Below are positions 1-64,000 of a DNA stretch of 64,000 bases, one piece after another. This DNA comes from Methylovorus glucosotrophus (GTDB taxonomy: Bacteria; Pseudomonadota; Gammaproteobacteria; Burkholderiales; Methylophilaceae), in contig NZ_VMSE01000001.1 in NCBI RefSeq assembly GCF_009858335.1, positions 124,001-188,000 of the forward strand, in the 5' to 3' direction. Below the pieces are notes generated by a model. That model ran no database searches. It worked only from the letters and a program-made list of their open reading frames with translations, and was not told the origin of the DNA. The position numbers and the translations under genes were made by a program. Each line of letters begins with the position of its first letter. Within the stretch, counting starts at the first letter, position 1.

Positions 1-74
1 GCCATGCCCGTCGACGCAAAGCGTTCGGTTTCATGAAAACCCTGGCCGTGGATGCGCTTGATTGGCAGGCTCAT
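1..74 (-). CDS. 5'-end fragment of an unidentified CDS, next gene in the glycan operon
   Basis: Only the first 24 codons are inside the window; the gene runs off the left edge on the minus strand. It begins with ATG at 74, overlapping the TGA stop of the aminotransferase gene (ATGA arrangement), which is strong evidence for translational coupling and for this start. The visible peptide begins MSLPIKRIHGQGFHETERFA and is not enough for me to assign a family. By context (after a DegT-type aminotransferase and a TPR glycosyltransferase) it may act on the same sugar, but that is inference only. Confidence 0.6.
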   Translation of the reverse strand, partial: MSLPIKRIHGQGFHETERFASTGM

Positions 75-1213
75 GCGGTCACCGCCATGGCCACATGCTG
101 GCTCACTTCTGCCATTTGCCCCCTGGTCAGCATGGGGAAAAATGGCAGGCCAATCAGGTCTGCACTTACCGCTTCTGCCGTGGGGGTGGGCAGGTGGACA
201 ATCGGGCCCACCTTGGCCGCATGCTGATGCAACAAGGGTTGATACCAGCGTCGCGTGCTGATCCTGCTGACGGCGCATAACTGCTCAAGCTTGCTGCGAC
301 GCCCACTGCTCCCCAGCCGCACGCTGAATGTCGTGGGAGCGGCGGGAGCGGGCCCCTGTTGCCAGATCAATGCATCGCCACACGCTTGTTGCAGGGTTTC
401 CCGGTATTGCAGAAACACGGCATGCCGCAGGTCCGCCTGGGTTTGCCAGCTATTCAGGCTGGCAAGCCCGACTGCTGCGTGATATTCGGATAGTTTGGCA
501 TTGGTGCCGGCGTAACTGAGGTGGCCCACCGGATGATCCGTATCCGGACTGAGGTTAATGCCGAAATTGCTCAATTCCTTGATCATGCGGCGCTGGCCGG
601 GCTGGCCCGTCACCACAAAGCCGCCTTCCCCTGCCGCCAGCGATTTAGTGGCATGCATGCTGAAAACGACTGGAATATCCACCGCCTCTACCCATTGTGA
701 TCCATAGGCCGCTGCGGCATCGATTATCACCCTTACGCCATGGCGCTGCTGCCATGCACTCCAGGCTCGCGTGTCCTGCGCCTGGCCGAAGGTCGCCACC
801 GCAATGACGGCCTGGCAATCGCTTTCCCGCATGCAGTCGTCCGCAATGTCTGGGGTCAATAACCAGTTGTCCGGATCAATATCGCAAATCACCGGCAGAT
901 GACCCGCGCGCAAAATGGCGGTCAAGCTGGCGACAAAGGTGAGCGCCGGCACCAGCACACGTGACCCCGGCGGTAACTCCAGGCTGCTCAGTGCCAGCTC
1001 AAGTCCCGCGGTTGCGCTGCTCACGGTCACCACCTCAAGGGGCAGCGATGCGTGGGTGGAATAGTCTGTCGCCAGGCGTTGTTCCAGCTCTTGTACCAAG
1101 GGACCAAAATTGGAGTAGTGGCGGCTAAGATCTATCCTGTCCAGAAAGGGTTGCAGTGCCAGCCGGTCGGGCAGTTGGGGAACCAGTAATGGGATGCCTT
1201 GGGGATGGGACAT
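71..1213 (-). CDS. DegT/DnrJ/EryC1/StrS-family PLP-dependent sugar aminotransferase
   Basis: A 380-residue protein of the family that transaminates nucleotide-linked keto sugars for O-antigen, capsule or flagellin glycans. Visible family marks are a nucleotide/PLP loop near residues 65-70 (SSATAG), the PLP-ring Asp near 165 (VIIDAA), and the Schiff-base Lys near 190 in HATKSLAAGEGG. The usual start of the family is reached with ATG at 1213. Its start lies 3 bp after the stop of the upstream glycosyltransferase and its stop overlaps the next gene, so all three are probably one minus-strand operon. The exact sugar substrate cannot be read from sequence. Cytoplasmic. Confidence 0.88.
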   Translation of the reverse strand: MSHPQGIPLLVPQLPDRLALQPFLDRIDLSRHYSNFGPLVQELEQRLATDYSTHASLPLEVVTVSSATAGLELALSSLELPPGSRVLVPALTFVASLTAILRAGHLPVICDIDPDNWLLTPDIADDCMRESDCQAVIAVATFGQAQDTRAWSAWQQRHGVRVIIDAAAAYGSQWVEAVDIPVVFSMHATKSLAAGEGGFVVTGQPGQRRMIKELSNFGINLSPDTDHPVGHLSYAGTNAKLSEYHAAVGLASLNSWQTQADLRHAVFLQYRETLQQACGDALIWQQGPAPAAPTTFSVRLGSSGRRSKLEQLCAVSRISTRRWYQPLLHQHAAKVGPIVHLPTPTAEAVSADLIGLPFFPMLTRGQMAEVSQHVAMAVTA

Positions 1214-1216
1214 GCA

Positions 1217-2905
1217 TTATCCTTTGGCAGGGCTGCCACTGGCCCGCAATGCCGCCATTTTTTCTTCCTGCGCGGGGGTCGCCACCTGAAAGTCCTGAAA
1301 CAGGTGTTCACCCAGCAGGTAGTTATGCCAAAGCCTGCGATAGGCTGTTTCCAGCTCGGTGCAGCGTGTCTGGTAATCCATCAATACACTGCCCAGCATG
1401 CGCTCGCGAATAACGCTTCGCATGGAGGCAAGCTGCTCGGGGTCATCCAGTAATCTCAGTATGATCTCGATATAGTCGTCATCGCTTTGGGCGATCCAGT
1501 CGCTGAACCCCAGGCCGGTCAGGGTGCATGCCGTGGCGGAAGAGACTGCTTCGTCTGCATCCAGCGTTACCACCGGCAAGCCCATCCAGAGTGTATGCAG
1601 GGTGGTGGTGCCACCTGACACCGGCGCAGTATCCAGCGCTACATCTACCAGGCTCCCACGTTCCATGAACTCATCCAGCGGTACCATGGGCGATACGATA
1701 ATCCGATCCAGCGGCATATCCAGCTCGACCAGACGTGGCTCTATGGTGTGGATAGCATCGTCGATGGTGTTTTCCTGCACATGCAGCAGAAGCTGGATGT
1801 CAGGGCGTCGTTCCATGATGCGTTTCCATAATCGCAGCATGTGATCGGTGACTTTACGCGAGCTGTTGAGGCAGCCGATGGTGGGCGGATTGCCCTGCAA
1901 CATGGGTGGGGTTTCCATCAAAGGGGCATGGGCTGGCGGAATATAGCTGGCCATGCATGCCAGGCGATACAGCTTTTCCAGGTAATAGGATTCATGCCCA
2001 ATCGGATCCGCACTGTAATCCGTCAGGCGGTAATCCATGGCCTGCATACCCAGCGTGCCGCCCATGTAACCCAGCCAGGTGACCTGCACAGGTGCGGCGC
2101 GGCGGGCGAATACGTAGAGGCGGTGACCGTAGGTATGGCCGGAGAGGTCAACCAGCACATCGATCTGCAGGGCACGTATCCGTTTGAACAAGGCATCGTC
2201 GTCCAGCTTGGACACATCATGCCAATGTGGCACCAGGGACTTCAGGTGGGCGGTGGTGTCGTCCTCCTGCATCGCGGTGGAGAACACATGCACTTCCACT
2301 TGTGACGGGTCATGATGCCGGAAGACGGGCTCCATGAAAAAAGCGATGGCATGGTCGCGCATGTCGCCGGATACATAGCCTACTTTCAGCACGCGATCCG
2401 GGTTGCGGTTGTTCAGCAGTGGCGGGCTCTGACGGGCCAGCGGATCGGCAAAGCGCTGTCCCCAGGCCTGGTAAAGCTGGCGCTTGCGTTCGGGGTCGGG
2501 CTGGCTGATGGAGTAGATATTGGCGCGGTCTATGGCGTAGGTCGCGTTATCCGGCTGCATCTCTACCGCCTGATCAATAAAGGCGCGGGCTTCTTCCAGC
2601 TTGCCCAGGTAAAAATACGAAATCGCCAGGCCGTAAATGGCATCCACATTGTGCGGATCCATGCCCAGCACAAATTCCATGGTCTCGCGCGCTTGCTGGT
2701 ATTTCATGGTGCGCAGGAAGATCTTGCCGATACGCACCCAGGTGGGGACTTGATTGCCGTCGAGGGAGAGCGAGGCGGTGTATTTGCTCAAGGCCTCAAA
2801 ATAGTCCTGTCTCGCTTCAGCGTTGAGCGCTTCCTGAAATAATGCGGCAGACTTCGAAGAGGGCGATTGAGACACGTTGATGTTTGGGCCTTGGTCTGTT
2901 GTCAT
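1217..2905 (-). CDS. TPR-containing O-GlcNAc-transferase/SPINDLY-type (GT41) glycosyltransferase
   Basis: About 562 residues from ATG 2905. The N-terminal ~140 residues hold three to four TPR-like helical repeats (ALFQEALNAE, ARETMEFVLGMDPHN, ARAFIDQAVEMQPDN). The rest matches the catalytic half of OGT/SPINDLY proteins: KVGYVSGDMRDHAIAFF, VDVLVDLSGHTYGHR-like segment, QVTWLGYMGG, and the donor-site segment DTAPVSGGTTTLHTLWMGLPV. In bacteria such enzymes often glycosylate flagellin or other proteins; the target is unknown. An in-frame TTG at 2929 could add eight residues; neither start has a convincing Shine-Dalgarno, so the start is uncertain. It probably leads the operon with the aminotransferase. 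Confidence 0.85.
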   Translation of the reverse strand: MTTDQGPNINVSQSPSSKSAALFQEALNAEARQDYFEALSKYTASLSLDGNQVPTWVRIGKIFLRTMKYQQARETMEFVLGMDPHNVDAIYGLAISYFYLGKLEEARAFIDQAVEMQPDNATYAIDRANIYSISQPDPERKRQLYQAWGQRFADPLARQSPPLLNNRNPDRVLKVGYVSGDMRDHAIAFFMEPVFRHHDPSQVEVHVFSTAMQEDDTTAHLKSLVPHWHDVSKLDDDALFKRIRALQIDVLVDLSGHTYGHRLYVFARRAAPVQVTWLGYMGGTLGMQAMDYRLTDYSADPIGHESYYLEKLYRLACMASYIPPAHAPLMETPPMLQGNPPTIGCLNSSRKVTDHMLRLWKRIMERRPDIQLLLHVQENTIDDAIHTIEPRLVELDMPLDRIIVSPMVPLDEFMERGSLVDVALDTAPVSGGTTTLHTLWMGLPVVTLDADEAVSSATACTLTGLGFSDWIAQSDDDYIEIILRLLDDPEQLASMRSVIRERMLGSVLMDYQTRCTELETAYRRLWHNYLLGEHLFQDFQVATPAQEEKMAALRASGSPAKG

Positions 2906-2941
2906 GAAGGAGCGTTCGATGCGCCCCAACTCTGGCGAAGA

Positions 2942-2961
2942 CTATATCCTTGGGGATATAG
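2942..2961. repeat. perfect 8-bp inverted repeat in the divergent promoter region
   Basis: CTATATCC at 2942-2949 and GGATATAG at 2954-2961 form a perfect hairpin or dyad with a 4-nt spacer. It sits just upstream of the glycosyltransferase start and in the ~300-bp divergent gap before thiS. It has no U tract, so an operator is more likely than a terminator. The rest of 2906-3205 is AT-rich promoter-like sequence; I see no thiamine-pyrophosphate riboswitch signature before thiS. Confidence 0.4.
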
Positions 2962-3205
2962 CGTCAAGCCAATTACTCGTGTAATGCATGGACTATTCTA
3001 TTCAAGCTTAATCGAAAAAACCGATGAACAAACAATGCAGCACGCGTCTAAAAGTGCTCTTGTTCAAGCGATCGCCCAAGGGGCGGATGCGAGTGTGGAT
3101 GATTTGCTAATTGCCCATGAACCTACGTAAAATAGCGTTTCTTCGCGGTTTTTTAAACAGCGGTCCCCCTATCCCGGTTTTACTAAAGAGTAGGCTGTAA
3201 TTCAA

Positions 3206-3412
3206 TTGATTCATCTGACGATCAACGGTAATCCCCGGCAGTTCGATGTGGCAACCCTCTCGGTGGCTGAGCTGGTACAAACCCTGGGCCTCACGGGCAA
3301 GCGTCTGGCGATAGAGCGTAATGGCGACATCGTGCCACGCGGCCTGTTTGCCGAAACAGCCCTGAAGGACGGGGATAAACTTGAAATCGTAGGCGCTGTA
3401 GGAGGCGGTTAA
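3206..3412 (+). CDS. thiS: sulfur carrier protein ThiS
   Basis: A 68-residue ubiquitin-fold protein ending in the required C-terminal Gly-Gly (VGAVGGG). ThiF adenylates this end, and the resulting thiocarboxylate donates sulfur for the thiazole ring of thiamine. The start is a TTG at 3206 (TTGATTCATCTG); no ATG is available upstream in frame and the protein length fits the family. thiG follows after 6 bp, the usual ThiS-ThiG pairing. Cytoplasmic. Confidence 0.93.
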   Translation: MIHLTINGNPRQFDVATLSVAELVQTLGLTGKRLAIERNGDIVPRGLFAETALKDGDKLEIVGAVGGG

Positions 3413-3418
3413 CGCGTT

Positions 3419-4198
3419 ATGGATACACTTAATATTGCTGGCAAGGCTTATCAGTCACGACTGCTGGTGGGCACAGGCAAGTACAAGGACTTTACCGAAA
3501 CCCGCGCGGCGATTGATGCCAGCGGTGCCGAAATCATCACCGTGGCGATCCGCCGTACCAATATCGGCCAGCATGCTGGCGAGCCTTCCCTGCTGGAATA
3601 CTTGCCGCCGGAAGAATTCACTTACCTGCCGAATACCGCGGGCTGCTACTCGGCGGACGATGCGGTGCGTACCCTGCGTCTGGCGCGCGAGCTGCTGGAT
3701 GGTCACAAGCTGGTCAAGCTGGAAGTGCTGGGCGACCCGACCACGCTGTATCCCAATGTCGTTGAAACCCTGAAGGCTGCCGAGACCCTGGTGAAAGAAG
3801 GCTTTGACGTCATGGTCTACACCTCGGATGATCCCATCATCGCCAAACAGCTCGAAGAAATCGGTTGCTGTGCAGTCATGCCGCTGGCCTCGCTGATTGG
3901 CTCTGGCATGGGTATCCTCAATCCCTGGAATCTGCAGATCATCATCGAAAACGCCAAGGTGCCCGTGCTGGTGGATGCGGGTGTGGGTACAGCATCGGAC
4001 GCAGCCATTGCCATGGAGCTGGGTTGCCAGGGGATACTGATGAACACCGCGATTGCCGGTGCGCACAATCCAGTATTGATGGCGAGTGCCATGAAAAAAG
4101 CCGTGGAAGCCGGGCGTGAAGCTTATCTGGCCGGGCGCATGCCGAAAAAACTTTACTCGGCGACGCCCAGCTCCCCTACCACCGGCATGATTGGATAA
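3419..4198 (+). CDS. thiG: thiazole synthase ThiG
   Basis: 259 residues, the normal length. ThiG condenses 1-deoxy-D-xylulose 5-phosphate, dehydroglycine and ThiS thiocarboxylate into thiamine thiazole phosphate. The TIM-barrel Schiff-base Lys is visible near residue 100 ([11 protein letters not shown]), as are VGTGKYKDF near the N-terminus and the phosphate-binding [18 protein letters not shown]. Starts 6 bp after thiS and is followed after 2 bp by apaG, so these are co-transcribed. Cytoplasmic, with ThiS as partner. Confidence 0.96.
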
Positions 4199-4200
4199 GC

Positions 4201-4584
4201 GTGGAGTCATCCCGCCGTTACCAGTTTACCGTCAGCGTGGTGAGTGCCTACTTGCCGGATCAATCCGATGAAGCCGAACCACGCTATGCCTTTGCCTACA
4301 CGGTGACCATTATCAATACCGGCACCGAAACCGCCCAGCTCATCAGCCGGCACTGGGTCATTACCGATGCCGATGAGTCGGTGCAGGAAGTGCGTGGCCC
4401 GGGCGTGGTGGGCGAACAGCCGACCCTGAAACCTGGTCAGCAATTCCAGTACACCAGTGGCACCGTGCTGCGTACCTCGGTCGGATTCATGCGTGGCAGC
4501 TATCAGCTGGTGGCGGAAGACGGCACCGAATTCGAAGCCGAGATTCCCGCCTTTACCCTTTCTACCCCCCGCGTTCTGCATTAA
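4201..4584 (+). CDS. apaG: ApaG protein (DUF525)
   Basis: 127 residues matching ApaG, a small immunoglobulin-like beta-sandwich protein. Conserved segments seen are FAYTVTIINTG, SRHWVITDADE, the glycine-rich RGPGVVGEQPTLKPG, and the C-terminal FTLSTPRVLH. ApaG is linked genetically to cobalt/magnesium resistance and Ap4A metabolism in enterobacteria; its molecular role is not settled. The start is GTG 4201, 2 bp after thiG, which is the only start that keeps the N-terminal strand. It belongs to the thiS-thiG-apaG-mltA run. Confidence 0.93.
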   Translation: MESSRRYQFTVSVVSAYLPDQSDEAEPRYAFAYTVTIINTGTETAQLISRHWVITDADESVQEVRGPGVVGEQPTLKPGQQFQYTSGTVLRTSVGFMRGSYQLVAEDGTEFEAEIPAFTLSTPRVLH

Positions 4585-4593
4585 GGTTTACGC

Positions 4594-5835
4594 ATGCATG
4601 CTCGTTTGATCGTTTTACTGGCTTTATTGCTGACCGCCTGCGGCAGCCAGCCGCAAAAGCCTGCTCAGCCCAGCCCCAAACCTGCATGCGATTGCCCCGC
4701 ATTGCCGATTCCTTTGCCGGAAGAGCCCAAGCCCGCCCCGGAAAAACCAACAGCGCCCAAAATCCCAGACTATGGCCTGCTGAAGCCTTCCAGCTGGGAT
4801 GCATTAAGTGCGCTTGAGCAGGACAACCTCGTGCAAGCCTGGCCTGCCTGGCTGCAGAGTTGCTCCACCCTGAAAACACGCCAGCCCTGGCAAGCTGCCT
4901 GCGCCGCTGCCCAGAACATGGTGAATCCCGATCAGGCCAGCATCCGCAGTTACCTGCAAACCTACTTTGATGTCTACCAGACCACCAATGTGGATGGCAC
5001 CGAGGAAGGCCTGATTACCGGCTACTACCAGCCCTTGTTGCGTGGCAGCCGCCTGCCGACAGCCGCCTATCGCTATCCGCTTTACAGTCGGCCGGACGAT
5101 CTGATTACGGTAGAGTTGACGAGCCTGTTCCCCGAGCTTGCCAACAAGCGCGTACGTGGCCGCGTAGTGGGTACCAAGCTGATTCCCTATTATGACCGGG
5201 GCGAGATTGAATCCCCGCAGGGCCCCTTGCGGGGGCGCGAGCTGTTCTGGGTGGACGATATTGTCGAGCTGTTTTTCCTGCAGATTCAGGGCTCAGGCGT
5301 GATACGCCTGGACAATGGCGAGCAGGTGCATGTGGGTTATGCCGACCAGAATGGCTTCCCCTACCAATCCATAGGCAAGCTCTTGATACAGCGTGGAGAA
5401 TTGACCGCGGACAAGGCGTCCATGCAGGGCATCAAAAACTGGGCAAGCAATAATCCTGACAAGTTGCGCGAGCTGCTCAACAGCAACCCCAGTTATGTCT
5501 TTTTCCGTGAATTGCCACCGGGCCTGCCCGGTCCGCTGGGCGCGCTGGGTGTGCCTATCCTGGCCGAGCGTGCGGTGGCGATAGACCCGCGCTTTGTGCC
5601 ACTGGGCGCACCGGTATTCCTGTCTACCACTTACCCCAACAGCAGCAAGCCGCTTAACCGCCTGATGATGGCGCAAGACACTGGCGGTGCCATCAAAGGT
5701 GGCGTGCGTGCTGACTTTTTCTGGGGGGCGGGCAATGATGCAGGGCGGCAAGCGGGTGCCATGAAACAGCGCGGCAAGATCTGGGTATTGCTGCCGCACG
5801 GCTTCCCATTGCCAACGGCGGCTCCAGCACCTTGA
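4594..5835 (+). CDS. mltA: membrane-bound lytic murein transglycosylase A
   Basis: 413-residue lipoprotein. The signal peptide ends in a lipobox (LLTACGS), so the mature Cys is lipidated and the protein sits on the inner face of the outer membrane. It then has a proline-rich linker, an MltA domain (TGYYQPLLRGSR; FFLQIQGSGVI) and a C-terminal 3D domain with the catalytic-type Asp cluster (MMAQDTGGAIKG, VRADFFWG). The enzyme cleaves peptidoglycan to 1,6-anhydromuropeptides. Starts 9 bp after apaG; a terminator follows 17 bp after the stop. Confidence 0.95.
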   Translation: MHARLIVLLALLLTACGSQPQKPAQPSPKPACDCPALPIPLPEEPKPAPEKPTAPKIPDYGLLKPSSWDALSALEQDNLVQAWPAWLQSCSTLKTRQPWQAACAAAQNMVNPDQASIRSYLQTYFDVYQTTNVDGTEEGLITGYYQPLLRGSRLPTAAYRYPLYSRPDDLITVELTSLFPELANKRVRGRVVGTKLIPYYDRGEIESPQGPLRGRELFWVDDIVELFFLQIQGSGVIRLDNGEQVHVGYADQNGFPYQSIGKLLIQRGELTADKASMQGIKNWASNNPDKLRELLNSNPSYVFFRELPPGLPGPLGALGVPILAERAVAIDPRFVPLGAPVFLSTTYPNSSKPLNRLMMAQDTGGAIKGGVRADFFWGAGNDAGRQAGAMKQRGKIWVLLPHGFPLPTAAPAP

Positions 5836-5850
5836 TTGTTTGGATTAATC

Positions 5851-5881
5851 AAAAAGCCGCTTTTAAGCGGCTTTGTTTTTT
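5851..5881. terminator. bidirectional rho-independent terminator between mltA and the convergent dioxygenase gene
   Basis: AAAGCCGCTT at 5853-5862 pairs with AAGCGGCTTT at 5865-5874, followed on the plus strand by GTTTTTTG. On the minus strand the stem is followed by a short T run, so it can also end the convergent dioxygenase transcript. Confidence 0.85.
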
Positions 5882-5897
5882 GCGGTGTGTTTTCTTG

Positions 5898-6668
5898 CTA
5901 CGCCGCCCAGGCGTAAGCATCCATCGCCAGAAACCCATAAGTGTGCTCGGGTTGATAACGTACCGCGGGGCCTCGTGCCGCACCCAGTGCCACAAACAGC
6001 GGCAGGATGTGATCTTCTTCCGGATGCGCCAGTACGCCATTGATCGACTGCGCACGGTAATTCAGCAGAGCCTCGTCGTTCTTGTCGATAATCTTATCCC
6101 CCACCCAGTTGGCAAACTCCGTGACATAGGCCAGCGAGCTGGTGGTGCGTTGCACTTCAAACAGATGGCGCAGGTTGTGGGTGATGGCCCCTGAGCATAG
6201 CAGCATGACGCCGCTATCCTGCAGCGATGCCAGTGCTTGCCCCATGCGGTAGTGGCTGGCAGGATCGCGGTGGCCCTGGATGGAAAGCTGGGTCACCGGG
6301 ATATCGGCATCGGGGTACATCAGCATCAAGGGCACCCAGGCGCCATGGTCGAGTCCGCGTTTGGGGTCGCGCTGGATGTTGAATTGGGCCGCCGTCAGCA
6401 ACTCCACCACTTTTTCTGCCAATGGCGGGCAGCCTGGTGCCGGGTAATGCATGTCATACATGGCTTTGGGGAAGCCACTGAAGTCATGCAGGGTCTCCGG
6501 TTGCTGGACAAAGCTGACGCGCGGTTCTGGCGTATCCCAATGTGCCGATACCACCAGAATGGCCCGCGGACGCGGCAATGACAGGCCTAGCTGATGCAAC
6601 ATCTCACCGGTCTTCCCCGGTTCCATCGCCAGGGTAGGCGCACCATGTGAAATAAATAGCGTTGTCAT
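5898..6668 (-). CDS. ygiD: extradiol ring-cleavage dioxygenase of the YgiD/LigB class III family
   Basis: 256 residues. The family uses a non-heme Fe/Zn site to open catechol rings; YgiD and plant DODA cleave L-DOPA to betalamic acid, but the natural substrate in bacteria is often unknown. Metal-ligand and active-site segments are visible: SHGAPTLA at the N-terminus, VVSAHWDTP near 40, LDHGAWVPLML near 115, and a C-terminal HTYGFLAMDAYAW. It is followed (in transcription preceded) by a doxX gene 42 bp away on the same strand. Confidence 0.88.
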   Translation of the reverse strand: MTTLFISHGAPTLAMEPGKTGEMLHQLGLSLPRPRAILVVSAHWDTPEPRVSFVQQPETLHDFSGFPKAMYDMHYPAPGCPPLAEKVVELLTAAQFNIQRDPKRGLDHGAWVPLMLMYPDADIPVTQLSIQGHRDPASHYRMGQALASLQDSGVMLLCSGAITHNLRHLFEVQRTTSSLAYVTEFANWVGDKIIDKNDEALLNYRAQSINGVLAHPEEDHILPLFVALGAARGPAVRYQPEHTYGFLAMDAYAWAA

Positions 6669-6710
6669 GACCGTGTCCTGCGGCGTTACTTTATGAAAAA
6701 TGAATGAGGC

Positions 6711-7097
6711 TTACTTGCGATTATCCAGGCTGAAGCCACCCGCGCCATAAGCCACGATCAGCAGCAAACCGCCAATGATGGTGAAGTTTTTCATGAACAT
6801 CACCAGCTGTATCTGATTGCTGAAATCCGTATGAAACAGCAAGGCTGCCGCCAGCGTAAAAATGGCGATACCTGCCGCGGCAAACTTTGCCTTGAAGCCC
6901 AACAGCAATGCCAGGCCCAGGCCCAGCTCCACCACCAGGGCGATCGCATAAGCCACCTCGGGAAACGGCGCCCCTACGCTGCTGATATAGCCTATGGTGG
7001 CATCGGGCGCGGCGACTTTCCCCAGGCCGCTAATGATGAAAATCAGTGACAGCAATACTCGTCCAGCAAAGGTGAGCCAACGGTTGCAAGGGTTCAT
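6711..7097 (-). CDS. DoxX family inner-membrane protein
   Basis: 128 residues with four hydrophobic segments typical of DoxX/YphA proteins (FAGRVLLSLIFIISGLGKV; AYAIALVVELGLGLALLLG; FAAAGIAIFTLAAALLF; FTIIGGLLLIVAYGAGGF). The ATG at 7097 has a clear AGGAGA ribosome binding site (minus strand, about 7 nt upstream). DoxX-like proteins are often paired with small redox or dioxygenase genes, as here with ygiD downstream, but no reaction can be assigned. Confidence 0.88.
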   Translation of the reverse strand: MNPCNRWLTFAGRVLLSLIFIISGLGKVAAPDATIGYISSVGAPFPEVAYAIALVVELGLGLALLLGFKAKFAAAGIAIFTLAAALLFHTDFSNQIQLVMFMKNFTIIGGLLLIVAYGAGGFSLDNRK

Positions 7098-7250
7098 GCT
7101 TAATCTCCTGAGATTGTGGGATGCTGCCCTGGCATTTTAGCGGCAAAGCGAAGATGGGGGGAGATTCAGAGGGCAACAGGGAGGTTTTCCCATCGCTGCA
7201 AAGGGTATTGGTCGGCAGGCTGTTAAGGCAGGCCGATGTACGACATGCAA

Positions 7251-7278
7251 ATAAAAACGGGAGCACTTGGCTCCCGTT
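7251..7278 (-). terminator. rho-independent terminator of pqqA copy 1
   Basis: AACGGGAGC (7256-7264) pairs with GCTCCCGTT (7270-7278) with loop ACTTG. On the minus strand the stem is followed by TTTTTATTT. It lies 21 bp after the pqqA stop, so this pqqA is a single-gene transcript without pqqB-E. Confidence 0.9.
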
Positions 7279-7299
7279 CATGTGATCGCAACGTTAATA

Positions 7300-7371
7300 T
7301 TAACGATTGCAAACGTACATAGTTACTTCAAAACCGAAACGCATTTCGGTAGCTTCTGGCTTGGTCCACAT
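7300..7371 (-). CDS. pqqA: PQQ precursor peptide PqqA, copy 1
   Basis: A 23-residue ribosomally made peptide (MWTKPEATEMRFGFEV followed by TMYVCNR). PqqE crosslinks Glu15 to Tyr19 of the E-V-T-M-Y core, and further enzymes release PQQ, the cofactor of methanol and other quinoprotein dehydrogenases. The two crosslinked residues are in register. A strong AAAGGAGA ribosome binding site precedes ATG 7371. No pqqB, C, D or E gene is nearby: it is an orphan copy with its own terminator and an upstream TCATGA array. Copy 2 (28475-28546) encodes the identical peptide with five synonymous codon changes; copy 3 (30769-30840) differs at two residues. Confidence 0.96.
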   Translation of the reverse strand: MWTKPEATEMRFGFEVTMYVCNR

Positions 7372-7433
7372 AGTCGTTTCTCCTTTCGTTTAGTTTTCGT
7401 CCGATGCACTCACATGCTTCTAACGTGAGACAA

Positions 7434-7513
7434 ACTGTACGCTCCTGTAGAACGGCTTGCATTGTGTTAGTCATGAAATGGAGCTCATGATTTTCATGAG
7501 AATTCCGTCATGA
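7434..7513 (-). promoter_or_regulatory. pqqA copy 1 control region: four-box TCATGA array and -10-like hexamer
   Basis: TCATGA occurs at 7471-7476, 7485-7490, 7494-7499 and 7508-7513, giving spacers of 8, 3 and 8 nt: a symmetric array. The central pair forms the dyad CTCATGA-TTT-TCATGAG (7484-7500). A TACAGT hexamer (minus strand, 7439-7434) lies 31 nt downstream of the proximal box, with no good -35 before it, which suggests an activator-dependent promoter. The same three-box core sits upstream of pqqA copies 2 and 3. The binding protein is not known to me. Confidence 0.7.
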
Positions 7514-7526
7514 TGCACGTGGAGGG

Positions 7527-7667
7527 TTAGTAGCCTTTGTTCTTGTCTGCAGAGTTTTCCAGGGCTTCGCCGCCCTTCTGAATGTCTTTGCCGGCGCCGC
7601 TCATGGTATTGCAGGCGGTCAACAACATGAAGGAACAGAGGCAGAGGATACTGACGATTTTATTCAT
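7527..7667 (-). CDS. entericidin-like small lipoprotein
   Basis: A 46-residue protein from ATG 7667 with a GGAG ribosome binding site. It has a short signal peptide ending in a lipobox (MLLTACNTMS) and a mature part GAGKDIQKGGEALENSADKN, the pattern of the entericidin A/B family of small outer-membrane lipoproteins. Entericidins are tied to envelope stress and programmed lysis in enterobacteria; for betaproteobacterial versions the role is untested. It lies just upstream of the pqqA copy 1 array on the same strand and could share readthrough. Confidence 0.88.
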   Translation of the reverse strand: MNKIVSILCLCSFMLLTACNTMSGAGKDIQKGGEALENSADKNKGY

Positions 7668-7775
7668 GATTTATTCTCCAGTCGCGAATTGAGGGGGTAT
7701 TTACACCCGCTCAATGTAACGGGACCTCTGCCGTTCAACATTCAGCGCGTGGCTGAAATCGCTGTCAGACAGCGC

Positions 7776-8972
7776 CTACTTTTTCCCCCACAGTCGTTGC
7801 GCTGCCAGCAAGCCAATCGCGGCAAAGACCACCAGACCCACGGCTACGGTGGAATGGATGGCAGGCATACCTTCTTTTTCCAGGATGGTATACAGGCCTA
7901 CCATCAGCAGCATGCAGATATTTTCAAACAGGTTTTGCACGGCAATGGCGTGCCCTGCCCCTACCGTGGCGTGGCCACGTTCCTGCAGCAAGGCATTCAG
8001 CGGCACCACATAAAAACCACCGCAAGCGCCGATAAGTATCAGCGCGGCTATCGCCAGGTAAAGATTGGACACATAGGCAAAGCCCACAATCAGCAAACCG
8101 ATCAGCACGCCAGCGGGCAAGGCACGATTCACCGAATGCAGCTGTACATAGCGGGCGGCGGCAAATGCGCCGAGCGCGATGCCGATGGCGACACCGCCAC
8201 TCAGGTTGGCGGGAGTGCTGAGGTCGGCAATGCCCAGCGCCACTGGCACCCAGGCCACCAGCAGAAAGCGCAGGGTGCTGCCTGCTCCCCAGAAGATGCT
8301 AGTACCAATGAGTGAAAAGCGCGCGTCCGGATTTTTCAGCAGCGTGCTGGTGGCGATGACAAAATCCCTGACCAATGCTGGCAGCGATACCCGGCTCAGG
8401 GCATGGGCGGCGGGCAGGCGTGGAATGAAGAGGTTGGCGACGGCGGCGACCAGATAACAGGCAGCAATGGCGGCGAGCGCTCCGGTGACGGAGTGATCGG
8501 CCAGCCAGCCGCCCAATACGGCGCCCAGCAGAATGGCGACGATGGTGGAGCCTTCCATCATGCTATTGGCTTTGACCAGATGTTGGGGCCCGACCAACTC
8601 GCTGAGGATGCCGTATTTGGCTGGGGAATAGGCGGCAGCACCCAGCCCGACCATGCCATAAGCCAGCAGGGGGTGCAGGCCGCACAGCATGGCAGCCGCA
8701 CCGATGAACTTCATGCCATTGGCAATCAGCATCACGCGGCCTTTGGGCAACGCATCGGCCAGTGGGCCGACGAAAGGGGCGAGCACGATAAAGGCCACGA
8801 CAAAAAATTCCTGCAGCAAGGGCAGCTGCCAACCTGGGGCAGATTGCGATTTAAGCAGCGCAATCGCGGCGAACAGCAAGGCGTTATCCGCCAGAGCCGA
8901 AATAAACTGGGCGATGAGGACGGCGGTCATGCCGCGCGCGGGAATCGCCGATGGGGTGGAGGTGGAATGCAT
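7776..8972 (-). CDS. lplT: lysophospholipid transporter LplT (MFS)
   Basis: 398-residue major facilitator protein with about 12 membrane segments. N-terminal FISALADNALLFAAIALL and the loop LGAAAYSPAKYGILSELVGP are typical of LplT. LplT flips lysophosphatidylethanolamine into the cytoplasm for reacylation by Aas. The aas gene is immediately upstream on the same strand (115-bp gap), which confirms the assignment: in enterobacteria lplT and aas are also paired. Inner membrane. Confidence 0.93.
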   Translation of the reverse strand: MHSTSTPSAIPARGMTAVLIAQFISALADNALLFAAIALLKSQSAPGWQLPLLQEFFVVAFIVLAPFVGPLADALPKGRVMLIANGMKFIGAAAMLCGLHPLLAYGMVGLGAAAYSPAKYGILSELVGPQHLVKANSMMEGSTIVAILLGAVLGGWLADHSVTGALAAIAACYLVAAVANLFIPRLPAAHALSRVSLPALVRDFVIATSTLLKNPDARFSLIGTSIFWGAGSTLRFLLVAWVPVALGIADLSTPANLSGGVAIGIALGAFAAARYVQLHSVNRALPAGVLIGLLIVGFAYVSNLYLAIAALILIGACGGFYVVPLNALLQERGHATVGAGHAIAVQNLFENICMLLMVGLYTILEKEGMPAIHSTVAVGLVVFAAIGLLAAQRLWGKK

Positions 8973-9087
8973 GCAAACTCTCTGATTTTTATGGTTGGCT
9001 TGAATGGATGGCTTAAATGGTTAAGGGTGACTTAAGCCCGCATCGACAAAGGATGGGGCTTTATTGCGGGTCGCAGGCTTATCCGGC

Positions 9088-11223
9088 TCATGCTTCGGCC
9101 GCCATGGTACGCAATGTCACGTAATCGGTTTTGCCCGTCCCCAGCAAAGGCAGTGCTTCCAGGGTAATGATTTTTTTCGGCACCGCCAGATCCGGACTCC
9201 CCAGCTTGCGGGCTGCGGCCTGCAGGCTATCGCGGGTCAAGCTGCTATCGGTGCTGAACAGCACGATGTTTTCACCACGCTGTGGATCCGGCTGGGTGCT
9301 GGCGGCATGCTGATGCTCGGGCGAGGCTGCATGTGCCAGGGCCTCCACGGTTTCCAGCGACACCATCTCGCCGGCAATTTTGGCAAAGCGCTTTACCCGG
9401 CCCAGAATGCGGATAAAGCCCTGGGCATCAATATCCACCACATCCCCGGTGTCATACCAGCCATCCGCGGGTGTTTGCAGCACGCCTGGCTGGTCATACA
9501 GGTAATAGCCCAGCATGACGTTGGGGCCACGCACCAGTAGGCGCTCGCCTTGCTCTATGCCGGGGATGCTTTCCAGCCGGGTTTCCATGCCTGGCAGCAT
9601 GCGGCCCACGCTACCGGTCTGGTTTGCCATGGGTGTATTGACCGCCAGCACGGGCGCGCACTCGGTAGCGCCATACCCTTCCAGAATGCGAATGCCGAAT
9701 TTATCGGCCCAGACTTTGCGGACTTCTTCATTCAGTTTTTCTGCGCCAGCGACTACGTAGCGCAAGCGGTAGAAGTCATAGGGGTGCGCGAATTTGGCAT
9801 AGTTGCCCAGAAAGGTGCTGGTGCCGAACAGCACCGTGCAGCCACGGTCGTAAATCACTTCCGGAATCACGCGGTAATGCAGCGGGGATGGGTAGACAAA
9901 CAGCTTGCTGCCGGTGACCAGCGGCATGATGGCACCGCAGGTAAAGCCAAAGGCATGGAACAGCGGCAGTGCCATCATGAATTTATCGGCAGGCGAGAAA
10001 TCGATGATGGCGGCAATCTGGGCAATATTGGACAAGATGCTGTGATGCGAATGCACCACGCCCTTGGGCTTGCCTTCGGAACCTGAAGTGAACAGCACCA
10101 CGGCCGGGTCATGCGGGTTGGCATGCGGCACGGCCAGTCGCGGCAACCATAGTGCAAAGCCTATCAGCCACAGCTTGTCCCAACCGCTCAGGCTGGGCAG
10201 CAAATCCTCCAGATAGACCAGATGCACATTTTCCAAACCTGCTACCGTCTCCTCCAGCTTGGCGGCGGAGATGAATTTGCGTGATGAGATGACGGTGCGG
10301 ATATTACCGGCGATGATGGCATTCTGCAGTCCCGAGCTGCCCGCCGTGTAATTCAGCATGGCGGGCACGCGCCTGAAGGCGCTCATACCAAAGATAAGGC
10401 AGATGGTATTGGTGACATTCGGCATCAGCACGCCAACGGTTTCGCCAGCACTGGTAATCTTGGCGCTCAGGCGCCCCAGCGCCAGGCTTTTTTTCAAAAG
10501 ATCGCCATACGACTCTTCAATCTGCTGCATGTCTTCCACCAGCCGCGTGCGGCGGCCATGAATGGAAATGGCGTCCAGCAGCGAGCCAAACAAGGTTTTG
10601 ACCGGGCGCGACTTGAACAGCATATCCTGCATGATGTCGCGCATGCCCTCGCCTGCCAGCTTGCGGCGGGCTCTGGCATTGGCGGCTTCTGGCATGGGGA
10701 GGTGCGTGGTCGGCAAAATGGTGAGCGATACCTTGGGGAAAAGCTGGCGTGGATAATTGCCACCGGAGAGGCGGCTGAAGTAACTGCGGGCGGCGCCATC
10801 CACGCGTACTGGCAGGATGGTGGCGCCGGTTTTGGCGGCGACGAAGCCCGGGCCGTCATACACTTTCATCAGGCTACCGGTCAGGGTGATGCGGCCTTCG
10901 GGGAAAATCACCACGTTCTCCCCTGCCTCCAGCAGGCGGATGATTTTCTTCATGGCGAGTGGATTGCTGGGGTCGACCGCCAGGTGCGGCACCATGCGCA
11001 GAATCAGGCGGAACAGCGGGCTCTGCAATACGGTGGTGTGCACCACAAAGGTCGCTCGCAATGGCAAAAACAGTCCGAGCAGCAGGCCATCAAGAAACGA
11101 TTCGTGATTGGCCACAATCAGCAGCTTTTGCTGTTCCTGGTCTTGCGACGGCAGATGTTGCCTGCCCCGCACTTCAACCCGAAACACTATTCCGCACAGC
11201 AGTTTTAATATCTTGGCCACCAT
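9088..11223 (-). CDS. aas: bifunctional acyl-ACP synthetase / 2-acylglycerophosphoethanolamine acyltransferase Aas
   Basis: 711 residues. The N-terminal PlsC-type acyltransferase domain shows the HX4D box (NHESFLDG, His near 40) and FPEGRIT near 110. The C-terminal ANL adenylate-forming domain shows LFTSGSEGKPKGVVHSHHS, GYGATECAPV, GWYDTGDVVDID, the hinge RVKRFAKIAGEMVS and TGKTDYV with the catalytic Lys. Aas activates a fatty acid on ACP and reacylates lysophospholipid taken up by LplT, repairing membrane lipids. It starts 11 bp after the arsR-type gene, so the three form an operon. Inner membrane. Confidence 0.95.
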   Translation of the reverse strand: MVAKILKLLCGIVFRVEVRGRQHLPSQDQEQQKLLIVANHESFLDGLLLGLFLPLRATFVVHTTVLQSPLFRLILRMVPHLAVDPSNPLAMKKIIRLLEAGENVVIFPEGRITLTGSLMKVYDGPGFVAAKTGATILPVRVDGAARSYFSRLSGGNYPRQLFPKVSLTILPTTHLPMPEAANARARRKLAGEGMRDIMQDMLFKSRPVKTLFGSLLDAISIHGRRTRLVEDMQQIEESYGDLLKKSLALGRLSAKITSAGETVGVLMPNVTNTICLIFGMSAFRRVPAMLNYTAGSSGLQNAIIAGNIRTVISSRKFISAAKLEETVAGLENVHLVYLEDLLPSLSGWDKLWLIGFALWLPRLAVPHANPHDPAVVLFTSGSEGKPKGVVHSHHSILSNIAQIAAIIDFSPADKFMMALPLFHAFGFTCGAIMPLVTGSKLFVYPSPLHYRVIPEVIYDRGCTVLFGTSTFLGNYAKFAHPYDFYRLRYVVAGAEKLNEEVRKVWADKFGIRILEGYGATECAPVLAVNTPMANQTGSVGRMLPGMETRLESIPGIEQGERLLVRGPNVMLGYYLYDQPGVLQTPADGWYDTGDVVDIDAQGFIRILGRVKRFAKIAGEMVSLETVEALAHAASPEHQHAASTQPDPQRGENIVLFSTDSSLTRDSLQAAARKLGSPDLAVPKKIITLEALPLLGTGKTDYVTLRTMAAEA

Positions 11224-11234
11224 GAAATCTCCCT

Positions 11235-11540
11235 TCAGATCGTAGTCTTGATGTAAGCCAGCACGCCCTCAAGCGCTTCTGTCATCATCTTTTTATTAAT
11301 ATGGAAAAACACTTCCTTGCCGATTTTCTCGCTTTGCAGCGCGCCTGCTTCGCGCAATACGCGCAGATGATGGCTCACTGCGGTGCGGCTCAAGGTCGAC
11401 GCGGCCACGATCTGGCCGATGTTGAGGCGCTCATCGGGCTCAAAGGCCAGCAGTATGCGCTGGCGCTGTTCATCGCCCAGGGCGATGAACAGTTTCGAGG
11501 TATCTGCCCATTCAGATGGAATCTGCAAGATGGTTTTCAT
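11235..11540 (-). CDS. ArsR-family winged-helix repressor controlling the aas-lplT operon
   Basis: 101-residue winged-helix protein with the ArsR layout: LFIALGDEQRQRILLAF, the recognition helix STLSRTAVSHHLRVLREAGAL, and the beta-wing SEKIGKEVFFHINK. It contains no cysteine at all, so it is not a classical thiol metal sensor of the ArsR/SmtB type. ATG 11540 abuts a long dyad at 11539-11566, the expected autoregulatory operator. It is the first gene of arsR-aas-lplT, so it probably represses the whole unit, perhaps in response to a lipid or envelope signal (inference). Confidence 0.88.
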   Translation of the reverse strand: MKTILQIPSEWADTSKLFIALGDEQRQRILLAFEPDERLNIGQIVAASTLSRTAVSHHLRVLREAGALQSEKIGKEVFFHINKKMMTEALEGVLAYIKTTI

Positions 11541-11566
11541 AACTAAATAATTAGTTATTTAGTTAT
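11539..11566 (-). promoter_or_regulatory. operator dyad overlapping the arsR-type gene start
   Basis: ATAACTAAATAA (11539-11550) and TTATTTAGTTAT (11555-11566) are perfect 12-bp arms around TTAG. ArsR-family repressors bind such AT-rich dyads. The site overlaps the start codon and upstream sequence of the repressor gene, so binding would block initiation of the arsR-aas-lplT transcript. Confidence 0.8.
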
Positions 11567-11679
11567 GTTCGTCAAGTATATTATTCAAACCACCCCAATC
11601 CGCCTCTGCCAACGTTGAGATTGCCTCTGCAAGCGGCTAAGATGCTTATCTTTCATGATTTCATAGATAGCGATACTGC

Positions 11680-12411
11680 GTGGCACCCTTACTGCGACAA
11701 TCCGAACTGTTGGACAATATAGCCCGGGCGGGCTTCAGTTTTGTGGCAGGCGAGGCCATGCAAGCGTGGTTGCTGGCGCAGGCCGAAGATGCCCTGAGTG
11801 ATTGGTCTGCGTTTGCTGCCAGCTGGGAAGCCATGCCGCTGGATCAGTACATGGCCGATGGTGGACGATATCGCCGCCGTCGCTATGCCACCCTCAGTGC
11901 GCCAGCGCAAGGTGGTGACATTGTGCTCGAGCCGCATCAGCCGCATTACCAGAGCCTGGACTACAACCCGCTGAATGGCGGTGTTGCGCGCGAGTTTGAG
12001 CCCATACCAGCGCACATCATGCAGGGTAACAGCATGCGTAACATCCTGCGCTTCTGTCGCAAGATGTTCAGCCGCATGCTGCCTGACAAGGCGTGGCATA
12101 TCGAATGCCATCAATTCCGCATTGAAGCCAGTGCTGAGCTACATGGCAAACCAACCCCCGAAGGCATACATCGGGATGGTGTCGATTTTGTGCTGGTCAT
12201 GATGGTGAAGCGCGTGAATATTTCCAGCGGCACCACCACCATGCACGACCTCGAACACAAAACCCTGGACAGCTTTACCCTGACCAAGCCGCTGGATTGC
12301 GCCATCGTTAACGACAGGCGCTGCATGCATGGCGTGACGCCGGTCGAGCAGATCGATCCGGCGCATCCTGCCTATCGTGACGTGCTGGTGGTTACCTTTC
12401 GCGCCAAATAA
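11680..12411 (+). CDS. 2-oxoglutarate/Fe(II) dioxygenase family protein (PF10014-like)
   Basis: 243 residues from GTG 11680. The double-stranded beta-helix metal triad is visible: HxD in EGIHRDGVDF near residue 164 and the distal His in NDRRCMHGVTPV near 212, followed by a C-terminal Arg in VVTFRAK. This family includes free amino-acid hydroxylases such as L-isoleucine 4-hydroxylase, but the substrate here cannot be read from sequence. Single gene, divergent from the arsR unit; the GTG start has no strong ribosome binding site, so it could begin slightly downstream. Confidence 0.8.
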   Translation: MAPLLRQSELLDNIARAGFSFVAGEAMQAWLLAQAEDALSDWSAFAASWEAMPLDQYMADGGRYRRRRYATLSAPAQGGDIVLEPHQPHYQSLDYNPLNGGVAREFEPIPAHIMQGNSMRNILRFCRKMFSRMLPDKAWHIECHQFRIEASAELHGKPTPEGIHRDGVDFVLVMMVKRVNISSGTTTMHDLEHKTLDSFTLTKPLDCAIVNDRRCMHGVTPVEQIDPAHPAYRDVLVVTFRAK

Positions 12412-12555
12412 GCTGCCCGTGCATGAACAGGCGTTAAATGGCGGCTCTGTTTACGTCATTTAACACAGTTGTGGTAGCGTATGCTGACAAAAGCCAGAAT
12501 GCTGTTTGAAACTCCGGTGCTGCGGCATCGGCCATGGAGCTAAGCGCGAGCCAGT

Positions 12556-14424
12556 ATGCAAGAAAAACCGACCCCCATCGAGATTGCCAGGCAGGCATTG
12601 ATGCAGCTTGCCTCGCGCAAAGTCCCGCCTACGCCGGATAATTTCCGCACGGTTTATGACGAGATTGCCGGCGTCGTATCTACCAATGAAACCCTGGAAC
12701 TGGCCCATGTGCTGGACAAGGTTTTGCACGATGCGGGCAAGCAACGCCCCAAGTACATTGCCGCCGCCCAATCCATCGCCACGCTCATCGAGAAAAAAGA
12801 CTGGTCCAGGCTGGAAGACCAGCTCATCAAGCTATTGCCCCTGGGCGCAGCAGGTGGCGATGAAACCAGCTGGCCCGTGGTCATCCGCAACCTGCTGAAG
12901 CAGCTGGAAGTGAGCCACAAGGGCGTCACCCTGACGCGCAAGAAAGAAGGCCTTAACCGGGTGCTGACCAACTTCGGCAGTGACCCCGATGTCTTGCCGC
13001 AAAAGATTCAATCCCTGGTCAATTCATGGGGCCAAGGTTCGGTGGCCGATCATGTGCCTGGCGACGGGCCGCAGGTGCTGGAAGGCGAAGCGGAAACCAT
13101 AGGCGAAACGCCCACCCCTGCACCCAGCAAGTCGCTGTATGGCAAAAAGCCCGCCGAATATTGGCGCGAGATGCTGGTGCGTACCATGGAGCTGGTGCTG
13201 ATTCCGCAACTGCATTCCCTGCCCGAGCCGGAAGCCAAGGCCAAACAGCTGGTCAAGGATATCAATGCCGCCACCAATGAAACCCAGATCAAGCGTATTG
13301 CTGAAGAATTGAAGAGCGTACTGTTTACCCTGGAGATGCATGGCGATCAGCAGAACCGCCTGCATGAAGCCTTGTTGCAGTTATTGCGACTGCTGAACAA
13401 CAGCATGGGTGAGCTGGTGCTGGAGGATAAATGGCTGCATGGGCAGACCAAAATCGTGCAGGATATCCTCGAAAAACCGCTGGATCTTACCCGGCTCTAT
13501 GACGCCGAAAGCAGCTTGAAAGAGTTGCTGTATAAGCAGGGGCAGATCAAGCCACGTCTGATTGAAGCCAAGGACTCGCTGAAGCGCATGGCCGAAATCT
13601 TTGTGGACAGACTGGCCGAGATGGACACCGATACTGGTGAATACCAGAACAAACTGAATGGTTATCGCGACCGCATCACTTCGACCGAAGATCTGGTGGA
13701 ACTCAACTCGGTGATCGACAGCCTGCTCAACGATACCCGCAGCATAGGCCTGAGCATACAGCGTTCCAAGGATGCGCTGGTGGATGCGCAGCAACGCGCT
13801 GACGAGGCTGAGAAGCTGATTGATGAGCTGACGCGCCGTCTGGACCATATCAGCGAAGTGGCGCATGAAGACTACCTCACCGGCACACTCAACCGCCGCG
13901 GCATGGATGAAGCCATGGAGCGCGAATTTGCACGGGCCGACCGGCATGGTACGCCGCTCAGCATTGCCATGATGGATATCGACCACTTCAAGCAGCTCAA
14001 CGATAACCTGGGACATGCGACTGGCGACCAGGCCTTGATCCATCTGGTGCGCATCGTTAAATACTCGCTGCGCAATACCGATGTGCTGGCGCGCTACGGT
14101 GGCGAGGAGTTCATCATCATACTGCCCAGTACCAAGCAGGATGAGGCCATGGACATCATGAAACGCGTACAGCGGGATCTCACCAAAAACTTCTTCATGC
14201 ATCGCAACGAGCGTGTGCTGATCACCTTTAGTGCCGGCGTGGCCGAACGGCTACCGGGCGAGGGGCCGGAAACCATCGTGCCGCGTGCTGATGCCGCGCT
14301 CTACAAGGCCAAGCACAGCGGTCGCAATCAGGTGATTGGTGCAGAAGCCTTGCTGGAAGAGCCCGAGATACGTGAAATTACCGATGCCAGTGCGGCAGAG
14401 GCTAACGGTAACAATGCGGCTTAA
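12556..14424 (+). CDS. cytoplasmic diguanylate cyclase (GGDEF) with long helical N-terminal region
   Basis: 622 residues. The N-terminal ~430 residues carry no membrane segment and are largely helical, with coiled-coil stretches before the catalytic domain (LVDAQQRADEAEKLIDELT). The GGDEF domain begins at YLTGTLNRRGMD. It has the active site GGEEF near 515 and an intact product-inhibition site RNTD five residues before it, so it should make cyclic-di-GMP with feedback control. The signal input is unknown. The next small secreted-protein gene overlaps its 3' end by 11 bp. Confidence 0.92.
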   Translation: MQEKPTPIEIARQALMQLASRKVPPTPDNFRTVYDEIAGVVSTNETLELAHVLDKVLHDAGKQRPKYIAAAQSIATLIEKKDWSRLEDQLIKLLPLGAAGGDETSWPVVIRNLLKQLEVSHKGVTLTRKKEGLNRVLTNFGSDPDVLPQKIQSLVNSWGQGSVADHVPGDGPQVLEGEAETIGETPTPAPSKSLYGKKPAEYWREMLVRTMELVLIPQLHSLPEPEAKAKQLVKDINAATNETQIKRIAEELKSVLFTLEMHGDQQNRLHEALLQLLRLLNNSMGELVLEDKWLHGQTKIVQDILEKPLDLTRLYDAESSLKELLYKQGQIKPRLIEAKDSLKRMAEIFVDRLAEMDTDTGEYQNKLNGYRDRITSTEDLVELNSVIDSLLNDTRSIGLSIQRSKDALVDAQQRADEAEKLIDELTRRLDHISEVAHEDYLTGTLNRRGMDEAMEREFARADRHGTPLSIAMMDIDHFKQLNDNLGHATGDQALIHLVRIVKYSLRNTDVLARYGGEEFIIILPSTKQDEAMDIMKRVQRDLTKNFFMHRNERVLITFSAGVAERLPGEGPETIVPRADAALYKAKHSGRNQVIGAEALLEEPEIREITDASAAEANGNNAA

Positions 14425-14791
14425 ATCCATCTCAGCCTGGGTGCTGTCAGCGTCTCTGGCAATGCATGCCATGAGTGCCGCGGCGGTGGACGCAGCCGCA
14501 GTTCAGGCGGCATTCAATCAGCGGTACCAGACGTTTTTCGGGGCAGACAGCAACTCTCTGCTGCCACTGCCTGCCATCGACAAGCAGGACTGGAAGCGCA
14601 TGCGCGAGAAAAAAGCCTTGCGTCAGGTGTATCAGGAGCCCGGCAAGTATTACAACAGCAAGGTGTACGTATTTACCCTGTATCAGGATGAAGACGGCGG
14701 AGCTTATTACCTCGATGCCACCGGCGGCTTCTGGGGAATGGATGAGCTGGTGTACGGGCCCTTGTCTGCCCAGGATGTCGGCCTTCCCTGA
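14414..14791 (+). CDS. hypothetical exported protein
   Basis: 125 residues from ATG 14414, overlapping the diguanylate cyclase gene by 11 bp. N-terminal signal peptide (MRLKSISAWVLSASLAMHAM, cleavage likely after the following AAA-type segment). The mature part has basic and aromatic segments (QDWKRMREKKALRQVYQEP; YYNSKVYVFTLYQDEDGGAYYLD; GGFWGMDELVYGP) and no family I recognise. The overlap implies translation coupled to the cyclase, so it may work in the same pathway; that is inference. An in-frame upstream ATG at 14336 would bury the signal peptide and is less likely. Confidence 0.75.
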   Translation: MRLKSISAWVLSASLAMHAMSAAAVDAAAVQAAFNQRYQTFFGADSNSLLPLPAIDKQDWKRMREKKALRQVYQEPGKYYNSKVYVFTLYQDEDGGAYYLDATGGFWGMDELVYGPLSAQDVGLP

Positions 14792-14831
14792 ATCAGGTTG
14801 ATCGGCCAGATGTGAGTGCTGGCGCTACTAC

Positions 14832-17180
14832 TCAGGCTGTCGCCAGCTCTGCTGAAGCGGCAAGCAGGGTGTAAATCTTTTCTGCCGTCACCGGGCGTGA
14901 CAGCAGGTAACCCTGAAATTTGTCACAACCTGCCTGTGCCAGAAAATCATACTGCTCCTGCGTCTCCACTCCCTCGGCCACGGTTTGCAGATGCAGCCCT
15001 TGTGCCATGCGGATAATACTGGCGGCAAGCTGCATATCATCAGTACTGTCGGGGATATCCTTCACAAACTCGCGATCAATTTTAAGCGCATGGATGGGCA
15101 GGGTTTTCAGCTTGGCTAGCGATGAGTGACCCGTGCCAAAGTCATCCAACGCGATGCGTACGCCGGTTCTAACGAGCGTTTCCAGCGTGGGAATGGCGAT
15201 ATCCATTCTGTCCATCACCGCGTTTTCCGTAATCTCGATGATCAGTCGCCCCGGGGCAATGGCATGACGTTTCAATACCTCATGCACGGTCATCACGAAA
15301 TTCGCATCGCAGAAATGCCGGGCCGAGATATTCACCGCCATGCTGAGCGTATTGTCCGGCAGCCGGGTATCCCACTCGGCAAGCTGAGCGCAGGCATGGT
15401 CCAGTACCCATTCTCCTATGGGGATAATCAATCCGGTTTCTTCTGCGCAGGGAATGAACAGATCAGGGTAAATCAGGCTGCCATCGTCCTGTTGCCAGCG
15501 GATCAGGCATTCGCAGCTGAAAATGGAGGGAGCCCCGCCATCTTCCCCTTTGGAGTAGATGGGCTGGTAATGCAAGACAAAGGCTTTGTCGCGTATTGCC
15601 TGTCGCAGGCGGCTTTCTGTCATCAGCCTTTCCTGCGCGCGTTGTGTCAGTTCCTCGGTGTAAAACTGATAGCGGTTACGGCCCGTATCCTTTGCGCGGT
15701 ACATGGCGGAGTCGGCATTGCGGATCAACTGGGTGGCATCCTGGGTGTCTTCCGGACACACGCTGATGCCGATGCTGGCACTGATGACAACCTCACAATT
15801 GCCGCTTAGGTGAAACGGGGTTTTGAGCGCTTCCAGCAGATTGCTGGCAATGGTGGCGGCTTCGCTGGCATTTTGTAATTGCTCGATCAGCAGTACGAAC
15901 TCATCGCCGCCCAGGCGCGCAAACGTATCCTGTTCGCGTATGCGGAGTTTCAGGCGTTCCACGATCGCGACCAGTAGCTCGTCCCCTATCACATGGCCCA
16001 GACTGTCATTGATATTCTTGAAGTGGTCGATATCAATAAACAGCATGCCTACCCGATTATTGTTGCGCGCACTCAAGGCCAGAGCATGGGTCAGCCTGTC
16101 CTGAAAAAGCAGGCGATTGGGCAGGCCAGTGAGAATGTCATGATGGGCCAGGTGCTGGTAGCGCATTTGCCCCTCTTCTATCAACTGCTCGGCTGTCAGC
16201 AGGCGCTCACTTTCTGCGAGAAGAATACTCTGCCTGACCATGGCCAGCGCGATGATGCTAAGGCAGGAACCCAGGGCAATGGATTTGGCGATAGGCGTTG
16301 TCGTATCCATCATCATGAAATAAATGGTGCTGATCGCGATCAGCATGGCCATCAACGGAATCGCGCGTTGTATGCCCTGGCAGATACGAATGTAGGTGTG
16401 ATTGGACGATGACGTTGCCATCCAGTGCATGGCGCCCAGGCCGAGCAGCAAATCAGAAGCGGAAAAAACATGGTTAAGCAGGGAGCCGTCTATGTTCACC
16501 TGGTCGATGACATTCAGATTCCATTGCATCCAGATGCCGCCCTCCAATGCCAGCCCGCCGAGTAACAATAGCCAGCCCCACTGCAAGCGCAACCGCAAAA
16601 ACGGCACCAGCAAGAGCGCAAAGCAGGCAGCACTGAGCAAGCCTGCTGGATAAAACACCAGCACCAGCAGTTGCAGCGCATTGCTATCTGACTGGCGCCC
16701 CAGATAAATAAGCAGAATGAGGCCAATGACGGCAATGGTCATCACCGCCATGTCCAGTTTGGCGGCGGTGAGTTTTGCATGGGAAAGATGCAGCTTGAGT
16801 GCGCTTAGCAGGCCCAGGATGCAGCAGGGCCCCAGCATCAGATAGAAGAAGTCAGCAGGTGCGGGAAATGGATTCCAGCCGATAGCGTACTGTACGTCCC
16901 AGCACAGCTGTCCCACAAAGTAAGAGCCTATGCCCAGCAGGAACCAGCGGCGCGGCTCACGTTGTTCTGGGTATGCCTGGCGGTAACCTATCCAGGTCAG
17001 GATGAAGGAGGCGCCACTGCTGACGGTCCAGTGCAGATTATCAAGCCAGGGCAGCCATGGCTGGGGTACAAAAAAAGAACCGATGATGGCTAACATCACC
17101 ACCGTCACTGCACCAAAAAGTACCCCTTTTGCGCTGCCTGACATCATCAAGTTCTTTTTATAATTATGCTGTTGCATCAT
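14832..17180 (-). CDS. membrane-bound GGDEF-EAL cyclic-di-GMP protein
   Basis: 782 residues. About nine hydrophobic segments fill the first ~320 residues (for example GVLFGAVTVVMLAIIGSFFV and LQLLVLVFYPAGLLSAACFA), a likely membrane sensor. It then has GGDEF (ARLGGDEFVLL, with inhibition-site REQD upstream) and EAL. The EAL signature reads ECLIRW instead of EALIRW, keeping the catalytic Glu; DDFGTGHSSLAKLK and KIDREFV are intact, so phosphodiesterase activity is plausible. Both activities may be present. Convergent with the preceding gene; stop at 14832 leaves 40 bp between them. Confidence 0.92.
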   Translation of the reverse strand: MMQQHNYKKNLMMSGSAKGVLFGAVTVVMLAIIGSFFVPQPWLPWLDNLHWTVSSGASFILTWIGYRQAYPEQREPRRWFLLGIGSYFVGQLCWDVQYAIGWNPFPAPADFFYLMLGPCCILGLLSALKLHLSHAKLTAAKLDMAVMTIAVIGLILLIYLGRQSDSNALQLLVLVFYPAGLLSAACFALLLVPFLRLRLQWGWLLLLGGLALEGGIWMQWNLNVIDQVNIDGSLLNHVFSASDLLLGLGAMHWMATSSSNHTYIRICQGIQRAIPLMAMLIAISTIYFMMMDTTTPIAKSIALGSCLSIIALAMVRQSILLAESERLLTAEQLIEEGQMRYQHLAHHDILTGLPNRLLFQDRLTHALALSARNNNRVGMLFIDIDHFKNINDSLGHVIGDELLVAIVERLKLRIREQDTFARLGGDEFVLLIEQLQNASEAATIASNLLEALKTPFHLSGNCEVVISASIGISVCPEDTQDATQLIRNADSAMYRAKDTGRNRYQFYTEELTQRAQERLMTESRLRQAIRDKAFVLHYQPIYSKGEDGGAPSIFSCECLIRWQQDDGSLIYPDLFIPCAEETGLIIPIGEWVLDHACAQLAEWDTRLPDNTLSMAVNISARHFCDANFVMTVHEVLKRHAIAPGRLIIEITENAVMDRMDIAIPTLETLVRTGVRIALDDFGTGHSSLAKLKTLPIHALKIDREFVKDIPDSTDDMQLAASIIRMAQGLHLQTVAEGVETQEQYDFLAQAGCDKFQGYLLSRPVTAEKIYTLLAASAELATA

Positions 17181-17357
17181 TTAACCCCAATCGTTAACAG
17201 GTGTAAACCATACCGTTAGCTGCATATGTTTATCTCTGCACAGCCTGTGGCCTGACTATCGCGTTGATGTGATGCCCATGACGCCAATGTCACACGGAAT
17301 TTCAAGCATATTTCGCTCCAGTTTCCCGTAAAATGCGTTTTTAGACCGAACGCTGCT

Positions 17358-18596
17358 ATGACCTCTTCCACAGATTCTGCCCAATTTCCCCTGCTCAAGA
17401 CCCCTTCTTTCCTGAAATTGATGGCCTTCCGCCTTTCGGTGATTTTTTCTTACCAGATCGTGGCTGTGGTCGTGGGGTGGCATATTTACCAACTCACCCG
17501 CGATCCGCTGTCATTGGGCCTTATCGGGCTGGCCGAAGTGGTGCCCTATATCTGCACCGCCTTGTTCGCTGGCTACGCGGTAGACCATCACTCCCGGCGA
17601 TTTTTTGGCGCCATGGCCGGGGGCGTGCTGATGTTGAATGCCCTGACGCTGGCGGCGGTATCCGCAGGCTATCTGCCGGGGAATCCGACCTACTGGATTT
17701 ATGGTTCGATTGTATGTGTCGGGTTTGCCCGGGCGTTTATTGGCCCTTCCTTCAGCGCCTTGTTTGCCCTGGTAATTCCGCGTAGCGAATTTGGCCGTGC
17801 GGCCGGGGTGGGCAGTTCCATATTTCAGATCGGGCTGGTGATGGGCCCTGCCCTGGGTGGCATTCTGGTAGGCTGGACCACGGTCAGCGTGGCCTACCTG
17901 GTGTCTGCCGGATTCGCCGTGATGGCCGCGGTCGCTATCCTTAGCATACGGGTGGTTGAGCCACCCCCGGCCGAGAGCGTGCCGGTGTTTACCAGCATAG
18001 GACAAGGCTTGCGCTTTGTTTTTAGCAACCAGATTGTGCTGGGTGCCCAGGCGCTGGACATGTTCGCGGTGCTGTTTGGTGGCGCGGTCGCCATGCTGCC
18101 TGCGTTCATACATGATGTGTATCATCATGGCCCCGAAGGTCTGGGCATACTGCGGGCCGCACCTGCGGTCGGCGCGGTGATCATTGGTATCGTGCTGGCG
18201 CGTCACCCGCTGAATCGGCATGCGGGCAAATACCTGCTGATGGCAGTGGCTGGCTTTGGCGTCAGCATTATCCTGTTTGGCCTGACGGCGCATTTCTGGC
18301 TGGCCGCCTTTTTGCTGGCACTCTCGGGCGTCTTTGACGGGATTTCGGTAGTGCTGCGCACCACCATCATGCAGTTGATGACGCCGGATGCCATGCGTGG
18401 CCGCGTGTCTGCCATCAACGGCATCTTCATCGGCTCATCCAATGAGCTGGGGGCGTTTGAGTCCGGCGTCAGCGCACGGCTGATGGGGCTGGTGCCCTCG
18501 GTGATTTTTGGTGGCACCATGACCCTGGCAGTCGTCGCCGCCACGGCCCGCCTGGCGCCGCGGTTGCGCCGCTTGCACTTGCATGAACTGCATTAA
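17358..18596 (+). CDS. MFS transporter, EntS-like exporter family
   Basis: 412 residues with about 12 membrane segments. MFS marks include the loop-2/3 motif around YAVDHHSRRFFGAMAGG and GLVMGPALGGILVGWT. The overall pattern (FLKLMAFRLSVIFSYQIVAVVVGWHIYQLT) resembles the enterobactin exporter EntS and related drug/siderophore exporters. Substrate not determinable here; no siderophore synthesis gene is nearby. Divergent from the membrane GGDEF-EAL gene across a 177-bp gap. Confidence 0.85.
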   Translation: MTSSTDSAQFPLLKTPSFLKLMAFRLSVIFSYQIVAVVVGWHIYQLTRDPLSLGLIGLAEVVPYICTALFAGYAVDHHSRRFFGAMAGGVLMLNALTLAAVSAGYLPGNPTYWIYGSIVCVGFARAFIGPSFSALFALVIPRSEFGRAAGVGSSIFQIGLVMGPALGGILVGWTTVSVAYLVSAGFAVMAAVAILSIRVVEPPPAESVPVFTSIGQGLRFVFSNQIVLGAQALDMFAVLFGGAVAMLPAFIHDVYHHGPEGLGILRAAPAVGAVIIGIVLARHPLNRHAGKYLLMAVAGFGVSIILFGLTAHFWLAAFLLALSGVFDGISVVLRTTIMQLMTPDAMRGRVSAINGIFIGSSNELGAFESGVSARLMGLVPSVIFGGTMTLAVVAATARLAPRLRRLHLHELH

Positions 18597-18809
18597 TGCC
18601 TGCCGGACGCCTTCTTAGGCAAATAATTCTGGCAATACGCTAAAGAAATCAATTTGCTGGACGATATCAGCTTAGTTTGGCGGTTTGCTATCCGCAAATT
18701 CCAAATAAACTGCGAGTGCGCGGGAATCTTTTGATTTTCGTGTGCTCTTAATGGCGCTGAAACACAATTTCAGCCCGAGTATTAACCCGATATCCCACAA
18801 GGAATTGAC

Positions 18810-18989
18810 ATGCATGCCGCAAGTTTTGACTATCTGATCCCCGCTCCTGCGTTTCAGCCGGAGTATCTGAATGTGTTGGAAATCCCCGACCGCTTCACGC
18901 AAACCACGCTGTATAAAACCCAGCAACGCGAGCTTGAGCTACGCCGCGAAATCGTCAAGATGACGCTAGCCAGCGGCGATTGCGTCTGA
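18810..18989 (+). CDS. small hypothetical protein, 59 residues
   Basis: Open frame ATG 18810 to TGA 18989 with an AAGGA ribosome binding site 6 nt before the ATG. The protein begins MHAASFDYLIPAPAFQPEYL and has a charged, helical C-terminal half (TLYKTQQRELELRREIVKM). No signal peptide or membrane segment; no family recognised. The good start context and lack of a competing frame make it a credible gene. The 213 bp before it (18597-18809) hold no other gene I can support. Confidence 0.65.
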   Translation: MHAASFDYLIPAPAFQPEYLNVLEIPDRFTQTTLYKTQQRELELRREIVKMTLASGDCV

Positions 18990-19074
18990 CATTGCTGGCG
19001 CCTGGCGCCGAATGCAGCTGAGGTTTTGGCTTTTCCGCATTAAGCTCCCGGCGCATCTCTGACACCTCTGCTAT

Positions 19075-19971
19075 TTAATTCATGCTGTCCATGGCAGGGC
19101 TGTTTTCGCCCCGCATCTGGCCCGCCGAAATGGTCAGGTGAGGATAAGGAATCTCGATACCGACATCATCGAAAGCGTGCTTCAGGCGCTTCAGGTATTC
19201 GCGACGCACGGTCCATTGCTCCAATGGCAACACCTTGAAACGGCATTTGATGATCACTGCTGAATCATCCCAGCGATCCACCCCGGCCATCTCCAGATCA
19301 TCCAGTATTTTCTGATTAAAGTCTGGGTCCGCTTTCAGATCATGTGCGACTTCGCGCATCAGCGTCATCACGGTTTCCACGTTTTCGCGGAAAGCCACGC
19401 GCACATCAATCACGGAAAAAGCAAAGGTGCGGCTCATATTGGTCACGGTGGAAATAACGCCGTTGGGAATGAAATGCACATTGCCATCATAGTCGCGCAG
19501 TTTGATGTAGCGTAGCGTCACTTCTTCCACAAAGCCGCTTTTACCGCCGGCATCCACCACATCCCCCTGCCTGATCTGGTTTTCCAGCAGCAGGAAAAAG
19601 CCGGTGAAATAATCCTTGATCAGACTCTGTGCGCCAAAGCCGACTGCCACACCTACCACCCCTGCTGCCGCCAGAATAGGCGCAATGGATACGCCCAGCT
19701 CGTTCAGTATCTCCATGATGGTGATCACGGAAATCAGCACGGTGGCAATGTAGCGGAACACGCGCCCCAGGGTTTGCACGCGCTTGATCTCTTCCGGGTT
19801 GTCCTGCGCATGCGTGAGCAGGTGCGTTTTCAGTGCCAGCAGCATGCGGTTGAAGACGCGCATCGCCAGCCAGGCGATAGCCAGTATCAGGACAATCTTG
19901 AGAAATACCTTGGCGATCTCCCAGAATTTCTGAAAGTCTTCAATGCCAAGCTGAATGAGATAGTGTTCCAT
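19075..19971 (-). CDS. small-conductance mechanosensitive channel (MscS family)
   Basis: 298 residues from ATG 19971, which has a strong AGGAGA ribosome binding site; an open extension to 20205 lacks one. Three membrane segments (VFLKIVLILAIAWLAMRVF; YIATVLISVITIMEILNEL; ILAAAGVVGVAVGFGAQSLI). The pore helix is followed by the conserved KDYFTGFFLLLENQIRQGD and GFVEEVTLRYIKLRDYDG beta domain. MscS opens on hypo-osmotic shock to release solutes. It lies 76 bp after the amylosucrase gene at the end of the sucrose operon, which fits an osmotic role. Confidence 0.93.
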   Translation of the reverse strand: MEHYLIQLGIEDFQKFWEIAKVFLKIVLILAIAWLAMRVFNRMLLALKTHLLTHAQDNPEEIKRVQTLGRVFRYIATVLISVITIMEILNELGVSIAPILAAAGVVGVAVGFGAQSLIKDYFTGFFLLLENQIRQGDVVDAGGKSGFVEEVTLRYIKLRDYDGNVHFIPNGVISTVTNMSRTFAFSVIDVRVAFRENVETVMTLMREVAHDLKADPDFNQKILDDLEMAGVDRWDDSAVIIKCRFKVLPLEQWTVRREYLKRLKHAFDDVGIEIPYPHLTISAGQMRGENSPAMDSMN

Positions 19972-20047
19972 GGTGTCTCCTGTTGCATGTGTTGGCGGGC
20001 GATGATCAGCATGGTGTGCCATCATCAGGCCTGCCGGGCGGTGTGGT

Positions 20048-22000
20048 TCAGGTCTTGAACCAGCACGCGGTGAGTGGCGGGATGAGCAAACTGTCTTCAG
20101 CGCATGCATAGCTATCTGCCGAGATCGTCTCTTGCACGGTGCCGTGGGTGAAAAAACCGGCGCGCCGCAGTTGCTCCAGCGGCATGGCTTGGGCGTTATG
20201 GTCAAAGTTGTTGACCACCAGCACGCGGGCCTGGCTGTTCAGCGGGTCAAAGCGCGAATACACCAGAAGATGCGGGTTTTCCAGCTCAAACAGCTCGCGA
20301 TTGTTCAGATCGGCCAGCGCGGGTAGTTCCTTGCGCAGCGCAATCAACTTTTTCAATCCATTGAAAATCCGATATTCCACCGTGCCCGGCTGCTGGCGCA
20401 GTTCAGCCTTTTCCCAGTTCATGCGGGGCCGGTGTACCCAGCGGCTGTCGTTGTATTTGAGTTCGTCTTCCAGATACGAGGTATCGTTGAGCGTGCCCAG
20501 TGGGTCCGCGTAATACAGCAGGGGAATGCCGCCGAAAGACAGGATGATGCTATGCAACAGCAATATGGTGCGTATGCTGGTATCAATCGCGGTCTCGTCC
20601 TGGCGGTTCAGCGCGGTTTCCAGCCCGGCCAGGGAGGCAAGCGAGCCGGAAATGCGGGCATCGCCGGTTTTATCGTTACGGCCAAAGGCGACGCCGCGGG
20701 CGATGGAGTCGTCCCGGTTGCCGGTGTAATAATCGATCAGGAATTGCCGATGGGCCCAGGGTTCATAGCCTGCCTGGCGGATATCGTTATCATCAAAGCC
20801 CAGGCCGATGTCGTCATGGCAGCGCAGATAGTTAAGCCAGGTAGCGCGTTCCAGCTTGTTGGGAATATTGCGTATGCCCTTGTTGAGCAGCGAGGCCTTT
20901 TTGGTGGCAACGCCTTCCCACAGTAGCGCCATGAGGGTGGCGTTATAGGCAATCTCGCATTCCTTGGCATTGATGGCATCTTCGCCAAAGTACTTGATGA
21001 CTTCGGGTGGCGCCACAATCGCTTCCGCAATAAACAAAACGCCGGGGGCGGTTACCTGGCAGCAATCCTTCATCAATTGCAGTATCAGGTGGGCCTCGCG
21101 CTCATTCTGGCAACTGCTGCCGATTTTTTTCCATAGGAAGGCCACGGCATCCAGCCGCAAAATATCCACGCCGTGATTGGCCCAGTACAGAATGATGTCG
21201 ATCATCTCGATCAGCACCGCCGGGTTGCGGTAGTTCAGATCCCACTGGAACTGGTTGAATACCGTCATCACCCATTTATTGGCTTCTGCATTCCAGGTGA
21301 AATTGCCCGGCGCCGTTTCCGGGAAGACCTCCAGCATGGATTCTTCATATAAATCCGGCAACTCGCGGTTGTCGAACATGTAGTAGTAATCCTGGTATTT
21401 GGGGTCGCCCTGCCGTGCCTTGATCGCCCACTCGTGCTCGTCCGAGGTGTGGTTGACCACCACATCCAGCGCCAGCAGCATGTCACGCTTTTTCAGGTTG
21501 CTGATCAGGGCATCGAGATCGGCCAGCGTGCCATAGCGCGGATCCAGCTGGCGGAAATCGCGCACGGCATACCCGCCATCGCTCTTGCCTTGAGGGCAAT
21601 CCATGATGGGCATGATGTGCAGCAGGTTGATACCGAGGTCCTGCAGGAAATGCAGATGACGCTGTACGCCCTGCAGATCACCGGCGAATTCCTGACAATA
21701 CATGGCGAAGCCCACCCATTTCTGGCTCAGGAACCAGGTATGGTCTTTTTCCCGCGCCAGATCCTGCTCGCGCAGATGCGGCGCACGATTCAGGTATTGC
21801 CGCGTAAGGGTTTCCACCAGCTTGCCCAATTGCTGTTTGTAATCCGGCCGTTCGCCATACAGGGTATGAAAAAGCGAATAAATGGCGTAAAAATTGGCGC
21901 CCAGCCGGATATAGAAATGCTGAAGATTGTGTTTCTTGATCTCGGGCTTCAGGCCGATCAGGATGTCATTCAGCAGGGAATGCGAGACCTGCTCATACAT
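20048..22000 (-). CDS. ams: amylosucrase (GH13)
   Basis: 650 residues from ATG 22000, which overlaps the sucrose-phosphate synthase stop by 8 bp. GH13 regions are visible: DVVVNHTSDEHEW (region I), ILRLDAVAFLWKKIG with the nucleophile Asp (region II), LFIAEAIV with the acid/base Glu (region III), and YLRCHDDIGLGFDDND (region IV). The N-terminal helical domain and the segments YYYMFDNRELP and FTWNAEANKWV are those of amylosucrases, which transfer glucose from sucrose to alpha-glucan or hydrolyse it. In methylotroph sucrose clusters this enzyme is thought to link sucrose and glycogen pools. Confidence 0.93.
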   Translation of the reverse strand: MYEQVSHSLLNDILIGLKPEIKKHNLQHFYIRLGANFYAIYSLFHTLYGERPDYKQQLGKLVETLTRQYLNRAPHLREQDLAREKDHTWFLSQKWVGFAMYCQEFAGDLQGVQRHLHFLQDLGINLLHIMPIMDCPQGKSDGGYAVRDFRQLDPRYGTLADLDALISNLKKRDMLLALDVVVNHTSDEHEWAIKARQGDPKYQDYYYMFDNRELPDLYEESMLEVFPETAPGNFTWNAEANKWVMTVFNQFQWDLNYRNPAVLIEMIDIILYWANHGVDILRLDAVAFLWKKIGSSCQNEREAHLILQLMKDCCQVTAPGVLFIAEAIVAPPEVIKYFGEDAINAKECEIAYNATLMALLWEGVATKKASLLNKGIRNIPNKLERATWLNYLRCHDDIGLGFDDNDIRQAGYEPWAHRQFLIDYYTGNRDDSIARGVAFGRNDKTGDARISGSLASLAGLETALNRQDETAIDTSIRTILLLHSIILSFGGIPLLYYADPLGTLNDTSYLEDELKYNDSRWVHRPRMNWEKAELRQQPGTVEYRIFNGLKKLIALRKELPALADLNNRELFELENPHLLVYSRFDPLNSQARVLVVNNFDHNAQAMPLEQLRRAGFFTHGTVQETISADSYACAEDSLLIPPLTACWFKT

Positions 22001-24200
22001 GCGGCACCTCGCTCTCTTCCGCATCCGGGATTTGCGGGGCTGTGCTGATGGGGATGCCCAGCAGACCATAATGACTCAGCCCTTCCAGTATGCCGGCGGC
22101 AAAATGCCTTGAGGCAAAATACACGCTGTGCATGCCTTTCAACGTCTGCAATTCGGGGCTGTAATTGCCGACGACGATGGCCTGGGTATTGCCGACCAGC
22201 ATCTCCTGATCATTGCCGGAGTCGCCAGCCACCAGGAAGTTTTCCAGCGGCAAGCCCCACTTGTAGGCCAGATAGCGGATGGCATGCCCTTTGGAGGCGC
22301 GAATAGGCAAAATGTCGAGAAACTCCTGATGCGAATAGATTAACTGAGCCCGTAACTTGCGCTCGCCCAGCAGGCGGTACAGCTCCTTGATGGTCGGCAT
22401 GCGTTCGGGGTCTACGATATAACTCAGCTTGAATTCGCGCTGGTTTTCCGGCGCTTGCAAGGTGAGCCCGGGGATGCCGGTGAGGGCTTGTTGCAGATCA
22501 TCGCGGCGCCACATATGCCGAATATGGTTGGCCCAGCCCATATCCGGAATCAGTTTGGCGCCATAATGAATCTCGCTGCCAACCGAGGTAATCAGGATTT
22601 CCGGCTGCGGCACCTGCCATTTTTTCAGGATGGCAATCGCGCTTTCCACTGGCCGTCCGGTCGCAATGCCAAACGCCAGCTTGCCCTTGTTGCGGCTCAA
22701 CCACTGCATCAGCTGTTGCAGAGAAGCGCGTTCGCCCAGCAGGGTGTTATCGATATCGCTGATGAGGGTGCGCTCGACCAAGGGCATTTGCGATTTGCCA
22801 GAATCCAGCAGCAGCGCGTGATGACGGCGCACACCTTTACGGTTGCGGCGCAGTACCTGCCGTATCTCCTTCATGTACTTGGCAACATGCGCATCCCAGC
22901 TGTAATGGCGTTTGACGCCGAGCAGGCCGTTGGCCGACCAGGCGCGCCATTGCTTGCGGTCTGCCAGTGCGGTGGTCAGCGCCTGGCCTATCGCCTCGCA
23001 TTCCAGGGTATTGGCCAAGAGGCCATTGCGGCAATTGCGCACGATATCGCGCGGGCCACCGTCATCCGGTGCCACAAAGGGCAGGCCACTGGCGGCGGCT
23101 TCAATCAGGGTCAGGCCAAATGGCTCGGTCAGGGCAGAGTTCACAAATACACCGCGTCTTCTGGCGGCCAGCCGGTAAAGCTCGGGAATCGCATCCTGCG
23201 ATATCTGCTTGGGAATGGCGACCTTGCCCCACAGGTCATACTTGTCGATATCCAGCAGCAGGTTCTGCATCACCTGTTGCTGCGACTCTTCCATGGCGCG
23301 TATATCTTCGCGCGTGCCGGCGACGATGACCAGATTGGCCCTTTCCTGCAGTTCCTGTGATTGCCCGTAGGCATTCACCAGGCCTTTTAGGTTCTTGCGC
23401 AGGTCGGGGCGGCAGATGGCAAGGATGATGGGCTTGTCCGGGTCGCTGAGAAAACGGTCTATCTGTTGCTGCGGGTCAGATTGAATCTTGCGCCTGCCCG
23501 GGGGTGAGAAGCGTTTGGTGTCGGTGCCCGGCGGAATCACCACAAAGCGTTGCTGGTCAACGTTGTGATAAATGCCGTACTGCGAGTCGATCTCCTGACG
23601 CGTGCTGGTCACTACAAACGCGGCGTGCTTGAGAATGTCTTCTTCCACCGCAATGCGGCGCTCCAGATTGAACTGGCGTTCAATGGCATGCTGCTTGCGG
23701 CCACTTGCCAGCAGGCGCTCACGCTTGGTGCGGCCCAGTGAATGACCGGTATGCACCTGGGGAATCCCCAGCAGCAGTGACAATTGCTGGCCGACATAGC
23801 CGGCATCGGCATAGTGGGTATGGATCAGATCAGGCAGGCGGCCCTGTTGCCGCAGATAATGCAGGCAACGATCCACCAGCTCATCCAGATAAGGCCACAT
23901 CAGCTCCTTACGCAGATAGCGCTTGGGGCCAAAGGGCAGGCGGATAATGCGGGCGCCTGCCGATAGTACTTCTTCCGGCTGGGCATATTCGGGCGAGACC
24001 GCAGGGTCAAGGATGGCACGGGTCAGCAGATCGACCTTGCCGATCTCGGGGTGCGCAGCAAGCGTGCGCGACAGCTCCACCACATAGGTGATCTGGCCAC
24101 CGGTATCCGCATCGCGGCCCAGCTCCAGGTCGTAACCCCGGATCAAGCCATGCAGGCTGATCATCAATACATACAGCGGGCTATCGCTGGCGGTGATCAT
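21993..24200 (-). CDS. sucrose-phosphate synthase fused to a sucrose-phosphatase domain
   Basis: 735 residues. The N-terminal GT4 part (about residues 1-460) shows SPS hallmarks: LHGLIRGYDLELGRDADTGG, HTHYADAGYVG, TGHSLGRTKRERLL and the donor-site E-X7-E in TEPFGLTLIEAAASG. The C-terminal HAD domain (about 480-735) shows DIDNTLLG, FGIATGR, SKGHAIRYL and GDSGNDQEM, the sucrose-6-phosphate phosphatase type. The product converts UDP-glucose and fructose 6-phosphate to sucrose. ATG 24200 shares ATGA with the fruK stop and has an AGGAG site; GTG 24209 lies too close to that site. Cytoplasmic. Confidence 0.94.
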   Translation of the reverse strand: MITASDSPLYVLMISLHGLIRGYDLELGRDADTGGQITYVVELSRTLAAHPEIGKVDLLTRAILDPAVSPEYAQPEEVLSAGARIIRLPFGPKRYLRKELMWPYLDELVDRCLHYLRQQGRLPDLIHTHYADAGYVGQQLSLLLGIPQVHTGHSLGRTKRERLLASGRKQHAIERQFNLERRIAVEEDILKHAAFVVTSTRQEIDSQYGIYHNVDQQRFVVIPPGTDTKRFSPPGRRKIQSDPQQQIDRFLSDPDKPIILAICRPDLRKNLKGLVNAYGQSQELQERANLVIVAGTREDIRAMEESQQQVMQNLLLDIDKYDLWGKVAIPKQISQDAIPELYRLAARRRGVFVNSALTEPFGLTLIEAAASGLPFVAPDDGGPRDIVRNCRNGLLANTLECEAIGQALTTALADRKQWRAWSANGLLGVKRHYSWDAHVAKYMKEIRQVLRRNRKGVRRHHALLLDSGKSQMPLVERTLISDIDNTLLGERASLQQLMQWLSRNKGKLAFGIATGRPVESAIAILKKWQVPQPEILITSVGSEIHYGAKLIPDMGWANHIRHMWRRDDLQQALTGIPGLTLQAPENQREFKLSYIVDPERMPTIKELYRLLGERKLRAQLIYSHQEFLDILPIRASKGHAIRYLAYKWGLPLENFLVAGDSGNDQEMLVGNTQAIVVGNYSPELQTLKGMHSVYFASRHFAAGILEGLSHYGLLGIPISTAPQIPDAEESEVPHV

Positions 24201-25126
24201 GATAGCCACTCCTGCACAAAGGGCTGGTAAAACCCGAGGTCATGCGGCGCAGCGCCACGGATGGCACAGAGCGCGCTGGCAAACTGGTTGGCGCGGGTGA
24301 GGGTGAGGCTGGCTTCCCATCCCTGCAGATGGCCCAGTATATAGACGGCGGCAAAGGCATCGCCCGCGCCTACCGTATCCTGCAAAGGCTGCGCCATGGC
24401 TTGTGGCCCGGTTTCCTGCAACTCACCGCTGGCATTCAATTGCCACGCGCCCTGCTCGCCGCGTGTGATCACCACCAGTTTGAGATTGAAGCGCTTGAGC
24501 ATCGCCATTGCCAGCTCAGGCAACGACTTTCCGGGCAGGCGCAGCAGCACTGCCAGCGCGCCCAGTTCGTCTTCATTCATCTTGACAATATCGGCACGCA
24601 ACAGCGAACGTCGCACCGTATGTTTGTCATACCAGGGCGCACGCAGGTTGAGATCAAGAAAGCGCGGGCTGCGGGCGTCGTTGAGAAAATTATCCAGGGC
24701 AAGGCGCGACTCCATATTGCGCTGGGCCAGCGTGCCAAAGTAGACCAGGTCAGGCTTGATGGACATGGTCAGCATGTGCGTCACACCCGCGTGGATATAG
24801 TCGTATGCCTGATACGGCAGGATTTCAAAGCGATGACCACCGGCATCCATATGCACAGTGACCTGGCCGGTGGGATATTGGGGATCGCACTGGATACCGG
24901 AGGTATCCATGCCGCGGGCGTTCATCTCGGCCAGCAATTCTTCGCGCAGGGCATCGTTTCCCGTGCGGGAAATCATCACGGGGTTAAGACCAAAGCCCTG
25001 CAGATGCCGCGCCACATTGAAAGGAGCGCCGCCGAGAATATGGCCATCAGGAAAAACATCGGCTAATACTTCGCCAAACAAGGCAACGCATGAGCCCATG
25101 TCTTTATGGTGAGGTTGTAATTGCAA
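24197..25126 (-). CDS. fruK: PfkB-family fructokinase of the sucrose cluster
   Basis: 309 residues. PfkB marks: FGEVLADVFPDGHILGGAPFNVARHL near the N-terminus and the anion hole/catalytic Asp in DTVGAGDAFAAVYILGHL. In methylotroph sucrose operons this kinase phosphorylates fructose released by amylosucrase so it can re-enter metabolism. Start: TTG 25126 has a good AAGGGA site 7 nt upstream, while the later ATG 25099 has none, so I chose TTG. It is the first gene of fruK-sps/spp-ams. Confidence 0.9.
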   Translation of the reverse strand: MQLQPHHKDMGSCVALFGEVLADVFPDGHILGGAPFNVARHLQGFGLNPVMISRTGNDALREELLAEMNARGMDTSGIQCDPQYPTGQVTVHMDAGGHRFEILPYQAYDYIHAGVTHMLTMSIKPDLVYFGTLAQRNMESRLALDNFLNDARSPRFLDLNLRAPWYDKHTVRRSLLRADIVKMNEDELGALAVLLRLPGKSLPELAMAMLKRFNLKLVVITRGEQGAWQLNASGELQETGPQAMAQPLQDTVGAGDAFAAVYILGHLQGWEASLTLTRANQFASALCAIRGAAPHDLGFYQPFVQEWLS

Positions 25127-25536
25127 TGGAGTTCCCTTTTGCTGTTGTTTTTAAAAGATAATCTACATTCAGCCACTCCTGACATGGTGGGATGGTCAGG
25201 GTGTTGTAAGTTTCCCCTGTTACCTTTTAGTAGGCTTTTGGGCGGCAAAGTTTCGATTTTTTTTAAAAGCAGGCAACACGAGCCCAAGCTCGCAAACGAA
25301 TATGGCGCCATCTGCCACCAAGTGATGATTACTTTTTTTAACATTACGCGATTACGCTTGATGTTAAGCTTATGGTCGTTCATGCAACCATCTCGGGTGG
25401 CATGGCTCCAATATGGCGATTTAGACCAGCATCAAGCTCACAAGAACCCGTGTTGATTAACAAACAGCCCTCTTCGCAACTGCCCACCTCTGCCGCGGCC
25501 GCTTTTTCCTGGGATAAACGTCCCAAGGGTGATCGC
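25127..25536. other. gene-less divergent promoter region
   Basis: 410 bp between the sucrose operon and the TonB-like gene. It is AT-rich near 25250-25270 and 25320-25370 and has a small CGAGC/GCTCG hairpin at 25279-25292. Open frames here have poor start context. I see no confident promoter hexamers, riboswitch or RNA gene. The TonB-like gene could start as early as GTG 25450. Confidence 0.5.
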
Positions 25537-26376
25537 ATGCTGCAGATTCGTATCAGCCGCAATACGCTGATCGCGATTGTGATTTCGCTGCTGATACACG
25601 CGATTCTGCTGTTTACTGTCATTATTCATCCCCTGGATTCGGGCCCGGAAGCGGAGCCTGCCGAATCCAGCCAGATTGTGATGCAGCTGGGCCCCAAGGC
25701 GGCGCCCAAAGCTGCGGAGACGCCGCAACCCAGTACGCAGGCCGAGCCTGAGCCCGCCCCGGCGCCTAAAGCGCCCCCGAAGGCTGTTAGCAAACCGGTA
25801 AGCAAGCCAAGCAAACCGACTTCGCCTCCCGTCATGGCGGCTCAGCCGCCTGCACGCGATCAAGCTCCCACTCCGCTGGATAGGCGCGTTCCACCCCAGC
25901 CTGCGCCGGAGCCGGATATGTCGCCTCCACCGACCGACATGATGAGCTACGTCAAACAGCAGCAGGACAGGCGACGTGCGCAGGGCGATCCTTCCATCCT
26001 GAATGAAGACGCCGCGGCCAAGGATCGTGGCCCCACAGCGGACGAGATTCGCGAGGCCAATATTCAGCGCAACCTGAAGGAAGCCGGCGGCGGTGTGTTC
26101 CAGATTACCCAGATGAGCTCACGCGGAGCCAAATTTGTATTCCGCGGCTGGCGCTACTTCAGCAACCCCCGCACCGAATATATCGAGGTGGAAGCTCCAC
26201 CTGATGGCGATATCCGCCGGGCGGTGGTCAAACGGATGATCGAGATTATCCGGCGTGATTACAAAGGGGATTTTACCTGGGAGTCCAAGCGTCTCGGGCG
26301 GGTGGTGACTTTGTCTGCACGTCCCCAAGACAATGATGGCCTGGAAGATTTCCTGATCAAAGATTTCCAGTGGTAG
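25537..26376 (+). CDS. TonB-like protein: one membrane anchor, proline-rich periplasmic spacer, C-terminal domain
   Basis: 279 residues from ATG 25537, which has AAGGG 7 nt upstream; in-frame GTG 25450 could extend it. A single N-terminal membrane helix (LIAIVISLLIHAILLFTVII) is followed by a long Pro/Ala/Lys-rich stretch (about residues 40-125) and a folded C-terminal region (GAKFVFRGWRYF, YIEVEAPPDGDIRRAVVKRM). The layout is that of TonB/TolA-type energy transducers, but the C-terminus lacks the usual TonB YP motif, so the partner is unknown. Single gene. Confidence 0.7.
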   Translation: MLQIRISRNTLIAIVISLLIHAILLFTVIIHPLDSGPEAEPAESSQIVMQLGPKAAPKAAETPQPSTQAEPEPAPAPKAPPKAVSKPVSKPSKPTSPPVMAAQPPARDQAPTPLDRRVPPQPAPEPDMSPPPTDMMSYVKQQQDRRRAQGDPSILNEDAAAKDRGPTADEIREANIQRNLKEAGGGVFQITQMSSRGAKFVFRGWRYFSNPRTEYIEVEAPPDGDIRRAVVKRMIEIIRRDYKGDFTWESKRLGRVVTLSARPQDNDGLEDFLIKDFQW

Positions 26377-26686
26377 CCCGCGGCAGAGCCCTGATCTGGG
26401 GCGCCCTGCTATTCATCGTTCATAATCCTTGAATCAGATGCGAACCATTTTTAATGATGAGACTCCCTTATGTTGGGGAATCACTTTTTAGTGAAGCATC
26501 ATCAATAAAAAAACGGGAAGACAGCAGAGTTAGGCTCTGCAAGTGCTTAGCCTGGCGGGCTGGTCAATACAGGCTTTTTTGCATGCAATGGGATCCTTCA
26601 CCGATAAAATGCGGCCCCGCTTACCGCACTGTAGCTGATTTTCAATGCAGTGATGTTCAATAACAATCTTCACAAAAAACTGCGCT
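26377..26686. other. gene-less stretch before the YbaL-type antiporter
   Basis: 310 bp without a supportable gene. It holds a GCAGAG/CTCTGC hairpin near 26523-26540 and the weak terminator-like hairpin at 26549-26580. No known riboswitch signature is recognised. Confidence 0.5.
26549..26580 (+). terminator. weak terminator-like hairpin in the leader of the antiporter gene
   Basis: AGCCTG (26549-26554) pairs with CAGGCT (26570-26575) and is followed by TTTTT. The stem is only 6 bp with a 15-nt loop. It could end the TonB-like transcript or act in the leader of the antiporter 107 bp downstream. Confidence 0.4.
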
Positions 26687-28378
26687 ATGGACCATAACAT
26701 CACTCTCATCTCCACCGTTGCGGCGGGCTTCGGCCTGGCGCTGGTGTTCGGCTTTATTGCTGAAAAAATCAAGTTGCCCGCTCTGGTGGGCTATCTATTG
26801 GCCGGTATTCTGATTGGCCCGGCCACCCCAGGCTTTGTTGCCGATACCGGCATCGCTTCCCAATTGTCTGAAATCGGCGTCATGCTGCTCATGTTTGGCG
26901 TGGGCCTGCATTTCTCGATTGCGGATCTCATGGCGGTCAAACGCATTGCCTTGCCTGGTGCGGTCGTGCAAATGACGCTGGCAACCGTACTGGGCGCCAG
27001 TGTGGCCTATTGGTGGGGCTGGACTCTGGGCGAGGGGCTGATTTTTGGCCTGGCGCTGTCATGTGCGAGTACGGTGGTGCTGCTAAAGGCGCTGGAGGCG
27101 CGGGGCATCGTCGACAGCATGAACGGCAAAATCGCCGTGGGCTGGCTGGTAGTGGAAGACCTTGCCACGGTCCTGGTGCTGGTATTGATGCCACCGCTGG
27201 CCGGCATACTGGGCGGTACCGCTCAGGTGGAAAGCGCCGCCCCGCTGTGGCAAACCATAGGCTTTACCCTCTTGCAGGTTTCATTTTTCATTGCATTCAT
27301 GCTGGTGGCCGGCAAGCGTTTGTTGCCCTGGTTGCTGTGGCATGTGGCAAAGACCGGCTCACGTGAGTTATTCACCCTGGCGGTGATTGCGGCTGCCATC
27401 AGCATTGCGTTTGGCGCAGCCAAGCTGTTCAGCGTGTCCTTTGCCCTGGGCGCTTTCTTTGCGGGCATGGTGATGCGCGAATCCGAATTCAGTCATCGTG
27501 CCGCAGAAGAATCCCTGCCCTTGCGCGACTCGTTTGCCGTGCTGTTTTTTGTGTCGGTCGGCATGCTGTTTGACCCCGTGATTCTGGTCAAGGAGCCATT
27601 CAGTGTGCTGGCGGTGGTCGCGATTATTATTGTTGGCAAATCCATTGCCGCCATGGCGATCGTGCTGGCATTCCGCTATCCGCTGAATACGGCGCTGACG
27701 GTGGCTGCCAGCCTGGCGCAAATTGGCGAGTTTTCCTTCATTCTCGCCGGGCTTGGCATGAGCCTGGGTATCCTGCCCGCCGAGGGCATGAGCCTGGTAT
27801 TGGCGGGGGCGCTGATTTCGATTGCGCTCAATCCTCTGGTATTTTCTATGGCGAAACCCATCGAAAAATGGCTGCTGAGCTTTTCAAAACTGGCGCGGCA
27901 TCTCGATCGCCGTACCGACCCGTTTGCCGAACTGCCCATGAGCACCGAACGCAAGCTGCTTGAAGGCCAGGTGGTGCTGGTGGGCTATGGCCGTGTCGGG
28001 CGGCGTATTGCCCAGGCATTGACCGAGCAAGGCATACCGTTTGTGATTGCTGAGCAGAACCGTGAGATTGTGGAAGGTCTGCGCAAAAAAGGCATCGCTG
28101 CAGTGTCGGGTAATGCCGCCGATCCTGCCGTTCTGGTGCAGGCGCATATTCAGAATGCGTCCATGCTGGTAATTGCCACGCCGGAAACCATCGATTTCCG
28201 CAAAATGTCCGAGGCGGCTTCCACCTTGCAACCCAGCATTGAAATTGTGGTGCGCACCCATAATGAAGAGGAATCTACCCTGCTGAGAAAGGATGGCGTA
28301 GGCACAGTGTTCTATGGCGAGGAGGAGCTGGCGAAGGGCATGACCAAGCACATACTGGATCGTTTCGTGCAGTCCTAG
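26687..28378 (+). CDS. ybaL: CPA2-family cation:proton antiporter with TrkA-N/RCK domain, YbaL/Kef-like
   Basis: 563 residues. The first ~390 form a 12-13-helix Na+/H+ exchanger domain (ALVGYLLAGILIGPATPGF; SEIGVMLLMFGVGLHFS; VGWLVVEDLATVLVLVL with conserved Asp). The C-terminal RCK/TrkA-N domain begins at VVLVGYGRVGRRIAQAL and binds a nucleotide through GxGxxG. Length and the C-terminal EIVVRTHNEEE-YGEEELA pattern fit YbaL better than KefB/C. It probably exports K+ or Na+ in exchange for protons under nucleotide control. Inner membrane; a strong bidirectional terminator follows. Confidence 0.9.
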   Translation: MDHNITLISTVAAGFGLALVFGFIAEKIKLPALVGYLLAGILIGPATPGFVADTGIASQLSEIGVMLLMFGVGLHFSIADLMAVKRIALPGAVVQMTLATVLGASVAYWWGWTLGEGLIFGLALSCASTVVLLKALEARGIVDSMNGKIAVGWLVVEDLATVLVLVLMPPLAGILGGTAQVESAAPLWQTIGFTLLQVSFFIAFMLVAGKRLLPWLLWHVAKTGSRELFTLAVIAAAISIAFGAAKLFSVSFALGAFFAGMVMRESEFSHRAAEESLPLRDSFAVLFFVSVGMLFDPVILVKEPFSVLAVVAIIIVGKSIAAMAIVLAFRYPLNTALTVAASLAQIGEFSFILAGLGMSLGILPAEGMSLVLAGALISIALNPLVFSMAKPIEKWLLSFSKLARHLDRRTDPFAELPMSTERKLLEGQVVLVGYGRVGRRIAQALTEQGIPFVIAEQNREIVEGLRKKGIAAVSGNAADPAVLVQAHIQNASMLVIATPETIDFRKMSEAASTLQPSIEIVVRTHNEEESTLLRKDGVGTVFYGEEELAKGMTKHILDRFVQS

Positions 28379-28399
28379 CCTTACGTAGCTTTCGCCCAT

Positions 28400-28429
28400 A
28401 AAAAAACGGAGGGAAACCTCCGTTTTTTT
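28400..28429. terminator. bidirectional rho-independent terminator between ybaL and pqqA copy 2
   Basis: A7-CGGAGG, loop GAAA, CCTCCG-T7. The 13-bp stem with A and T tracts works in both directions and separates the convergent ybaL and pqqA copy 2 transcripts. Confidence 0.93.
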
Positions 28430-28474
28430 ATTCTCATCAGGCGCTACAAGCGGGCGCTTGGATGTGAGTGACGT

Positions 28475-28546
28475 TTAGCGATTGCAAACGTACATCGTTA
28501 CTTCAAAGCCAAAACGCATTTCGGTAGCTTCTGGTTTGGTCCACAT
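28475..28546 (-). CDS. pqqA: PQQ precursor peptide PqqA, copy 2
   Basis: 23 residues, identical in amino-acid sequence to copy 1 but with five synonymous codon differences (Lys4, Phe12, Gly13, Thr17, Arg23), so it is not a recent perfect duplicate and the peptide has been kept by selection. Glu15 and Tyr19 of the crosslinked core are present. AGGAG lies 8 nt upstream of ATG 28546. It is isolated, with no pqqB-E genes nearby, and has its own terminator at 28400-28429 and TCATGA array upstream. Confidence 0.96.
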   Translation of the reverse strand: MWTKPEATEMRFGFEVTMYVCNR

Positions 28547-28622
28547 GATAGTTCTCCTCATTGGTTTGGTTAAGTCATCCGGGTAATGAATCAGCGATAA
28601 CTTGCTGTATTCGTATGACTGC

Positions 28623-28689
28623 AGTATGCGCCTTCGGTTTTATTAAACCCCTGCTGCCATTCATGATTCACGCCTCATGATTTTCATTA
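28623..28689 (-). promoter_or_regulatory. pqqA copy 2 control region: TCATGA array and -10-like hexamer
   Basis: TCATGA at 28661-28666 and 28675-28680 and the variant TCATTA at 28684-28689, with the same 8-nt and 3-nt spacers as at the other two pqqA copies. A CATACT hexamer (minus strand, 28628-28623) lies 32 nt downstream of the proximal box. The proximal box is 115 bp from the ATG. The fourth box seen at copy 1 is absent. Confidence 0.65.
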
Positions 28690-28783
28690 GACATCGCTAG
28701 GTGCAATTGGCGCTGGGTGGAACTTAATCGCTCAGCGCGTACACCTACAAATACATTCATACCGATAAATAAGGAGAGAGACC

Positions 28784-29068
28784 ATGATGAAATCGTGTCT
28801 TGTGATCGCAGGTCTGTTGGCTTTGCCCATGGCAGCCATGGCCGATACCGAGTTCTATGGCACCATCCAGAGCAAGCCGGATAACAACCTGGGTGTCTGG
28901 GTGATCGGTGACCAGCAGATAGAGGTGAATGAAAAAACCAAACTGGAGGACGACCATGGTCCGCTGGCCATTGGCGCTTGTGTTGAGGTGGAACACAAGA
29001 ACGGACTGGCTAAAGAAATCGAAAGCGAGAAGACAGAGAAGTGTACAAAACCGGCCGGCAAGCTCTGA
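28784..29068 (+). CDS. small exported DUF5666-like protein
   Basis: 94 residues; ATG 28784 or 28787 after an AAGGAGAG site. Signal peptide MMKSCLVIAGLLALPMAAMA, then FYGTIQSKPDNNLGVWVIGD, IEVNEKTKL and GACVEVEHKNG, the strand pattern of DUF5666-type small OB-like domains. It is periplasmic by prediction; function unknown. It is divergent from pqqA copy 2, so the TCATGA array at 28661-28689 lies about 95 bp upstream of this gene too and could influence both directions. A terminator follows. Confidence 0.75.
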   Translation: MMKSCLVIAGLLALPMAAMADTEFYGTIQSKPDNNLGVWVIGDQQIEVNEKTKLEDDHGPLAIGACVEVEHKNGLAKEIESEKTEKCTKPAGKL

Positions 29069-29091
29069 TCAATTCCCATGCATCACGACCA

Positions 29092-29122
29092 TAAAAAAAC
29101 GCCAGCATATGCTGGCGTTTTT
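29092..29122. terminator. bidirectional terminator between the DUF5666-like gene and hup
   Basis: ACGCCAGCAT (29099-29108) pairs with ATGCTGGCGT (29109-29118), flanked by A and T tracts on both sides, suited to ending both convergent transcripts. Confidence 0.9.
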
Positions 29123-29149
29123 ACCTGACTGAAAGAACCGTGGTTCAGT

Positions 29150-29422
29150 TTAGTTCAGGGCATCCTTCAAAGCCTTGCCGGCGCGGAAGGCTGGAGCCTT
29201 GCGTGCAGCAATCTTGATTTCTTTACCGGTTTGCGGATTGCGGCCAGTACGGGCAGCGCGTTCCGAAACTGCGAAGGTACCGAAACCGATCAGGGTTACG
29301 GAGTCACCCTTCTTCAAAGCGCCAGTCACACTGCTGGTGAATGCATCAATCACCTTGCCAGCGGCAGCCTTGCTAATACCAGCGCTTGTTGCAATTTCTT
29401 CAATCAATTCTTGTTTGTTCAT
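29150..29422 (-). CDS. hupB: DNA-binding protein HU
   Basis: 90 residues from ATG 29422 ([20 protein letters not shown]), the standard HU length; the in-frame upstream codon at 29437 would add five residues not seen in HU. The beta-arm segment [21 protein letters not shown] and the C-terminal [15 protein letters not shown] are canonical. HU bends and compacts DNA as a dimer. Beta-subunit type by sequence impression. Single gene with its own terminator. Confidence 0.96.
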
Positions 29423-29567
29423 AGTGTTTTCAATCAAGGTTGTTGGATGGAGCGCCTATCTTAACCTAGTCTGGCAAGCTTTGCGGCACTTCATATACAA
29501 ATTTTTTTAAAATTTCCTGTGATTGGTCACATTGAATATTTTTGCGAAGCGTAAGCCACTTCCGGTG

Positions 29568-29613
29568 AATACTTATGCAAACCAGCAATCGCTCGTCTTT
29601 TTGCATAAGTATT
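29568..29613. repeat. perfect 14-bp inverted repeat, 18-nt spacer
   Basis: AATACTTATGCAAA at 29568-29581 and TTTGCATAAGTATT at 29600-29613 are exact reverse complements. There is no following U tract in either direction. It lies about 145 bp upstream of hup. It may be a paired operator site or an RNA hairpin; no protein partner can be named. Confidence 0.6.
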
Positions 29614-29749
29614 TATTAAATTAATGATTTTTAAATGCTTTTTTTCGAACTTCTCAGTTTGTGGCGCGCCGATGTCTTATCGACATGAGGGGGAGTACAA
29701 AAAATCAGGAGTGGTCAAAAAATGTCACATGCGCTTGTGACCATGCATA

Positions 29750-29785
29750 AAAGGCCGGAAAACCACTCAGGATTTCCCGGCCTTT
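29750..29785 (-). terminator. terminator of the dienelactone hydrolase gene
   Basis: AAAGGCCGG (29750-29758) pairs with CCGGCCTTT (29777-29785), extended by AAA/TTT around a bulged C. On the minus strand the stem ends in CCTTTTATG, a short U run. Confidence 0.65.
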
Positions 29786-29837
29786 CATTTATGGACTGTC
29801 AATTTCTACCGCTTGCTATGCCAGCCTAGTGGCGGCA

Positions 29838-30581
29838 TCAGGCTTTTTTCAGCGTGTTGCCAAACAGCTGCAGTGCCAGCTGGTAGCCTGTATTGGCGAG
29901 TTGTGGGTCATAGCGCTCGCCCTCATCACGCATGAAGGCATGCTGGCCATTGAACTCATGCCAGGTGAATGACAGGTTGGCTTCGGTCAGTTTTTGATAG
30001 ACCTCGGCGCGACCAGCGGTCGGAATATGGTTGTCCTGCTTGCCCCAGATCATCAGCAGCTCACCCTTGATATCGGCCAGGCGCTCCATGCTGTGCTGAC
30101 CTGGTTTGTTCGGGATAACCGCTGTATGCAGATCGGTGGCGTAGAAGCAGGCGGTTGCCTTGATCTCAGGCTGAAGGGCTGCACGGAATGCCAGATGGCC
30201 GCCAATGCAGAAGCCCATGGCGCCAATGTCACCACTGCACCACGCTTGTTGTTTCAGGTAGCTGATCATCGCTACGTTATCGGTATCGTAGCCTTGGACA
30301 TCCTTGGCTGACTTGTCTGCATTGCCTTTGTCGCGACCTGCATCGTCATAGGCCAGCACGGTGCCAATCGGATTAAGCTCATGGAACACTTCGGGCACCA
30401 ACACGGCATAACCATGGCCAGCCATGATTTTGGCCGCGCGTTCAATCGGGCCGGTCTGCTGGAAAATTTCTGAATAGAACAGAATAGCCGGGAAGCGACC
30501 CTCGCCTTTAGGACGGTGTACATAGGTACGCATCACACCGGTGGGTGTAGGCAGGTCAACGATGTGGCTTTGAATCAGCAT
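29838..30581 (-). CDS. dienelactone hydrolase family protein
   Basis: 247-residue alpha/beta hydrolase. The nucleophile is a Cys in GAMGFCIGGHLAF, as in dienelactone hydrolase; the catalytic His is in FNGQHAFMRDEG and the Asp is likely in the QDNHIP segment. Family members hydrolyse dienelactones or related esters. No aromatic degradation genes are nearby, so the physiological substrate is unknown. Cytoplasmic, single gene. ATG 30581 has a weak GGAGGA-type site upstream (AGCTGGAGGATTCTC on the minus strand). Confidence 0.88.
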   Translation of the reverse strand: MLIQSHIVDLPTPTGVMRTYVHRPKGEGRFPAILFYSEIFQQTGPIERAAKIMAGHGYAVLVPEVFHELNPIGTVLAYDDAGRDKGNADKSAKDVQGYDTDNVAMISYLKQQAWCSGDIGAMGFCIGGHLAFRAALQPEIKATACFYATDLHTAVIPNKPGQHSMERLADIKGELLMIWGKQDNHIPTAGRAEVYQKLTEANLSFTWHEFNGQHAFMRDEGERYDPQLANTGYQLALQLFGNTLKKA

Positions 30582-30694
30582 GAGAATCCTCCAGCTAAAG
30601 TAATAAAACGGTTTTTTATGTAATGTTCTTTATTTTAGCTTGCTGAGACAGGTTTTCGGAAAATTAAAATGCAAGAGAATGGCGTTTTTTCAGA

Positions 30695-30722
30695 TAAAAA
30701 AACAGGAGCCTAGGCTCCTGTT
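30695..30722 (-). terminator. terminator of pqqA copy 3
   Basis: AACAGGAGC (30701-30709) pairs with GCTCCTGTT (30714-30722); on the minus strand the stem is followed by TTTTTTTATC. It lies 46 bp after the pqqA stop. Confidence 0.9.
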
Positions 30723-30768
30723 CCACGCCAGCAACAATGTGCCAGTTATGTCCCTGCTCTTTGGCAGA

Positions 30769-30840
30769 TTAGCGATTGCAAACGTACATGGTCACTTCAA
30801 AGCCAAAACGCATTTCTGTTACTTCTGGTTTGATCCACAT
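30769..30840 (-). CDS. pqqA: PQQ precursor peptide PqqA, copy 3 (variant)
   Basis: 23 residues beginning MWIKPEVTEMRFGFEV. It differs from copies 1 and 2 at residue 3 (Thr to Ile) and residue 7 (Ala to Val), both outside the crosslinked Glu15-Tyr19 core, which is intact. The ribosome binding site is weaker (AAGGG 8 nt from ATG) than at the other copies. Orphan, single-gene unit with its own terminator and TCATGA array; it lies downstream of the siderophore-receptor gene on the same strand but 401 bp from it. Confidence 0.95.
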   Translation of the reverse strand: MWIKPEVTEMRFGFEVTMYVCNR

Positions 30841-30909
30841 ATTGATAGCCCTTGTAACCGTTGAAATTCAAACTTAGGAGAGTTAAACGCTTGGGCGTTT
30901 GACGAAACC

Positions 30910-30977
30910 ATTATGTGCTGGACCAGGGTATCTGCGGCAGAGACAAACTCATGAAACAGGGCTCATGATTTTCATGA
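30910..30977 (-). promoter_or_regulatory. pqqA copy 3 control region: TCATGA array and -10-like CATAAT
   Basis: TCATGA at 30949-30954, 30963-30968 and 30972-30977, spacers 8 and 3 nt as at the other copies; the distal pair again forms CTCATGA-TTT-TCATGAG. CATAAT (minus strand, 30915-30910) lies 33 nt downstream of the proximal box, and the ATG is 109 bp from that box. Confidence 0.7.
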
Positions 30978-31051
30978 GATAAAAAATGGAATTTTCGGGT
31001 GCTAGACAGGAAATGTACCCGGGAAGTGTTTTGCCAGAGAGTAAAGAGGAT

Positions 31052-31093
31052 CAGAAAGCTGGCTGGCGTTTAAGGGTCACCAGCCAGTTTCTG
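31052..31093. repeat. long hairpin between the receptor gene and pqqA copy 3
   Basis: CAGAAA-g-CTGGCTGG (31052-31066) pairs with CCAGCCAG-TTTCTG (31080-31093) with one bulged G, giving 14 paired bases around a 13-nt loop. No long U tract follows; a weak ATCCTCTTTAC on the minus strand could make it a poor terminator for the receptor operon. Confidence 0.5.
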
Positions 31094-31143
31094 ACTTACC
31101 TTGACGGGAGATGATGTCTTGGTGAATTCATCATGCTCCAGTT

Positions 31144-31162
31144 GAGAATGATTGTCAATTGC
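31144..31162. promoter_or_regulatory. Fur-box-like sequence
   Basis: GAGAATGATTGTCAATTGC matches 13 of 19 positions of the classical Fur box by hand alignment. It lies between the receptor stop and the pqqA copy 3 array. Which promoter it would control is unclear; the nearest downstream minus-strand gene is pqqA copy 3, about 300 bp away. Confidence 0.35.
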
Positions 31163-31241
31163 ATAGTTGAGATTGTGAAAAATTCTTGCTTAACACGCTT
31201 TGCAGTCGACTTTTTATTACCCTAATTGCAAGCATCAGGCG

Positions 31242-33620
31242 CTAGAAATTGCCCCGCAAGGTCAACATTACATTTCGTGGGTCGCCAAAATAGCTCTGCC
31301 GTGACCAGCCTTCCATGCGTGAATAGTAGGATTTGTCGAACAGGTTATTCCCCGTCAGGCTTAACTCCCAGTGCGGGTCTATGCGATAACTGACCTGGGC
31401 CGAGGCCAGTGTATATCCTCCCTGTTCCCATTTTGTGGTGCCATCAGATGCATAAACACCGCTGTTGATATTCAAACCACCACCAATTGCCCATGCTTCT
31501 GAAAGCCGATATTTATTCCAGAGCTTGAAGTTATGTTTGGGTGTGGCGGTGGCGAATACCAAGCCTTGGTTGGCTTCATCCGCTTTCAGGTATTTGGTTT
31601 CGGTATAGGCATAGCCTGCCATGACATCCCAGTTTGAAAGCAGGCGACCGCTGATCTCGGACTCAAAACCTTGACTGCGGACTTCTCCCGCCGAAATGGA
31701 ATAATTCGGATTGTTGGGATCTGTCATCGCGCGGTTTTCATCGTTGATGCGAAACAGGGCCGCGTGCAGGTTAATCTTTCCATCCTGCAATTCGCCTTTG
31801 ATGCCGACTTCATACTGTTTGCCCGTGCGTGGTTTCAGGATTTTTTTATCAGCACTCAAGGCGGTTTGTGGCTGAAAGATATCGCTGTAGCTGCCATACA
31901 AGGAGTATTGCTTGTTGATATCAAAGACAAGCCCGGCGTAAGGGGTGAACTCATGCGTGATGCTGGCATCGCCATCGGCCGAACTTTTACTTTCGTTTTT
32001 CCAGTTACTCAGACGTCCGCCCAGTATCAATTTGGTGTTGTCGAGCACTTGCAAGCGGGTTTGACCATAAATACCCGTTTGGCTGGTTTGGTAAACATCG
32101 GCAGGTTCGTAGATAAAATCGGGTTTTGCCACACTGCGCGCTGGAGTGAAGATATTTTGTGTCGCTCCATACACCTGGGCATAGGCGGTATTGGCATTAA
32201 ACACGCGCGAGTTCAGGCCGACGAGAAGGTTATGTTCTTTACCCAGCGCCGTGAATGGCTGGGTGAGGTAGGCATCCAGACCGTAATCGCTGGTTTTGCC
32301 TTTGCTGGCCAGCAAAACACGGTCAAAGTTACCTGCGGCGTCTATATAGGAGTCGCCAAAGGCGCTGGTTTCAAGACCGTAACGGCGCTCCAGAGCACTG
32401 GCGCGTACCTTGAGTTCTCCGCCGCTGACGAGTTTATGCTCCGCTTCCAGGAAATAGCTGTTGCTGTTCTCGTGCTTGTTATCCCAACCGGAGCCGATAT
32501 ACGTTGAACGGCTGATATCGGCCACACGCCCATCCGCATAAGTGGGAAGACCAAAGGTCGGACGGGAATCCATGCTGGTAATGGTGGCACCCATGGATAG
32601 CGTGGTTCTCGGCGTCAGGTCGAATTCCAGCGTGCCGTAGATAAGCGGTTTGCGTGCATAGTCATGATCAATGAAGGATTTCTTGTCCTGATACATGGCA
32701 ACCACGCGTCCACGCACTTTGCCCTCGCTATCGAGCGCACCCGTCACGTCAAATTCGCCGCGATAATTATCCCAGGAGCCGCCCTGCACGCTGGTTTTGA
32801 TCGCGTAGTCTGCCATCGCGCGTTTTCGTACCAGATTCACCGTGCCACCGGGCTCGCCGGTTCCTTGCAGCATCCCTGCCGGGCCTCTCAACACTTCAAT
32901 GCGATCGTAAGTTGTCAGGTCGAGTGAACTGGTTCCCCATGCGCCCTGGCTATCCTGCACCGGAATGCCATCAATTTGAATCACGTCCAGCCCATAACCC
33001 CGTACGGAAATGCCGGCGGTATTACTGCCGTAATTCACCACCGTCATCGCGGTGGTTTGTTGCATGGCATCTGCCACGGTGGTCATGTTCTGATCGTCCA
33101 TGCGCTGGCGCGTCACGATGCTTAGCGATTGCGGAATGTCACGCAGGCGCTGTTCGCCTTTGCCGATGGACACCATGTTGGACGTGTAGGAGTGGCTGTT
33201 TTCGGTGGTGGCGGTTTGTTCCGCCGCCGCTAGCACCGACACCTCTGGCAGGGTTTCGACGGCAGCACCTGCGTCTGTCGCCACCGGTTTCAGGCTAAAA
33301 CCAGCCTCTGTTGTCACGGCTTGCAATCCACTGCCGGAGAGCGCCTTGTCCAGTGCCTGTTCGGCAGTCATCGCGCCATGAATGGCGGGGGCTGACTTGC
33401 CTTTTAGCAAGGCCGGGTCGGCGGCGATGGACTTTCCACTTTGCCGGGCAATACGGATAAGCGTTTCATCCAGTTTGTCCGCTGGCAGATCGTACTGGTG
33501 TGTGGCGTGCAGGCCCGTCGTTTGATTGGCACTGTGAGGCTCGGCCCAGGCAGGCATGCCTGCAAGGGTTAGCGAGATGGCCAGCGGGATTAGCCTGGGT
33601 TTGAAATAGGATAGTGTCAT
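31242..33620 (-). CDS. TonB-dependent siderophore receptor with N-terminal signalling (STN) domain
   Basis: 792 residues. A signal peptide ends near GMPAWA. It is followed by an STN signalling domain (about residues 45-110: ETLIRIARQSGKSIAADPAL, GLQAVTTEAGF), a TonB-box-like VSVLAA, a plug (RDIPQSLSIVTRQRMDD; ISVRGYGLDVIQIDGIPV) and a 22-strand-type barrel ending in Phe. The STN domain and the fecI-fecR genes upstream on the same strand mean it signals ligand binding through FecR to the sigma factor. Ferric siderophore is the likely ligand; its identity is unknown. Outer membrane. A GGGAGC site precedes ATG 33620. Confidence 0.93.
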   Translation of the reverse strand: MTLSYFKPRLIPLAISLTLAGMPAWAEPHSANQTTGLHATHQYDLPADKLDETLIRIARQSGKSIAADPALLKGKSAPAIHGAMTAEQALDKALSGSGLQAVTTEAGFSLKPVATDAGAAVETLPEVSVLAAAEQTATTENSHSYTSNMVSIGKGEQRLRDIPQSLSIVTRQRMDDQNMTTVADAMQQTTAMTVVNYGSNTAGISVRGYGLDVIQIDGIPVQDSQGAWGTSSLDLTTYDRIEVLRGPAGMLQGTGEPGGTVNLVRKRAMADYAIKTSVQGGSWDNYRGEFDVTGALDSEGKVRGRVVAMYQDKKSFIDHDYARKPLIYGTLEFDLTPRTTLSMGATITSMDSRPTFGLPTYADGRVADISRSTYIGSGWDNKHENSNSYFLEAEHKLVSGGELKVRASALERRYGLETSAFGDSYIDAAGNFDRVLLASKGKTSDYGLDAYLTQPFTALGKEHNLLVGLNSRVFNANTAYAQVYGATQNIFTPARSVAKPDFIYEPADVYQTSQTGIYGQTRLQVLDNTKLILGGRLSNWKNESKSSADGDASITHEFTPYAGLVFDINKQYSLYGSYSDIFQPQTALSADKKILKPRTGKQYEVGIKGELQDGKINLHAALFRINDENRAMTDPNNPNYSISAGEVRSQGFESEISGRLLSNWDVMAGYAYTETKYLKADEANQGLVFATATPKHNFKLWNKYRLSEAWAIGGGLNINSGVYASDGTTKWEQGGYTLASAQVSYRIDPHWELSLTGNNLFDKSYYSRMEGWSRQSYFGDPRNVMLTLRGNF

Positions 33621-33715
33621 GTATAGCTCCCTGAAGCGATTGGTGATTTGGATTTACAAACACCATGTCCAGCGAGCCGGGCAAAACCCCTCAAAAAGAC
33701 ATCAGAATGTTGCAA

Positions 33716-34699
33716 TCAACGGTTATCAATGAGCGTCAGCCATGGCCCATAGTGCGTGATGCGTATGGGCAGGGCTTGCGCCAGCGTACGCAGGCTGCGC
33801 TCTGGGTCATCCAACTGAAATACTCCGAATACCCGCAGTTTCGATGCCGCAGGCGATACTCGCAGATAATCCTTGCGATAGGCGCGCAGCGCATCCACGA
33901 CCTCGCCCAGTGACTGGTTGCGTACATCAAGCACGCCATCCTCCCATGCCGCATAAGAGCGCATGTCCTCGCGTGCTGGTGCAATTCCGTTACTGTCGAA
34001 CCAGGCGGACTCGCCTTCTGACAGGACTTGCTGGTGCGGTCCGGCGGCAAGCAGCACGCTGTGCTGCAACACCACGGCGAGGCTGCGATCTGGCTGGCGG
34101 CGTACCATAAAGCGAGTGCCCAGAGCCGTGACAGAGCCGTGAGTTGTGGCGACGGTGAAGGGGCGAGCCGGATCTGCCGCGACCTGTACGATGCAGGCGC
34201 CAGCATGCAGTGTGAGCCATCGTTTGCCTGCGCTGAAGTGAATGTCGATGGCCGACTCGGCATCCAGCGTCAATTGGCTGCCATCCGCCAGAATGACGGT
34301 TTTTCGTTCTGCCGTGCTAGTCGCGATATCGGCAGTCAGCGCCATGCCTGTTGGCGAGCGCTTGAGCAGATAAGCGGTTCCCAGGCCGACAAGCACCAGG
34401 GCCATGCCATTAAGCAGGCGTCGGCGCTGAGGCGATGGTGGCGCGCTTAATACCTCACGAATAACAGCAAGCTGCGCAGGTGACTGATGCTGGGCTGACT
34501 GCAATTGACTGGCGGGTTGCAAGGCGCGCGTCATCTCCTGCCAGGCCTGTTGGTGGCGATCGCTCGCCGCTATCCAGCGCTCAAACGCCGCTTTCACGTC
34601 TGCCGGGGCATGACCATTGTCCAGCCTCACCATCCAGTCGATGGCCGTCAGTACCACGGGATCTACCGCCTCACTGGCCAAGGCGTTTCTGTTGTTCAT
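33716..34699 (-). CDS. fecR: FecR-family anti-sigma/sigma regulator
   Basis: 327 residues. The N-terminal cytoplasmic part starts with the FecR_N helix pattern (DPVVLTAIDWMVRLDNGHA; FERWIAASDRHQQAWQEM). It is followed by one membrane helix near 95-115 (LLNGMALVLVGLGTAYLL) and a periplasmic FecR domain (LADGSQLTLDAESAIDIHFS; TVATTHGSVTALGTRFMVR). It relays receptor occupancy to the FecI-type sigma factor. Its ATG overlaps the fecI stop by 4 bp; the receptor gene starts 95 bp downstream. Confidence 0.93.
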   Translation of the reverse strand: MNNRNALASEAVDPVVLTAIDWMVRLDNGHAPADVKAAFERWIAASDRHQQAWQEMTRALQPASQLQSAQHQSPAQLAVIREVLSAPPSPQRRRLLNGMALVLVGLGTAYLLKRSPTGMALTADIATSTAERKTVILADGSQLTLDAESAIDIHFSAGKRWLTLHAGACIVQVAADPARPFTVATTHGSVTALGTRFMVRRQPDRSLAVVLQHSVLLAAGPHQQVLSEGESAWFDSNGIAPAREDMRSYAAWEDGVLDVRNQSLGEVVDALRAYRKDYLRVSPAASKLRVFGVFQLDDPERSLRTLAQALPIRITHYGPWLTLIDNR

Positions 34700-35193
34700 C
34701 GAGCCGCCAGATAGCAGTGCAGCAGGGCCTGCTTCATATAACGCTCAATGGTGGTGACCGATTTGGCCATGGTGTCAGCTATCTGGACGTGCGTAAGGCC
34801 ATCCAGCCGACTCAGCAAAAAAGCCTGCCGGACCTTGGGCGGCAGGCCATTCAATAGCTGATCCAGTGCAGCGATAGCTTCGCGAATCAGCAGCATGTCT
34901 TCAGGAGATGGCTGGTTGGCCTGAGGCTGCTGGGCAAGCGCGTCAAGATAAGCTTGCTCGAGGTCGCGCCGTCGCCAGAAGGTATAAAGTTCGCGCTTGG
35001 CCAATACGGTAAGAAAAGCCCGTGGCTCCTGCAACTGCATGAGTTGTCGCGACTGCAGTACACGCATGAAGGTGTTCTGGGCGAGGTCTGCCGCTTGCTG
35101 GGTGCAGCCCAGCTTGTTTCGCAACCAATGGGAAAGCCAGCCATGGTGGTCGCGATAAAGTGCGTGCAGGGTGGCGTGATGGTGGGCAGACAT
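34696..35193 (-). CDS. fecI: ECF sigma factor, FecI type
   Basis: 165 residues. Sigma region 2 (LYRDHHGWLSHWLRNKLG; AADLAQNTFMRVLQ) and region 4 (LPPKVRQAFLLSRLDGLTHV; QIADTMAKSVTTIERYMKQAL) are clear. It directs RNA polymerase to the receptor promoter when the FecR homologue signals. A Fur box (35207-35225) lies just upstream of ATG 35193, so expression should be off in iron-replete cells. First gene of fecI-fecR-receptor. Gene symbols are by family, not proof of ferric-citrate specificity. Confidence 0.94.
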   Translation of the reverse strand: MSAHHHATLHALYRDHHGWLSHWLRNKLGCTQQAADLAQNTFMRVLQSRQLMQLQEPRAFLTVLAKRELYTFWRRRDLEQAYLDALAQQPQANQPSPEDMLLIREAIAALDQLLNGLPPKVRQAFLLSRLDGLTHVQIADTMAKSVTTIERYMKQALLHCYLAAR

Positions 35194-35206
35194 GCGATGG
35201 GCATTT

Positions 35207-35225
35207 AATGAGAATGGTTCTCATT
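35207..35225 (-). promoter_or_regulatory. Fur box upstream of fecI
   Basis: AATGAGAA (35207-35214), TGG, TTCTCATT (35218-35225): a perfect dyad of the kind found before iron-starvation sigma factors. It starts 14 bp upstream of the fecI ATG and about 135 bp before the divergent DUF748 gene. Confidence 0.85.
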
Positions 35226-35360
35226 TTATGGTTGCCAGCATCAGGCGTCAACGCTTTCGGCGATAGGCAAGAATCCTCAAGCCGCGAGCTTCCTTCTGCA
35301 AAAGCAAGGTCGCCCCAGACCGGTGCATGTTTTATACTGCCGAAAAAGAAGGAGACTGCC

Positions 35361-38300
35361 ATGTTAAGCAGAATCAGGACGCTACTGCTCACTACCCCAT
35401 TCAAGATTTTTGCTGGCGTCGTTATCGCCTACCTGCTGTTTGCTTATCTGGCTGTAGATCCTCTGGCACGCCGCATCTTGCCCTGGTTTGCCGAGAACAA
35501 GCTGGCCAGTCAGGCCAGTGTTGAGCACGTAAAGTTTGATCCTTTGCGATTGATCCTCACGATCGATCAACTCAAGCTGAACCAGAAAAATGGCGCGCCA
35601 CTGGCAAGCTTTGACCGCCTCTATGTCAATCTTGAAACCAGCGGGCTGTTTCGCTTTGCATGGCGTATCAAGGATATACGCCTGACCGCTCCCCATGTGG
35701 CCGTTGAGGTTGGCGCCGATGGACGGCTGAATTGGGCGGATCTCATTGCCAAGCTGAATGAAGACAAGGATGACACGCCATCCACCAGCATGCCGCGCTT
35801 GCTGATTGATCATATTCTGATCGAAGGCGGGGATGTGGCCTATGTGGAACGCAACCGTCCGCAGCCATTTGAACTGGCCCTGCAACCATTGGGGTTGGAG
35901 CTGGATGGTTTGTCTACCCTGCCTGAAGATAGGGGCGACTATCTGATCGTGGCGAAATTGCCTGCCGACGGTGGCAGCCTGAAATGGAAGGGCGATATCG
36001 GGCTTAATCCATTGGTGTCGCGGGGTGTGTTGGAGTTGCAAGGCATCAAGCTCGCCCCCTTGATGCAGATCGTCAAACATCAGGCACTGCCCGTGCGCCT
36101 CACGCAGGGCGAATTGCAAAGCCGGCTGACCTACAGCTTTGCCATGGTAAAAGGCGCCGATCAGCAGGATCCAACGCCAGAAGCCATCGTGCAGGACCTC
36201 AGCCTCTCGCTTGAAAATGTAGCAGCTGAAGTGCAAGGTCAGTATGGACCTGCGCAGTTGCATCTGAAACAGGTATCTGTGGCCATGCCGCGCCTGGATT
36301 TTTCCATGCGCAAAGGCACGGAGCTGACATTCAAGAACATGCGTCTGGGCCTGCAAAAACTGGTGCTGCAGCAGGCAAAAACACCCCTGTTTCAACTTGA
36401 TGCCATTGATGTACAAGGTATCGATTACGACCTTGCGCGCCAGCATTTGCAAGTGGCGGATGCTGTTTTGCATGCAGGGCATATCAAGGCCGCCCGTAGC
36501 ATTAATGGCAGCCTGGACTGGCAATCGCTGATACCACCCGCTTCCGGTGAACCCGTGCCAACATCCAGCCCGGCTCCCGAGGCCGCTGCCGCCAAGCAGC
36601 CATTTACATTCGATATCGCCCATTTGCATCTGGCGGATTGGCGGGCCGAGTACCGCGATGCCAGTTTTGTGCACCCCATGGATGTGGCGCTCAATGCGTT
36701 TAATCTGGAGCTGGGGCTGGGGAATAAAGATGGCAAGCTGCAGGTACGGGATATTCAAAGCCGGGTAGGGCCGGTGCAACTCAAATCGGCGCTCTATGCT
36801 CAGCCAGCAGCTACATTGTCCAGCCTGCAGGTGCACGATGGTGCCGTCGATGTGGATGCGAAATCGGTCACGCTTGGTGCGGTAGTGCTCAGTGGTTTGC
36901 AGGCCCAGGTCTTGCGCTCCACCAGTCAGCCGCTGAACTGGCAGGCCATGCTGGAAACTCGAAACGAGGCTGCCAGTGCACCCGCTGTCACGTCAGCGCC
37001 GGTCAAACATAAAACCAGCCCTGCGAGTTCCACAGAAAAAACAAACGCTGCCTGGAAATTGAGCCTGCCCAGGCTGGCATTGCAGGATGCCAGCGTGCAC
37101 GTGGAAGACAATACGCCCGGCAAGCCGGTGGTGCTGGATATTGAGCGTGCAGGGATAGAGCTGCAGGATGTGTCGCTGGATCTTGGCCGCAGCATCCCCG
37201 TCAAGGCTGGCCTCAAGATCAAGCAGGGCGGGCAGTTCAATGCGGATGGCAAGCTCACGCTGTCGCCGTTCAAGGCCGACCTCAAATTGGGTCTGGATGC
37301 CTTGTCGCTGAAGCCGCTGGCCCCCTATATAAATCAGTTCGCCCTCTTGCGGCTGAATGACGGTGCTGTCAGGCTGAATGGCCAGCTAGGTCTCAAGACC
37401 GACCAGGCATTCAGTGCGCAATTCAAAGGCGGCTTTGCCGTGGACCGGCTGGCGATTGCCGAAGAAAATGGCGGCGCGACCTTTCTGGCTTGGAAAACCC
37501 TGGGCAGCGATAGCCTCAAGCTCAGCCTGGGGCCAGACCGCTTGCATATGGACGAACTGCGGATTGTGGAGCCGCAGGGCAAGTTCATTATTCATGAAGA
37601 CAAAACGCTGAATGTGCAGCGCATGATGCGCACTCAGCCTGTGAATCCGCCTGCGACGGCAAAAGCGAATACGCCCCCAGCCACCATAAGTAAAGCGCCA
37701 GCCAAGGCCACAAGCAAAACGGCGTCAGCCGGTGCAAAGGATTCATCCACCTTCCCGGTCAGCATTTCGCGGGTACGCATAGATCGCGCACGTCTGGAGT
37801 TTGCGGATTACTCGCTCAAGCCACAGTTTGGTACCTATATCAACAGCCTGTCAGGCGTGATCAATGGCCTGTCGACAGACGCCAATACCACCGCGCAGGT
37901 GGAGCTGGACGGCAAGGTGGATGAGTATGGCTCGGCCCGCATTCGTGGCTCCTTGCAGCCATTCAAGGCGACCGACTTTACCGATCTCAAGCTGACATTC
38001 CGCAATCTGGAAATGAACCGCCTGACGCCGTATTCCGGCAAATTTGCCGGGCGCCGCATTGAGTCGGGCAAGCTGTCGGTAGATCTGGAATACAAGATCA
38101 AACAGCGGCAGATGACCGGCGAAAACAAGTTTGTCATCAACAAGCTCCGACTCGGGGAGCATGTGGATAGCCCGGATGCAGTCAATCTGCCACTGGATCT
38201 GGCGATTGCCCTGCTGGAAGACAGCGATGGCATCATCGATCTCAATTTGCCGGTATCTGGCAGCCTGGATGATCCGCAGTTCAGCTACGGCAAGGTCGTC

Positions 38301-38966
38301 TGGAAAGCGTTTGTGAATGTGCTCGGCAAAATTGCCACGGCTCCCTTCCGTGCGCTCGGCAATTTGCTGGGCATCAAATCTGACAAGCTGGAGGCGGTGG
38401 TGTTTGATCCTGCCAGTGCGGTGCTGGCGCCCCCCGAGCAGGAAAAATTGCAGGCAGTGGCAAATGCCATGGCAAAACGCCCGGCATTGACGCTGACCGT
38501 GACCCCCGCCTATGACGCGGCAGCCGATCGCAAGGCATTGCAGGAGCAGGCGATTCGCCGGGACGTGGCGCAGCGCATGGGGATGAAACTGGCGCCGAAT
38601 GAGCAGCCAGGTCCGGTTGATCTGCATAATCCCAAAGTGCGGTCGGCGGTATTCCAGCTGGCACAAGAGCGCGGTCCGGATGCCAAAAAGCGCGGCGTGC
38701 TGGGCAAGCTCAAGGATTATCTGGAAATCGCCAAACCGGAAGACCCCGCGGCGTATGACAGCATGCTGCAGCAACTTAAAGATGGCGTGAATATTCCGGA
38801 CAGTGCCTTGCAAGACCTGGCGAATGCACGTGCCGCCAGTGTGCAACAATATTTGCAGCAATCAGCCGGCCTGGCGCCGTCCCGGCTTGCACAAAGTGCT
38901 ATCGATGCAGTGAGCGGGGATAGCGGGCAGGTGCCGCTTAAATTGAACCTGGGCGTCAGCAGGTAG
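35361..38966 (+). CDS. large AsmA-like DUF748 protein
   Basis: 1201 residues from ATG 35361 with a GGAG site; the open frame extends upstream to 35160 but overlaps fecI and lacks a start signal. One N-terminal membrane anchor (FKIFAGVVIAYLLFAYLAV) is followed by a long periplasmic beta-rich region with repeated AsmA-like blocks. Two low-complexity Ala/Pro/Lys linkers occur (about 395-410 and 760-800), and a DUF748 block (SGKFAGRRIESGKLSVDLEYKIKQ; INKLRLGEHVDSPDAVNLPLDLAIALL) lies before the C-terminus. AsmA-like proteins (TamB, YhdP) bridge the envelope and move lipids; a similar role is inference. Confidence 0.88.
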   Translation: MLSRIRTLLLTTPFKIFAGVVIAYLLFAYLAVDPLARRILPWFAENKLASQASVEHVKFDPLRLILTIDQLKLNQKNGAPLASFDRLYVNLETSGLFRFAWRIKDIRLTAPHVAVEVGADGRLNWADLIAKLNEDKDDTPSTSMPRLLIDHILIEGGDVAYVERNRPQPFELALQPLGLELDGLSTLPEDRGDYLIVAKLPADGGSLKWKGDIGLNPLVSRGVLELQGIKLAPLMQIVKHQALPVRLTQGELQSRLTYSFAMVKGADQQDPTPEAIVQDLSLSLENVAAEVQGQYGPAQLHLKQVSVAMPRLDFSMRKGTELTFKNMRLGLQKLVLQQAKTPLFQLDAIDVQGIDYDLARQHLQVADAVLHAGHIKAARSINGSLDWQSLIPPASGEPVPTSSPAPEAAAAKQPFTFDIAHLHLADWRAEYRDASFVHPMDVALNAFNLELGLGNKDGKLQVRDIQSRVGPVQLKSALYAQPAATLSSLQVHDGAVDVDAKSVTLGAVVLSGLQAQVLRSTSQPLNWQAMLETRNEAASAPAVTSAPVKHKTSPASSTEKTNAAWKLSLPRLALQDASVHVEDNTPGKPVVLDIERAGIELQDVSLDLGRSIPVKAGLKIKQGGQFNADGKLTLSPFKADLKLGLDALSLKPLAPYINQFALLRLNDGAVRLNGQLGLKTDQAFSAQFKGGFAVDRLAIAEENGGATFLAWKTLGSDSLKLSLGPDRLHMDELRIVEPQGKFIIHEDKTLNVQRMMRTQPVNPPATAKANTPPATISKAPAKATSKTASAGAKDSSTFPVSISRVRIDRARLEFADYSLKPQFGTYINSLSGVINGLSTDANTTAQVELDGKVDEYGSARIRGSLQPFKATDFTDLKLTFRNLEMNRLTPYSGKFAGRRIESGKLSVDLEYKIKQRQMTGENKFVINKLRLGEHVDSPDAVNLPLDLAIALLEDSDGIIDLNLPVSGSLDDPQFSYGKVVWKAFVNVLGKIATAPFRALGNLLGIKSDKLEAVVFDPASAVLAPPEQEKLQAVANAMAKRPALTLTVTPAYDAAADRKALQEQAIRRDVAQRMGMKLAPNEQPGPVDLHNPKVRSAVFQLAQERGPDAKKRGVLGKLKDYLEIAKPEDPAAYDSMLQQLKDGVNIPDSALQDLANARAASVQQYLQQSAGLAPSRLAQSAIDAVSGDSGQVPLKLNLGVSR

Positions 38967-39160
38967 TCCATTACTATGTAGTCGCTAGCTGCGGTCTCCC
39001 CGGTTCTGCGGTCAGCGGCTTCAAGGCCGCCTCATCTCATGCGTTGATTGCAGGATGGGGCGGCCTCATAACATAAATATAATCCCTTAGACTGCAACCA
39101 CGCTCTCCCAGTTGAGCGGCGTGCATGCCCTGAAATGCGCAGTATGGCTGGAGAGCGACC

Positions 39161-40180
39161 ATGCGAATTTACCAATCCCTGTGCGTGCTATTAACGCTCG
39201 TCAGCCTGCCATCCTGGGCGGACGCCGAGCCTCCCGCCGAGCTGATTTTTGCGCTCAAAGGATCCATCGTCAAAATACATACTGTGACCAAAAGTGGCGG
39301 TCATGGCATAGGTTCAGGCGTGGTTGTTGCCGAGAATCTGGTGGCGACCAACTGCCACGTGCTGGCAGATGCGAATGGCATCAACGTGGCGGCGCGAGGT
39401 GAAACCTATGCGCCCGTGTCAGTACGCGAGGACTGGCGTCACGACATCTGCGTGTTGCGCGTGGAGTATTTGCCATTAAAACCGGTAGTGCTCGGCGATG
39501 ACGAGCAGTTGCAATACGAGCAGGATGTCTTTGCCATCGGCTTCCCCGGCGGACCACCCAAACCGCAAACCACCTTCGGTACCATCAAGGCCCTCTATCC
39601 GCTGGATGATGCAGCCATTATCCGCACGTCTTCTTCCTTTGTGCTAGGCGCCAGCGGCAGCGCGCTGTTTGACAGCGAAGGCAAGCTGATCGGGCTCAAT
39701 ACCTTCAAAAGCCCTGGGCGTCATAGCTATTATTACAGCATGCCGGTGAAGTGGATCAAGGCACTGCTGCAGGCGCCCGAGACGGAGCATGTCAGCCAGA
39801 ACGGCAGGCCCTTATGGGATGCGCCTGAAAATCAGCGTCCTTACCTCATGCGGGTGGTGATCCCCATGCAAAATGAGGAATGGGATGATTTGTTGAGAAT
39901 AGCCAGTGAATGGGCGCTGCAGGAGCCGCAGACGGTAGAAGCCATCTACTACAAGGCGCTGGCGGAAGAGCATCTGGGCGATTTGAAGGCGGCCGATGCC
40001 TTGTACCGGCAGGTGCTGCAGGCCAATCCCCGGCATAGCGCCAGCTTGCTGGCGGATGCACGGATAGCGCGCCAGCAGGGTGAGTCCAATCGCATGCTGA
40101 CTCTGCTTAGCCAATTGCAGGCCTTGTCGCCTGACATGGCACAGGAGCTGATTCCTCAAGAGGCCGGCCTCGCGCAATAA
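39161..40180 (+). CDS. exported trypsin-like serine protease with C-terminal TPR-like region
   Basis: 339 residues. Signal peptide (LCVLLTLVSLPSWADA), then an S1-type protease domain with a visible triad: His in VATNCHVLAD, Asp in WRHDICVLRV, Ser in VLGASGSALFD. Unlike DegP/DegS there is no PDZ domain; instead residues ~235-335 form TPR-like helices (AIYYKALAEEHLGDLKAADALYRQVLQANPRHS). Probably periplasmic quality control or substrate-specific cleavage; the substrate is unknown. Single gene. Confidence 0.88.
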   Translation: MRIYQSLCVLLTLVSLPSWADAEPPAELIFALKGSIVKIHTVTKSGGHGIGSGVVVAENLVATNCHVLADANGINVAARGETYAPVSVREDWRHDICVLRVEYLPLKPVVLGDDEQLQYEQDVFAIGFPGGPPKPQTTFGTIKALYPLDDAAIIRTSSSFVLGASGSALFDSEGKLIGLNTFKSPGRHSYYYSMPVKWIKALLQAPETEHVSQNGRPLWDAPENQRPYLMRVVIPMQNEEWDDLLRIASEWALQEPQTVEAIYYKALAEEHLGDLKAADALYRQVLQANPRHSASLLADARIARQQGESNRMLTLLSQLQALSPDMAQELIPQEAGLAQ

Positions 40181-40390
40181 AACGCTCCCCATCCAAAATC
40201 CAGCGCGTAACGATAATAATTAGCGTAAAAGTTGAATAATATGGCAGGATTGCCCAAGCACGAGACGGGCTGAATGCGCATAATGTTCAGCTGCGGTAAT
40301 GCTCATCCTGTCATGGAATCCTGGCATTATTCTCGTGGTATTTCCTATTGATCACTTGTGTAGACGCCTCAGGGCGTTTTGAAAGTTCGT

Positions 40391-43300
40391 ATGTTCAGCA
40401 TTGTTCAGATTGCGCTTAAGCGCCCGTATACGTTTGTCGTGATGGCTATCCTGCTGCTGATACTGGGCATTCTGTCTGCGCTGCGCATGCCGACGGATAT
40501 CTTCCCGGAGATTCGCATTCCGGTGATTGCGGTGGCCTGGCAATACACCGGCATGCCGCCAGATCAAATGGCAGGGCGTATCGCCACGGTGTATCAGCGC
40601 GTGCTTACCACGACGGTGAATGACATTGAGCACATCGAAGCCAATTCCTATAACGGCTTTGGCATCGTCAAGATTTTCTTCCAGCCCGGTGTGAACATCG
40701 CCACGGCCAACGCGCAGGTCACGGCCGTATCGCAAGTGATATTGCGCCAGATGCCCACGGGGGTGACGCCGCCGCTGATCCTCAACTACAGCGCCTCCAC
40801 GGTGCCTATCCTGCAGATTGCGCTTTCCGGCAAGGGCTTGTCCGAGCAGCAGCTGGGCGATCTTGGCCTGAATACCATACGTACGCGGCTGGTAACCGTG
40901 CCGGGGGCTGCGGTGCCGTATCCATTCGGCGGCAAGACGCGGCAGGTGCAAATTGACTTGAATCCGACCGCCTTGCAGGCGCGTGGCCTGGCAGCGCAGG
41001 ATGTCGCCAATGCGCTGGCTGCCCAGAACCTGATCTTGCCAGTCGGTACGCAGAAAATCGGTGTGCAGGAATACACCTTGCAGCTGAATAATGCAGCGGG
41101 TGCCATGGATGACATTGGCAACTTCCCGATCAAGGTGGTCAATGGCGCGACCGTGTACATTCGCGATGTCGCCACCGTGCGCGATGGCAACCCGCCCCAA
41201 AGCAATATCGTGCACGTGGATGGCGCCAAATCCGTGCTGATGTCAGTACTGAAAAACGGCGCGACCTCGACGCTGGATATTGTGTCCGGGGTCAAGGCAC
41301 GCTTGCAGGAAATCAAGCCAACCTTGCCAGATAATCTGGAAGCGGTGCCTATCAATGACCAGTCCATCTTCGTACGCGCGGCGGTCAAGGGCGTAGCCTT
41401 TGAGGGCGCGATTGCGGCGGTGCTGACCAGCCTGATGATCCTGCTTTTCCTGGGCAGCTGGCGCTCTACCGTGATTATTGCGGTGTCTATTCCGCTGTCC
41501 ATTCTTGGCGCCATTTTTGCGCTGAATGCCTTTGGCGAAACGCTGAATATCATGACGCTGGGCGGCCTGGCGCTGGCGGTAGGTATTCTGGTGGACGATG
41601 CGACGGTGACTATCGAAAATATCAACTGGCACCTGGAACAAGGCAAGCAGGTGGAGCCGGCCATTCTCGATGGTGCGGCACAGATCGTGACGCCCGCGTT
41701 CGTGTCGCTGCTCTGTATCTGTATCGTGTTTGTGCCGATGTTCCTGCTCGAAGGCGTGTCGCGCTTCCTGTTTGTGCCTATGGCCGAGGCGGTGATTTTT
41801 GCCATGGTCAGCTCGTTCATCCTGTCGCGCACGCTGGTGCCTACCATGGCCAAGTACTTGCTCAAGCCACATGCGCCGCATACGGATTTGCACGGTACGC
41901 ATGCCACCCTGCCACCATCACGCAATCCGCTGGTCAGGTTTCAGCGTGGGTTTGAGGCGCGCTTCGAGCGCGTGCGCGAGGGGTATCACGGCTGGTTGCA
42001 TGTCGCCATGCGCAACCGCAAGAAGTTCGTCATTGGCTTTATGGCTTTTGTCATGCTGTCATTTGCGCTGGTGCCTTTCCTCGGCCGCAATTTCTTCCCA
42101 GCGGTGGATGGTGGGCAGATCCTGATGCACGTGCGCGTGCCGGTAGGCACACGCCTGGAAGAAACCGCTGCGCAGTTTGCCGATATTCAGGCGGCGATCC
42201 GCGAGGTGATTCCGGCACATGAGATTGTGACCATGGTGGATAACATCGGCCAGCCGATCAGCTCGATCAACCTGACCTACAACAATACCGGCATCATTGG
42301 CGCGCAGGATGGCGATATCCAGATTGCGCTGGCAGAAGGCCACCAGCCAACGGCGGACTACGTGAAAGCCCTGCGTGAACGCTTGCCGCGGCAGTTCCCG
42401 GGCACCACCTTTTCCTTCCCGCCTGCCGATATCGTCAGCCAGATCCTGAATTTTGGTTCGCCAGCGCCGGTGGATATCCAGATTCGCGGGGCCAACCGCG
42501 AGGCCAATTTTGACTATGCCAACAAGCTGCTGGAGCGCATACGCCAGGTGCCCGGCATTGCCGATGCGCGTATTCAGCAGTCGCGCAGCAGTCCGGTATT
42601 CAAGATCGATGTCGACCGCACGCGGGCACAGGAGCTTGGATTGACCGCGCGCGATGTCACCAATAACGTCATCGTCAATCTGGCCGGCAGCAGTCAGGTG
42701 GCACCTACCTACTGGCTTAATCCTGCCAATGGCGTGTCGTACCCGATTGTGATGCAGACGCCGCAGTACCAGATGGATTCGCTTTCCAAGCTGGAAAATC
42801 TGCCCATGAGCGGCAGTGCGAGTGAAGTCACGCCGATATTGGGCGGTGTAGCCACCTTTACCCGCGATCGGGCCAATGCCATCGTCAGCCAGTACGATAT
42901 CCAGCCCATGATCCAGGTGCATGCCAGCACACAGGATAGAGACCTGGGTGCCGTGGCCGCCGATATCCGCAAGATATTGGATGAGACCGCGCAGGATGTA
43001 CCGAAAGGCAGCACCGTGGCGCTGATGGGCCAGGTGCAGACCATGGAGCGCTCATTCAACGGGCTGTTGTTCGGTCTGCTCGGCGCCATCGTGCTGATTT
43101 ATCTGCTGATCGTGGTCAACTTCCAGTCGTGGAGCGATCCATTCGTGATCGTCAGCGCTTTGCCAGCGGCAATTGCCGGCATTATCTGGATGCTGTTTGC
43201 GACCTTTACACCGTTGTCCGTTCCGGCGCTGACCGGGGCGATCATGTGCATGGGGGTTGCCACGGCCAATAGTGTGCTGGTGATCAGCTTTGCCCGCGAG

Positions 43301-43594
43301 CGTCTGGAGGTGCTGGGCGATGCCACGGCTGCCGCGCTTGAGGCCGGTTTTGTACGATTCCGTCCGGTGCTGATGACCGCATTGGCGATGATGATCGGCA
43401 TGGCGCCCATGGCGTTGGGCCTGGGTGAAGGCGGTGAGCAGAATGCGCCGCTGGGCCGTGCCGTGATTGGTGGCTTGCTGTTTGCCACCACCACTACCCT
43501 GATTTTTGTACCTGTCGTATTTAGCATGGTGCACGCACGCTTTAAACCTGCTGCGTCCCAGCCACATGTAAATGGAGAGCCGCATGTCATCTGA
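40391..43594 (+). CDS. RND efflux permease (HAE1/AcrB-type)
   Basis: 1067 residues from ATG 40391 (MFSIVQIALKRPYTFVV), the normal RND N-terminus; a TTG 12 bp upstream is possible. About 12 membrane segments and two large periplasmic loops; TM4 carries the proton-relay Asp pair (LAVGILVDDATVTIEN). The PTDIFPEI segment after TM1 is typical of the family. It pumps hydrophobic or cationic compounds by proton motive force with an adaptor and an outer-membrane channel. The adaptor gene overlaps its 3' end by 11 bp; no TolC-type gene is in the cluster. Confidence 0.94.
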   Translation: MFSIVQIALKRPYTFVVMAILLLILGILSALRMPTDIFPEIRIPVIAVAWQYTGMPPDQMAGRIATVYQRVLTTTVNDIEHIEANSYNGFGIVKIFFQPGVNIATANAQVTAVSQVILRQMPTGVTPPLILNYSASTVPILQIALSGKGLSEQQLGDLGLNTIRTRLVTVPGAAVPYPFGGKTRQVQIDLNPTALQARGLAAQDVANALAAQNLILPVGTQKIGVQEYTLQLNNAAGAMDDIGNFPIKVVNGATVYIRDVATVRDGNPPQSNIVHVDGAKSVLMSVLKNGATSTLDIVSGVKARLQEIKPTLPDNLEAVPINDQSIFVRAAVKGVAFEGAIAAVLTSLMILLFLGSWRSTVIIAVSIPLSILGAIFALNAFGETLNIMTLGGLALAVGILVDDATVTIENINWHLEQGKQVEPAILDGAAQIVTPAFVSLLCICIVFVPMFLLEGVSRFLFVPMAEAVIFAMVSSFILSRTLVPTMAKYLLKPHAPHTDLHGTHATLPPSRNPLVRFQRGFEARFERVREGYHGWLHVAMRNRKKFVIGFMAFVMLSFALVPFLGRNFFPAVDGGQILMHVRVPVGTRLEETAAQFADIQAAIREVIPAHEIVTMVDNIGQPISSINLTYNNTGIIGAQDGDIQIALAEGHQPTADYVKALRERLPRQFPGTTFSFPPADIVSQILNFGSPAPVDIQIRGANREANFDYANKLLERIRQVPGIADARIQQSRSSPVFKIDVDRTRAQELGLTARDVTNNVIVNLAGSSQVAPTYWLNPANGVSYPIVMQTPQYQMDSLSKLENLPMSGSASEVTPILGGVATFTRDRANAIVSQYDIQPMIQVHASTQDRDLGAVAADIRKILDETAQDVPKGSTVALMGQVQTMERSFNGLLFGLLGAIVLIYLLIVVNFQSWSDPFVIVSALPAAIAGIIWMLFATFTPLSVPALTGAIMCMGVATANSVLVISFARERLEVLGDATAAALEAGFVRFRPVLMTALAMMIGMAPMALGLGEGGEQNAPLGRAVIGGLLFATTTTLIFVPVVFSMVHARFKPAASQPHVNGEPHVI

Positions 43595-44753
43595 AACTAA
43601 TAAGACGCCACCCTCATTACGCATAGGCGCCGTTATTGTCGGCGTTGTCTTGCTGGGCGTATTGATCGTTGGTATTACCGCCCGTGCGCAGAACGCACGC
43701 ACGCTCAAGAGCTGGACCGAGCAGCAGGCGGCGATTTCAGTCAGCGTGATCAACGCGACCGAAATTACGGGTGGCAAACCCCTGGAATTGCCTGGACGAT
43801 TTGAGGCCTATGCTGCTGCGCCGTTGTATGCGCGTGTCAGTGGCTATCTCAAATCCTGGAAGGCTGATATCGGCACGCCGGTGAAAACCGGGCAATTGAT
43901 TGCCGAAATTGAAACGCCTGATCTGGATCAGCAACTGTTACAGGCGCGGGCGGAAGTGGCAACAGCGAAGGCCAATGCCGATCTGGCTGCGATCACCGCC
44001 AAGCGTTTGCAATCCTTGCTGGATACCAACTCGGTATCGCATCAGGAAGTGGATGAGAAGGTGGGCGATTATGCTGCCAAGCAGGCGCTGTTGCAATCAG
44101 CGCAGGCCAATCTCGATCGCCTGGTGGCGACCAAGGCATTTGCGCGGATTGTGGCCCCGTTTGATGGCGTGGTGACCTCGCGGAATACCGATACCGGTGC
44201 ACTGATTAATGTCGGAAGCGGTACCGGGCCTGCGTTGTTCGTGGTGTCTGACAATCGGCGCCTGCGCTTGTATGTGAGTGTGCCGCAGGCTTATCTGAGC
44301 AGCATCAAGCCGGGTGATACCGCGGATGTGACGGTGCCGGAGCAACCCGGCCAGGTATTTCAGGCAAAAGTGGTGTCTGCTTCTCAATCGGTAGATGCTG
44401 GTTCAGGTACCAGCCTGATGCAGCTCAGCCTGAACAATGCCGATGGCAAGCTGCTGCCAGGAAGTTACGCACGCGTCAGCTTTAATCTGCAAGGTCAGGC
44501 ATCGCGGCTCAGCATCCCTGCCAGTGCCCTGATTTTTGATGCGAAAGGCATGCAGGTTGCCGTGGTGGATGCTGATGGCACCGTCAAGCGCAAAGCGATT
44601 ACCGTCGCCCGGGATTTGGGCAGTGCATTGGAGCTCAGCGATGGCATATCGGCGACTGACCAGATCATCGACAACCCGCCAGATGGCATTGCCGACGGTA
44701 CCAAGGTGCTGATCAAGCAGGATGCTGCCGCATCCGAAAAGAAAGCGGGCTAG
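43584..44753 (+). CDS. RND periplasmic adaptor (HlyD/AcrA family)
   Basis: 389 residues from ATG 43584, which has GGAGAG 6 nt upstream; an in-frame codon at 43572 is less likely. One N-terminal membrane helix (RIGAVIVGVVLLGVLIVGI), then a split lipoyl domain (YARVSGYLKSWKADIGTPVKTG; ARIVAPFDGVVTSRNTDTG), a helical hairpin (LLQARAEVATAKANADLAA) and beta-barrel/MP domains. It joins the permease to an outer-membrane channel. Order permease then adaptor is the reverse of acrAB. Its TAG stop shares a CTAG with the stop of the convergent AraC gene. Confidence 0.93.
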   Translation: MSSETNKTPPSLRIGAVIVGVVLLGVLIVGITARAQNARTLKSWTEQQAAISVSVINATEITGGKPLELPGRFEAYAAAPLYARVSGYLKSWKADIGTPVKTGQLIAEIETPDLDQQLLQARAEVATAKANADLAAITAKRLQSLLDTNSVSHQEVDEKVGDYAAKQALLQSAQANLDRLVATKAFARIVAPFDGVVTSRNTDTGALINVGSGTGPALFVVSDNRRLRLYVSVPQAYLSSIKPGDTADVTVPEQPGQVFQAKVVSASQSVDAGSGTSLMQLSLNNADGKLLPGSYARVSFNLQGQASRLSIPASALIFDAKGMQVAVVDADGTVKRKAITVARDLGSALELSDGISATDQIIDNPPDGIADGTKVLIKQDAAASEKKAG

Positions 44754-45484
44754 GCCTGTTCCCAGCGATTGAGATAGGCCGTGGGTGGCGCCCCCATCAC
44801 ACGGCTGAACATGCTGGTAAAGCTGCCGGTGCTGGCGTAACCAAGCCGCAAGGCAATCTGCGTGACACTCTGCCCTTCCAGCAGCAACTCAACAGCACTA
44901 ATCAGGCATAGCTGCTGGCGCCAGGCGGTGAAGGTCATGCCGGTGTCTTGCATGAACAGGCGCGACAGCGTGCGCGAGCTGGCCCCGGCCAGATGACACC
45001 ATTGCTCCAGCGGCCGCGTATCGCCGGGGTTTTCCTGCAAGGCCTGCGTGACGCGACGTACGCGATGGTCACGGGCCTCCGGCAGAAACAGTGGCGCCTC
45101 TTTTTCCTCAGCAATCTGATCTATCAGCACCTGCATCAGCCGTGCCTGCGGGCTGTCATCCGTATATTCCCATCCTGAAGCCGCGGCCCGTATCACCAGC
45201 TCGCGCAATAAAGGCGAAAGCTTGAGCACACGGCAGCGTGCGGGCAGGCCATGCAGCAGATCGTGGCGGATATAAGCCGTATGCAGCCGGGCTGGTTGGG
45301 GGTAGACAACACTGTGGTGTATCCCCGCTGGTATCCAGAATGCCCGCCCCGGTGGGGTTACCCAGGTGCCTTCTCGCGTTGTAATCCGCATGCTGCCCGA
45401 CACCACAAACATCAGTTGCCCACGCTCGTGCGTGTGCGTTTGCACACTTTGGCCTTTGGCGTGATCCACGCTCAGCGCCACCAC
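44750..45484 (-). CDS. AraC-family regulator with N-terminal cupin, probably controlling the RND pump
   Basis: At least 244 residues. Cupin-like sensor (THTHERGQLMFVVSGSMRI; PPGRAFWIPAGIHHSVV) and a C-terminal AraC double helix-turn-helix (LAGASSRTLSRLFMQDTGMTF; VTQIALRLGYASTGSFTSMFS). The usable start is GTG 45484 or 45481, with no ribosome binding site. The same frame continues upstream with coding-like residues (ISSLPDHIWKTLALSADPDS) up to a stop at 45584-45586 but contains no ATG, GTG or TTG, so the true N-terminus is uncertain. Convergent with the RND adaptor gene. Confidence 0.85.
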   Translation of the reverse strand: MVALSVDHAKGQSVQTHTHERGQLMFVVSGSMRITTREGTWVTPPGRAFWIPAGIHHSVVYPQPARLHTAYIRHDLLHGLPARCRVLKLSPLLRELVIRAAASGWEYTDDSPQARLMQVLIDQIAEEKEAPLFLPEARDHRVRRVTQALQENPGDTRPLEQWCHLAGASSRTLSRLFMQDTGMTFTAWRQQLCLISAVELLLEGQSVTQIALRLGYASTGSFTSMFSRVMGAPPTAYLNRWEQA

Positions 45485-45654
45485 CGGGCGGTCAGAGCTG
45501 TCCGGGTCAGCGCTGAGAGCCAGTGTTTTCCAGATATGGTCAGGGAGCGAGCTGATGATGGGGATCCAGGGTGATGAACGGCTTTAATTATAAACAGAGC
45601 CATTTGAAGATGTGAACTTCATTGTTAACCTGGCTCGTTACGCGAACGACAGGC

Positions 45655-45678
45655 AAAAAAATGCCCGGGAACCCGGGC
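45655..45678 (-). terminator. strong orphan terminator (possible small-RNA 3' end)
   Basis: GCCCGGG (45663-45669) and CCCGGGC (45672-45678) form a GC-rich stem followed on the minus strand by ATTTTTTTG. No protein gene ends just before it. Confidence 0.8.
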
Positions 45679-45917
45679 GGAGGCGTGGAACAAACAACTT
45701 GAAGAGAGAGATAAGCAATCAGGTGATCTGTAGTCAGTTTGGATGACATGGCCAGATCAGCCGGTTTCTGCTGGATGCTTAACCAACTGAAACCATGTAT
45801 GCATATTAGCGGGGGGTTATTGCTTAACGATGACAGCGGTGTAACGCTTTGTAAGAGTTTTTTCGAGCGTGTGTAAAAATGTTACAAAATGCTAACTTAG
45901 GCGTGATCGTTAAAGTG

Positions 45918-45945
45918 AAAAAACAAAGGCTGCCTTTTGGCAGCC
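45918..45945 (-). terminator. terminator of the 88-residue hypothetical gene
   Basis: GGCTGCC (45928-45934), loop TTTT, GGCAGCC (45939-45945); on the minus strand followed by TTTGTTTTTTC. It lies about 77 bp after the stop of the gene at 46023-46289. Confidence 0.85.
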
Positions 45946-46022
45946 CGCTTGTTGAGGGGTTTTTTCGCGCAGTCGCTAGCCGGCGACGGATAATGTCGCA
46001 GACAAGGGTGAGAGCAGGACGA

Positions 46023-46289
46023 TCAGGCCGATTTCTTGAACTGCAGGCTTTCCATGCAAAAGTTCTTCACTTTGCCATCGACCGCATCTCGCGCAAACCC
46101 AATGCCCAGCATCAAGGCGTCGTCCTTGTTGCCAAAGCCGTTGCCCGGGCATGGAGGTGCCATGACAGAGCTCCGCTGGCTGTCATGCAGCGCCATGATG
46201 CTGACAGAGGGATAGTAACGTTCGGCTTTCTGGTAAAACGTAGCGCTAAGTTCGTAGCCGTTATAGGTGTGGGTAATAATCATGATCAC
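46023..46289 (-). CDS. hypothetical protein, 88 residues
   Basis: Begins MIMIITHTYNGYELSATFYQ with possible start at either Met (46289 or 46283); a GGAAGGAGTGATC site precedes it on the minus strand, and a terminator follows. No signal peptide; mixed composition with one pair of cysteines (PPCPGNGFGNKDDALMLGIG; VKNFCMESLQ). No family recognised. Good start and stop signals make it a real gene; function unknown. Confidence 0.7.
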   Translation of the reverse strand: MIMIITHTYNGYELSATFYQKAERYYPSVSIMALHDSQRSSVMAPPCPGNGFGNKDDALMLGIGFARDAVDGKVKNFCMESLQFKKSA

Positions 46290-46447
46290 TCCTTCCTAAC
46301 TGACATTGCTTAAACATGGATGACGCTTAAGCATAAGCAGACTTTGTGCCAGATTGATGACAGTCAGGTTAAAGATGATTTTCAGCGATGAGTGCGTGCC
46401 ACTTTAAATGGGCCATGAAATGGCGCCCATCCTGCCATGGCAGGGCA

Positions 46448-46843
46448 TCAGGCGCGGGGTTTGCCGCGTTTGCTCAACAGATATAAGACAATACTGAGCG
46501 GCAGAAGCAGCACGCCGATCAACAGGTAGATGTTGCGGAAAATGCTGAATGGTGGTGCAGCTTGCGCCACGATGGATTTAACTGCACTGCTGGGCAGCAT
46601 GCCCTGCTTGTTGTCCTTGTCCAGAAAAACCAGCAGGTCGCCATTTTTCGTATAGTCCTTTACCTCCAGCTGGCAACCCTCACTCGACGGCGTGCCAGGC
46701 AGCGAAGGTGCTTCTTCGCAATGGGCATAGCGGGTGGTGATGATGGATGCGCGTTGTTGGGCCACACCCAGCTCCAGCATGATGCCGATAATGATCAGGA
46801 CCACAGCGGAACTGGACAGGAATATAAAGGTTTCTTTTCTCAT
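46448..46843 (-). CDS. hypothetical membrane protein with two membrane helices
   Basis: 131 residues. N-terminal helix FIFLSSSAVVLIIIGIMLEL, a ~65-residue periplasmic loop with two Cys (HCEEAPSLPGTPSSEGCQLEV) that may form a disulfide, and a C-terminal helix NIYLLIGVLLLPLSIVLYLL with a basic tail. The layout resembles DUF3592-like proteins, but I cannot assign it firmly. Single gene. Confidence 0.7.
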   Translation of the reverse strand: MRKETFIFLSSSAVVLIIIGIMLELGVAQQRASIITTRYAHCEEAPSLPGTPSSEGCQLEVKDYTKNGDLLVFLDKDNKQGMLPSSAVKSIVAQAAPPFSIFRNIYLLIGVLLLPLSIVLYLLSKRGKPRA

Positions 46844-47175
46844 GGCGGCGTGTCAGATAGTCAAGTGAAAGCCGGAATCAGTCCGGCCAATAATCCAGTC
46901 GCCATTCTAGCGCAAGCCCGCCGCAAACCCCATGAAAACATAAGGGTTATGCGGCTAAGCTGCTGATTATTTAAGCTGTCATGGCTTTTTTCATTGCTTA
47001 AGTAGTCAAGTTGGCGCATAGTGCTGCACTTGGTAAAAAATAGTCTTCCTTGTGCGTTGCCATTTCTGGTGCACATGTCTTCGCTTTCTTGCCTCGCGTG
47101 TTTGTCCCGGATGTTGTATCGGTCGACAACATTTTCACAACACGAACTTTAATTTACTAAAAGGATGGGTCAGCG
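46844..47175. other. gene-less region upstream of infA
   Basis: 332 bp. It holds an ATGTTGT/ACAACAT dyad at 47111-47132 and an AAAGGA ribosome binding site before infA. Open frames on the minus strand here have no supporting signals. Confidence 0.5.
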
Positions 47176-47433
47176 ATGGCAAAAGAAGAACTAATTGAAA
47201 TGAGCGGCGTAGTCGCCGAAATCCTGCCGGATTCCCGTTTTCTGGTCACCCTGGAAAATGGTCACAAACTGGTGGCCTACACCGCCGGCAAGATGCGCAA
47301 GAACAATATCCGCATTCTGGCGGGCGACAAGGTGACGCTGGAACTGTCGCCTTATGACGTCAGCAAGGGCCGTATCACCTTCCGTCACATTGAAAACCGT
47401 GGTGCATTCGTGCCGCGCCGCCGTACTTATTAA
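47176..47433 (+). CDS. infA: translation initiation factor IF-1
   Basis: 85 residues with the IF-1 S1/OB fold: [44 protein letters not shown], and GRITFRH. The C-terminal extension ([14 protein letters not shown]) is typical of the longer betaproteobacterial form, which often exists beside a standard IF-1 elsewhere on the chromosome. IF-1 binds the ribosomal A site during initiation and acts as an RNA chaperone. A cold-shock gene follows at 47603, consistent with a cold or RNA-structure theme. Confidence 0.95.
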
Positions 47434-47602
47434 GCCGTTTTTGATTCGCGCTCAGGCAAATAAATTTAAATATTGATTGACAGGGTGCTGATTACTGCGT
47501 AAAACCTTTTTCAGGCGTTTGTAATTAAGAATTAATAATTTGTTTTATATGGTTTTTATTCAAACTTTCGGGGAGCCTCCCTTTTAGTTAGAAAGTATCA
47601 AA

Positions 47603-47806
47603 ATGGCAACAGGTATTGTGAAGTGGTTCAATGATTCTAAAGGCTTCGGCTTTATTACTCCCGATGACGGTGGCAGCGATCTGTTCGCGCACTACTCGGC
47701 AATTGCCGACACCGGCTATAAGAGCCTGAAAGACAACGATCGCGTTTCTTTCGAAGTCATCGATGGCCCTAAAGGCAAGCAAGCATCGAACATTCAAAAA
47801 GCCTAA
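47603..47806 (+). CDS. cold-shock protein, CspA family
   Basis: 67 residues with both RNA-binding motifs ([10 protein letters not shown] and DLFAHYSAI). It begins [16 protein letters not shown] and binds single-stranded RNA and DNA. The 169-bp AT-rich leader (47434-47602) fits the long structured 5' UTR used by cold-shock genes for thermoregulation. A clear terminator follows. Confidence 0.96.
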
Positions 47807-47827
47807 TCCTGTATTAGGTTTGATGTG

Positions 47828-47855
47828 AAAAACGGAGCCTAGTGCTCCGTTTTTT
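47828..47855 (+). terminator. terminator of the cold-shock gene
   Basis: AAAAACGGAGC (47828-47838) pairs with GCTCCGTTTTT (47844-47854), loop CTAGT, followed by T residues. Confidence 0.92.
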
Positions 47856-47913
47856 ATTGCCTGTTGTTCACTACACCAACGTCTTGGCGGCTGATTCCCC
47901 AGCCATATTCACG

Positions 47914-49230
47914 TTAGCCACCCAACCCCAGCTCATCATCAAATTTTGGGTAAACCCGCACCAGCAATATGCGCGGCCCCACCATCTTCTTGACGACAAT
48001 GCTGAACTGGTCGAACTCGATCTTTTGTCCTTCCTCGGGCAAATCCCCCAGTTTCCACAGGATAAGTCCGCCGACGCTATCGGCCGCGTTGGAGTCTATA
48101 TCGATGCCCAGCGTGCGCTCCAGCGTGGGGATAGGCAGGCTGGCCTTGCCCAGTAGCGAGCCATCATCCAGTTTGGTCCATTCGCTGAGCGATTGCCTGA
48201 ATTCATCGCGTATCTCGCCCACCAGCGCACTGAGCAGGTTGTCCAGCGTGACAAAGCCGACCGGCGGGCTGCCCTCATAACCCACCACGGTAAAGTGCGG
48301 CGCACCCTGCTGAAAGCGCCTGAAAAGCTCCGTCGCAGGCAGCTCGGGCGACACCATGGCAATCGGCCTTACCAGGTCTTCGATATCTTCCAGGCGGCCT
48401 TTGTGCTGGGCTACAAACAGGTCTTTCAGGTGGATGATGCCGATGACCTCACCGGAGGTTTCCATATAGGGATAGCGGCTGTAGCGCTGCTGCACGATTT
48501 TTTGCAGATTGGCTTCCAGGCTGTCGCCCTCATGCAAGACCACGGCTTCGTGGAAGGGGCGCATCACATCCGCCACATCCAGCTCACGGAAGTCGATAGC
48601 CTGTGCCAGCACGCGCCACTCGCTACGGCTGAATTTATCGTCAGCACGCGAGCTGCGCAGGATGACCTTGAGCTCATCTGCCGAATAATGCGAGTCGTGG
48701 GAGGTTGCGCTTTGCAGCCCCAGCACACCCAATACCAGATTGGCACTGTGATTGAGTATCCAGATTGCCGGGTACATGACCCAGTAAAACCCATACAGCG
48801 CAGGTGCCGTCCACAGGCCAATCTTTTCAGCGGAGCGAATCGCCAGTGATTTGGGCACCAGCTCGCCCACCACGATATGCAGGAAGGAAATAATGAAGAA
48901 CGCCAGCGAGAATGCCACCAGATGGACAATGCGCGGGCTCTCAATGCCTGCTGCCTGTAGTAATGGCGTAAGCAGCTCGGCAAACGCTGGTTCGCCTACC
49001 CAGCCCAGTCCCAGCGAGGCCAGGGTGATGCCCAGCTGACACGCCGAGAGATAGGCATCCAGCTGCCCATGCACGCGAGTGAGTATGCGGCCGCGCCAGC
49101 CGTAGGTCTTGGCCATGGCGCGCACGCGGGTTGCACGGAGTTTGACGAGGCCGAACTCTGCGGCCACAAAAAATCCGTTTAACAACACCAGCAATCCGGC
49201 AAAAATTATCAGTAATACATCGGTCAGCAT
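47914..49230 (-). CDS. HlyC/CorC-family (CNNM-type) membrane protein with CBS pair
   Basis: 438 residues. DUF21 membrane domain (about 1-200; DVLLIIFAGLLVLLNGFFVAAEFGLVKLRATR), a CBS pair (VADVMRPFHEAVVLHEGDSL; IAMVSPELPATELFRRFQQG) and the C-terminal CorC_HlyC domain (LGIDIDSNAADSVGGLILWKLG). Family members transport or control Mg2+/Co2+; the hemolysin label is historical. Inner membrane, single gene, convergent with the cold-shock gene. Confidence 0.92.
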   Translation of the reverse strand: MLTDVLLIIFAGLLVLLNGFFVAAEFGLVKLRATRVRAMAKTYGWRGRILTRVHGQLDAYLSACQLGITLASLGLGWVGEPAFAELLTPLLQAAGIESPRIVHLVAFSLAFFIISFLHIVVGELVPKSLAIRSAEKIGLWTAPALYGFYWVMYPAIWILNHSANLVLGVLGLQSATSHDSHYSADELKVILRSSRADDKFSRSEWRVLAQAIDFRELDVADVMRPFHEAVVLHEGDSLEANLQKIVQQRYSRYPYMETSGEVIGIIHLKDLFVAQHKGRLEDIEDLVRPIAMVSPELPATELFRRFQQGAPHFTVVGYEGSPPVGFVTLDNLLSALVGEIRDEFRQSLSEWTKLDDGSLLGKASLPIPTLERTLGIDIDSNAADSVGGLILWKLGDLPEEGQKIEFDQFSIVVKKMVGPRILLVRVYPKFDDELGLGG

Positions 49231-49515
49231 GTCGCGTTGGCTTTCGGGAACGAGGTTCCTGGATCAATAGCAGTAGTGCGGGAAAATTGTGCAAACAGGC
49301 ACAGCCCAGATTATCCATTAAAAGCGGTGACTGCGCCTAGTTAAGCACTGGCGCGGCCTGCATGCCACAGACCTGTTCGCTGAACATCGTTGTGGATCCC
49401 GCTGGCGGAACTATTGGGCAAGATGGCTTGCCCATACAGAGCTGTATACAGGGCTGCCACCAGACCCAGCGGGTTGGCGATGGCTAAAAAAATGACTTAT
49501 ACGCTGCAGGAGGCG

Positions 49516-50247
49516 ATGGTGAAACGTTTATTGGGGTATCTCGTATGTGTGGCTTTGCTATTGCCTGTTACCAGTATTGCGGCCAGTCTGGACGAAGCCA
49601 AGGCGGCGGTAGACGCCGGCAAGTTTGCGCAGGCCGCGGCTATGTATCGCGGATTGGCGGCGGCGGGTGATGCCAAGGCCCAGTATAACCTTGGCCTCAT
49701 GTATGCCCGGGGCGATGGTGTTCAGGAAAATCCTCAGGAAGCGGTGAAGTGGTACCGTATGTCAGCCGAGCAAGGCTTTGCTGAGGCGCAATATGCACTG
49801 GGCGTGATTTACTTCCGTCGCGATGGCGGAGTTGCCATGGATTACGACGAGGCGATCAAGTGGTATCGCAAGGCTGCCGAGCAAGGCCATGTGCGTTCGC
49901 AGCTTAACCTCGGCATTGTTTACTTGCGGGGAGATGTCGTCCCGCAGGATATTCCACAAGCCCTGAAATGGTTTGGCCTGGCGGCCGAGCAGGGTGACAG
50001 CGATGCCCAGTTCAATCTCGGCAATATGTATCTGGAGGGGGAAGGCGTGCTAGCCAGTATGGTGAATGGTTATATGTGGATCTGGCTCGCGGCTGAAAAT
50101 CCGCAGGATGCCCACGGACGCAGTGCCAAGCGCAAGAAAATACTCATGTATCTCGAGGCCAAGATGACGCCGGATCAGCTGGCGGAAGCCAAAACCCTGG
50201 CACAAGCCTGCCAGACCCAGCATTATCGTGGCTGCAAGCTGGCCTGA
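49516..50247 (+). CDS. exported Sel1-like TPR repeat protein
   Basis: 243 residues from ATG 49516 (AGGAGG site 4 nt upstream; GTG 49519 also possible). Signal peptide (LLGYLVCVALLLPVTSIAA), then about five Sel1 repeats of 36 residues (AKAQYNLGLMYARGDGVQENPQEAVKW-type units, for example AQYALGVIYFRRDGGVAMDY). Sel1 proteins are protein-protein interaction scaffolds in the periplasm. No enzymatic domain. An open extension to 49390 lacks start signals. Confidence 0.88.
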   Translation: MVKRLLGYLVCVALLLPVTSIAASLDEAKAAVDAGKFAQAAAMYRGLAAAGDAKAQYNLGLMYARGDGVQENPQEAVKWYRMSAEQGFAEAQYALGVIYFRRDGGVAMDYDEAIKWYRKAAEQGHVRSQLNLGIVYLRGDVVPQDIPQALKWFGLAAEQGDSDAQFNLGNMYLEGEGVLASMVNGYMWIWLAAENPQDAHGRSAKRKKILMYLEAKMTPDQLAEAKTLAQACQTQHYRGCKLA

Positions 50248-50366
50248 GATGACACAATTGTGACCAATAGCGAGGCATCGCTATTGCATCATGTACTTGG
50301 CGTCGCCTTCCGCAAGGAGCCCACATACTTATCCACAGAAAATGTGGATGTGTGCAGGCAGGCGCT

Positions 50367-51935
50367 TTATGAGCTGCAAGACAGCATGGAACAACCGGCT
50401 TTCTGCCGTGCCCAATCCGGCCGCAAGGCATAAAGCGCCGCATACTGCGGAAGATCATCATAGGGCTGCCGCATGGCGCTGAAGAGTTGCTGCAGCATGG
50501 TGGTGTCGCCTTCAGTAGCCTGGTCAATCGCCTGCTGCGCCAGATAATTGCGCAGGACAAAGCGTGGGTTCACTTTGTGCATGGCGGTTCGTCGCGCCTC
50601 CTGGGACAGGTTGTCGTGTTTGAGTCGTTCGCCGTAGCGTTGCAGCCAGGAATACAGGGGCGGGTGGAAATCCTGCCACAACTCTTCACGATAAAACGCT
50701 GCGCGCAATGCTTCTGCTTTGGGGGCTTGCATATCCATATCGCCCAGCAGGCGGAAGAACATAGTCATGTCGACCTCCGCCCTTGTCATCAATTCGAAAA
50801 TTTCGCTCATCAAGGCGGCATCATCGTCCTGCCAGTCGCGCAGCCCGAATTTGGCGGCCAAGCCCTGGCTCCATGCCTGCCCATAGGTGCTGTCAAACAT
50901 GCCCAGGCTTTCGACAAGCGGCGCAGGATCGGGCAACAACAGCGCCAGCGCTTCTGCCAGCCGTTCCAGATTCCAGTGCGCAATATCGGGTTGACGACCA
51001 AAGCAGTAGCGGCGGCCGGAGGCGTCCGTGGTGTTCGGAGTCCAGCCGGGATCAAAATTGTCTATCCAGCCATAGGGGCCGTAATCAATGGTGAGCCCGA
51101 GAATGGACATGTTGTCCGTATTCATGACGCCATGCACAAACCCTACGCGCATCCACTCCGCCATCAGCAGGGCCGTGCGGCGGCAGATCTCGCCGAACCA
51201 GATGGGCACGCGCTCATGCAGCGGCATATCGGCGGGGAAAGCCATGTCGGCAAAGTCGCGTTGCATGGTGAATTCGGTCAGGCGGCGTAGCAGATCAATA
51301 TCCCCGCGCGATGCGGGCAGCTCAAAATGCCCAAAGCGGATGAACGATGGGGCGACGCGACAGACGATAGCGCCGGGCTCGCGTTCCGGGTGACCATCGT
51401 AAAACATGTCACGTATCACGCTATCGCCCGTTGCCACCAGGCTCAGTGCCCGCGTGGTGGGGATGCCCAGGTGGAACATGGCTTCGCTGCACAAGAATTC
51501 GCGCAAGGAGGAGCGCAATACTGCCCGGCCATCGGCGCGACGGGAATATGGGGTGGCGCCTGCGCCCTTCAGTTGCAGTTCCCAGCGCTCGCCAGCGGCA
51601 TTCACGGTCTCCCCCAGAAAAATGGCGCGGCCATCGCCCAGCTGCCCGGCCCAGTTGCCAAACTGATGGCCGCCATAACAGGTCGCGTAATGCTGCATGC
51701 CGGGCAACAAGCCATTGCCGGACAGTGCTTGCAGCATGGCGTCTGATTGCATATCCGCCGCAGTGAGTCCTAACGTGGTCGCCATTTCAGGTGACCACGC
51801 CAGCATCCGGGGCGCGCTTACAGGCGTGGCATCCACCCGCGACCAGAGGGCGCCATGCACCTGGCGCAGCTGGGCGCCCTGTATGGGGTCACCGGGGAGT
51901 TCGTTTAGCAGGCGATTATCGAATGACAGCATCAT
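50367..51935 (-). CDS. selO: protein adenylyltransferase SelO (YdiU)
   Basis: 522 residues from ATG 51935, matching the family N-terminus (FDNRLLNELPGDP); the frame is open to 52004. Pseudokinase-fold marks: LQLKGAGATPYSRRADGRAVLRSS, HGVMNTDNMSILGLTIDYGPYGWID (metal/nucleotide-binding residues) and the C-terminal Cys motif (GCSMLSCSS). SelO transfers AMP to Ser, Thr or Tyr of target proteins, linked to oxidative-stress control. The residue that is selenocysteine in some SelO proteins is Cys here. Cytoplasmic, single gene. Confidence 0.95.
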   Translation of the reverse strand: MMLSFDNRLLNELPGDPIQGAQLRQVHGALWSRVDATPVSAPRMLAWSPEMATTLGLTAADMQSDAMLQALSGNGLLPGMQHYATCYGGHQFGNWAGQLGDGRAIFLGETVNAAGERWELQLKGAGATPYSRRADGRAVLRSSLREFLCSEAMFHLGIPTTRALSLVATGDSVIRDMFYDGHPEREPGAIVCRVAPSFIRFGHFELPASRGDIDLLRRLTEFTMQRDFADMAFPADMPLHERVPIWFGEICRRTALLMAEWMRVGFVHGVMNTDNMSILGLTIDYGPYGWIDNFDPGWTPNTTDASGRRYCFGRQPDIAHWNLERLAEALALLLPDPAPLVESLGMFDSTYGQAWSQGLAAKFGLRDWQDDDAALMSEIFELMTRAEVDMTMFFRLLGDMDMQAPKAEALRAAFYREELWQDFHPPLYSWLQRYGERLKHDNLSQEARRTAMHKVNPRFVLRNYLAQQAIDQATEGDTTMLQQLFSAMRQPYDDLPQYAALYALRPDWARQKAGCSMLSCSS

Positions 51936-52126
51936 GACCTTGGATTTAGGGGTTATTGGGCGGTGGCGGTTGTTGAATGCGTTGCCAGCCTGTGAAGTAT
52001 CCATGACGGGCAGTGCTTCTTGCGAAGTCTAGCAGAAGCTCGCGATGAAGCAGGCCCTGCAATCAAAAGACCACCAGTGCAAAAACAAGTTTGCCGGGCT
52101 TGAGCAAGTTTTTTTCATGATAGCCC

Positions 52127-52153
52127 TAAAGAACGCGTAAAGCCTGCCGATAC
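52127..52153 (+). promoter_or_regulatory. sigma-28 (FliA) type promoter
   Basis: TAAA (52127-52130), 15 nt, GCCGATAC (52146-52153), which matches the flagellar sigma-28 consensus TAAA-N15-GCCGATAA at all but the last base. The downstream small gene starts 25 bp after the -10, as expected. Confidence 0.85.
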
Positions 52154-52177
52154 AGTAGTGTAGATGAGGAGAATTGT

Positions 52178-52369
52178 ATGGATTCCGTGACCAGTGCCAC
52201 CGTAGCCGCCAGCATGGCCGAGACCAAGGCCGGGCAAGCCGTCAGCATGGAAGTGCTTAAAAAAGCCCTGGATGCACAGGCCACTGCCGCCGCTGGCATG
52301 ATAGAAGCCTTGCCAAAAATACAGAACCTGCCTGATCATCTCGGCCAGAATATCAATACCACTGCCTGA
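52178..52369 (+). CDS. small YjfB-like putative motility protein
   Basis: 63 residues from ATG 52178 with an AGGAGA site. Sequence pattern (ASMAETKAGQAVSMEVLKKALDAQ; MIEALPKIQNLPDHLGQNIN) fits the YjfB putative motility family of small proteins. The preceding sigma-28 promoter ties it to the late flagellar regulon. No signal peptide. The molecular role is unknown. Confidence 0.85.
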   Translation: MDSVTSATVAASMAETKAGQAVSMEVLKKALDAQATAAAGMIEALPKIQNLPDHLGQNINTTA

Positions 52370-52493
52370 CCTTCCCCTATCCCTGTTACCTGCCAGTTTG
52401 TAGGATGGCACGGATACACTTATCGGCGAAATGCCGATGCTGCCTGAGTAAGTACTAACGTATCATGGGGTATCCCTATTTCAAGATACCATC

Positions 52494-53357
52494 ATGATCA
52501 AAATGCAACTGGCCATCAGCCTCAAATATGAAGTGCTGGACCCCCGGGCCGATTTCATCCTCAATCTGCATGCCGCGCAGACAGCGAATCAATCTGTCAT
52601 GAACGAGCACCTGCAATTCAGCCAGCCATTGCAATATGAACTCTACGAGGATACGTTCTATGGCACGCGCTATGTGCGTTGCCAGGCAGAGGCCGGCCCG
52701 CTGGAAGTGCATTATTCGGCGACGGTGGAAGTCGACCATCAGCTGGAGGCTCCCGACACCTTGCAGGAAGTGGCGATCACCGATATCCCCATTCAATATC
52801 TGCGCTACCTTTACCCCAGCCGCTATTGCCAATCAGATCTGTTGCAAGCATTTGCCAACCAGCAGTTCGGTCACCTGCCACGCGGTTATGCCCGCGTAAA
52901 GGCGGTATGTGACTGGGTGCATGGTAACCTCGCCTATTTGCCGGGCAGCACCAACAGCATGAGCGCCGCGACGGATGTCATCGAACAGAAGGCCGGGGTA
53001 TGCCGTGACTTTTCACATGCGATGATTGCCTTGTGCCGCGCGTTGAATATGCCTGCCCGCTTTGTAACAGGCGTGGATTACGGTTCAGACCCGGCCAGTG
53101 GTCCGCATGATTTTCATGCCTATGTCGAAGTTTATCTGGGCGATCGCTGGTATGTATTTGAACCCACAGGCATCTCGCCGCGTCTGGGCTTGATACGCCT
53201 GGGTACGGGTCGTGATGCCGCCGATGTCTCATTTGCTACGGTGTTTGGTGCAATTAATTCCTGGGCGCCGCTGATCGAGATTGAGGCCTTGCAGGATCCG
53301 GCATCCGGTATCGTGCTGCCTCAACACAGCGATCAGGCGGTCTCCACCGACGCTTGA
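52494..53357 (+). CDS. transglutaminase-like cysteine protein
   Basis: 287 residues. The N-terminal beta domain precedes a transglutaminase-core domain with visible triad: Cys in AGVCRDFSHAMIALCRAL, His in GPHDFHAYVEVYLGD and Asp/Glu-type position in RWYVFEPTG. Family members cleave or crosslink peptide bonds, often in peptidoglycan-linked or amino-acid peptides; no signal peptide is evident, so it is probably cytoplasmic. Convergent with rdgC, 4 bp apart. Confidence 0.88.
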   Translation: MIKMQLAISLKYEVLDPRADFILNLHAAQTANQSVMNEHLQFSQPLQYELYEDTFYGTRYVRCQAEAGPLEVHYSATVEVDHQLEAPDTLQEVAITDIPIQYLRYLYPSRYCQSDLLQAFANQQFGHLPRGYARVKAVCDWVHGNLAYLPGSTNSMSAATDVIEQKAGVCRDFSHAMIALCRALNMPARFVTGVDYGSDPASGPHDFHAYVEVYLGDRWYVFEPTGISPRLGLIRLGTGRDAADVSFATVFGAINSWAPLIEIEALQDPASGIVLPQHSDQAVSTDA

Positions 53358-53361
53358 GCGT

Positions 53362-54282
53362 TCAAGCGGCTGCAGCCTGGGGTTTGGGTGCGGTGTCGAC
53401 TTCGCCGCCGAGGGCTGCCAATAATTCGGGTAAAAGCTGACTCAGCTCACCACTCATCATGACAAAGTCGCTGTCGAACATCTCTTCGGCAGCGACATCT
53501 GCCGCCGCTTCTTTCAGCACATCCAGTACTTCCAGGCGTTTGATCTGCAGCACATCGTTCAACACAAAGGCAATGCGGTCACGCCAGGTCATGGCCAGGC
53601 GGGTCACCTGTTTGCCGCCCTGAATATGTTTACGGATTTCCTCGGCTTCAAGGTCATGCCTTACATAGCGCACGGTGGCCTTGTCATCGCCCAGTGCGCG
53701 CAATTCACAATCACGATCCACACTGAAGCCGTGCGGGGCTTCACTGCCAGCCAGCCATCCTGTCATGGCGCTGGTGGGCGAGAGATTGGTCTTGATCAGG
53801 CGCAAGGAAAAGCCATCCACCGATTTGTGCAGTTGCTCCAACAAGGTATCCGCCAGGGCGGCGCTGGCGGCATCCACCACAAACCAGCCATTGGCAAGGT
53901 CCAGCCATGCATAAATAGTGCGGCGCAATGAAAAAGCACGTGGCCGCAGCTCATCGGCAATGGCTTCCTTCAGCTCTTTCATCTGTTTGCGCCCCGGTTT
54001 GTAGCCCTGCTGTTCTTCCAGTTCCAGCGCGCGGGCCTTGGCATATTGGTTGATCACGCTGGTGGGCAGTATCTTCTTTTCCACACACAGTGCAATCAGC
54101 ACTTGCTGAGCTTGCACATGCACAAATGGCTTGCCGGGACCGGCTGGCGCAATCCAGCCAGCCTGCTGCATTTCAGAGGTGGGGGTGTCTGGCAGGGCGT
54201 GGCGTGCCAGTTGGTCTTCCAGCGCTTCGACAGGGGTATTCCATTGGGAGATGCGATAAATCTGCAGGTTTTTGAACCACAT
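53362..54282 (-). CDS. rdgC: recombination-associated protein RdgC
   Basis: 306 residues, family length. N-terminus MWFKNLQIYRISQWNTP and segments AQQVLIALCVEKKILPTSVI and RKQMKELKEAIADELRPRAF are typical. RdgC forms a DNA-encircling dimer that limits RecA loading. Single gene, convergent with the transglutaminase-like gene. Confidence 0.95.
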   Translation of the reverse strand: MWFKNLQIYRISQWNTPVEALEDQLARHALPDTPTSEMQQAGWIAPAGPGKPFVHVQAQQVLIALCVEKKILPTSVINQYAKARALELEEQQGYKPGRKQMKELKEAIADELRPRAFSLRRTIYAWLDLANGWFVVDAASAALADTLLEQLHKSVDGFSLRLIKTNLSPTSAMTGWLAGSEAPHGFSVDRDCELRALGDDKATVRYVRHDLEAEEIRKHIQGGKQVTRLAMTWRDRIAFVLNDVLQIKRLEVLDVLKEAAADVAAEEMFDSDFVMMSGELSQLLPELLAALGGEVDTAPKPQAAAA

Positions 54283-54501
54283 GGTGCGTACTCAAAAACA
54301 AGGGATTTTACCCCAGTCGCCTATTCTTCCTGTGGCTTGATCGGCATGCGGCTTAAAAATTGATTGCTTGCCAGCCTCGCCAAATGGCGCTAGGCATACG
54401 CTTGGACATGTGATGCTGACTGTGGGCTGATGGCACGCCAAGGCGGCGTTGCGCGCCCGACCAATGGTAGAATTCTGCTCTTTTGTCTGATGGGGCTGCG
54501 C

Positions 54502-55758
54502 ATGCATTGCGGGATCGATTACGGGACATCCAACTCTTCGGTGGGTGTTGCGCAGAATGGCGTGGTGACCTTGTTGCCGCTGGAGGGCGAGAGTGTTTAT
54601 CTGCCGTCGGCGGTCTATCGCCAACGCCCGGACCATCTGGACGAAGAAGACGACGCCCGCATGACGCTGCGTCAGCAGCTGGGCGATGCACGGGACTTGC
54701 TGTTTGGCCGTGCCGCCATTCAAGCGCATACCGAAGGCCCCACCGATGGGCTGTATGTGAAGTCACCCAAGGTGTTTCTGGGGAGCGACCTCAGCCGTGA
54801 CCAGCTGGAGTTTTTCACCGTCATCATCAGCCGCATGCTGGAGCGTCTCATGCAACAGGCGCGCGCGGCGAGCGGCATGTCCTTGCAGCAGGCGGTGATA
54901 GGCCGCCCCATTCGCTACCATGGCGTATACGGCGAACGCGGAGATGAGCAAGCACTCACAATTATGCGCGAAGCCGCGCAGGCAGCGGGTTTGAAGGATG
55001 TGATCTTCATGTATGAGCCGCTGGCCGCTGCGCTGGATTACGAAAATGGCCTGGTGAATGACGAGGTCTTGCTGGTGGTGGATGTGGGCGGTGGCACGAC
55101 CGATTGCTCCGTGGTGCGCGTCGGGCCTCATGCCAGCGCCAGTGCGGACCGGAGTAATGACCTGCTGTCCTATGCCGGTACGCGTATCGGCGGTACCGAT
55201 CTCGATATTCACATCGGCTGGCATCAGATCATGCCGTACTTTGGCAAGGATGGAGAGTTGCACCACAAGGCGTTTGATGCCATTTCCGTCAACAGCATTC
55301 CCAGCCAGCATGCCTTTTACAACCGGTTTGAAATGCCGGTGCATGGCGAGCCGGATGAAGCGCGCCGCCGGTTATACAAGGTCTGGCGTGAGCGATTGAC
55401 CCACAGTCTGGTGCGTAGCGCCGAGCAGGCCAAGATTCGGCTGACGGATGCGGCTGATACCCATATCAATGTGGATTTTGTAGCGCCAGAGCTGCAACTC
55501 GGCATGAACCGTGACCAGATGCAGCAGGCCATTACCCAGGCCACCGAAAAAATCCGCAAGGTGATTGAAGAGGCCCGTGCCGGGGCTGGCGTGCGCATTG
55601 ATAAAACCTATTTGACCGGCGGCTCGGCGGTATCGCCCGTGATACAGCAGGCGATACGCAATGTGATGGGCGATGACATGCCGCTGGTGACCGGCAATAT
55701 GCACGGCGGCGTGGCCAGTGGCCTGGCGCTCTATGCCAGTCGCTGGTTTTCGCGCTAG
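54502..55758 (+). CDS. yegD: Hsp70-like protein, YegD type
   Basis: 418 residues from ATG 54502 (MHCGIDYGTSNSSVGVAQ); ATG 54490 adds four residues. Actin-fold ATPase motifs: phosphate-1 IDYGTSNSSV, phosphate-2 VVDVGGGTTDCSVV, adenosine motif YLTGGSAVSPVI. It lacks the DnaK substrate-binding domain, as YegD does. Suspected chaperone; client unknown. Single gene. Confidence 0.9.
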   Translation: MHCGIDYGTSNSSVGVAQNGVVTLLPLEGESVYLPSAVYRQRPDHLDEEDDARMTLRQQLGDARDLLFGRAAIQAHTEGPTDGLYVKSPKVFLGSDLSRDQLEFFTVIISRMLERLMQQARAASGMSLQQAVIGRPIRYHGVYGERGDEQALTIMREAAQAAGLKDVIFMYEPLAAALDYENGLVNDEVLLVVDVGGGTTDCSVVRVGPHASASADRSNDLLSYAGTRIGGTDLDIHIGWHQIMPYFGKDGELHHKAFDAISVNSIPSQHAFYNRFEMPVHGEPDEARRRLYKVWRERLTHSLVRSAEQAKIRLTDAADTHINVDFVAPELQLGMNRDQMQQAITQATEKIRKVIEEARAGAGVRIDKTYLTGGSAVSPVIQQAIRNVMGDDMPLVTGNMHGGVASGLALYASRWFSR

Positions 55759-55769
55759 CAGGCGCTCGC

Positions 55770-56486
55770 TTAATCCGTGGTGCTGGGGCTCCAGAAAGCC
55801 TGCCCAACATGCGGGCTCTGCTTGAGTTGATCGATCAGCTGATCCAGCACCAGACCATCGACCGAGGTGGCTGCCAGCGTTGCTTCAATTTCAATCTCGT
55901 TTTCACCAAAGGCATGCATGACCAGGGCTTGCAGCGGATAACCGGTTTGCTCCAGAGCCTGCTCCAGCAGATACATGGCTTCTTTCTGATGGGTGCGCGC
56001 GGCGATGACATATACCGTGTTGGTCAGCTCCACTGCCGGTGTATCCATGGGCTGGCGGTTGATACGGTTGACCACGGGACGTAACAGGGTATTGGCGGCC
56101 AGGACAAACAGCGCTCCCAGCAGGGATTCCAGCAGAAGATCGGCACCAGCGCAGGCGCCCACCGCCGCGGAGCCCCACAAGGTGGCCGCGGTGTTCAGGC
56201 CACGCACATTACCCTGTTCGCGCATGATGACGCCCGCGCCGAGAAAACCTATGCCCGACACCACATACGCCACTACATGCACAGATCCCTCATGCCCGGT
56301 CAGTCGGTTCGCCATGTCGACAAAAATGGCGGCGCCCACCGCTACCAGCACATTGGTACGTAACCCGGCTGTGCGCTGTCTGTACTGACGTTCAAAGCCG
56401 ATCAGGCTGCCCAGTACAAACGCCGTACTGAGGCTGATCAGGGTATCGAGTAGCGAGAGGAGGTTGATGTTTTGCCAGGCTTCCAC
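55770..56486 (-). CDS. MgtC/SapB family membrane protein
   Basis: 238 residues. The MgtC domain has about five membrane helices with LGSLIGFERQYRQRTAGLRT, GIGFLGAGVIMREQGNVRGLNTAATLW and AVGACAGA. A C-terminal ~85-residue ACT-like cytoplasmic domain follows. MgtC proteins inhibit ATP synthase or act in Mg2+ limitation and intracellular survival; for this bacterium only an envelope/Mg role can be suggested. Single gene. Confidence 0.9.
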   Translation of the reverse strand: MEAWQNINLLSLLDTLISLSTAFVLGSLIGFERQYRQRTAGLRTNVLVAVGAAIFVDMANRLTGHEGSVHVVAYVVSGIGFLGAGVIMREQGNVRGLNTAATLWGSAAVGACAGADLLLESLLGALFVLAANTLLRPVVNRINRQPMDTPAVELTNTVYVIAARTHQKEAMYLLEQALEQTGYPLQALVMHAFGENEIEIEATLAATSVDGLVLDQLIDQLKQSPHVGQAFWSPSTTD

Positions 56487-56715
56487 AGAGGGCTCCTTTT
56501 ATAGCGAGGGTTATCTTGCGAGCGCTAGCATTATCCTGATTTCCTGGAAACTTGTATGCATGATCAGCGCTATGAGCACTGGGTACGCGTCCGGCATGGC
56601 GGGTGAGGTCGCGTAGTCATGGCAATACATGTGCGATCTTGTCCAGCTTGCAGGTCCGCAAGGCAGCAGACGCTGTTAATATAGTGGGCGTTAACATTTC
56701 AAATAGGTCGCTGAC

Positions 56716-56907
56716 ATGCGTTTACTGATTGCCCTCATCCTGCCCTGGCTGACATTTTTCACCATTGGCCGTCCCATCGCAGGCATCGTCTGTCTGATTC
56801 TGCAAGCCACGCTCATCGGTTGGCTGCCCGCCACCATCTGGGCGGTTTATGCGCTCAGCCAGTACAAGACCGATCAGAAGATCGCCGACGCACTGAAGTC
56901 GAGATAG
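56716..56907 (+). CDS. small YqaE/Pmp3-like membrane protein
   Basis: 63 residues with two membrane helices (LLIALILPWLTFFTIGRPIAG and IVCLILQATLIGWLPATIWAVYAL). The size and second helix pattern match the UPF0057/Pmp3 family, which affects membrane potential and cation stress. It begins 3 bp before the stop-to-start gap of the DedA-rhodanese gene (56911), so the two are co-transcribed. Confidence 0.8.
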   Translation: MRLLIALILPWLTFFTIGRPIAGIVCLILQATLIGWLPATIWAVYALSQYKTDQKIADALKSR

Positions 56908-56910
56908 TCC

Positions 56911-57834
56911 ATGCAACATTTGCTTGATCTGCTTCAGCAATACGGCTTGCTGATTGTGTTTGCCAATGTGTTTCTGGAGCAGATCGGCTTACCTATTCCG
57001 GCTTACCCCACCCTGCTGGTGACGGGCGCCATGCTCACGCAGGGGCAATATAGCCCGGCGCAACTGCTGTTGACGGCCGTGATTGCCTCGCTGCTGGCAG
57101 ACCTGGCCTGGTATTTTGCCGGACGCCGCTTCGGCCGCCGGGTCATGAGCAAGCTATGCCGCATTTCCCTGTCGCCCGATTCCTGTGTGCGGCAGACCGA
57201 GTCGGTGTATCTGCGCATCGGGCCATCTGCCCTGCTGTTCTGCAAATTCATTCCCGGCTTTGCCTCGGTGTCCAGCGCGCTGGCCGGTACCGTGGGTACA
57301 CGGGCCACGACCTTTATCATTTTTGACAGCCTGGGAGCTGCCATCTGGGCGGGCTCAGCCATAGTGCTGGGCACGCTGTTCAGCAGCGCCATTGATGAGT
57401 TGCTGGATATTCTGAGCGAGATGGGCAAATGGGGCGCGCTATTGCTGGGTATTGCCCTGGTGGCCTTTATACTCAACAAATGGTGGGAGCGGCACCGCTT
57501 TATCAAATCGCTGCGCATGGCGCGCATTTCGGTGGATGAGCTGGATACCATGCTCAAAAGCGGCTCACGCCCGGTGATTGTGGATGCCAGACCTGCCCAT
57601 CTGCAAGGTGATGGCCGTATTCCCGGTGCGCTCAGCATGACCGAAGACACCATTGATAGCGTGTTTATTGATACCGATATCGATACGGATATCGTGCTCT
57701 ACTGTTCATGCCCCAATGACGTCACTGCGGCAAAAATGGCCAAGCTCCTCATCAAGCGGGGGTATCACAAGGTGCGGCCACTCAAGGGCGGCATCGATGC
57801 CTGGGTCGATGCCGGTTTCAAGATAGAGCCTTGA
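56911..57834 (+). CDS. DedA-family membrane protein fused to a rhodanese domain
   Basis: 307 residues. The DedA part (1-200) has the N-terminal VFANVFLEQIGLPIPAYPTL, the re-entrant YFAGRRFGRRVMSK and FCKFIPGFASVSSALAGTVG, typical of undecaprenyl-phosphate or phospholipid flippases. A C-terminal rhodanese-like domain (about 205-305) carries VDARPAHLQGDGRIPGA and a CSCPND loop in the catalytic position. The fusion suggests a membrane flippase linked to sulfur or redox chemistry; that is inference. Starts 3 bp after the small membrane gene. Confidence 0.88.
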   Translation: MQHLLDLLQQYGLLIVFANVFLEQIGLPIPAYPTLLVTGAMLTQGQYSPAQLLLTAVIASLLADLAWYFAGRRFGRRVMSKLCRISLSPDSCVRQTESVYLRIGPSALLFCKFIPGFASVSSALAGTVGTRATTFIIFDSLGAAIWAGSAIVLGTLFSSAIDELLDILSEMGKWGALLLGIALVAFILNKWWERHRFIKSLRMARISVDELDTMLKSGSRPVIVDARPAHLQGDGRIPGALSMTEDTIDSVFIDTDIDTDIVLYCSCPNDVTAAKMAKLLIKRGYHKVRPLKGGIDAWVDAGFKIEP

Positions 57835-57851
57835 GCAATACTCAGGGCGCG

Positions 57852-58610
57852 TTATACAAACATCCCGCCTGAGACTTCAATGCGCTGGGCATTTACCCAG
57901 CGGTTATCTTCCGATAACAACGATGCCACCATGGGGCCGATATCGTCGGGCAAGCCCACGCGCCCCAGAGCAGTCTGGCTGGCCACAAATTTATTGACCT
58001 CGGCGTTATCGCGTACCGTGCCGCCACCAAAGTCGGTTTCAATGGCGCCTGGGGCCACTACATTCACCGCAATGCCGCGTGGCCCCAGCTCTTTTGCCAG
58101 ATAACGCGTCAGCACTTCCACGGCGCCTTTCATGGCGGCGTATGCCGAGTAGCCCGGCAAGGAAAAACGCGCCAGGCCGCTGGAAATATTGATGATGCGT
58201 CCCTGATCTGCCATCAGCCCCAGCAGCTTCTGCGTCAGGAAAAATACGCCTTTGAAATGGATATTCACCAGCGTATCAAAGGCTTCTTCTGTCGTTTCGG
58301 TGAACGGGACATGGATACCGATACCCGCGTTGTTGACCAGAAAATCAAAGGTATCGCGCTGCCAGTGGGACTGCAGCACCTGTTTCACTTCCTGGGCAAA
58401 TCGGGCAAAAGAAGTGCTGTCGCCTACATCCAGCTGCAGTGCCACCGCTTTTCTGCCCATGGCCTCAATGCTGCTGACCACGGCTTCTGCTTCCGCGCGC
58501 TGGCTGCGATAGGTCAGGATGACGTCCTGACCCTTGGCGGCGATGCTGAGTGCCATGCTTTTACCCAGCCCGCGGCTGCTTCCCGTCACTATCGCAATCT
58601 TGCTTGTCAT
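57852..58610 (-). CDS. SDR-family oxidoreductase, FabG-like
   Basis: 252 residues from ATG 58610 with an AAAGGAG site; the open frame upstream to 58667 is not needed. Rossmann GSSRGLGK (TGxxxGxG), NNAG, Ser in ISSGLARF, catalytic YSAYAAMKGA (YxxxK) and the C-terminal NRWVNAQRIEVSGG. It reduces a ketone with NAD(P)H; the exact substrate is unknown. Divergent from a LysR gene, which probably controls it. Confidence 0.9.
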   Translation of the reverse strand: MTSKIAIVTGSSRGLGKSMALSIAAKGQDVILTYRSQRAEAEAVVSSIEAMGRKAVALQLDVGDSTSFARFAQEVKQVLQSHWQRDTFDFLVNNAGIGIHVPFTETTEEAFDTLVNIHFKGVFFLTQKLLGLMADQGRIINISSGLARFSLPGYSAYAAMKGAVEVLTRYLAKELGPRGIAVNVVAPGAIETDFGGGTVRDNAEVNKFVASQTALGRVGLPDDIGPMVASLLSEDNRWVNAQRIEVSGGMFV

Positions 58611-58733
58611 GATGATGCTCCTTTGAAAGTGGATGATGAATCGTGCTGGTGAACAGTCTATTGCCATCTTTGGCGCTAATAAACTGCCGAAAAATAGTTA
58701 TACTGTTCAAAATTTCATGCCAATGGAGTGCGT

Positions 58734-59636
58734 ATGGACAAGCTGGATGCCATGCAGGTATTTGTACGGGTGGCGGAACTGGCGAGTTTTACCCAGGCGG
58801 CCGATAGCCTGGGATTGCCCAAAGGCAGCATTTCAAATGCAGTAACCCAGCTGGAAGCCCGCTTGGGGGCGAGGCTTTTGCATAGAACGACGCGCAAAGT
58901 GCAACTCACGCAGGATGGTCAGCGGTTTTATGAGCGCTGCAAAGATCTGCTGGCCGAGGTGGACGAAGTGGAGAGTCTTTTCCAGCAAACAGAAACCCTG
59001 CTGCGGGGACGCTTGCGGGTGGATATGCCACTCAACATGGCGCATAACCTGGTGATTCCCCAATTGCCTGAATTCATGCAGCGCCATCCTGGCATTGAAA
59101 TCGAGCTCAGCAGTACGGACCGGCGGGTAGACCCGATCAGTGAAGGGTTTGACTGCGTGGTACGGGTGGGAGTGCTAACGGAGTCCGGGCTGGTAGCAAG
59201 GCATCTAGGCACCTTGGAGATGGTGAATTGCGCCAGCCCCGCCTATATTCGCCAATACGGAATGCCGATGGCCCTGGAAGACCTCGCCGCGCATTACATG
59301 GTGCACTATGTTTCGGTGCTCGGCGCCAAACCTTCCGCGTTCGAATATCTGGAGGCAGGGGTGAGCCGGCATTGCCTGGTTCCTGCGCGGGTGACGGTCA
59401 ATAATTCCACCGCCTACAGCATGGCCTGTCTGGCCGGGCTTGGTATTATCCAGGTGCCGCTCGTGGCGGTTCGGGCTTATCTGCAGCGGGGCGAACTGTT
59501 AGAACTGCTTCCGGAATTCAAGCCAGAGCCTATGCCGGTGTCCCTGCTTTATCCGCACCGACGTCACTTGTCGCGGCGTTTATTGGCGTTCATGGAATGG
59601 CTGACGCAAAAAGTGCATGCCTACATGGCGGCCTAA
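58734..59636 (+). CDS. LysR-family transcriptional regulator
   Basis: 300 residues from ATG 58734, with a GGAG site. N-terminal winged helix (FVRVAELASFTQAADSLGLPKGSISNAVTQLEARLGARLL) and a periplasmic-binding-like effector domain. Divergent with the SDR gene across a 123-bp gap containing TAGTTATACTGTTCAAAATT, a likely operator. Typical LysR arrangement: it probably activates or represses the SDR gene. Confidence 0.92.
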   Translation: MDKLDAMQVFVRVAELASFTQAADSLGLPKGSISNAVTQLEARLGARLLHRTTRKVQLTQDGQRFYERCKDLLAEVDEVESLFQQTETLLRGRLRVDMPLNMAHNLVIPQLPEFMQRHPGIEIELSSTDRRVDPISEGFDCVVRVGVLTESGLVARHLGTLEMVNCASPAYIRQYGMPMALEDLAAHYMVHYVSVLGAKPSAFEYLEAGVSRHCLVPARVTVNNSTAYSMACLAGLGIIQVPLVAVRAYLQRGELLELLPEFKPEPMPVSLLYPHRRHLSRRLLAFMEWLTQKVHAYMAA

Positions 59637-59670
59637 GCGTATACGCTGCTTTTCCCGATAAATACCGCCA

Positions 59671-59895
59671 TCAGCCTGGCGGCGTTGTTCCACGGCGCCG
59701 CCGCCAGGCATCGACGATCATGGAGTAAATCCACAACACAGCCTTGAAGGTGTTGGCGATGGGGATCAGGCTCCAGAACATATTGCCCAGTATCTGGCGG
59801 CACAGCATGTTCTTGAAACAGCTGGTTTTGTAGATGGTGGACAGCGAGCAGATGCCGAGCGAAATAAAGTAAAACATCAAAAACTTGTAGGGCAT
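59671..59895 (-). CDS. small hydrophobic protein, 74 residues
   Basis: ATG 59895 with a GGGAGA site on the minus strand. Starts MPYKFLMFYFISLGICSLST and has two hydrophobic stretches (KFLMFYFISLGICSLS and MFWSLIPIANTFKAVLWIYS), a basic C-terminal RRRRG and no family I recognise. It lies downstream of the large sensory GGDEF-EAL gene on the same strand (72-bp gap), so it may be co-transcribed with it. Confidence 0.6.
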   Translation of the reverse strand: MPYKFLMFYFISLGICSLSTIYKTSCFKNMLCRQILGNMFWSLIPIANTFKAVLWIYSMIVDAWRRRRGTTPPG

Positions 59896-59967
59896 GGTGT
59901 CTCCCTTCTCTTGTTGTCGTTTTTGTCTGGCGACGGCTGATATGCAGCCCATGCCTGTTGGGCACGG

Positions 59968-62900
59968 TCAGGCAGCAGATCGTTCCAGCAGCTGCATGAA
60001 TTCATCGGCTGGCACCGGTCTGGAGAACAGGTAGCCTTGGCCGTAATCACACCCGATCTGCGCCAGCAGGTCGCGTTGTGCGGTCGTTTCCACACCTTCG
60101 GCGATCACGCGCAAATCCAGCTTGTGCGCCATGGTGGCAATCGCTTCGCACAAGGCGAGATCTTCGCCGTCGCCCGACAGATTGCGCACGAATGACTGGT
60201 CTATCTTGAGGTAATCAATATCAAACTTCTTGAGATAGGACAGTGACGAGTAGCCCGTGCCGAAGTCATCAATCGCCACCTGCATGCCGGCATCGCGGAA
60301 ATGCAGCAGTTTGTCCGAGATGCCGCTATCGGCATTGAGCAGCAGGCCTTCGGTAATCTCGACCACGATATTGTGCCCGCTCAAACCCAGTCCGCTCAGG
60401 TATTCCATCCAGTCCTGATGCGCCTGGGTGCGGTCGCGGAACTGCACGGGCGATTTGTTCACGCTCACCTGAAAATCGTCGCCCACGATAGGGATGCATT
60501 GTTTGACCAGCTGCGCAGACTGCTGGAATACCCAGTCGCCTATCTCGTGGATCAGGCCGGTTTCTTCGGCCAGCGGAATGAATTCAGCGGGACTGACAAA
60601 ACCCAGTTCCGGATGTTGCCAGCGTATCAGCGCTTCTGCCTTGTGAATGCGCTGGCTGCTGAGATCGACAATCGGCTGGAAATAGACCGTGTACTGGCTC
60701 AAGGCCAGTGCATTGCGCAGATCGCGCATCATGCGCATGCGGGCCTGCGCCATGGCCTGCATCATGGGGGTAAAGAAACTGAAACGGTTGCGCCCATTCT
60801 TTTTCGCTTCATACATGGCCTGATCGGCATTTTTCAGCAACTCGGCGCTGGTGGTCGCATCTTCAGGGAAAACCGTAATGCCTATGCTGGCGGAGAGATA
60901 GACGATTTCGCCTTCCAGGTCGTATGGTGCGGCAAGGGCGTCCAGCACGCGCTGGGCAATCAGTGTCATCACGCTGGGGTCAGGCAGGTTGGCAATGATC
61001 ACGGTAAATTCATCGCCACCCAGCCGCCCGACGGTATCGGTTTCTTTCAGGTGCCGCTGAATGCGGTGGGATGCTTCAATCAGCAGGTAGTCCCCGTGAC
61101 TGTGACCCAGCGTATCGTTCACTTCCTTGAAGCGATCCAGATCAATGAACAGCAACGCAAACTGGCTATGATCGTGCTGCGATTTTTTGATCTCCTGTTG
61201 CAGGCGGTCGCTGAACAGGCGGCGGTTGGGCAGTTGCGTCAACAGGTCATAATTGGCCTGGTTCCAGATCAGGGCATCGGCGCGTTTTTTCTCGGTGATG
61301 TCCGAGAACAGCGCTACCCGGCGGAACAGCTTGCCGTCCTCGCCGTAAATATTATTGATGGCCAGCCATTCGGCATACTCTTCCCCACTCTTGCGGCGGT
61401 TCCAGATCTCACCACGCCACTCCCCGGAGGTTTCCAGGGTATTCCACAGCTCCTGGTAAAACTCCTTGCCCTGGCGTCCCGAGCTCAGGATTTTTGGATT
61501 CTTGCCGATGACTTCTTCCAGTGAATAGCCCGTCATCTCGCTAAAAGCCGGGTTGATGGTGATGATGTTGTTATCGGCATCGGTCACCAGCATGGCTTCG
61601 CTGCTGTGCTCGAATACGGTATGCGCCAGGCGTAACTCCTCTTCGGCCTGCTTGCGCGCGGAAATGTTTTCGGAGGAAATGATAATGCCCTGTATGGTCT
61701 GACTGTCATCCATCCATGGCGTGATCATCCAGCGGGTCCAGAGATGCTGGCCATCCGCTCTTATCCAGAGATCCTCCTCCTCTTCCAGCCGTTCGCCGGC
61801 CAGCGCCCGTTGATGCGCCTGGCGCCATTTTTCCGGGATGTCGGGATGCACATCATAGTGGTTCAGCCCCAGCAGGCTGCCCTGCTGATGACCGAATTCT
61901 TCTTGCCATTGGTTGCTGCAGGCCAGATAACGCATGTCACGATCAAACATGGCTACACAGATGGGCGCCTGCTGGATAAACATTTTTTGCTGTTCCACCG
62001 CCTGCTTCAGTGTGTTTTCGGCCAGCTTGAGCTTGGTGATCTCGAGCCGCGTGCCGCTCATGGTCAGCGCTTCACCCTGTGGCGATCGGCGGGTCACCCG
62101 TCCGCGATCTGCCACCCATATCCAGTGGCCGTTTTTATGGCGGCGACGCGACTCGCTGGCAAAGTAATCGGTCTCCCCCCTGAGATGCGCTTCCAGTGCC
62201 TGTACCAGCTGCTCAAGATCATCCGGGTGGCAGAGCGCGCGGCAACTGTCCGCGGTGCAAGGCTCCAGCTCATCCGGCGTATATCCCAGCATCTCCGCCC
62301 AGCGCGGATTGACGATACAGTCGCCGCTCCGGATATCCCACTCCCAGGTCCCAGCCGCCGTGCCATCAATAATTTGCTGTAATCGCTGGTGCTGATTGGC
62401 CAGCTCGGCAGTTTTAGTTTTGACGCTTCTGCGCAACAGGAAAATCCACAGCAGGACGATGGCCCCCACCAGACTCAACAAGCCCAGTGCCGGCGCGATA
62501 TAGCGGCTGTAAGGCAGCAGCACCGGTGATTGCCCTACCCATTTCTGAAACATTTCGATCTTGTCTTCACGCGGAATCCGCGCCATGCCGCTTTCAATCA
62601 GCTGCAGTGTGTCGGTGGCGCCCTTTTTCACCGCATAATGAAACTGCCCCTGATACAGCTGGAACGCCTTGCGGTATTTTTGCGTAGGGTCCAGTTTGTA
62701 AAGGTAGTAATTGGCCGGGTACTCATCCATGCAAAACAGCTTGACCTGCTCATCCAGCGCGCCTTTGATCAGGGATGTGTAATCCGGGTAGAGCTTGAAG
62801 TTGGTAACGGAGTCCGCCCGCAGTCTTTCAATACAGGCGTCGCCTGCCTGCACCCCGATCAGAAACCCGCGCAGGTCATGCGCGGAGGCAATGCCGGGAA

Positions 62901-63255
62901 TGCTGGCATGGCTGTAGATGGCGACGGGGAGATTGGCATACGGCTGTGAAAAGTCATAAGTCGCATCGCGGTCCGGCGTGCGGAACATCATGTCGATGAC
63001 ATCCGCATCTCCGTTGAGCAACGCTTGCTGGGCCTGATCCCAGTGGGTGGCGATCAGCTCGACCTTGATGCCGGTCTCCTGCTCCCAGCGTTTCCAGATA
63101 TCCATCTGGTACCCCTCCAGATTTCCGCTGGCATCGCGAAACAGATAAGGCGGGTAATTATCATCCGAGATGACGCGCAAGGTTTGTGGCTGGGCGTGTG
63201 CGGAGATGGCAGAAAAACCGAGCAGCGCCAGTGCCATGATGTGCGCCATGCACAT
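59968..63255 (-). CDS. sensory GGDEF-EAL protein with periplasmic SBP domain and PAS domains
   Basis: 1095 residues from ATG 63255; the frame is open to a TTG at 63420. A signal-like helix (MALALLGFSAISAHA) is followed by a bacterial extracellular solute-binding domain type 3 (LRVISDDNYPPYLFRDASGN; GFLIGVQAGDACIERL) and a membrane helix (APALGLLSLVGAIVLLWIFLL). Next come at least three PAS/PAC units (MLGYTPDELEP; LGLNHYDVHPDIP; MTGYSLEEVIGKNPKIL). GGDEF follows (GRLGGDEFTVI; the inhibition site is degenerate, KETD), then EAL (AEALIRWQHPELGF; DDFGTGYSSLSYLK). It probably turns a periplasmic amino-acid-like signal into cyclic-di-GMP turnover. Confidence 0.93.
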   Translation of the reverse strand: MCMAHIMALALLGFSAISAHAQPQTLRVISDDNYPPYLFRDASGNLEGYQMDIWKRWEQETGIKVELIATHWDQAQQALLNGDADVIDMMFRTPDRDATYDFSQPYANLPVAIYSHASIPGIASAHDLRGFLIGVQAGDACIERLRADSVTNFKLYPDYTSLIKGALDEQVKLFCMDEYPANYYLYKLDPTQKYRKAFQLYQGQFHYAVKKGATDTLQLIESGMARIPREDKIEMFQKWVGQSPVLLPYSRYIAPALGLLSLVGAIVLLWIFLLRRSVKTKTAELANQHQRLQQIIDGTAAGTWEWDIRSGDCIVNPRWAEMLGYTPDELEPCTADSCRALCHPDDLEQLVQALEAHLRGETDYFASESRRRHKNGHWIWVADRGRVTRRSPQGEALTMSGTRLEITKLKLAENTLKQAVEQQKMFIQQAPICVAMFDRDMRYLACSNQWQEEFGHQQGSLLGLNHYDVHPDIPEKWRQAHQRALAGERLEEEEDLWIRADGQHLWTRWMITPWMDDSQTIQGIIISSENISARKQAEEELRLAHTVFEHSSEAMLVTDADNNIITINPAFSEMTGYSLEEVIGKNPKILSSGRQGKEFYQELWNTLETSGEWRGEIWNRRKSGEEYAEWLAINNIYGEDGKLFRRVALFSDITEKKRADALIWNQANYDLLTQLPNRRLFSDRLQQEIKKSQHDHSQFALLFIDLDRFKEVNDTLGHSHGDYLLIEASHRIQRHLKETDTVGRLGGDEFTVIIANLPDPSVMTLIAQRVLDALAAPYDLEGEIVYLSASIGITVFPEDATTSAELLKNADQAMYEAKKNGRNRFSFFTPMMQAMAQARMRMMRDLRNALALSQYTVYFQPIVDLSSQRIHKAEALIRWQHPELGFVSPAEFIPLAEETGLIHEIGDWVFQQSAQLVKQCIPIVGDDFQVSVNKSPVQFRDRTQAHQDWMEYLSGLGLSGHNIVVEITEGLLLNADSGISDKLLHFRDAGMQVAIDDFGTGYSSLSYLKKFDIDYLKIDQSFVRNLSGDGEDLALCEAIATMAHKLDLRVIAEGVETTAQRDLLAQIGCDYGQGYLFSRPVPADEFMQLLERSAA

Positions 63256-63558
63256 GCGGTTGGCCAGACGCCGGGTTTGAGGCAACAACCAACCTGCCAC
63301 TACGCGGTTTAATGCACCGGTAGCGTAGCTTTTAGGGCTGATGTCGAGAGCGACGCGCAATGTAGTTGTGCCAATATTCAAGAGAGATGGGGCGGCGTTG
63401 AGCCAGCCTGAAGTGAGCAAACCCCATGCCCTGCTTTATTATTTTTAGGCCCTTCGGGTGCGTGAGCTGCAAGCCTAAACAAGTTGCCGGGGATGTGCAA
63501 TAGTCTGCGATCGGCATGGGGCGGTGTAAAATGCAGCAGCCCACTTCGCCTGCCTATC

Positions 63559-64000
63559 ATGCTGCCCTTGACGCCCACTTCCCATTATCTTGCTGCGTAT
63601 CCCGCCAGCCTTGTCACACAGGCGCTTGATGTTATTCGGCAGGGAAAACTCGCGGAGATTTTTCTGGCGAAATACCCTGAGCCGCATACCATCCGAACCG
63701 ACAAAGGCCTGTACGATTTTGTGGTGAAAATAAAAGACGAGTACCTGCGCAATAGCGGACAACTTAGCCGGGTAGCATACGACAGCAAACTGCACATCGT
63801 GCGTCATGCGCTGGGCACGCATACGGCCATCTCGCGGGTGCAGGGCGGCAAGCTCAAAGCCAAGCGCGAGCTGCATGTGTCGGGGTTATTTCGCAGCATG
63901 CCGGAGGCATTCTTGCGCATGATCGTGGTACATGAACTGGCGCATTTCAAGGAGCGCGACCACGACAAGGCGTTTTACCAGTTATGTTGCTATATGGAGC
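63559..64000 (+). CDS. YgjP-like zinc metallopeptidase, 3' end outside the window
   Basis: 147 codons are visible from ATG 63559; the gene is cut by the right edge. The zinc-binding HELAHFKERDHDKAF (HEXXH with a third His) and the preceding RSMPEAFLRMIVV match the YgjP/DUF45 (M48-related) family. Function is unknown in most species. The ATG lacks a clear ribosome binding site, so the start may be a little off. Confidence 0.75.
   Translation, partial: MLPLTPTSHYLAAYPASLVTQALDVIRQGKLAEIFLAKYPEPHTIRTDKGLYDFVVKIKDEYLRNSGQLSRVAYDSKLHIVRHALGTHTAISRVQGGKLKAKRELHVSGLFRSMPEAFLRMIVVHELAHFKERDHDKAFYQLCCYME

Follow-up and report, generated by a model that had tools for sequence, protein, structure and literature searches.

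PQQ is the cofactor of methanol dehydrogenases and is sold commercially, and one regulator that has been connected with it, AgmR of Pseudomonas, is of the LuxR type. According to the accessible portions of the literature, the regulation of PQQ synthesis is unclear (PMC9851590), the response regulator AgmR is believed to regulate the pqq operon and belongs to the control of alcohol oxidation (ped/exa) in Pseudomonas (PMC12997753), and pqqA1A2 of Methylobacterium aquaticum rise on methanol (PMC5784242). By description, the candidate regulator presented below resembles AgmR in being a response regulator tied to pqq, and the accessible part of PMC12997753 describes no binding motif for AgmR. Systems of the MxaYX type have methanol dehydrogenase genes as their targets (PMC5018670, in its available sections). 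The MxaYX/MoxYX systems (Paracoccus; MxaY of Methylomicrobium buryatense) are likewise kinase-regulator pairs of methylotrophs, and the kinase of our candidate pair matches the LapD_MoxY_N domain marginally (26.2 bits against a cut-off of 25; this domain is not listed for the related kinase at locus L378). Unlike them, the pair considered here is linked to pqq genes, and no site above 8.6 bits was found in 13 mxaF/xoxF-type upstream regions (those passing the open-frame filter, of 30 loci). CrbR (ErdR) acts from a 17-bp imperfect inverted repeat, the ACTU motif, upstream of an RpoD promoter; it differs in its half-sites, in its acetate-use target genes and in its position, -52 to -36 at acs (PMC5715377, available text), and the NCBIfam ErdR model gives our regulator 58.9 bits against a cut-off of 390. 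The best NCBIfam model for the regulator is that of GacA/UvrY/SirA (NF007018, 210.9 bits, below the cut-off of 280), from which our system differs by its pqq gene context and by a plain PAS kinase instead of a hybrid one. No description of the site or the regulator was found in the accessible parts of the literature searched, which covered few subscription journals, and the main text of the PqqU paper (PMC12124388) has no mention of a response regulator, two-component system, histidine kinase or promoter. Both proteins are of a kind usual in NarL-type two-component systems. The proposed regulon at pqq genes would likewise be of a known kind, one in which a two-component system acts through its own operator.

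The multiple pqqA copies are said, in work of Ge from 2015, to respond differently to the environment. The window analysed here is a 64-kb stretch of Methylovorus glucosotrophus DNA from a genome of 2.9 Mb in three contigs (G000), and it carries three pqqA copies. Methylophilaceae have 3 to 12 copies, and the five of G000 equal the number given for Methylovorus glucosotrophus SIP3-4; the available part of that study of multiple pqqA genes describes neither a shared operator nor a regulator (PMC4109929). The initial annotation of the window described an array, TCATGA-N8-TCATGA-N3-TCATGA, upstream of all three copies. The arrays are indeed present at 7471-7499 (no mismatch), 28661-28689 (one, TCATTA) and 30949-30977 (none), and the distances given for copies 1, 2 and 3 also hold: 100, 115 and 109 bp from the proximal box to the ATG, and 31, 32 and 33 nt to the -10-like hexamers TACAGT, CATACT and CATAAT. 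These arrays are real and beyond chance, since the two strands of the window contain 7 matches with up to three mismatches versus a mean of 0.04 (maximum 1) in 100 dinucleotide shuffles. Genome-wide, G000 has 15 such three-box matches, and all five with no or one mismatch precede a pqqA. These genes are the three copies of the window, the first of which has a match on either strand, and a fourth copy that lies beyond the window at C1:48718. The fifth pqqA (C1:1339591) heads the pqq operon and has the inner doublet only. This doublet is found upstream of all five pqqA genes, with a single change at one copy, so that the core belongs to five copies and not to three as first described. The degenerate palindrome YTMMKKAWWWTMMKKAR has 8 exact distinct sites in G000, 5 of which are the pqqA sites. 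The features are listed in Table 1.

Table 1. Coordinates of the pqqA-associated features in the window and of the candidate kinase-regulator pair elsewhere in the same genome
Feature	Position	Strand	Basis
pqqA copy 1 (23 aa)	7300..7371	-	Pfam PqqA above cut-off
-10-like hexamer TACAGT, copy 1	7434..7439	-	53-nt offset from palindrome centre, which scores best for a -10 box over the 100 aligned upstreams
Promoter-proximal half-site (third box), copy 1	7471..7476	-	sequence, array scan
17-bp palindrome CTCATGATTTTCATGAG, putative operator of pqqA copy 1	7484..7500	.	motif scan
Extra upstream TCATGA, copy 1 only	7508..7513	.	rare: 2 of 100 upstreams have it with at most 1 mismatch
pqqA copy 2	28475..28546	-	sequence
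-10-like hexamer CATACT, copy 2	28623..28628	-	sequence
Promoter-proximal half-site, copy 2	28661..28666	-	sequence, array scan
17-bp palindrome CTCATGATTTTCATTAG, putative operator of pqqA copy 2	28674..28690	.	motif scan
pqqA copy 3	30769..30840	-	sequence
-10-like hexamer CATAAT, copy 3	30910..30915	-	sequence
Promoter-proximal half-site, copy 3	30949..30954	-	sequence, array scan
17-bp palindrome CTCATGATTTTCATGAG, putative operator of pqqA copy 3	30962..30978	.	motif scan
Candidate kinase	G000 C1:1300592-1302310 (L299 1593-3311), outside the window		HisKA_3, HATPase domains
Candidate NarL-type regulator	G000 C1:1302307-1302948, outside the window		Response_reg + GerE domains

The three boxes are all present, but they are not equal. 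The conserved unit is more aptly described as a palindrome of 17 bp, CT(A/C)ATGA-WWW-TCAT(G/T)AG, with an optional TTCATGA half-site nearer the promoter. TCATGA is its own reverse complement, and the boxes therefore have no direction. Moreover, the palindrome core has a flanking C and G and its half-site variants include CTACGTA and TACTTAG, which makes the six-letter self-complementary box a by-product of the commonest half-site. The second element, TTCATGA or a relative of it, starts 15-16 nt past the palindrome centre; as the third box, TCATGA is exact in 35 of 100 upstreams and has at most one mismatch in 50. In the same 100 aligned upstreams the centre of the palindrome is A-rich in the sense direction, and the best -10 match starts 53 nt past it (on average 3.04 of 6 letters, against 2.50 at the runner-up offset). 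If that hexamer is the -10 box, the palindrome would be centred near -65 and the half-site near -46. Control by sigma-54 was considered and rejected: by eye there is no clear -24/-12 pattern, and a -10 match stands at a fixed distance instead.

The initial annotation had staked its reading on the array recurring in relatives, and the site does precede their orthologous pqqA genes. In the current dataset, pqqA is present in all 120 family genomes, and the exact doublet TCATGA-N3-TCATGA occurs in 85 of them, against 5 for the reversed-pattern control. Among the matches listed, the 17-mer palindrome exceeds 8 bits upstream of 100 of 110 nonredundant pqqA genes, 43 of them from family genomes and 67 from named contigs, mostly labelled with Methylophilaceae genera. 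The scan of named genomes gave at least 120 stretches; the motif set took L010-L014 and L016-L155, leaving out 40 of these 120. Genes with less than 160 nt upstream were also left out, as were peptides not starting with MW-x-K/R-P. The latter requirement dropped the first copies of OM43-type tandem pairs, for which degenerate sites were seen by eye in 5 of 5 read. The redundancy filter started from 123 distinct upstreams and removed 13 at >80% identity. Seven of the ten misses are second copies of OM43-type tandem pairs (L023, L024, L025, L027, L028, L029, L032); the others are a masked record (L087), a MAG labelled gammaproteobacterium (L123) and a weak site of 6.6 bits (L106). In a held-out test with a matrix built from half of the set, 49 of 55 upstreams exceeded 10 bits versus 14 of 1100 shuffles. 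Random 220-mers exceeded 10 bits in 53 of 1492 cases, a figure that is inflated because they were drawn from loci holding pqqA or pqq clusters. The site is conserved although the genes upstream of it are unrelated.

Outside the family, the site keeps company with a particular regulator. The pattern YTMATGAWWWTCATKAR was searched in 300 genomes of the order, where 58 were positive, 49 of them outside Methylophilaceae; the reversed-pattern control hit 6 of the 291 genomes outside the family. Two sites lie 4.4-5.5 kb apart in 14 genomes. Among 20 site regions from other Burkholderiales families, the helix signature of the regulator and pqqB each occur in 15 and both in 14, while L384, L389, L392 and L393 have neither; five regions are without the signature, one of these being cut off at the edge of its contig stretch. 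A typical region has pqqC, pqqE and genes for a TonB protein, a hydrolase and a kinase between or beside the sites. For 38 of 51 nonredundant sites (20 regions and 30 regulator loci), pqqA follows within 220 nt in the right direction; the pqqA pattern needed ATGTGG, and a pqqA may have gone unseen at some of the 13 sites left without a match. Among the matches listed, the site stands 6-70 bp past the end of the regulator gene in 21 of 27 genomes with both.

Co-occurrence points the same way. Among the matches listed outside the family, 33 genomes have site and ortholog, 16 the site only, 9 the ortholog only and 233 neither, where an ortholog means at least 59% identity (a line set by the analyst) to the query, one regulator from another family. 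Fisher's test gives p = 2e-23, which is overstated since the genomes are related. For 10 of the 16 site-only genomes the sites are listed, and in 9 of these genomes they are without the full CT...AG ends; chance may not explain all 16, given the control of 6/291. Among the 9 ortholog-only genomes, 4 loci were scanned; two have a site with one or two mismatches nearby, and L424 and L427 have no site above 11 bits. In the recognition helix, V/I at one position is the sole variation among 26 aligned members.

In G000, the kinase gene overlaps the start of the regulator gene by 4 bases, and the pair lies 37 kb from the pqqA-headed operon pqqABC(D)E. The regulator has Response_reg (104.5 bits) and GerE (66.1 bits) domains, both above cut-off, and its best solved relatives are VraR and NarL; the kinase consists of a periplasmic region, HAMP, PAS, HisKA_3 and HATPase. 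A receiver and a GerE domain adjoining a HisKA_3/HATPase kinase identify these as parts of a NarL/FixJ-type two-component system. The regulator ortholog was found in 14 of 14 Methylophilaceae of one scan (G000 included) and in 9 of 9 of another, 18 different genomes in all; in the 14 of the first scan its kinase is present as well. Relatives of about 1.3 Mb keep the site, yet they have only 2-4 GerE-type and 2-3 LysR-type regulators, the two families that the scan covered. In the nine Methylophilaceae genomes with both positions, the regulator is 28-37 kb from the site heading the pqqA- or pqqB-operon, a spacing that is perhaps a remnant of the cluster. The ortholog group, including Methylophilaceae, forms one side of a branch with support 100/99 (with a long-branch warning for one outgroup row). 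The initial annotation had left the regulator behind the array nameless; cluster linkage and site co-occurrence now make this pair a strong candidate.

The same annotation saw a regulon dedicated to pqqA. A regulator site at pqqA stands, but the reach of the site is wider. First, the palindrome precedes pqqB without pqqA in front in two Methylophilus-type genomes (L069, L072) and likewise in the OM43-type genome G034 (L278), and sites of the same type occur at matching places in G015, G064, G013 and G062. Second, in two Methylophilaceae (L266, L051) it is directly upstream of a receptor gene whose product is a homologue of the solved PQQ transporter (E 3.6e-128 for L266 and 2.2e-81 for L051, which is cut off by the locus end; 3e-142 for the receptor at L383). 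The NCBIfam PqqU model NF041535 gives 678.7 bits for L378 and 543.6 for L266, below the cut-off of 1200, and the receptors are therefore PqqU-like rather than certified PqqU. At L266 (G080, Methylophilus-type), two overlapping palindromes, CTCAGTATTTTCATGAAAATACTGAG, are seen at 5114-5139 just before the receptor gene, and pqqA has a single site. The idea that the regulator-adjacent site of other families serves a PqqU-like gene was rejected, as pqqA lies in between in the cases resolved, so that the link to PqqU comes from L266 and L051 only.

These data are best explained if the kinase and the NarL-type regulator act on the palindrome, which we consider probable, with activation of pqqA as the most likely outcome. 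The partner kinase would phosphorylate the NarL/FixJ-type regulator, a protein with a LuxR-type helix-turn-helix, and at each pqqA promoter a regulator dimer would bind the 17-bp palindrome, whose centre lies near -65. The TTCATGA half-site near -46, closer to the -35 region, may be occupied by further protein. The phosphorylated regulator would then most likely recruit RNA polymerase and aid the start of transcription. The predicted regulon comprises the dispersed pqqA copies, the pqqA- or pqqB-headed operon and, in some relatives, the PqqU-like importer of PQQ. What was computed is how conserved the site is, where it stands, how it is linked to the regulator in genomes and how often the two occur together; binding, phosphorylation, activation and a signal are what we infer from general knowledge of such families. 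Counting against the pair, it is 28-37 kb from the operon in Methylophilaceae and not adjoining it, and there are the 16 site-only genomes, the 9 ortholog-only genomes and the 5 of 20 regions without the signature.

The sign of control has to be weighed as well. The pair might bind the site and repress pqqA, for example when PQQ is plentiful. Such homeostatic repression would be logical, and the site does precede a PqqU-like importer in two relatives. We consider it unlikely, however, since the centre near -65 is upstream of the promoter at a fixed spacing to the -10 box. This position is usual for activators, and activation of pqqA is plausible given it. Moreover, CrbR, also LuxR-type, is an activator, and the 17-bp inverted repeat that it uses lies upstream (PMC5715377, accessible text).

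Quite unlikely, in our view, is binding by a different regulator, such as the MoxY-type kinase/NarL-type pair beside xoxF or the LysR protein encoded near the pqqA at C1:48718. The xoxF-side pair is also present in small relatives and its kinase matches LapD_MoxY_N just above cut-off, but the 13 methanol dehydrogenase upstreams have no site above 8.6 bits, and the regulators beside xoxF do not belong to the group found in pqq clusters and are strongly diverged in OM43-type genomes. At locus L302 of G000 (C1:2220500-2227500), a xoxF-like dehydrogenase gene has two more NarL-type kinase-regulator pairs next to it, and the kinase of one pair matches LapD_MoxY_N marginally. The LysR gene adjoins a pqqA in G006 too; in the G000 regions read, however, just one pqqA of the five has it as a neighbour. 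The AcoR-like and LysR genes next to the copy at C1:48718 were rejected as candidates, being absent beside the copies of the window. That the palindrome terminates transcription of the upstream gene or acts as an RNA element is hardly credible: at C1:48718 it comes close behind the stop codon of the upstream gene and a hairpin is possible, but the spacing to the -10 box is fixed, the centre is A-rich in the sense direction, the upstream genes are unrelated and an Rfam search of window positions 7000-31400 gave no match.

With the kinase-regulator pair as activator, the observations may be joined in a wider reading, which we offer tentatively and would put slightly short of an even chance. The pair would be a dedicated two-component system for PQQ homeostasis, ancestral to many Burkholderiales families and still located in their pqq clusters; it would sense a periplasmic signal related to alcohol or PQQ and drive the peptide, the biosynthesis operon and the importer through one 17-bp operator; and in Methylophilaceae the operator-plus-pqqA cassette would have multiplied as a gene-dosage device, while in Methylopumilus an unrelated, Cys-containing peptide of 58 aa would have captured the operator. 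The linkage of synthesis genes with a PQQ importer suggests one system that balances making against importing the cofactor. Enough detail is now in place on the site, the regulator gene, the probable regulon and the geometry of the promoter for the proposal to be tested directly.

The regulon looks PQQ-specific, with some extra sites unexplained. In G062, three copies of a gene for a 58-aa peptide without a Pfam match are found on the minus strand of L275 (2815-2991, 8736-8912 and 13872-14048). The peptides end in VFVCKQGD(T/M)VCWQRYTSAMTDCV and a palindrome variant lies about 135-142 nt upstream of each ATG; 38 relatives are in the database, and those named are from Methylopumilus. In Methylophilus L282, a motif match falls in the interval that separates a dehydrogenase gene from a MoxJ-like one. 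A full-score palindrome in G147 (L384 4869-4885) stands about 120 nt before a DUF1800 gene, with no pqq gene nearby in the region read, and another in G006 (L281 3945-3961) about 155 nt before the gene of a glycine-zipper envelope protein, with no pqqA between. A weaker site of 16.7 bits (G013, L283 3579-3595) is seen some 80 nt ahead of a gene for a secreted beta-propeller protein; at a different locus, a propeller gene of similar kind near a pqq cluster (L397 8520-9467) matches the PQQ-associated family TIGR03866 below cut-off.

Finally, the surroundings of the window copies deserve mention. The putative operator of copy 2 lies between pqqA and a divergent DUF5666 gene (28784-29068, plus strand; interval 28661-28784) and might serve that gene as well. 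Directly upstream of pqqA copy 3, the minus strand encodes an FptA/FpvA-like siderophore receptor, FecR and an ECF sigma factor (31242-35193). The TonB receptor among them (31242-33620) was considered as a PQQ importer and rejected, being FptA/FpvA-like with the FecR and ECF sigma factor genes upstream. The segment 20048-25126 resembles a sucrose-metabolism locus, with an alpha-amylase-family enzyme, a sucrose-phosphate synthase/phosphatase-like protein and a PfkB kinase.
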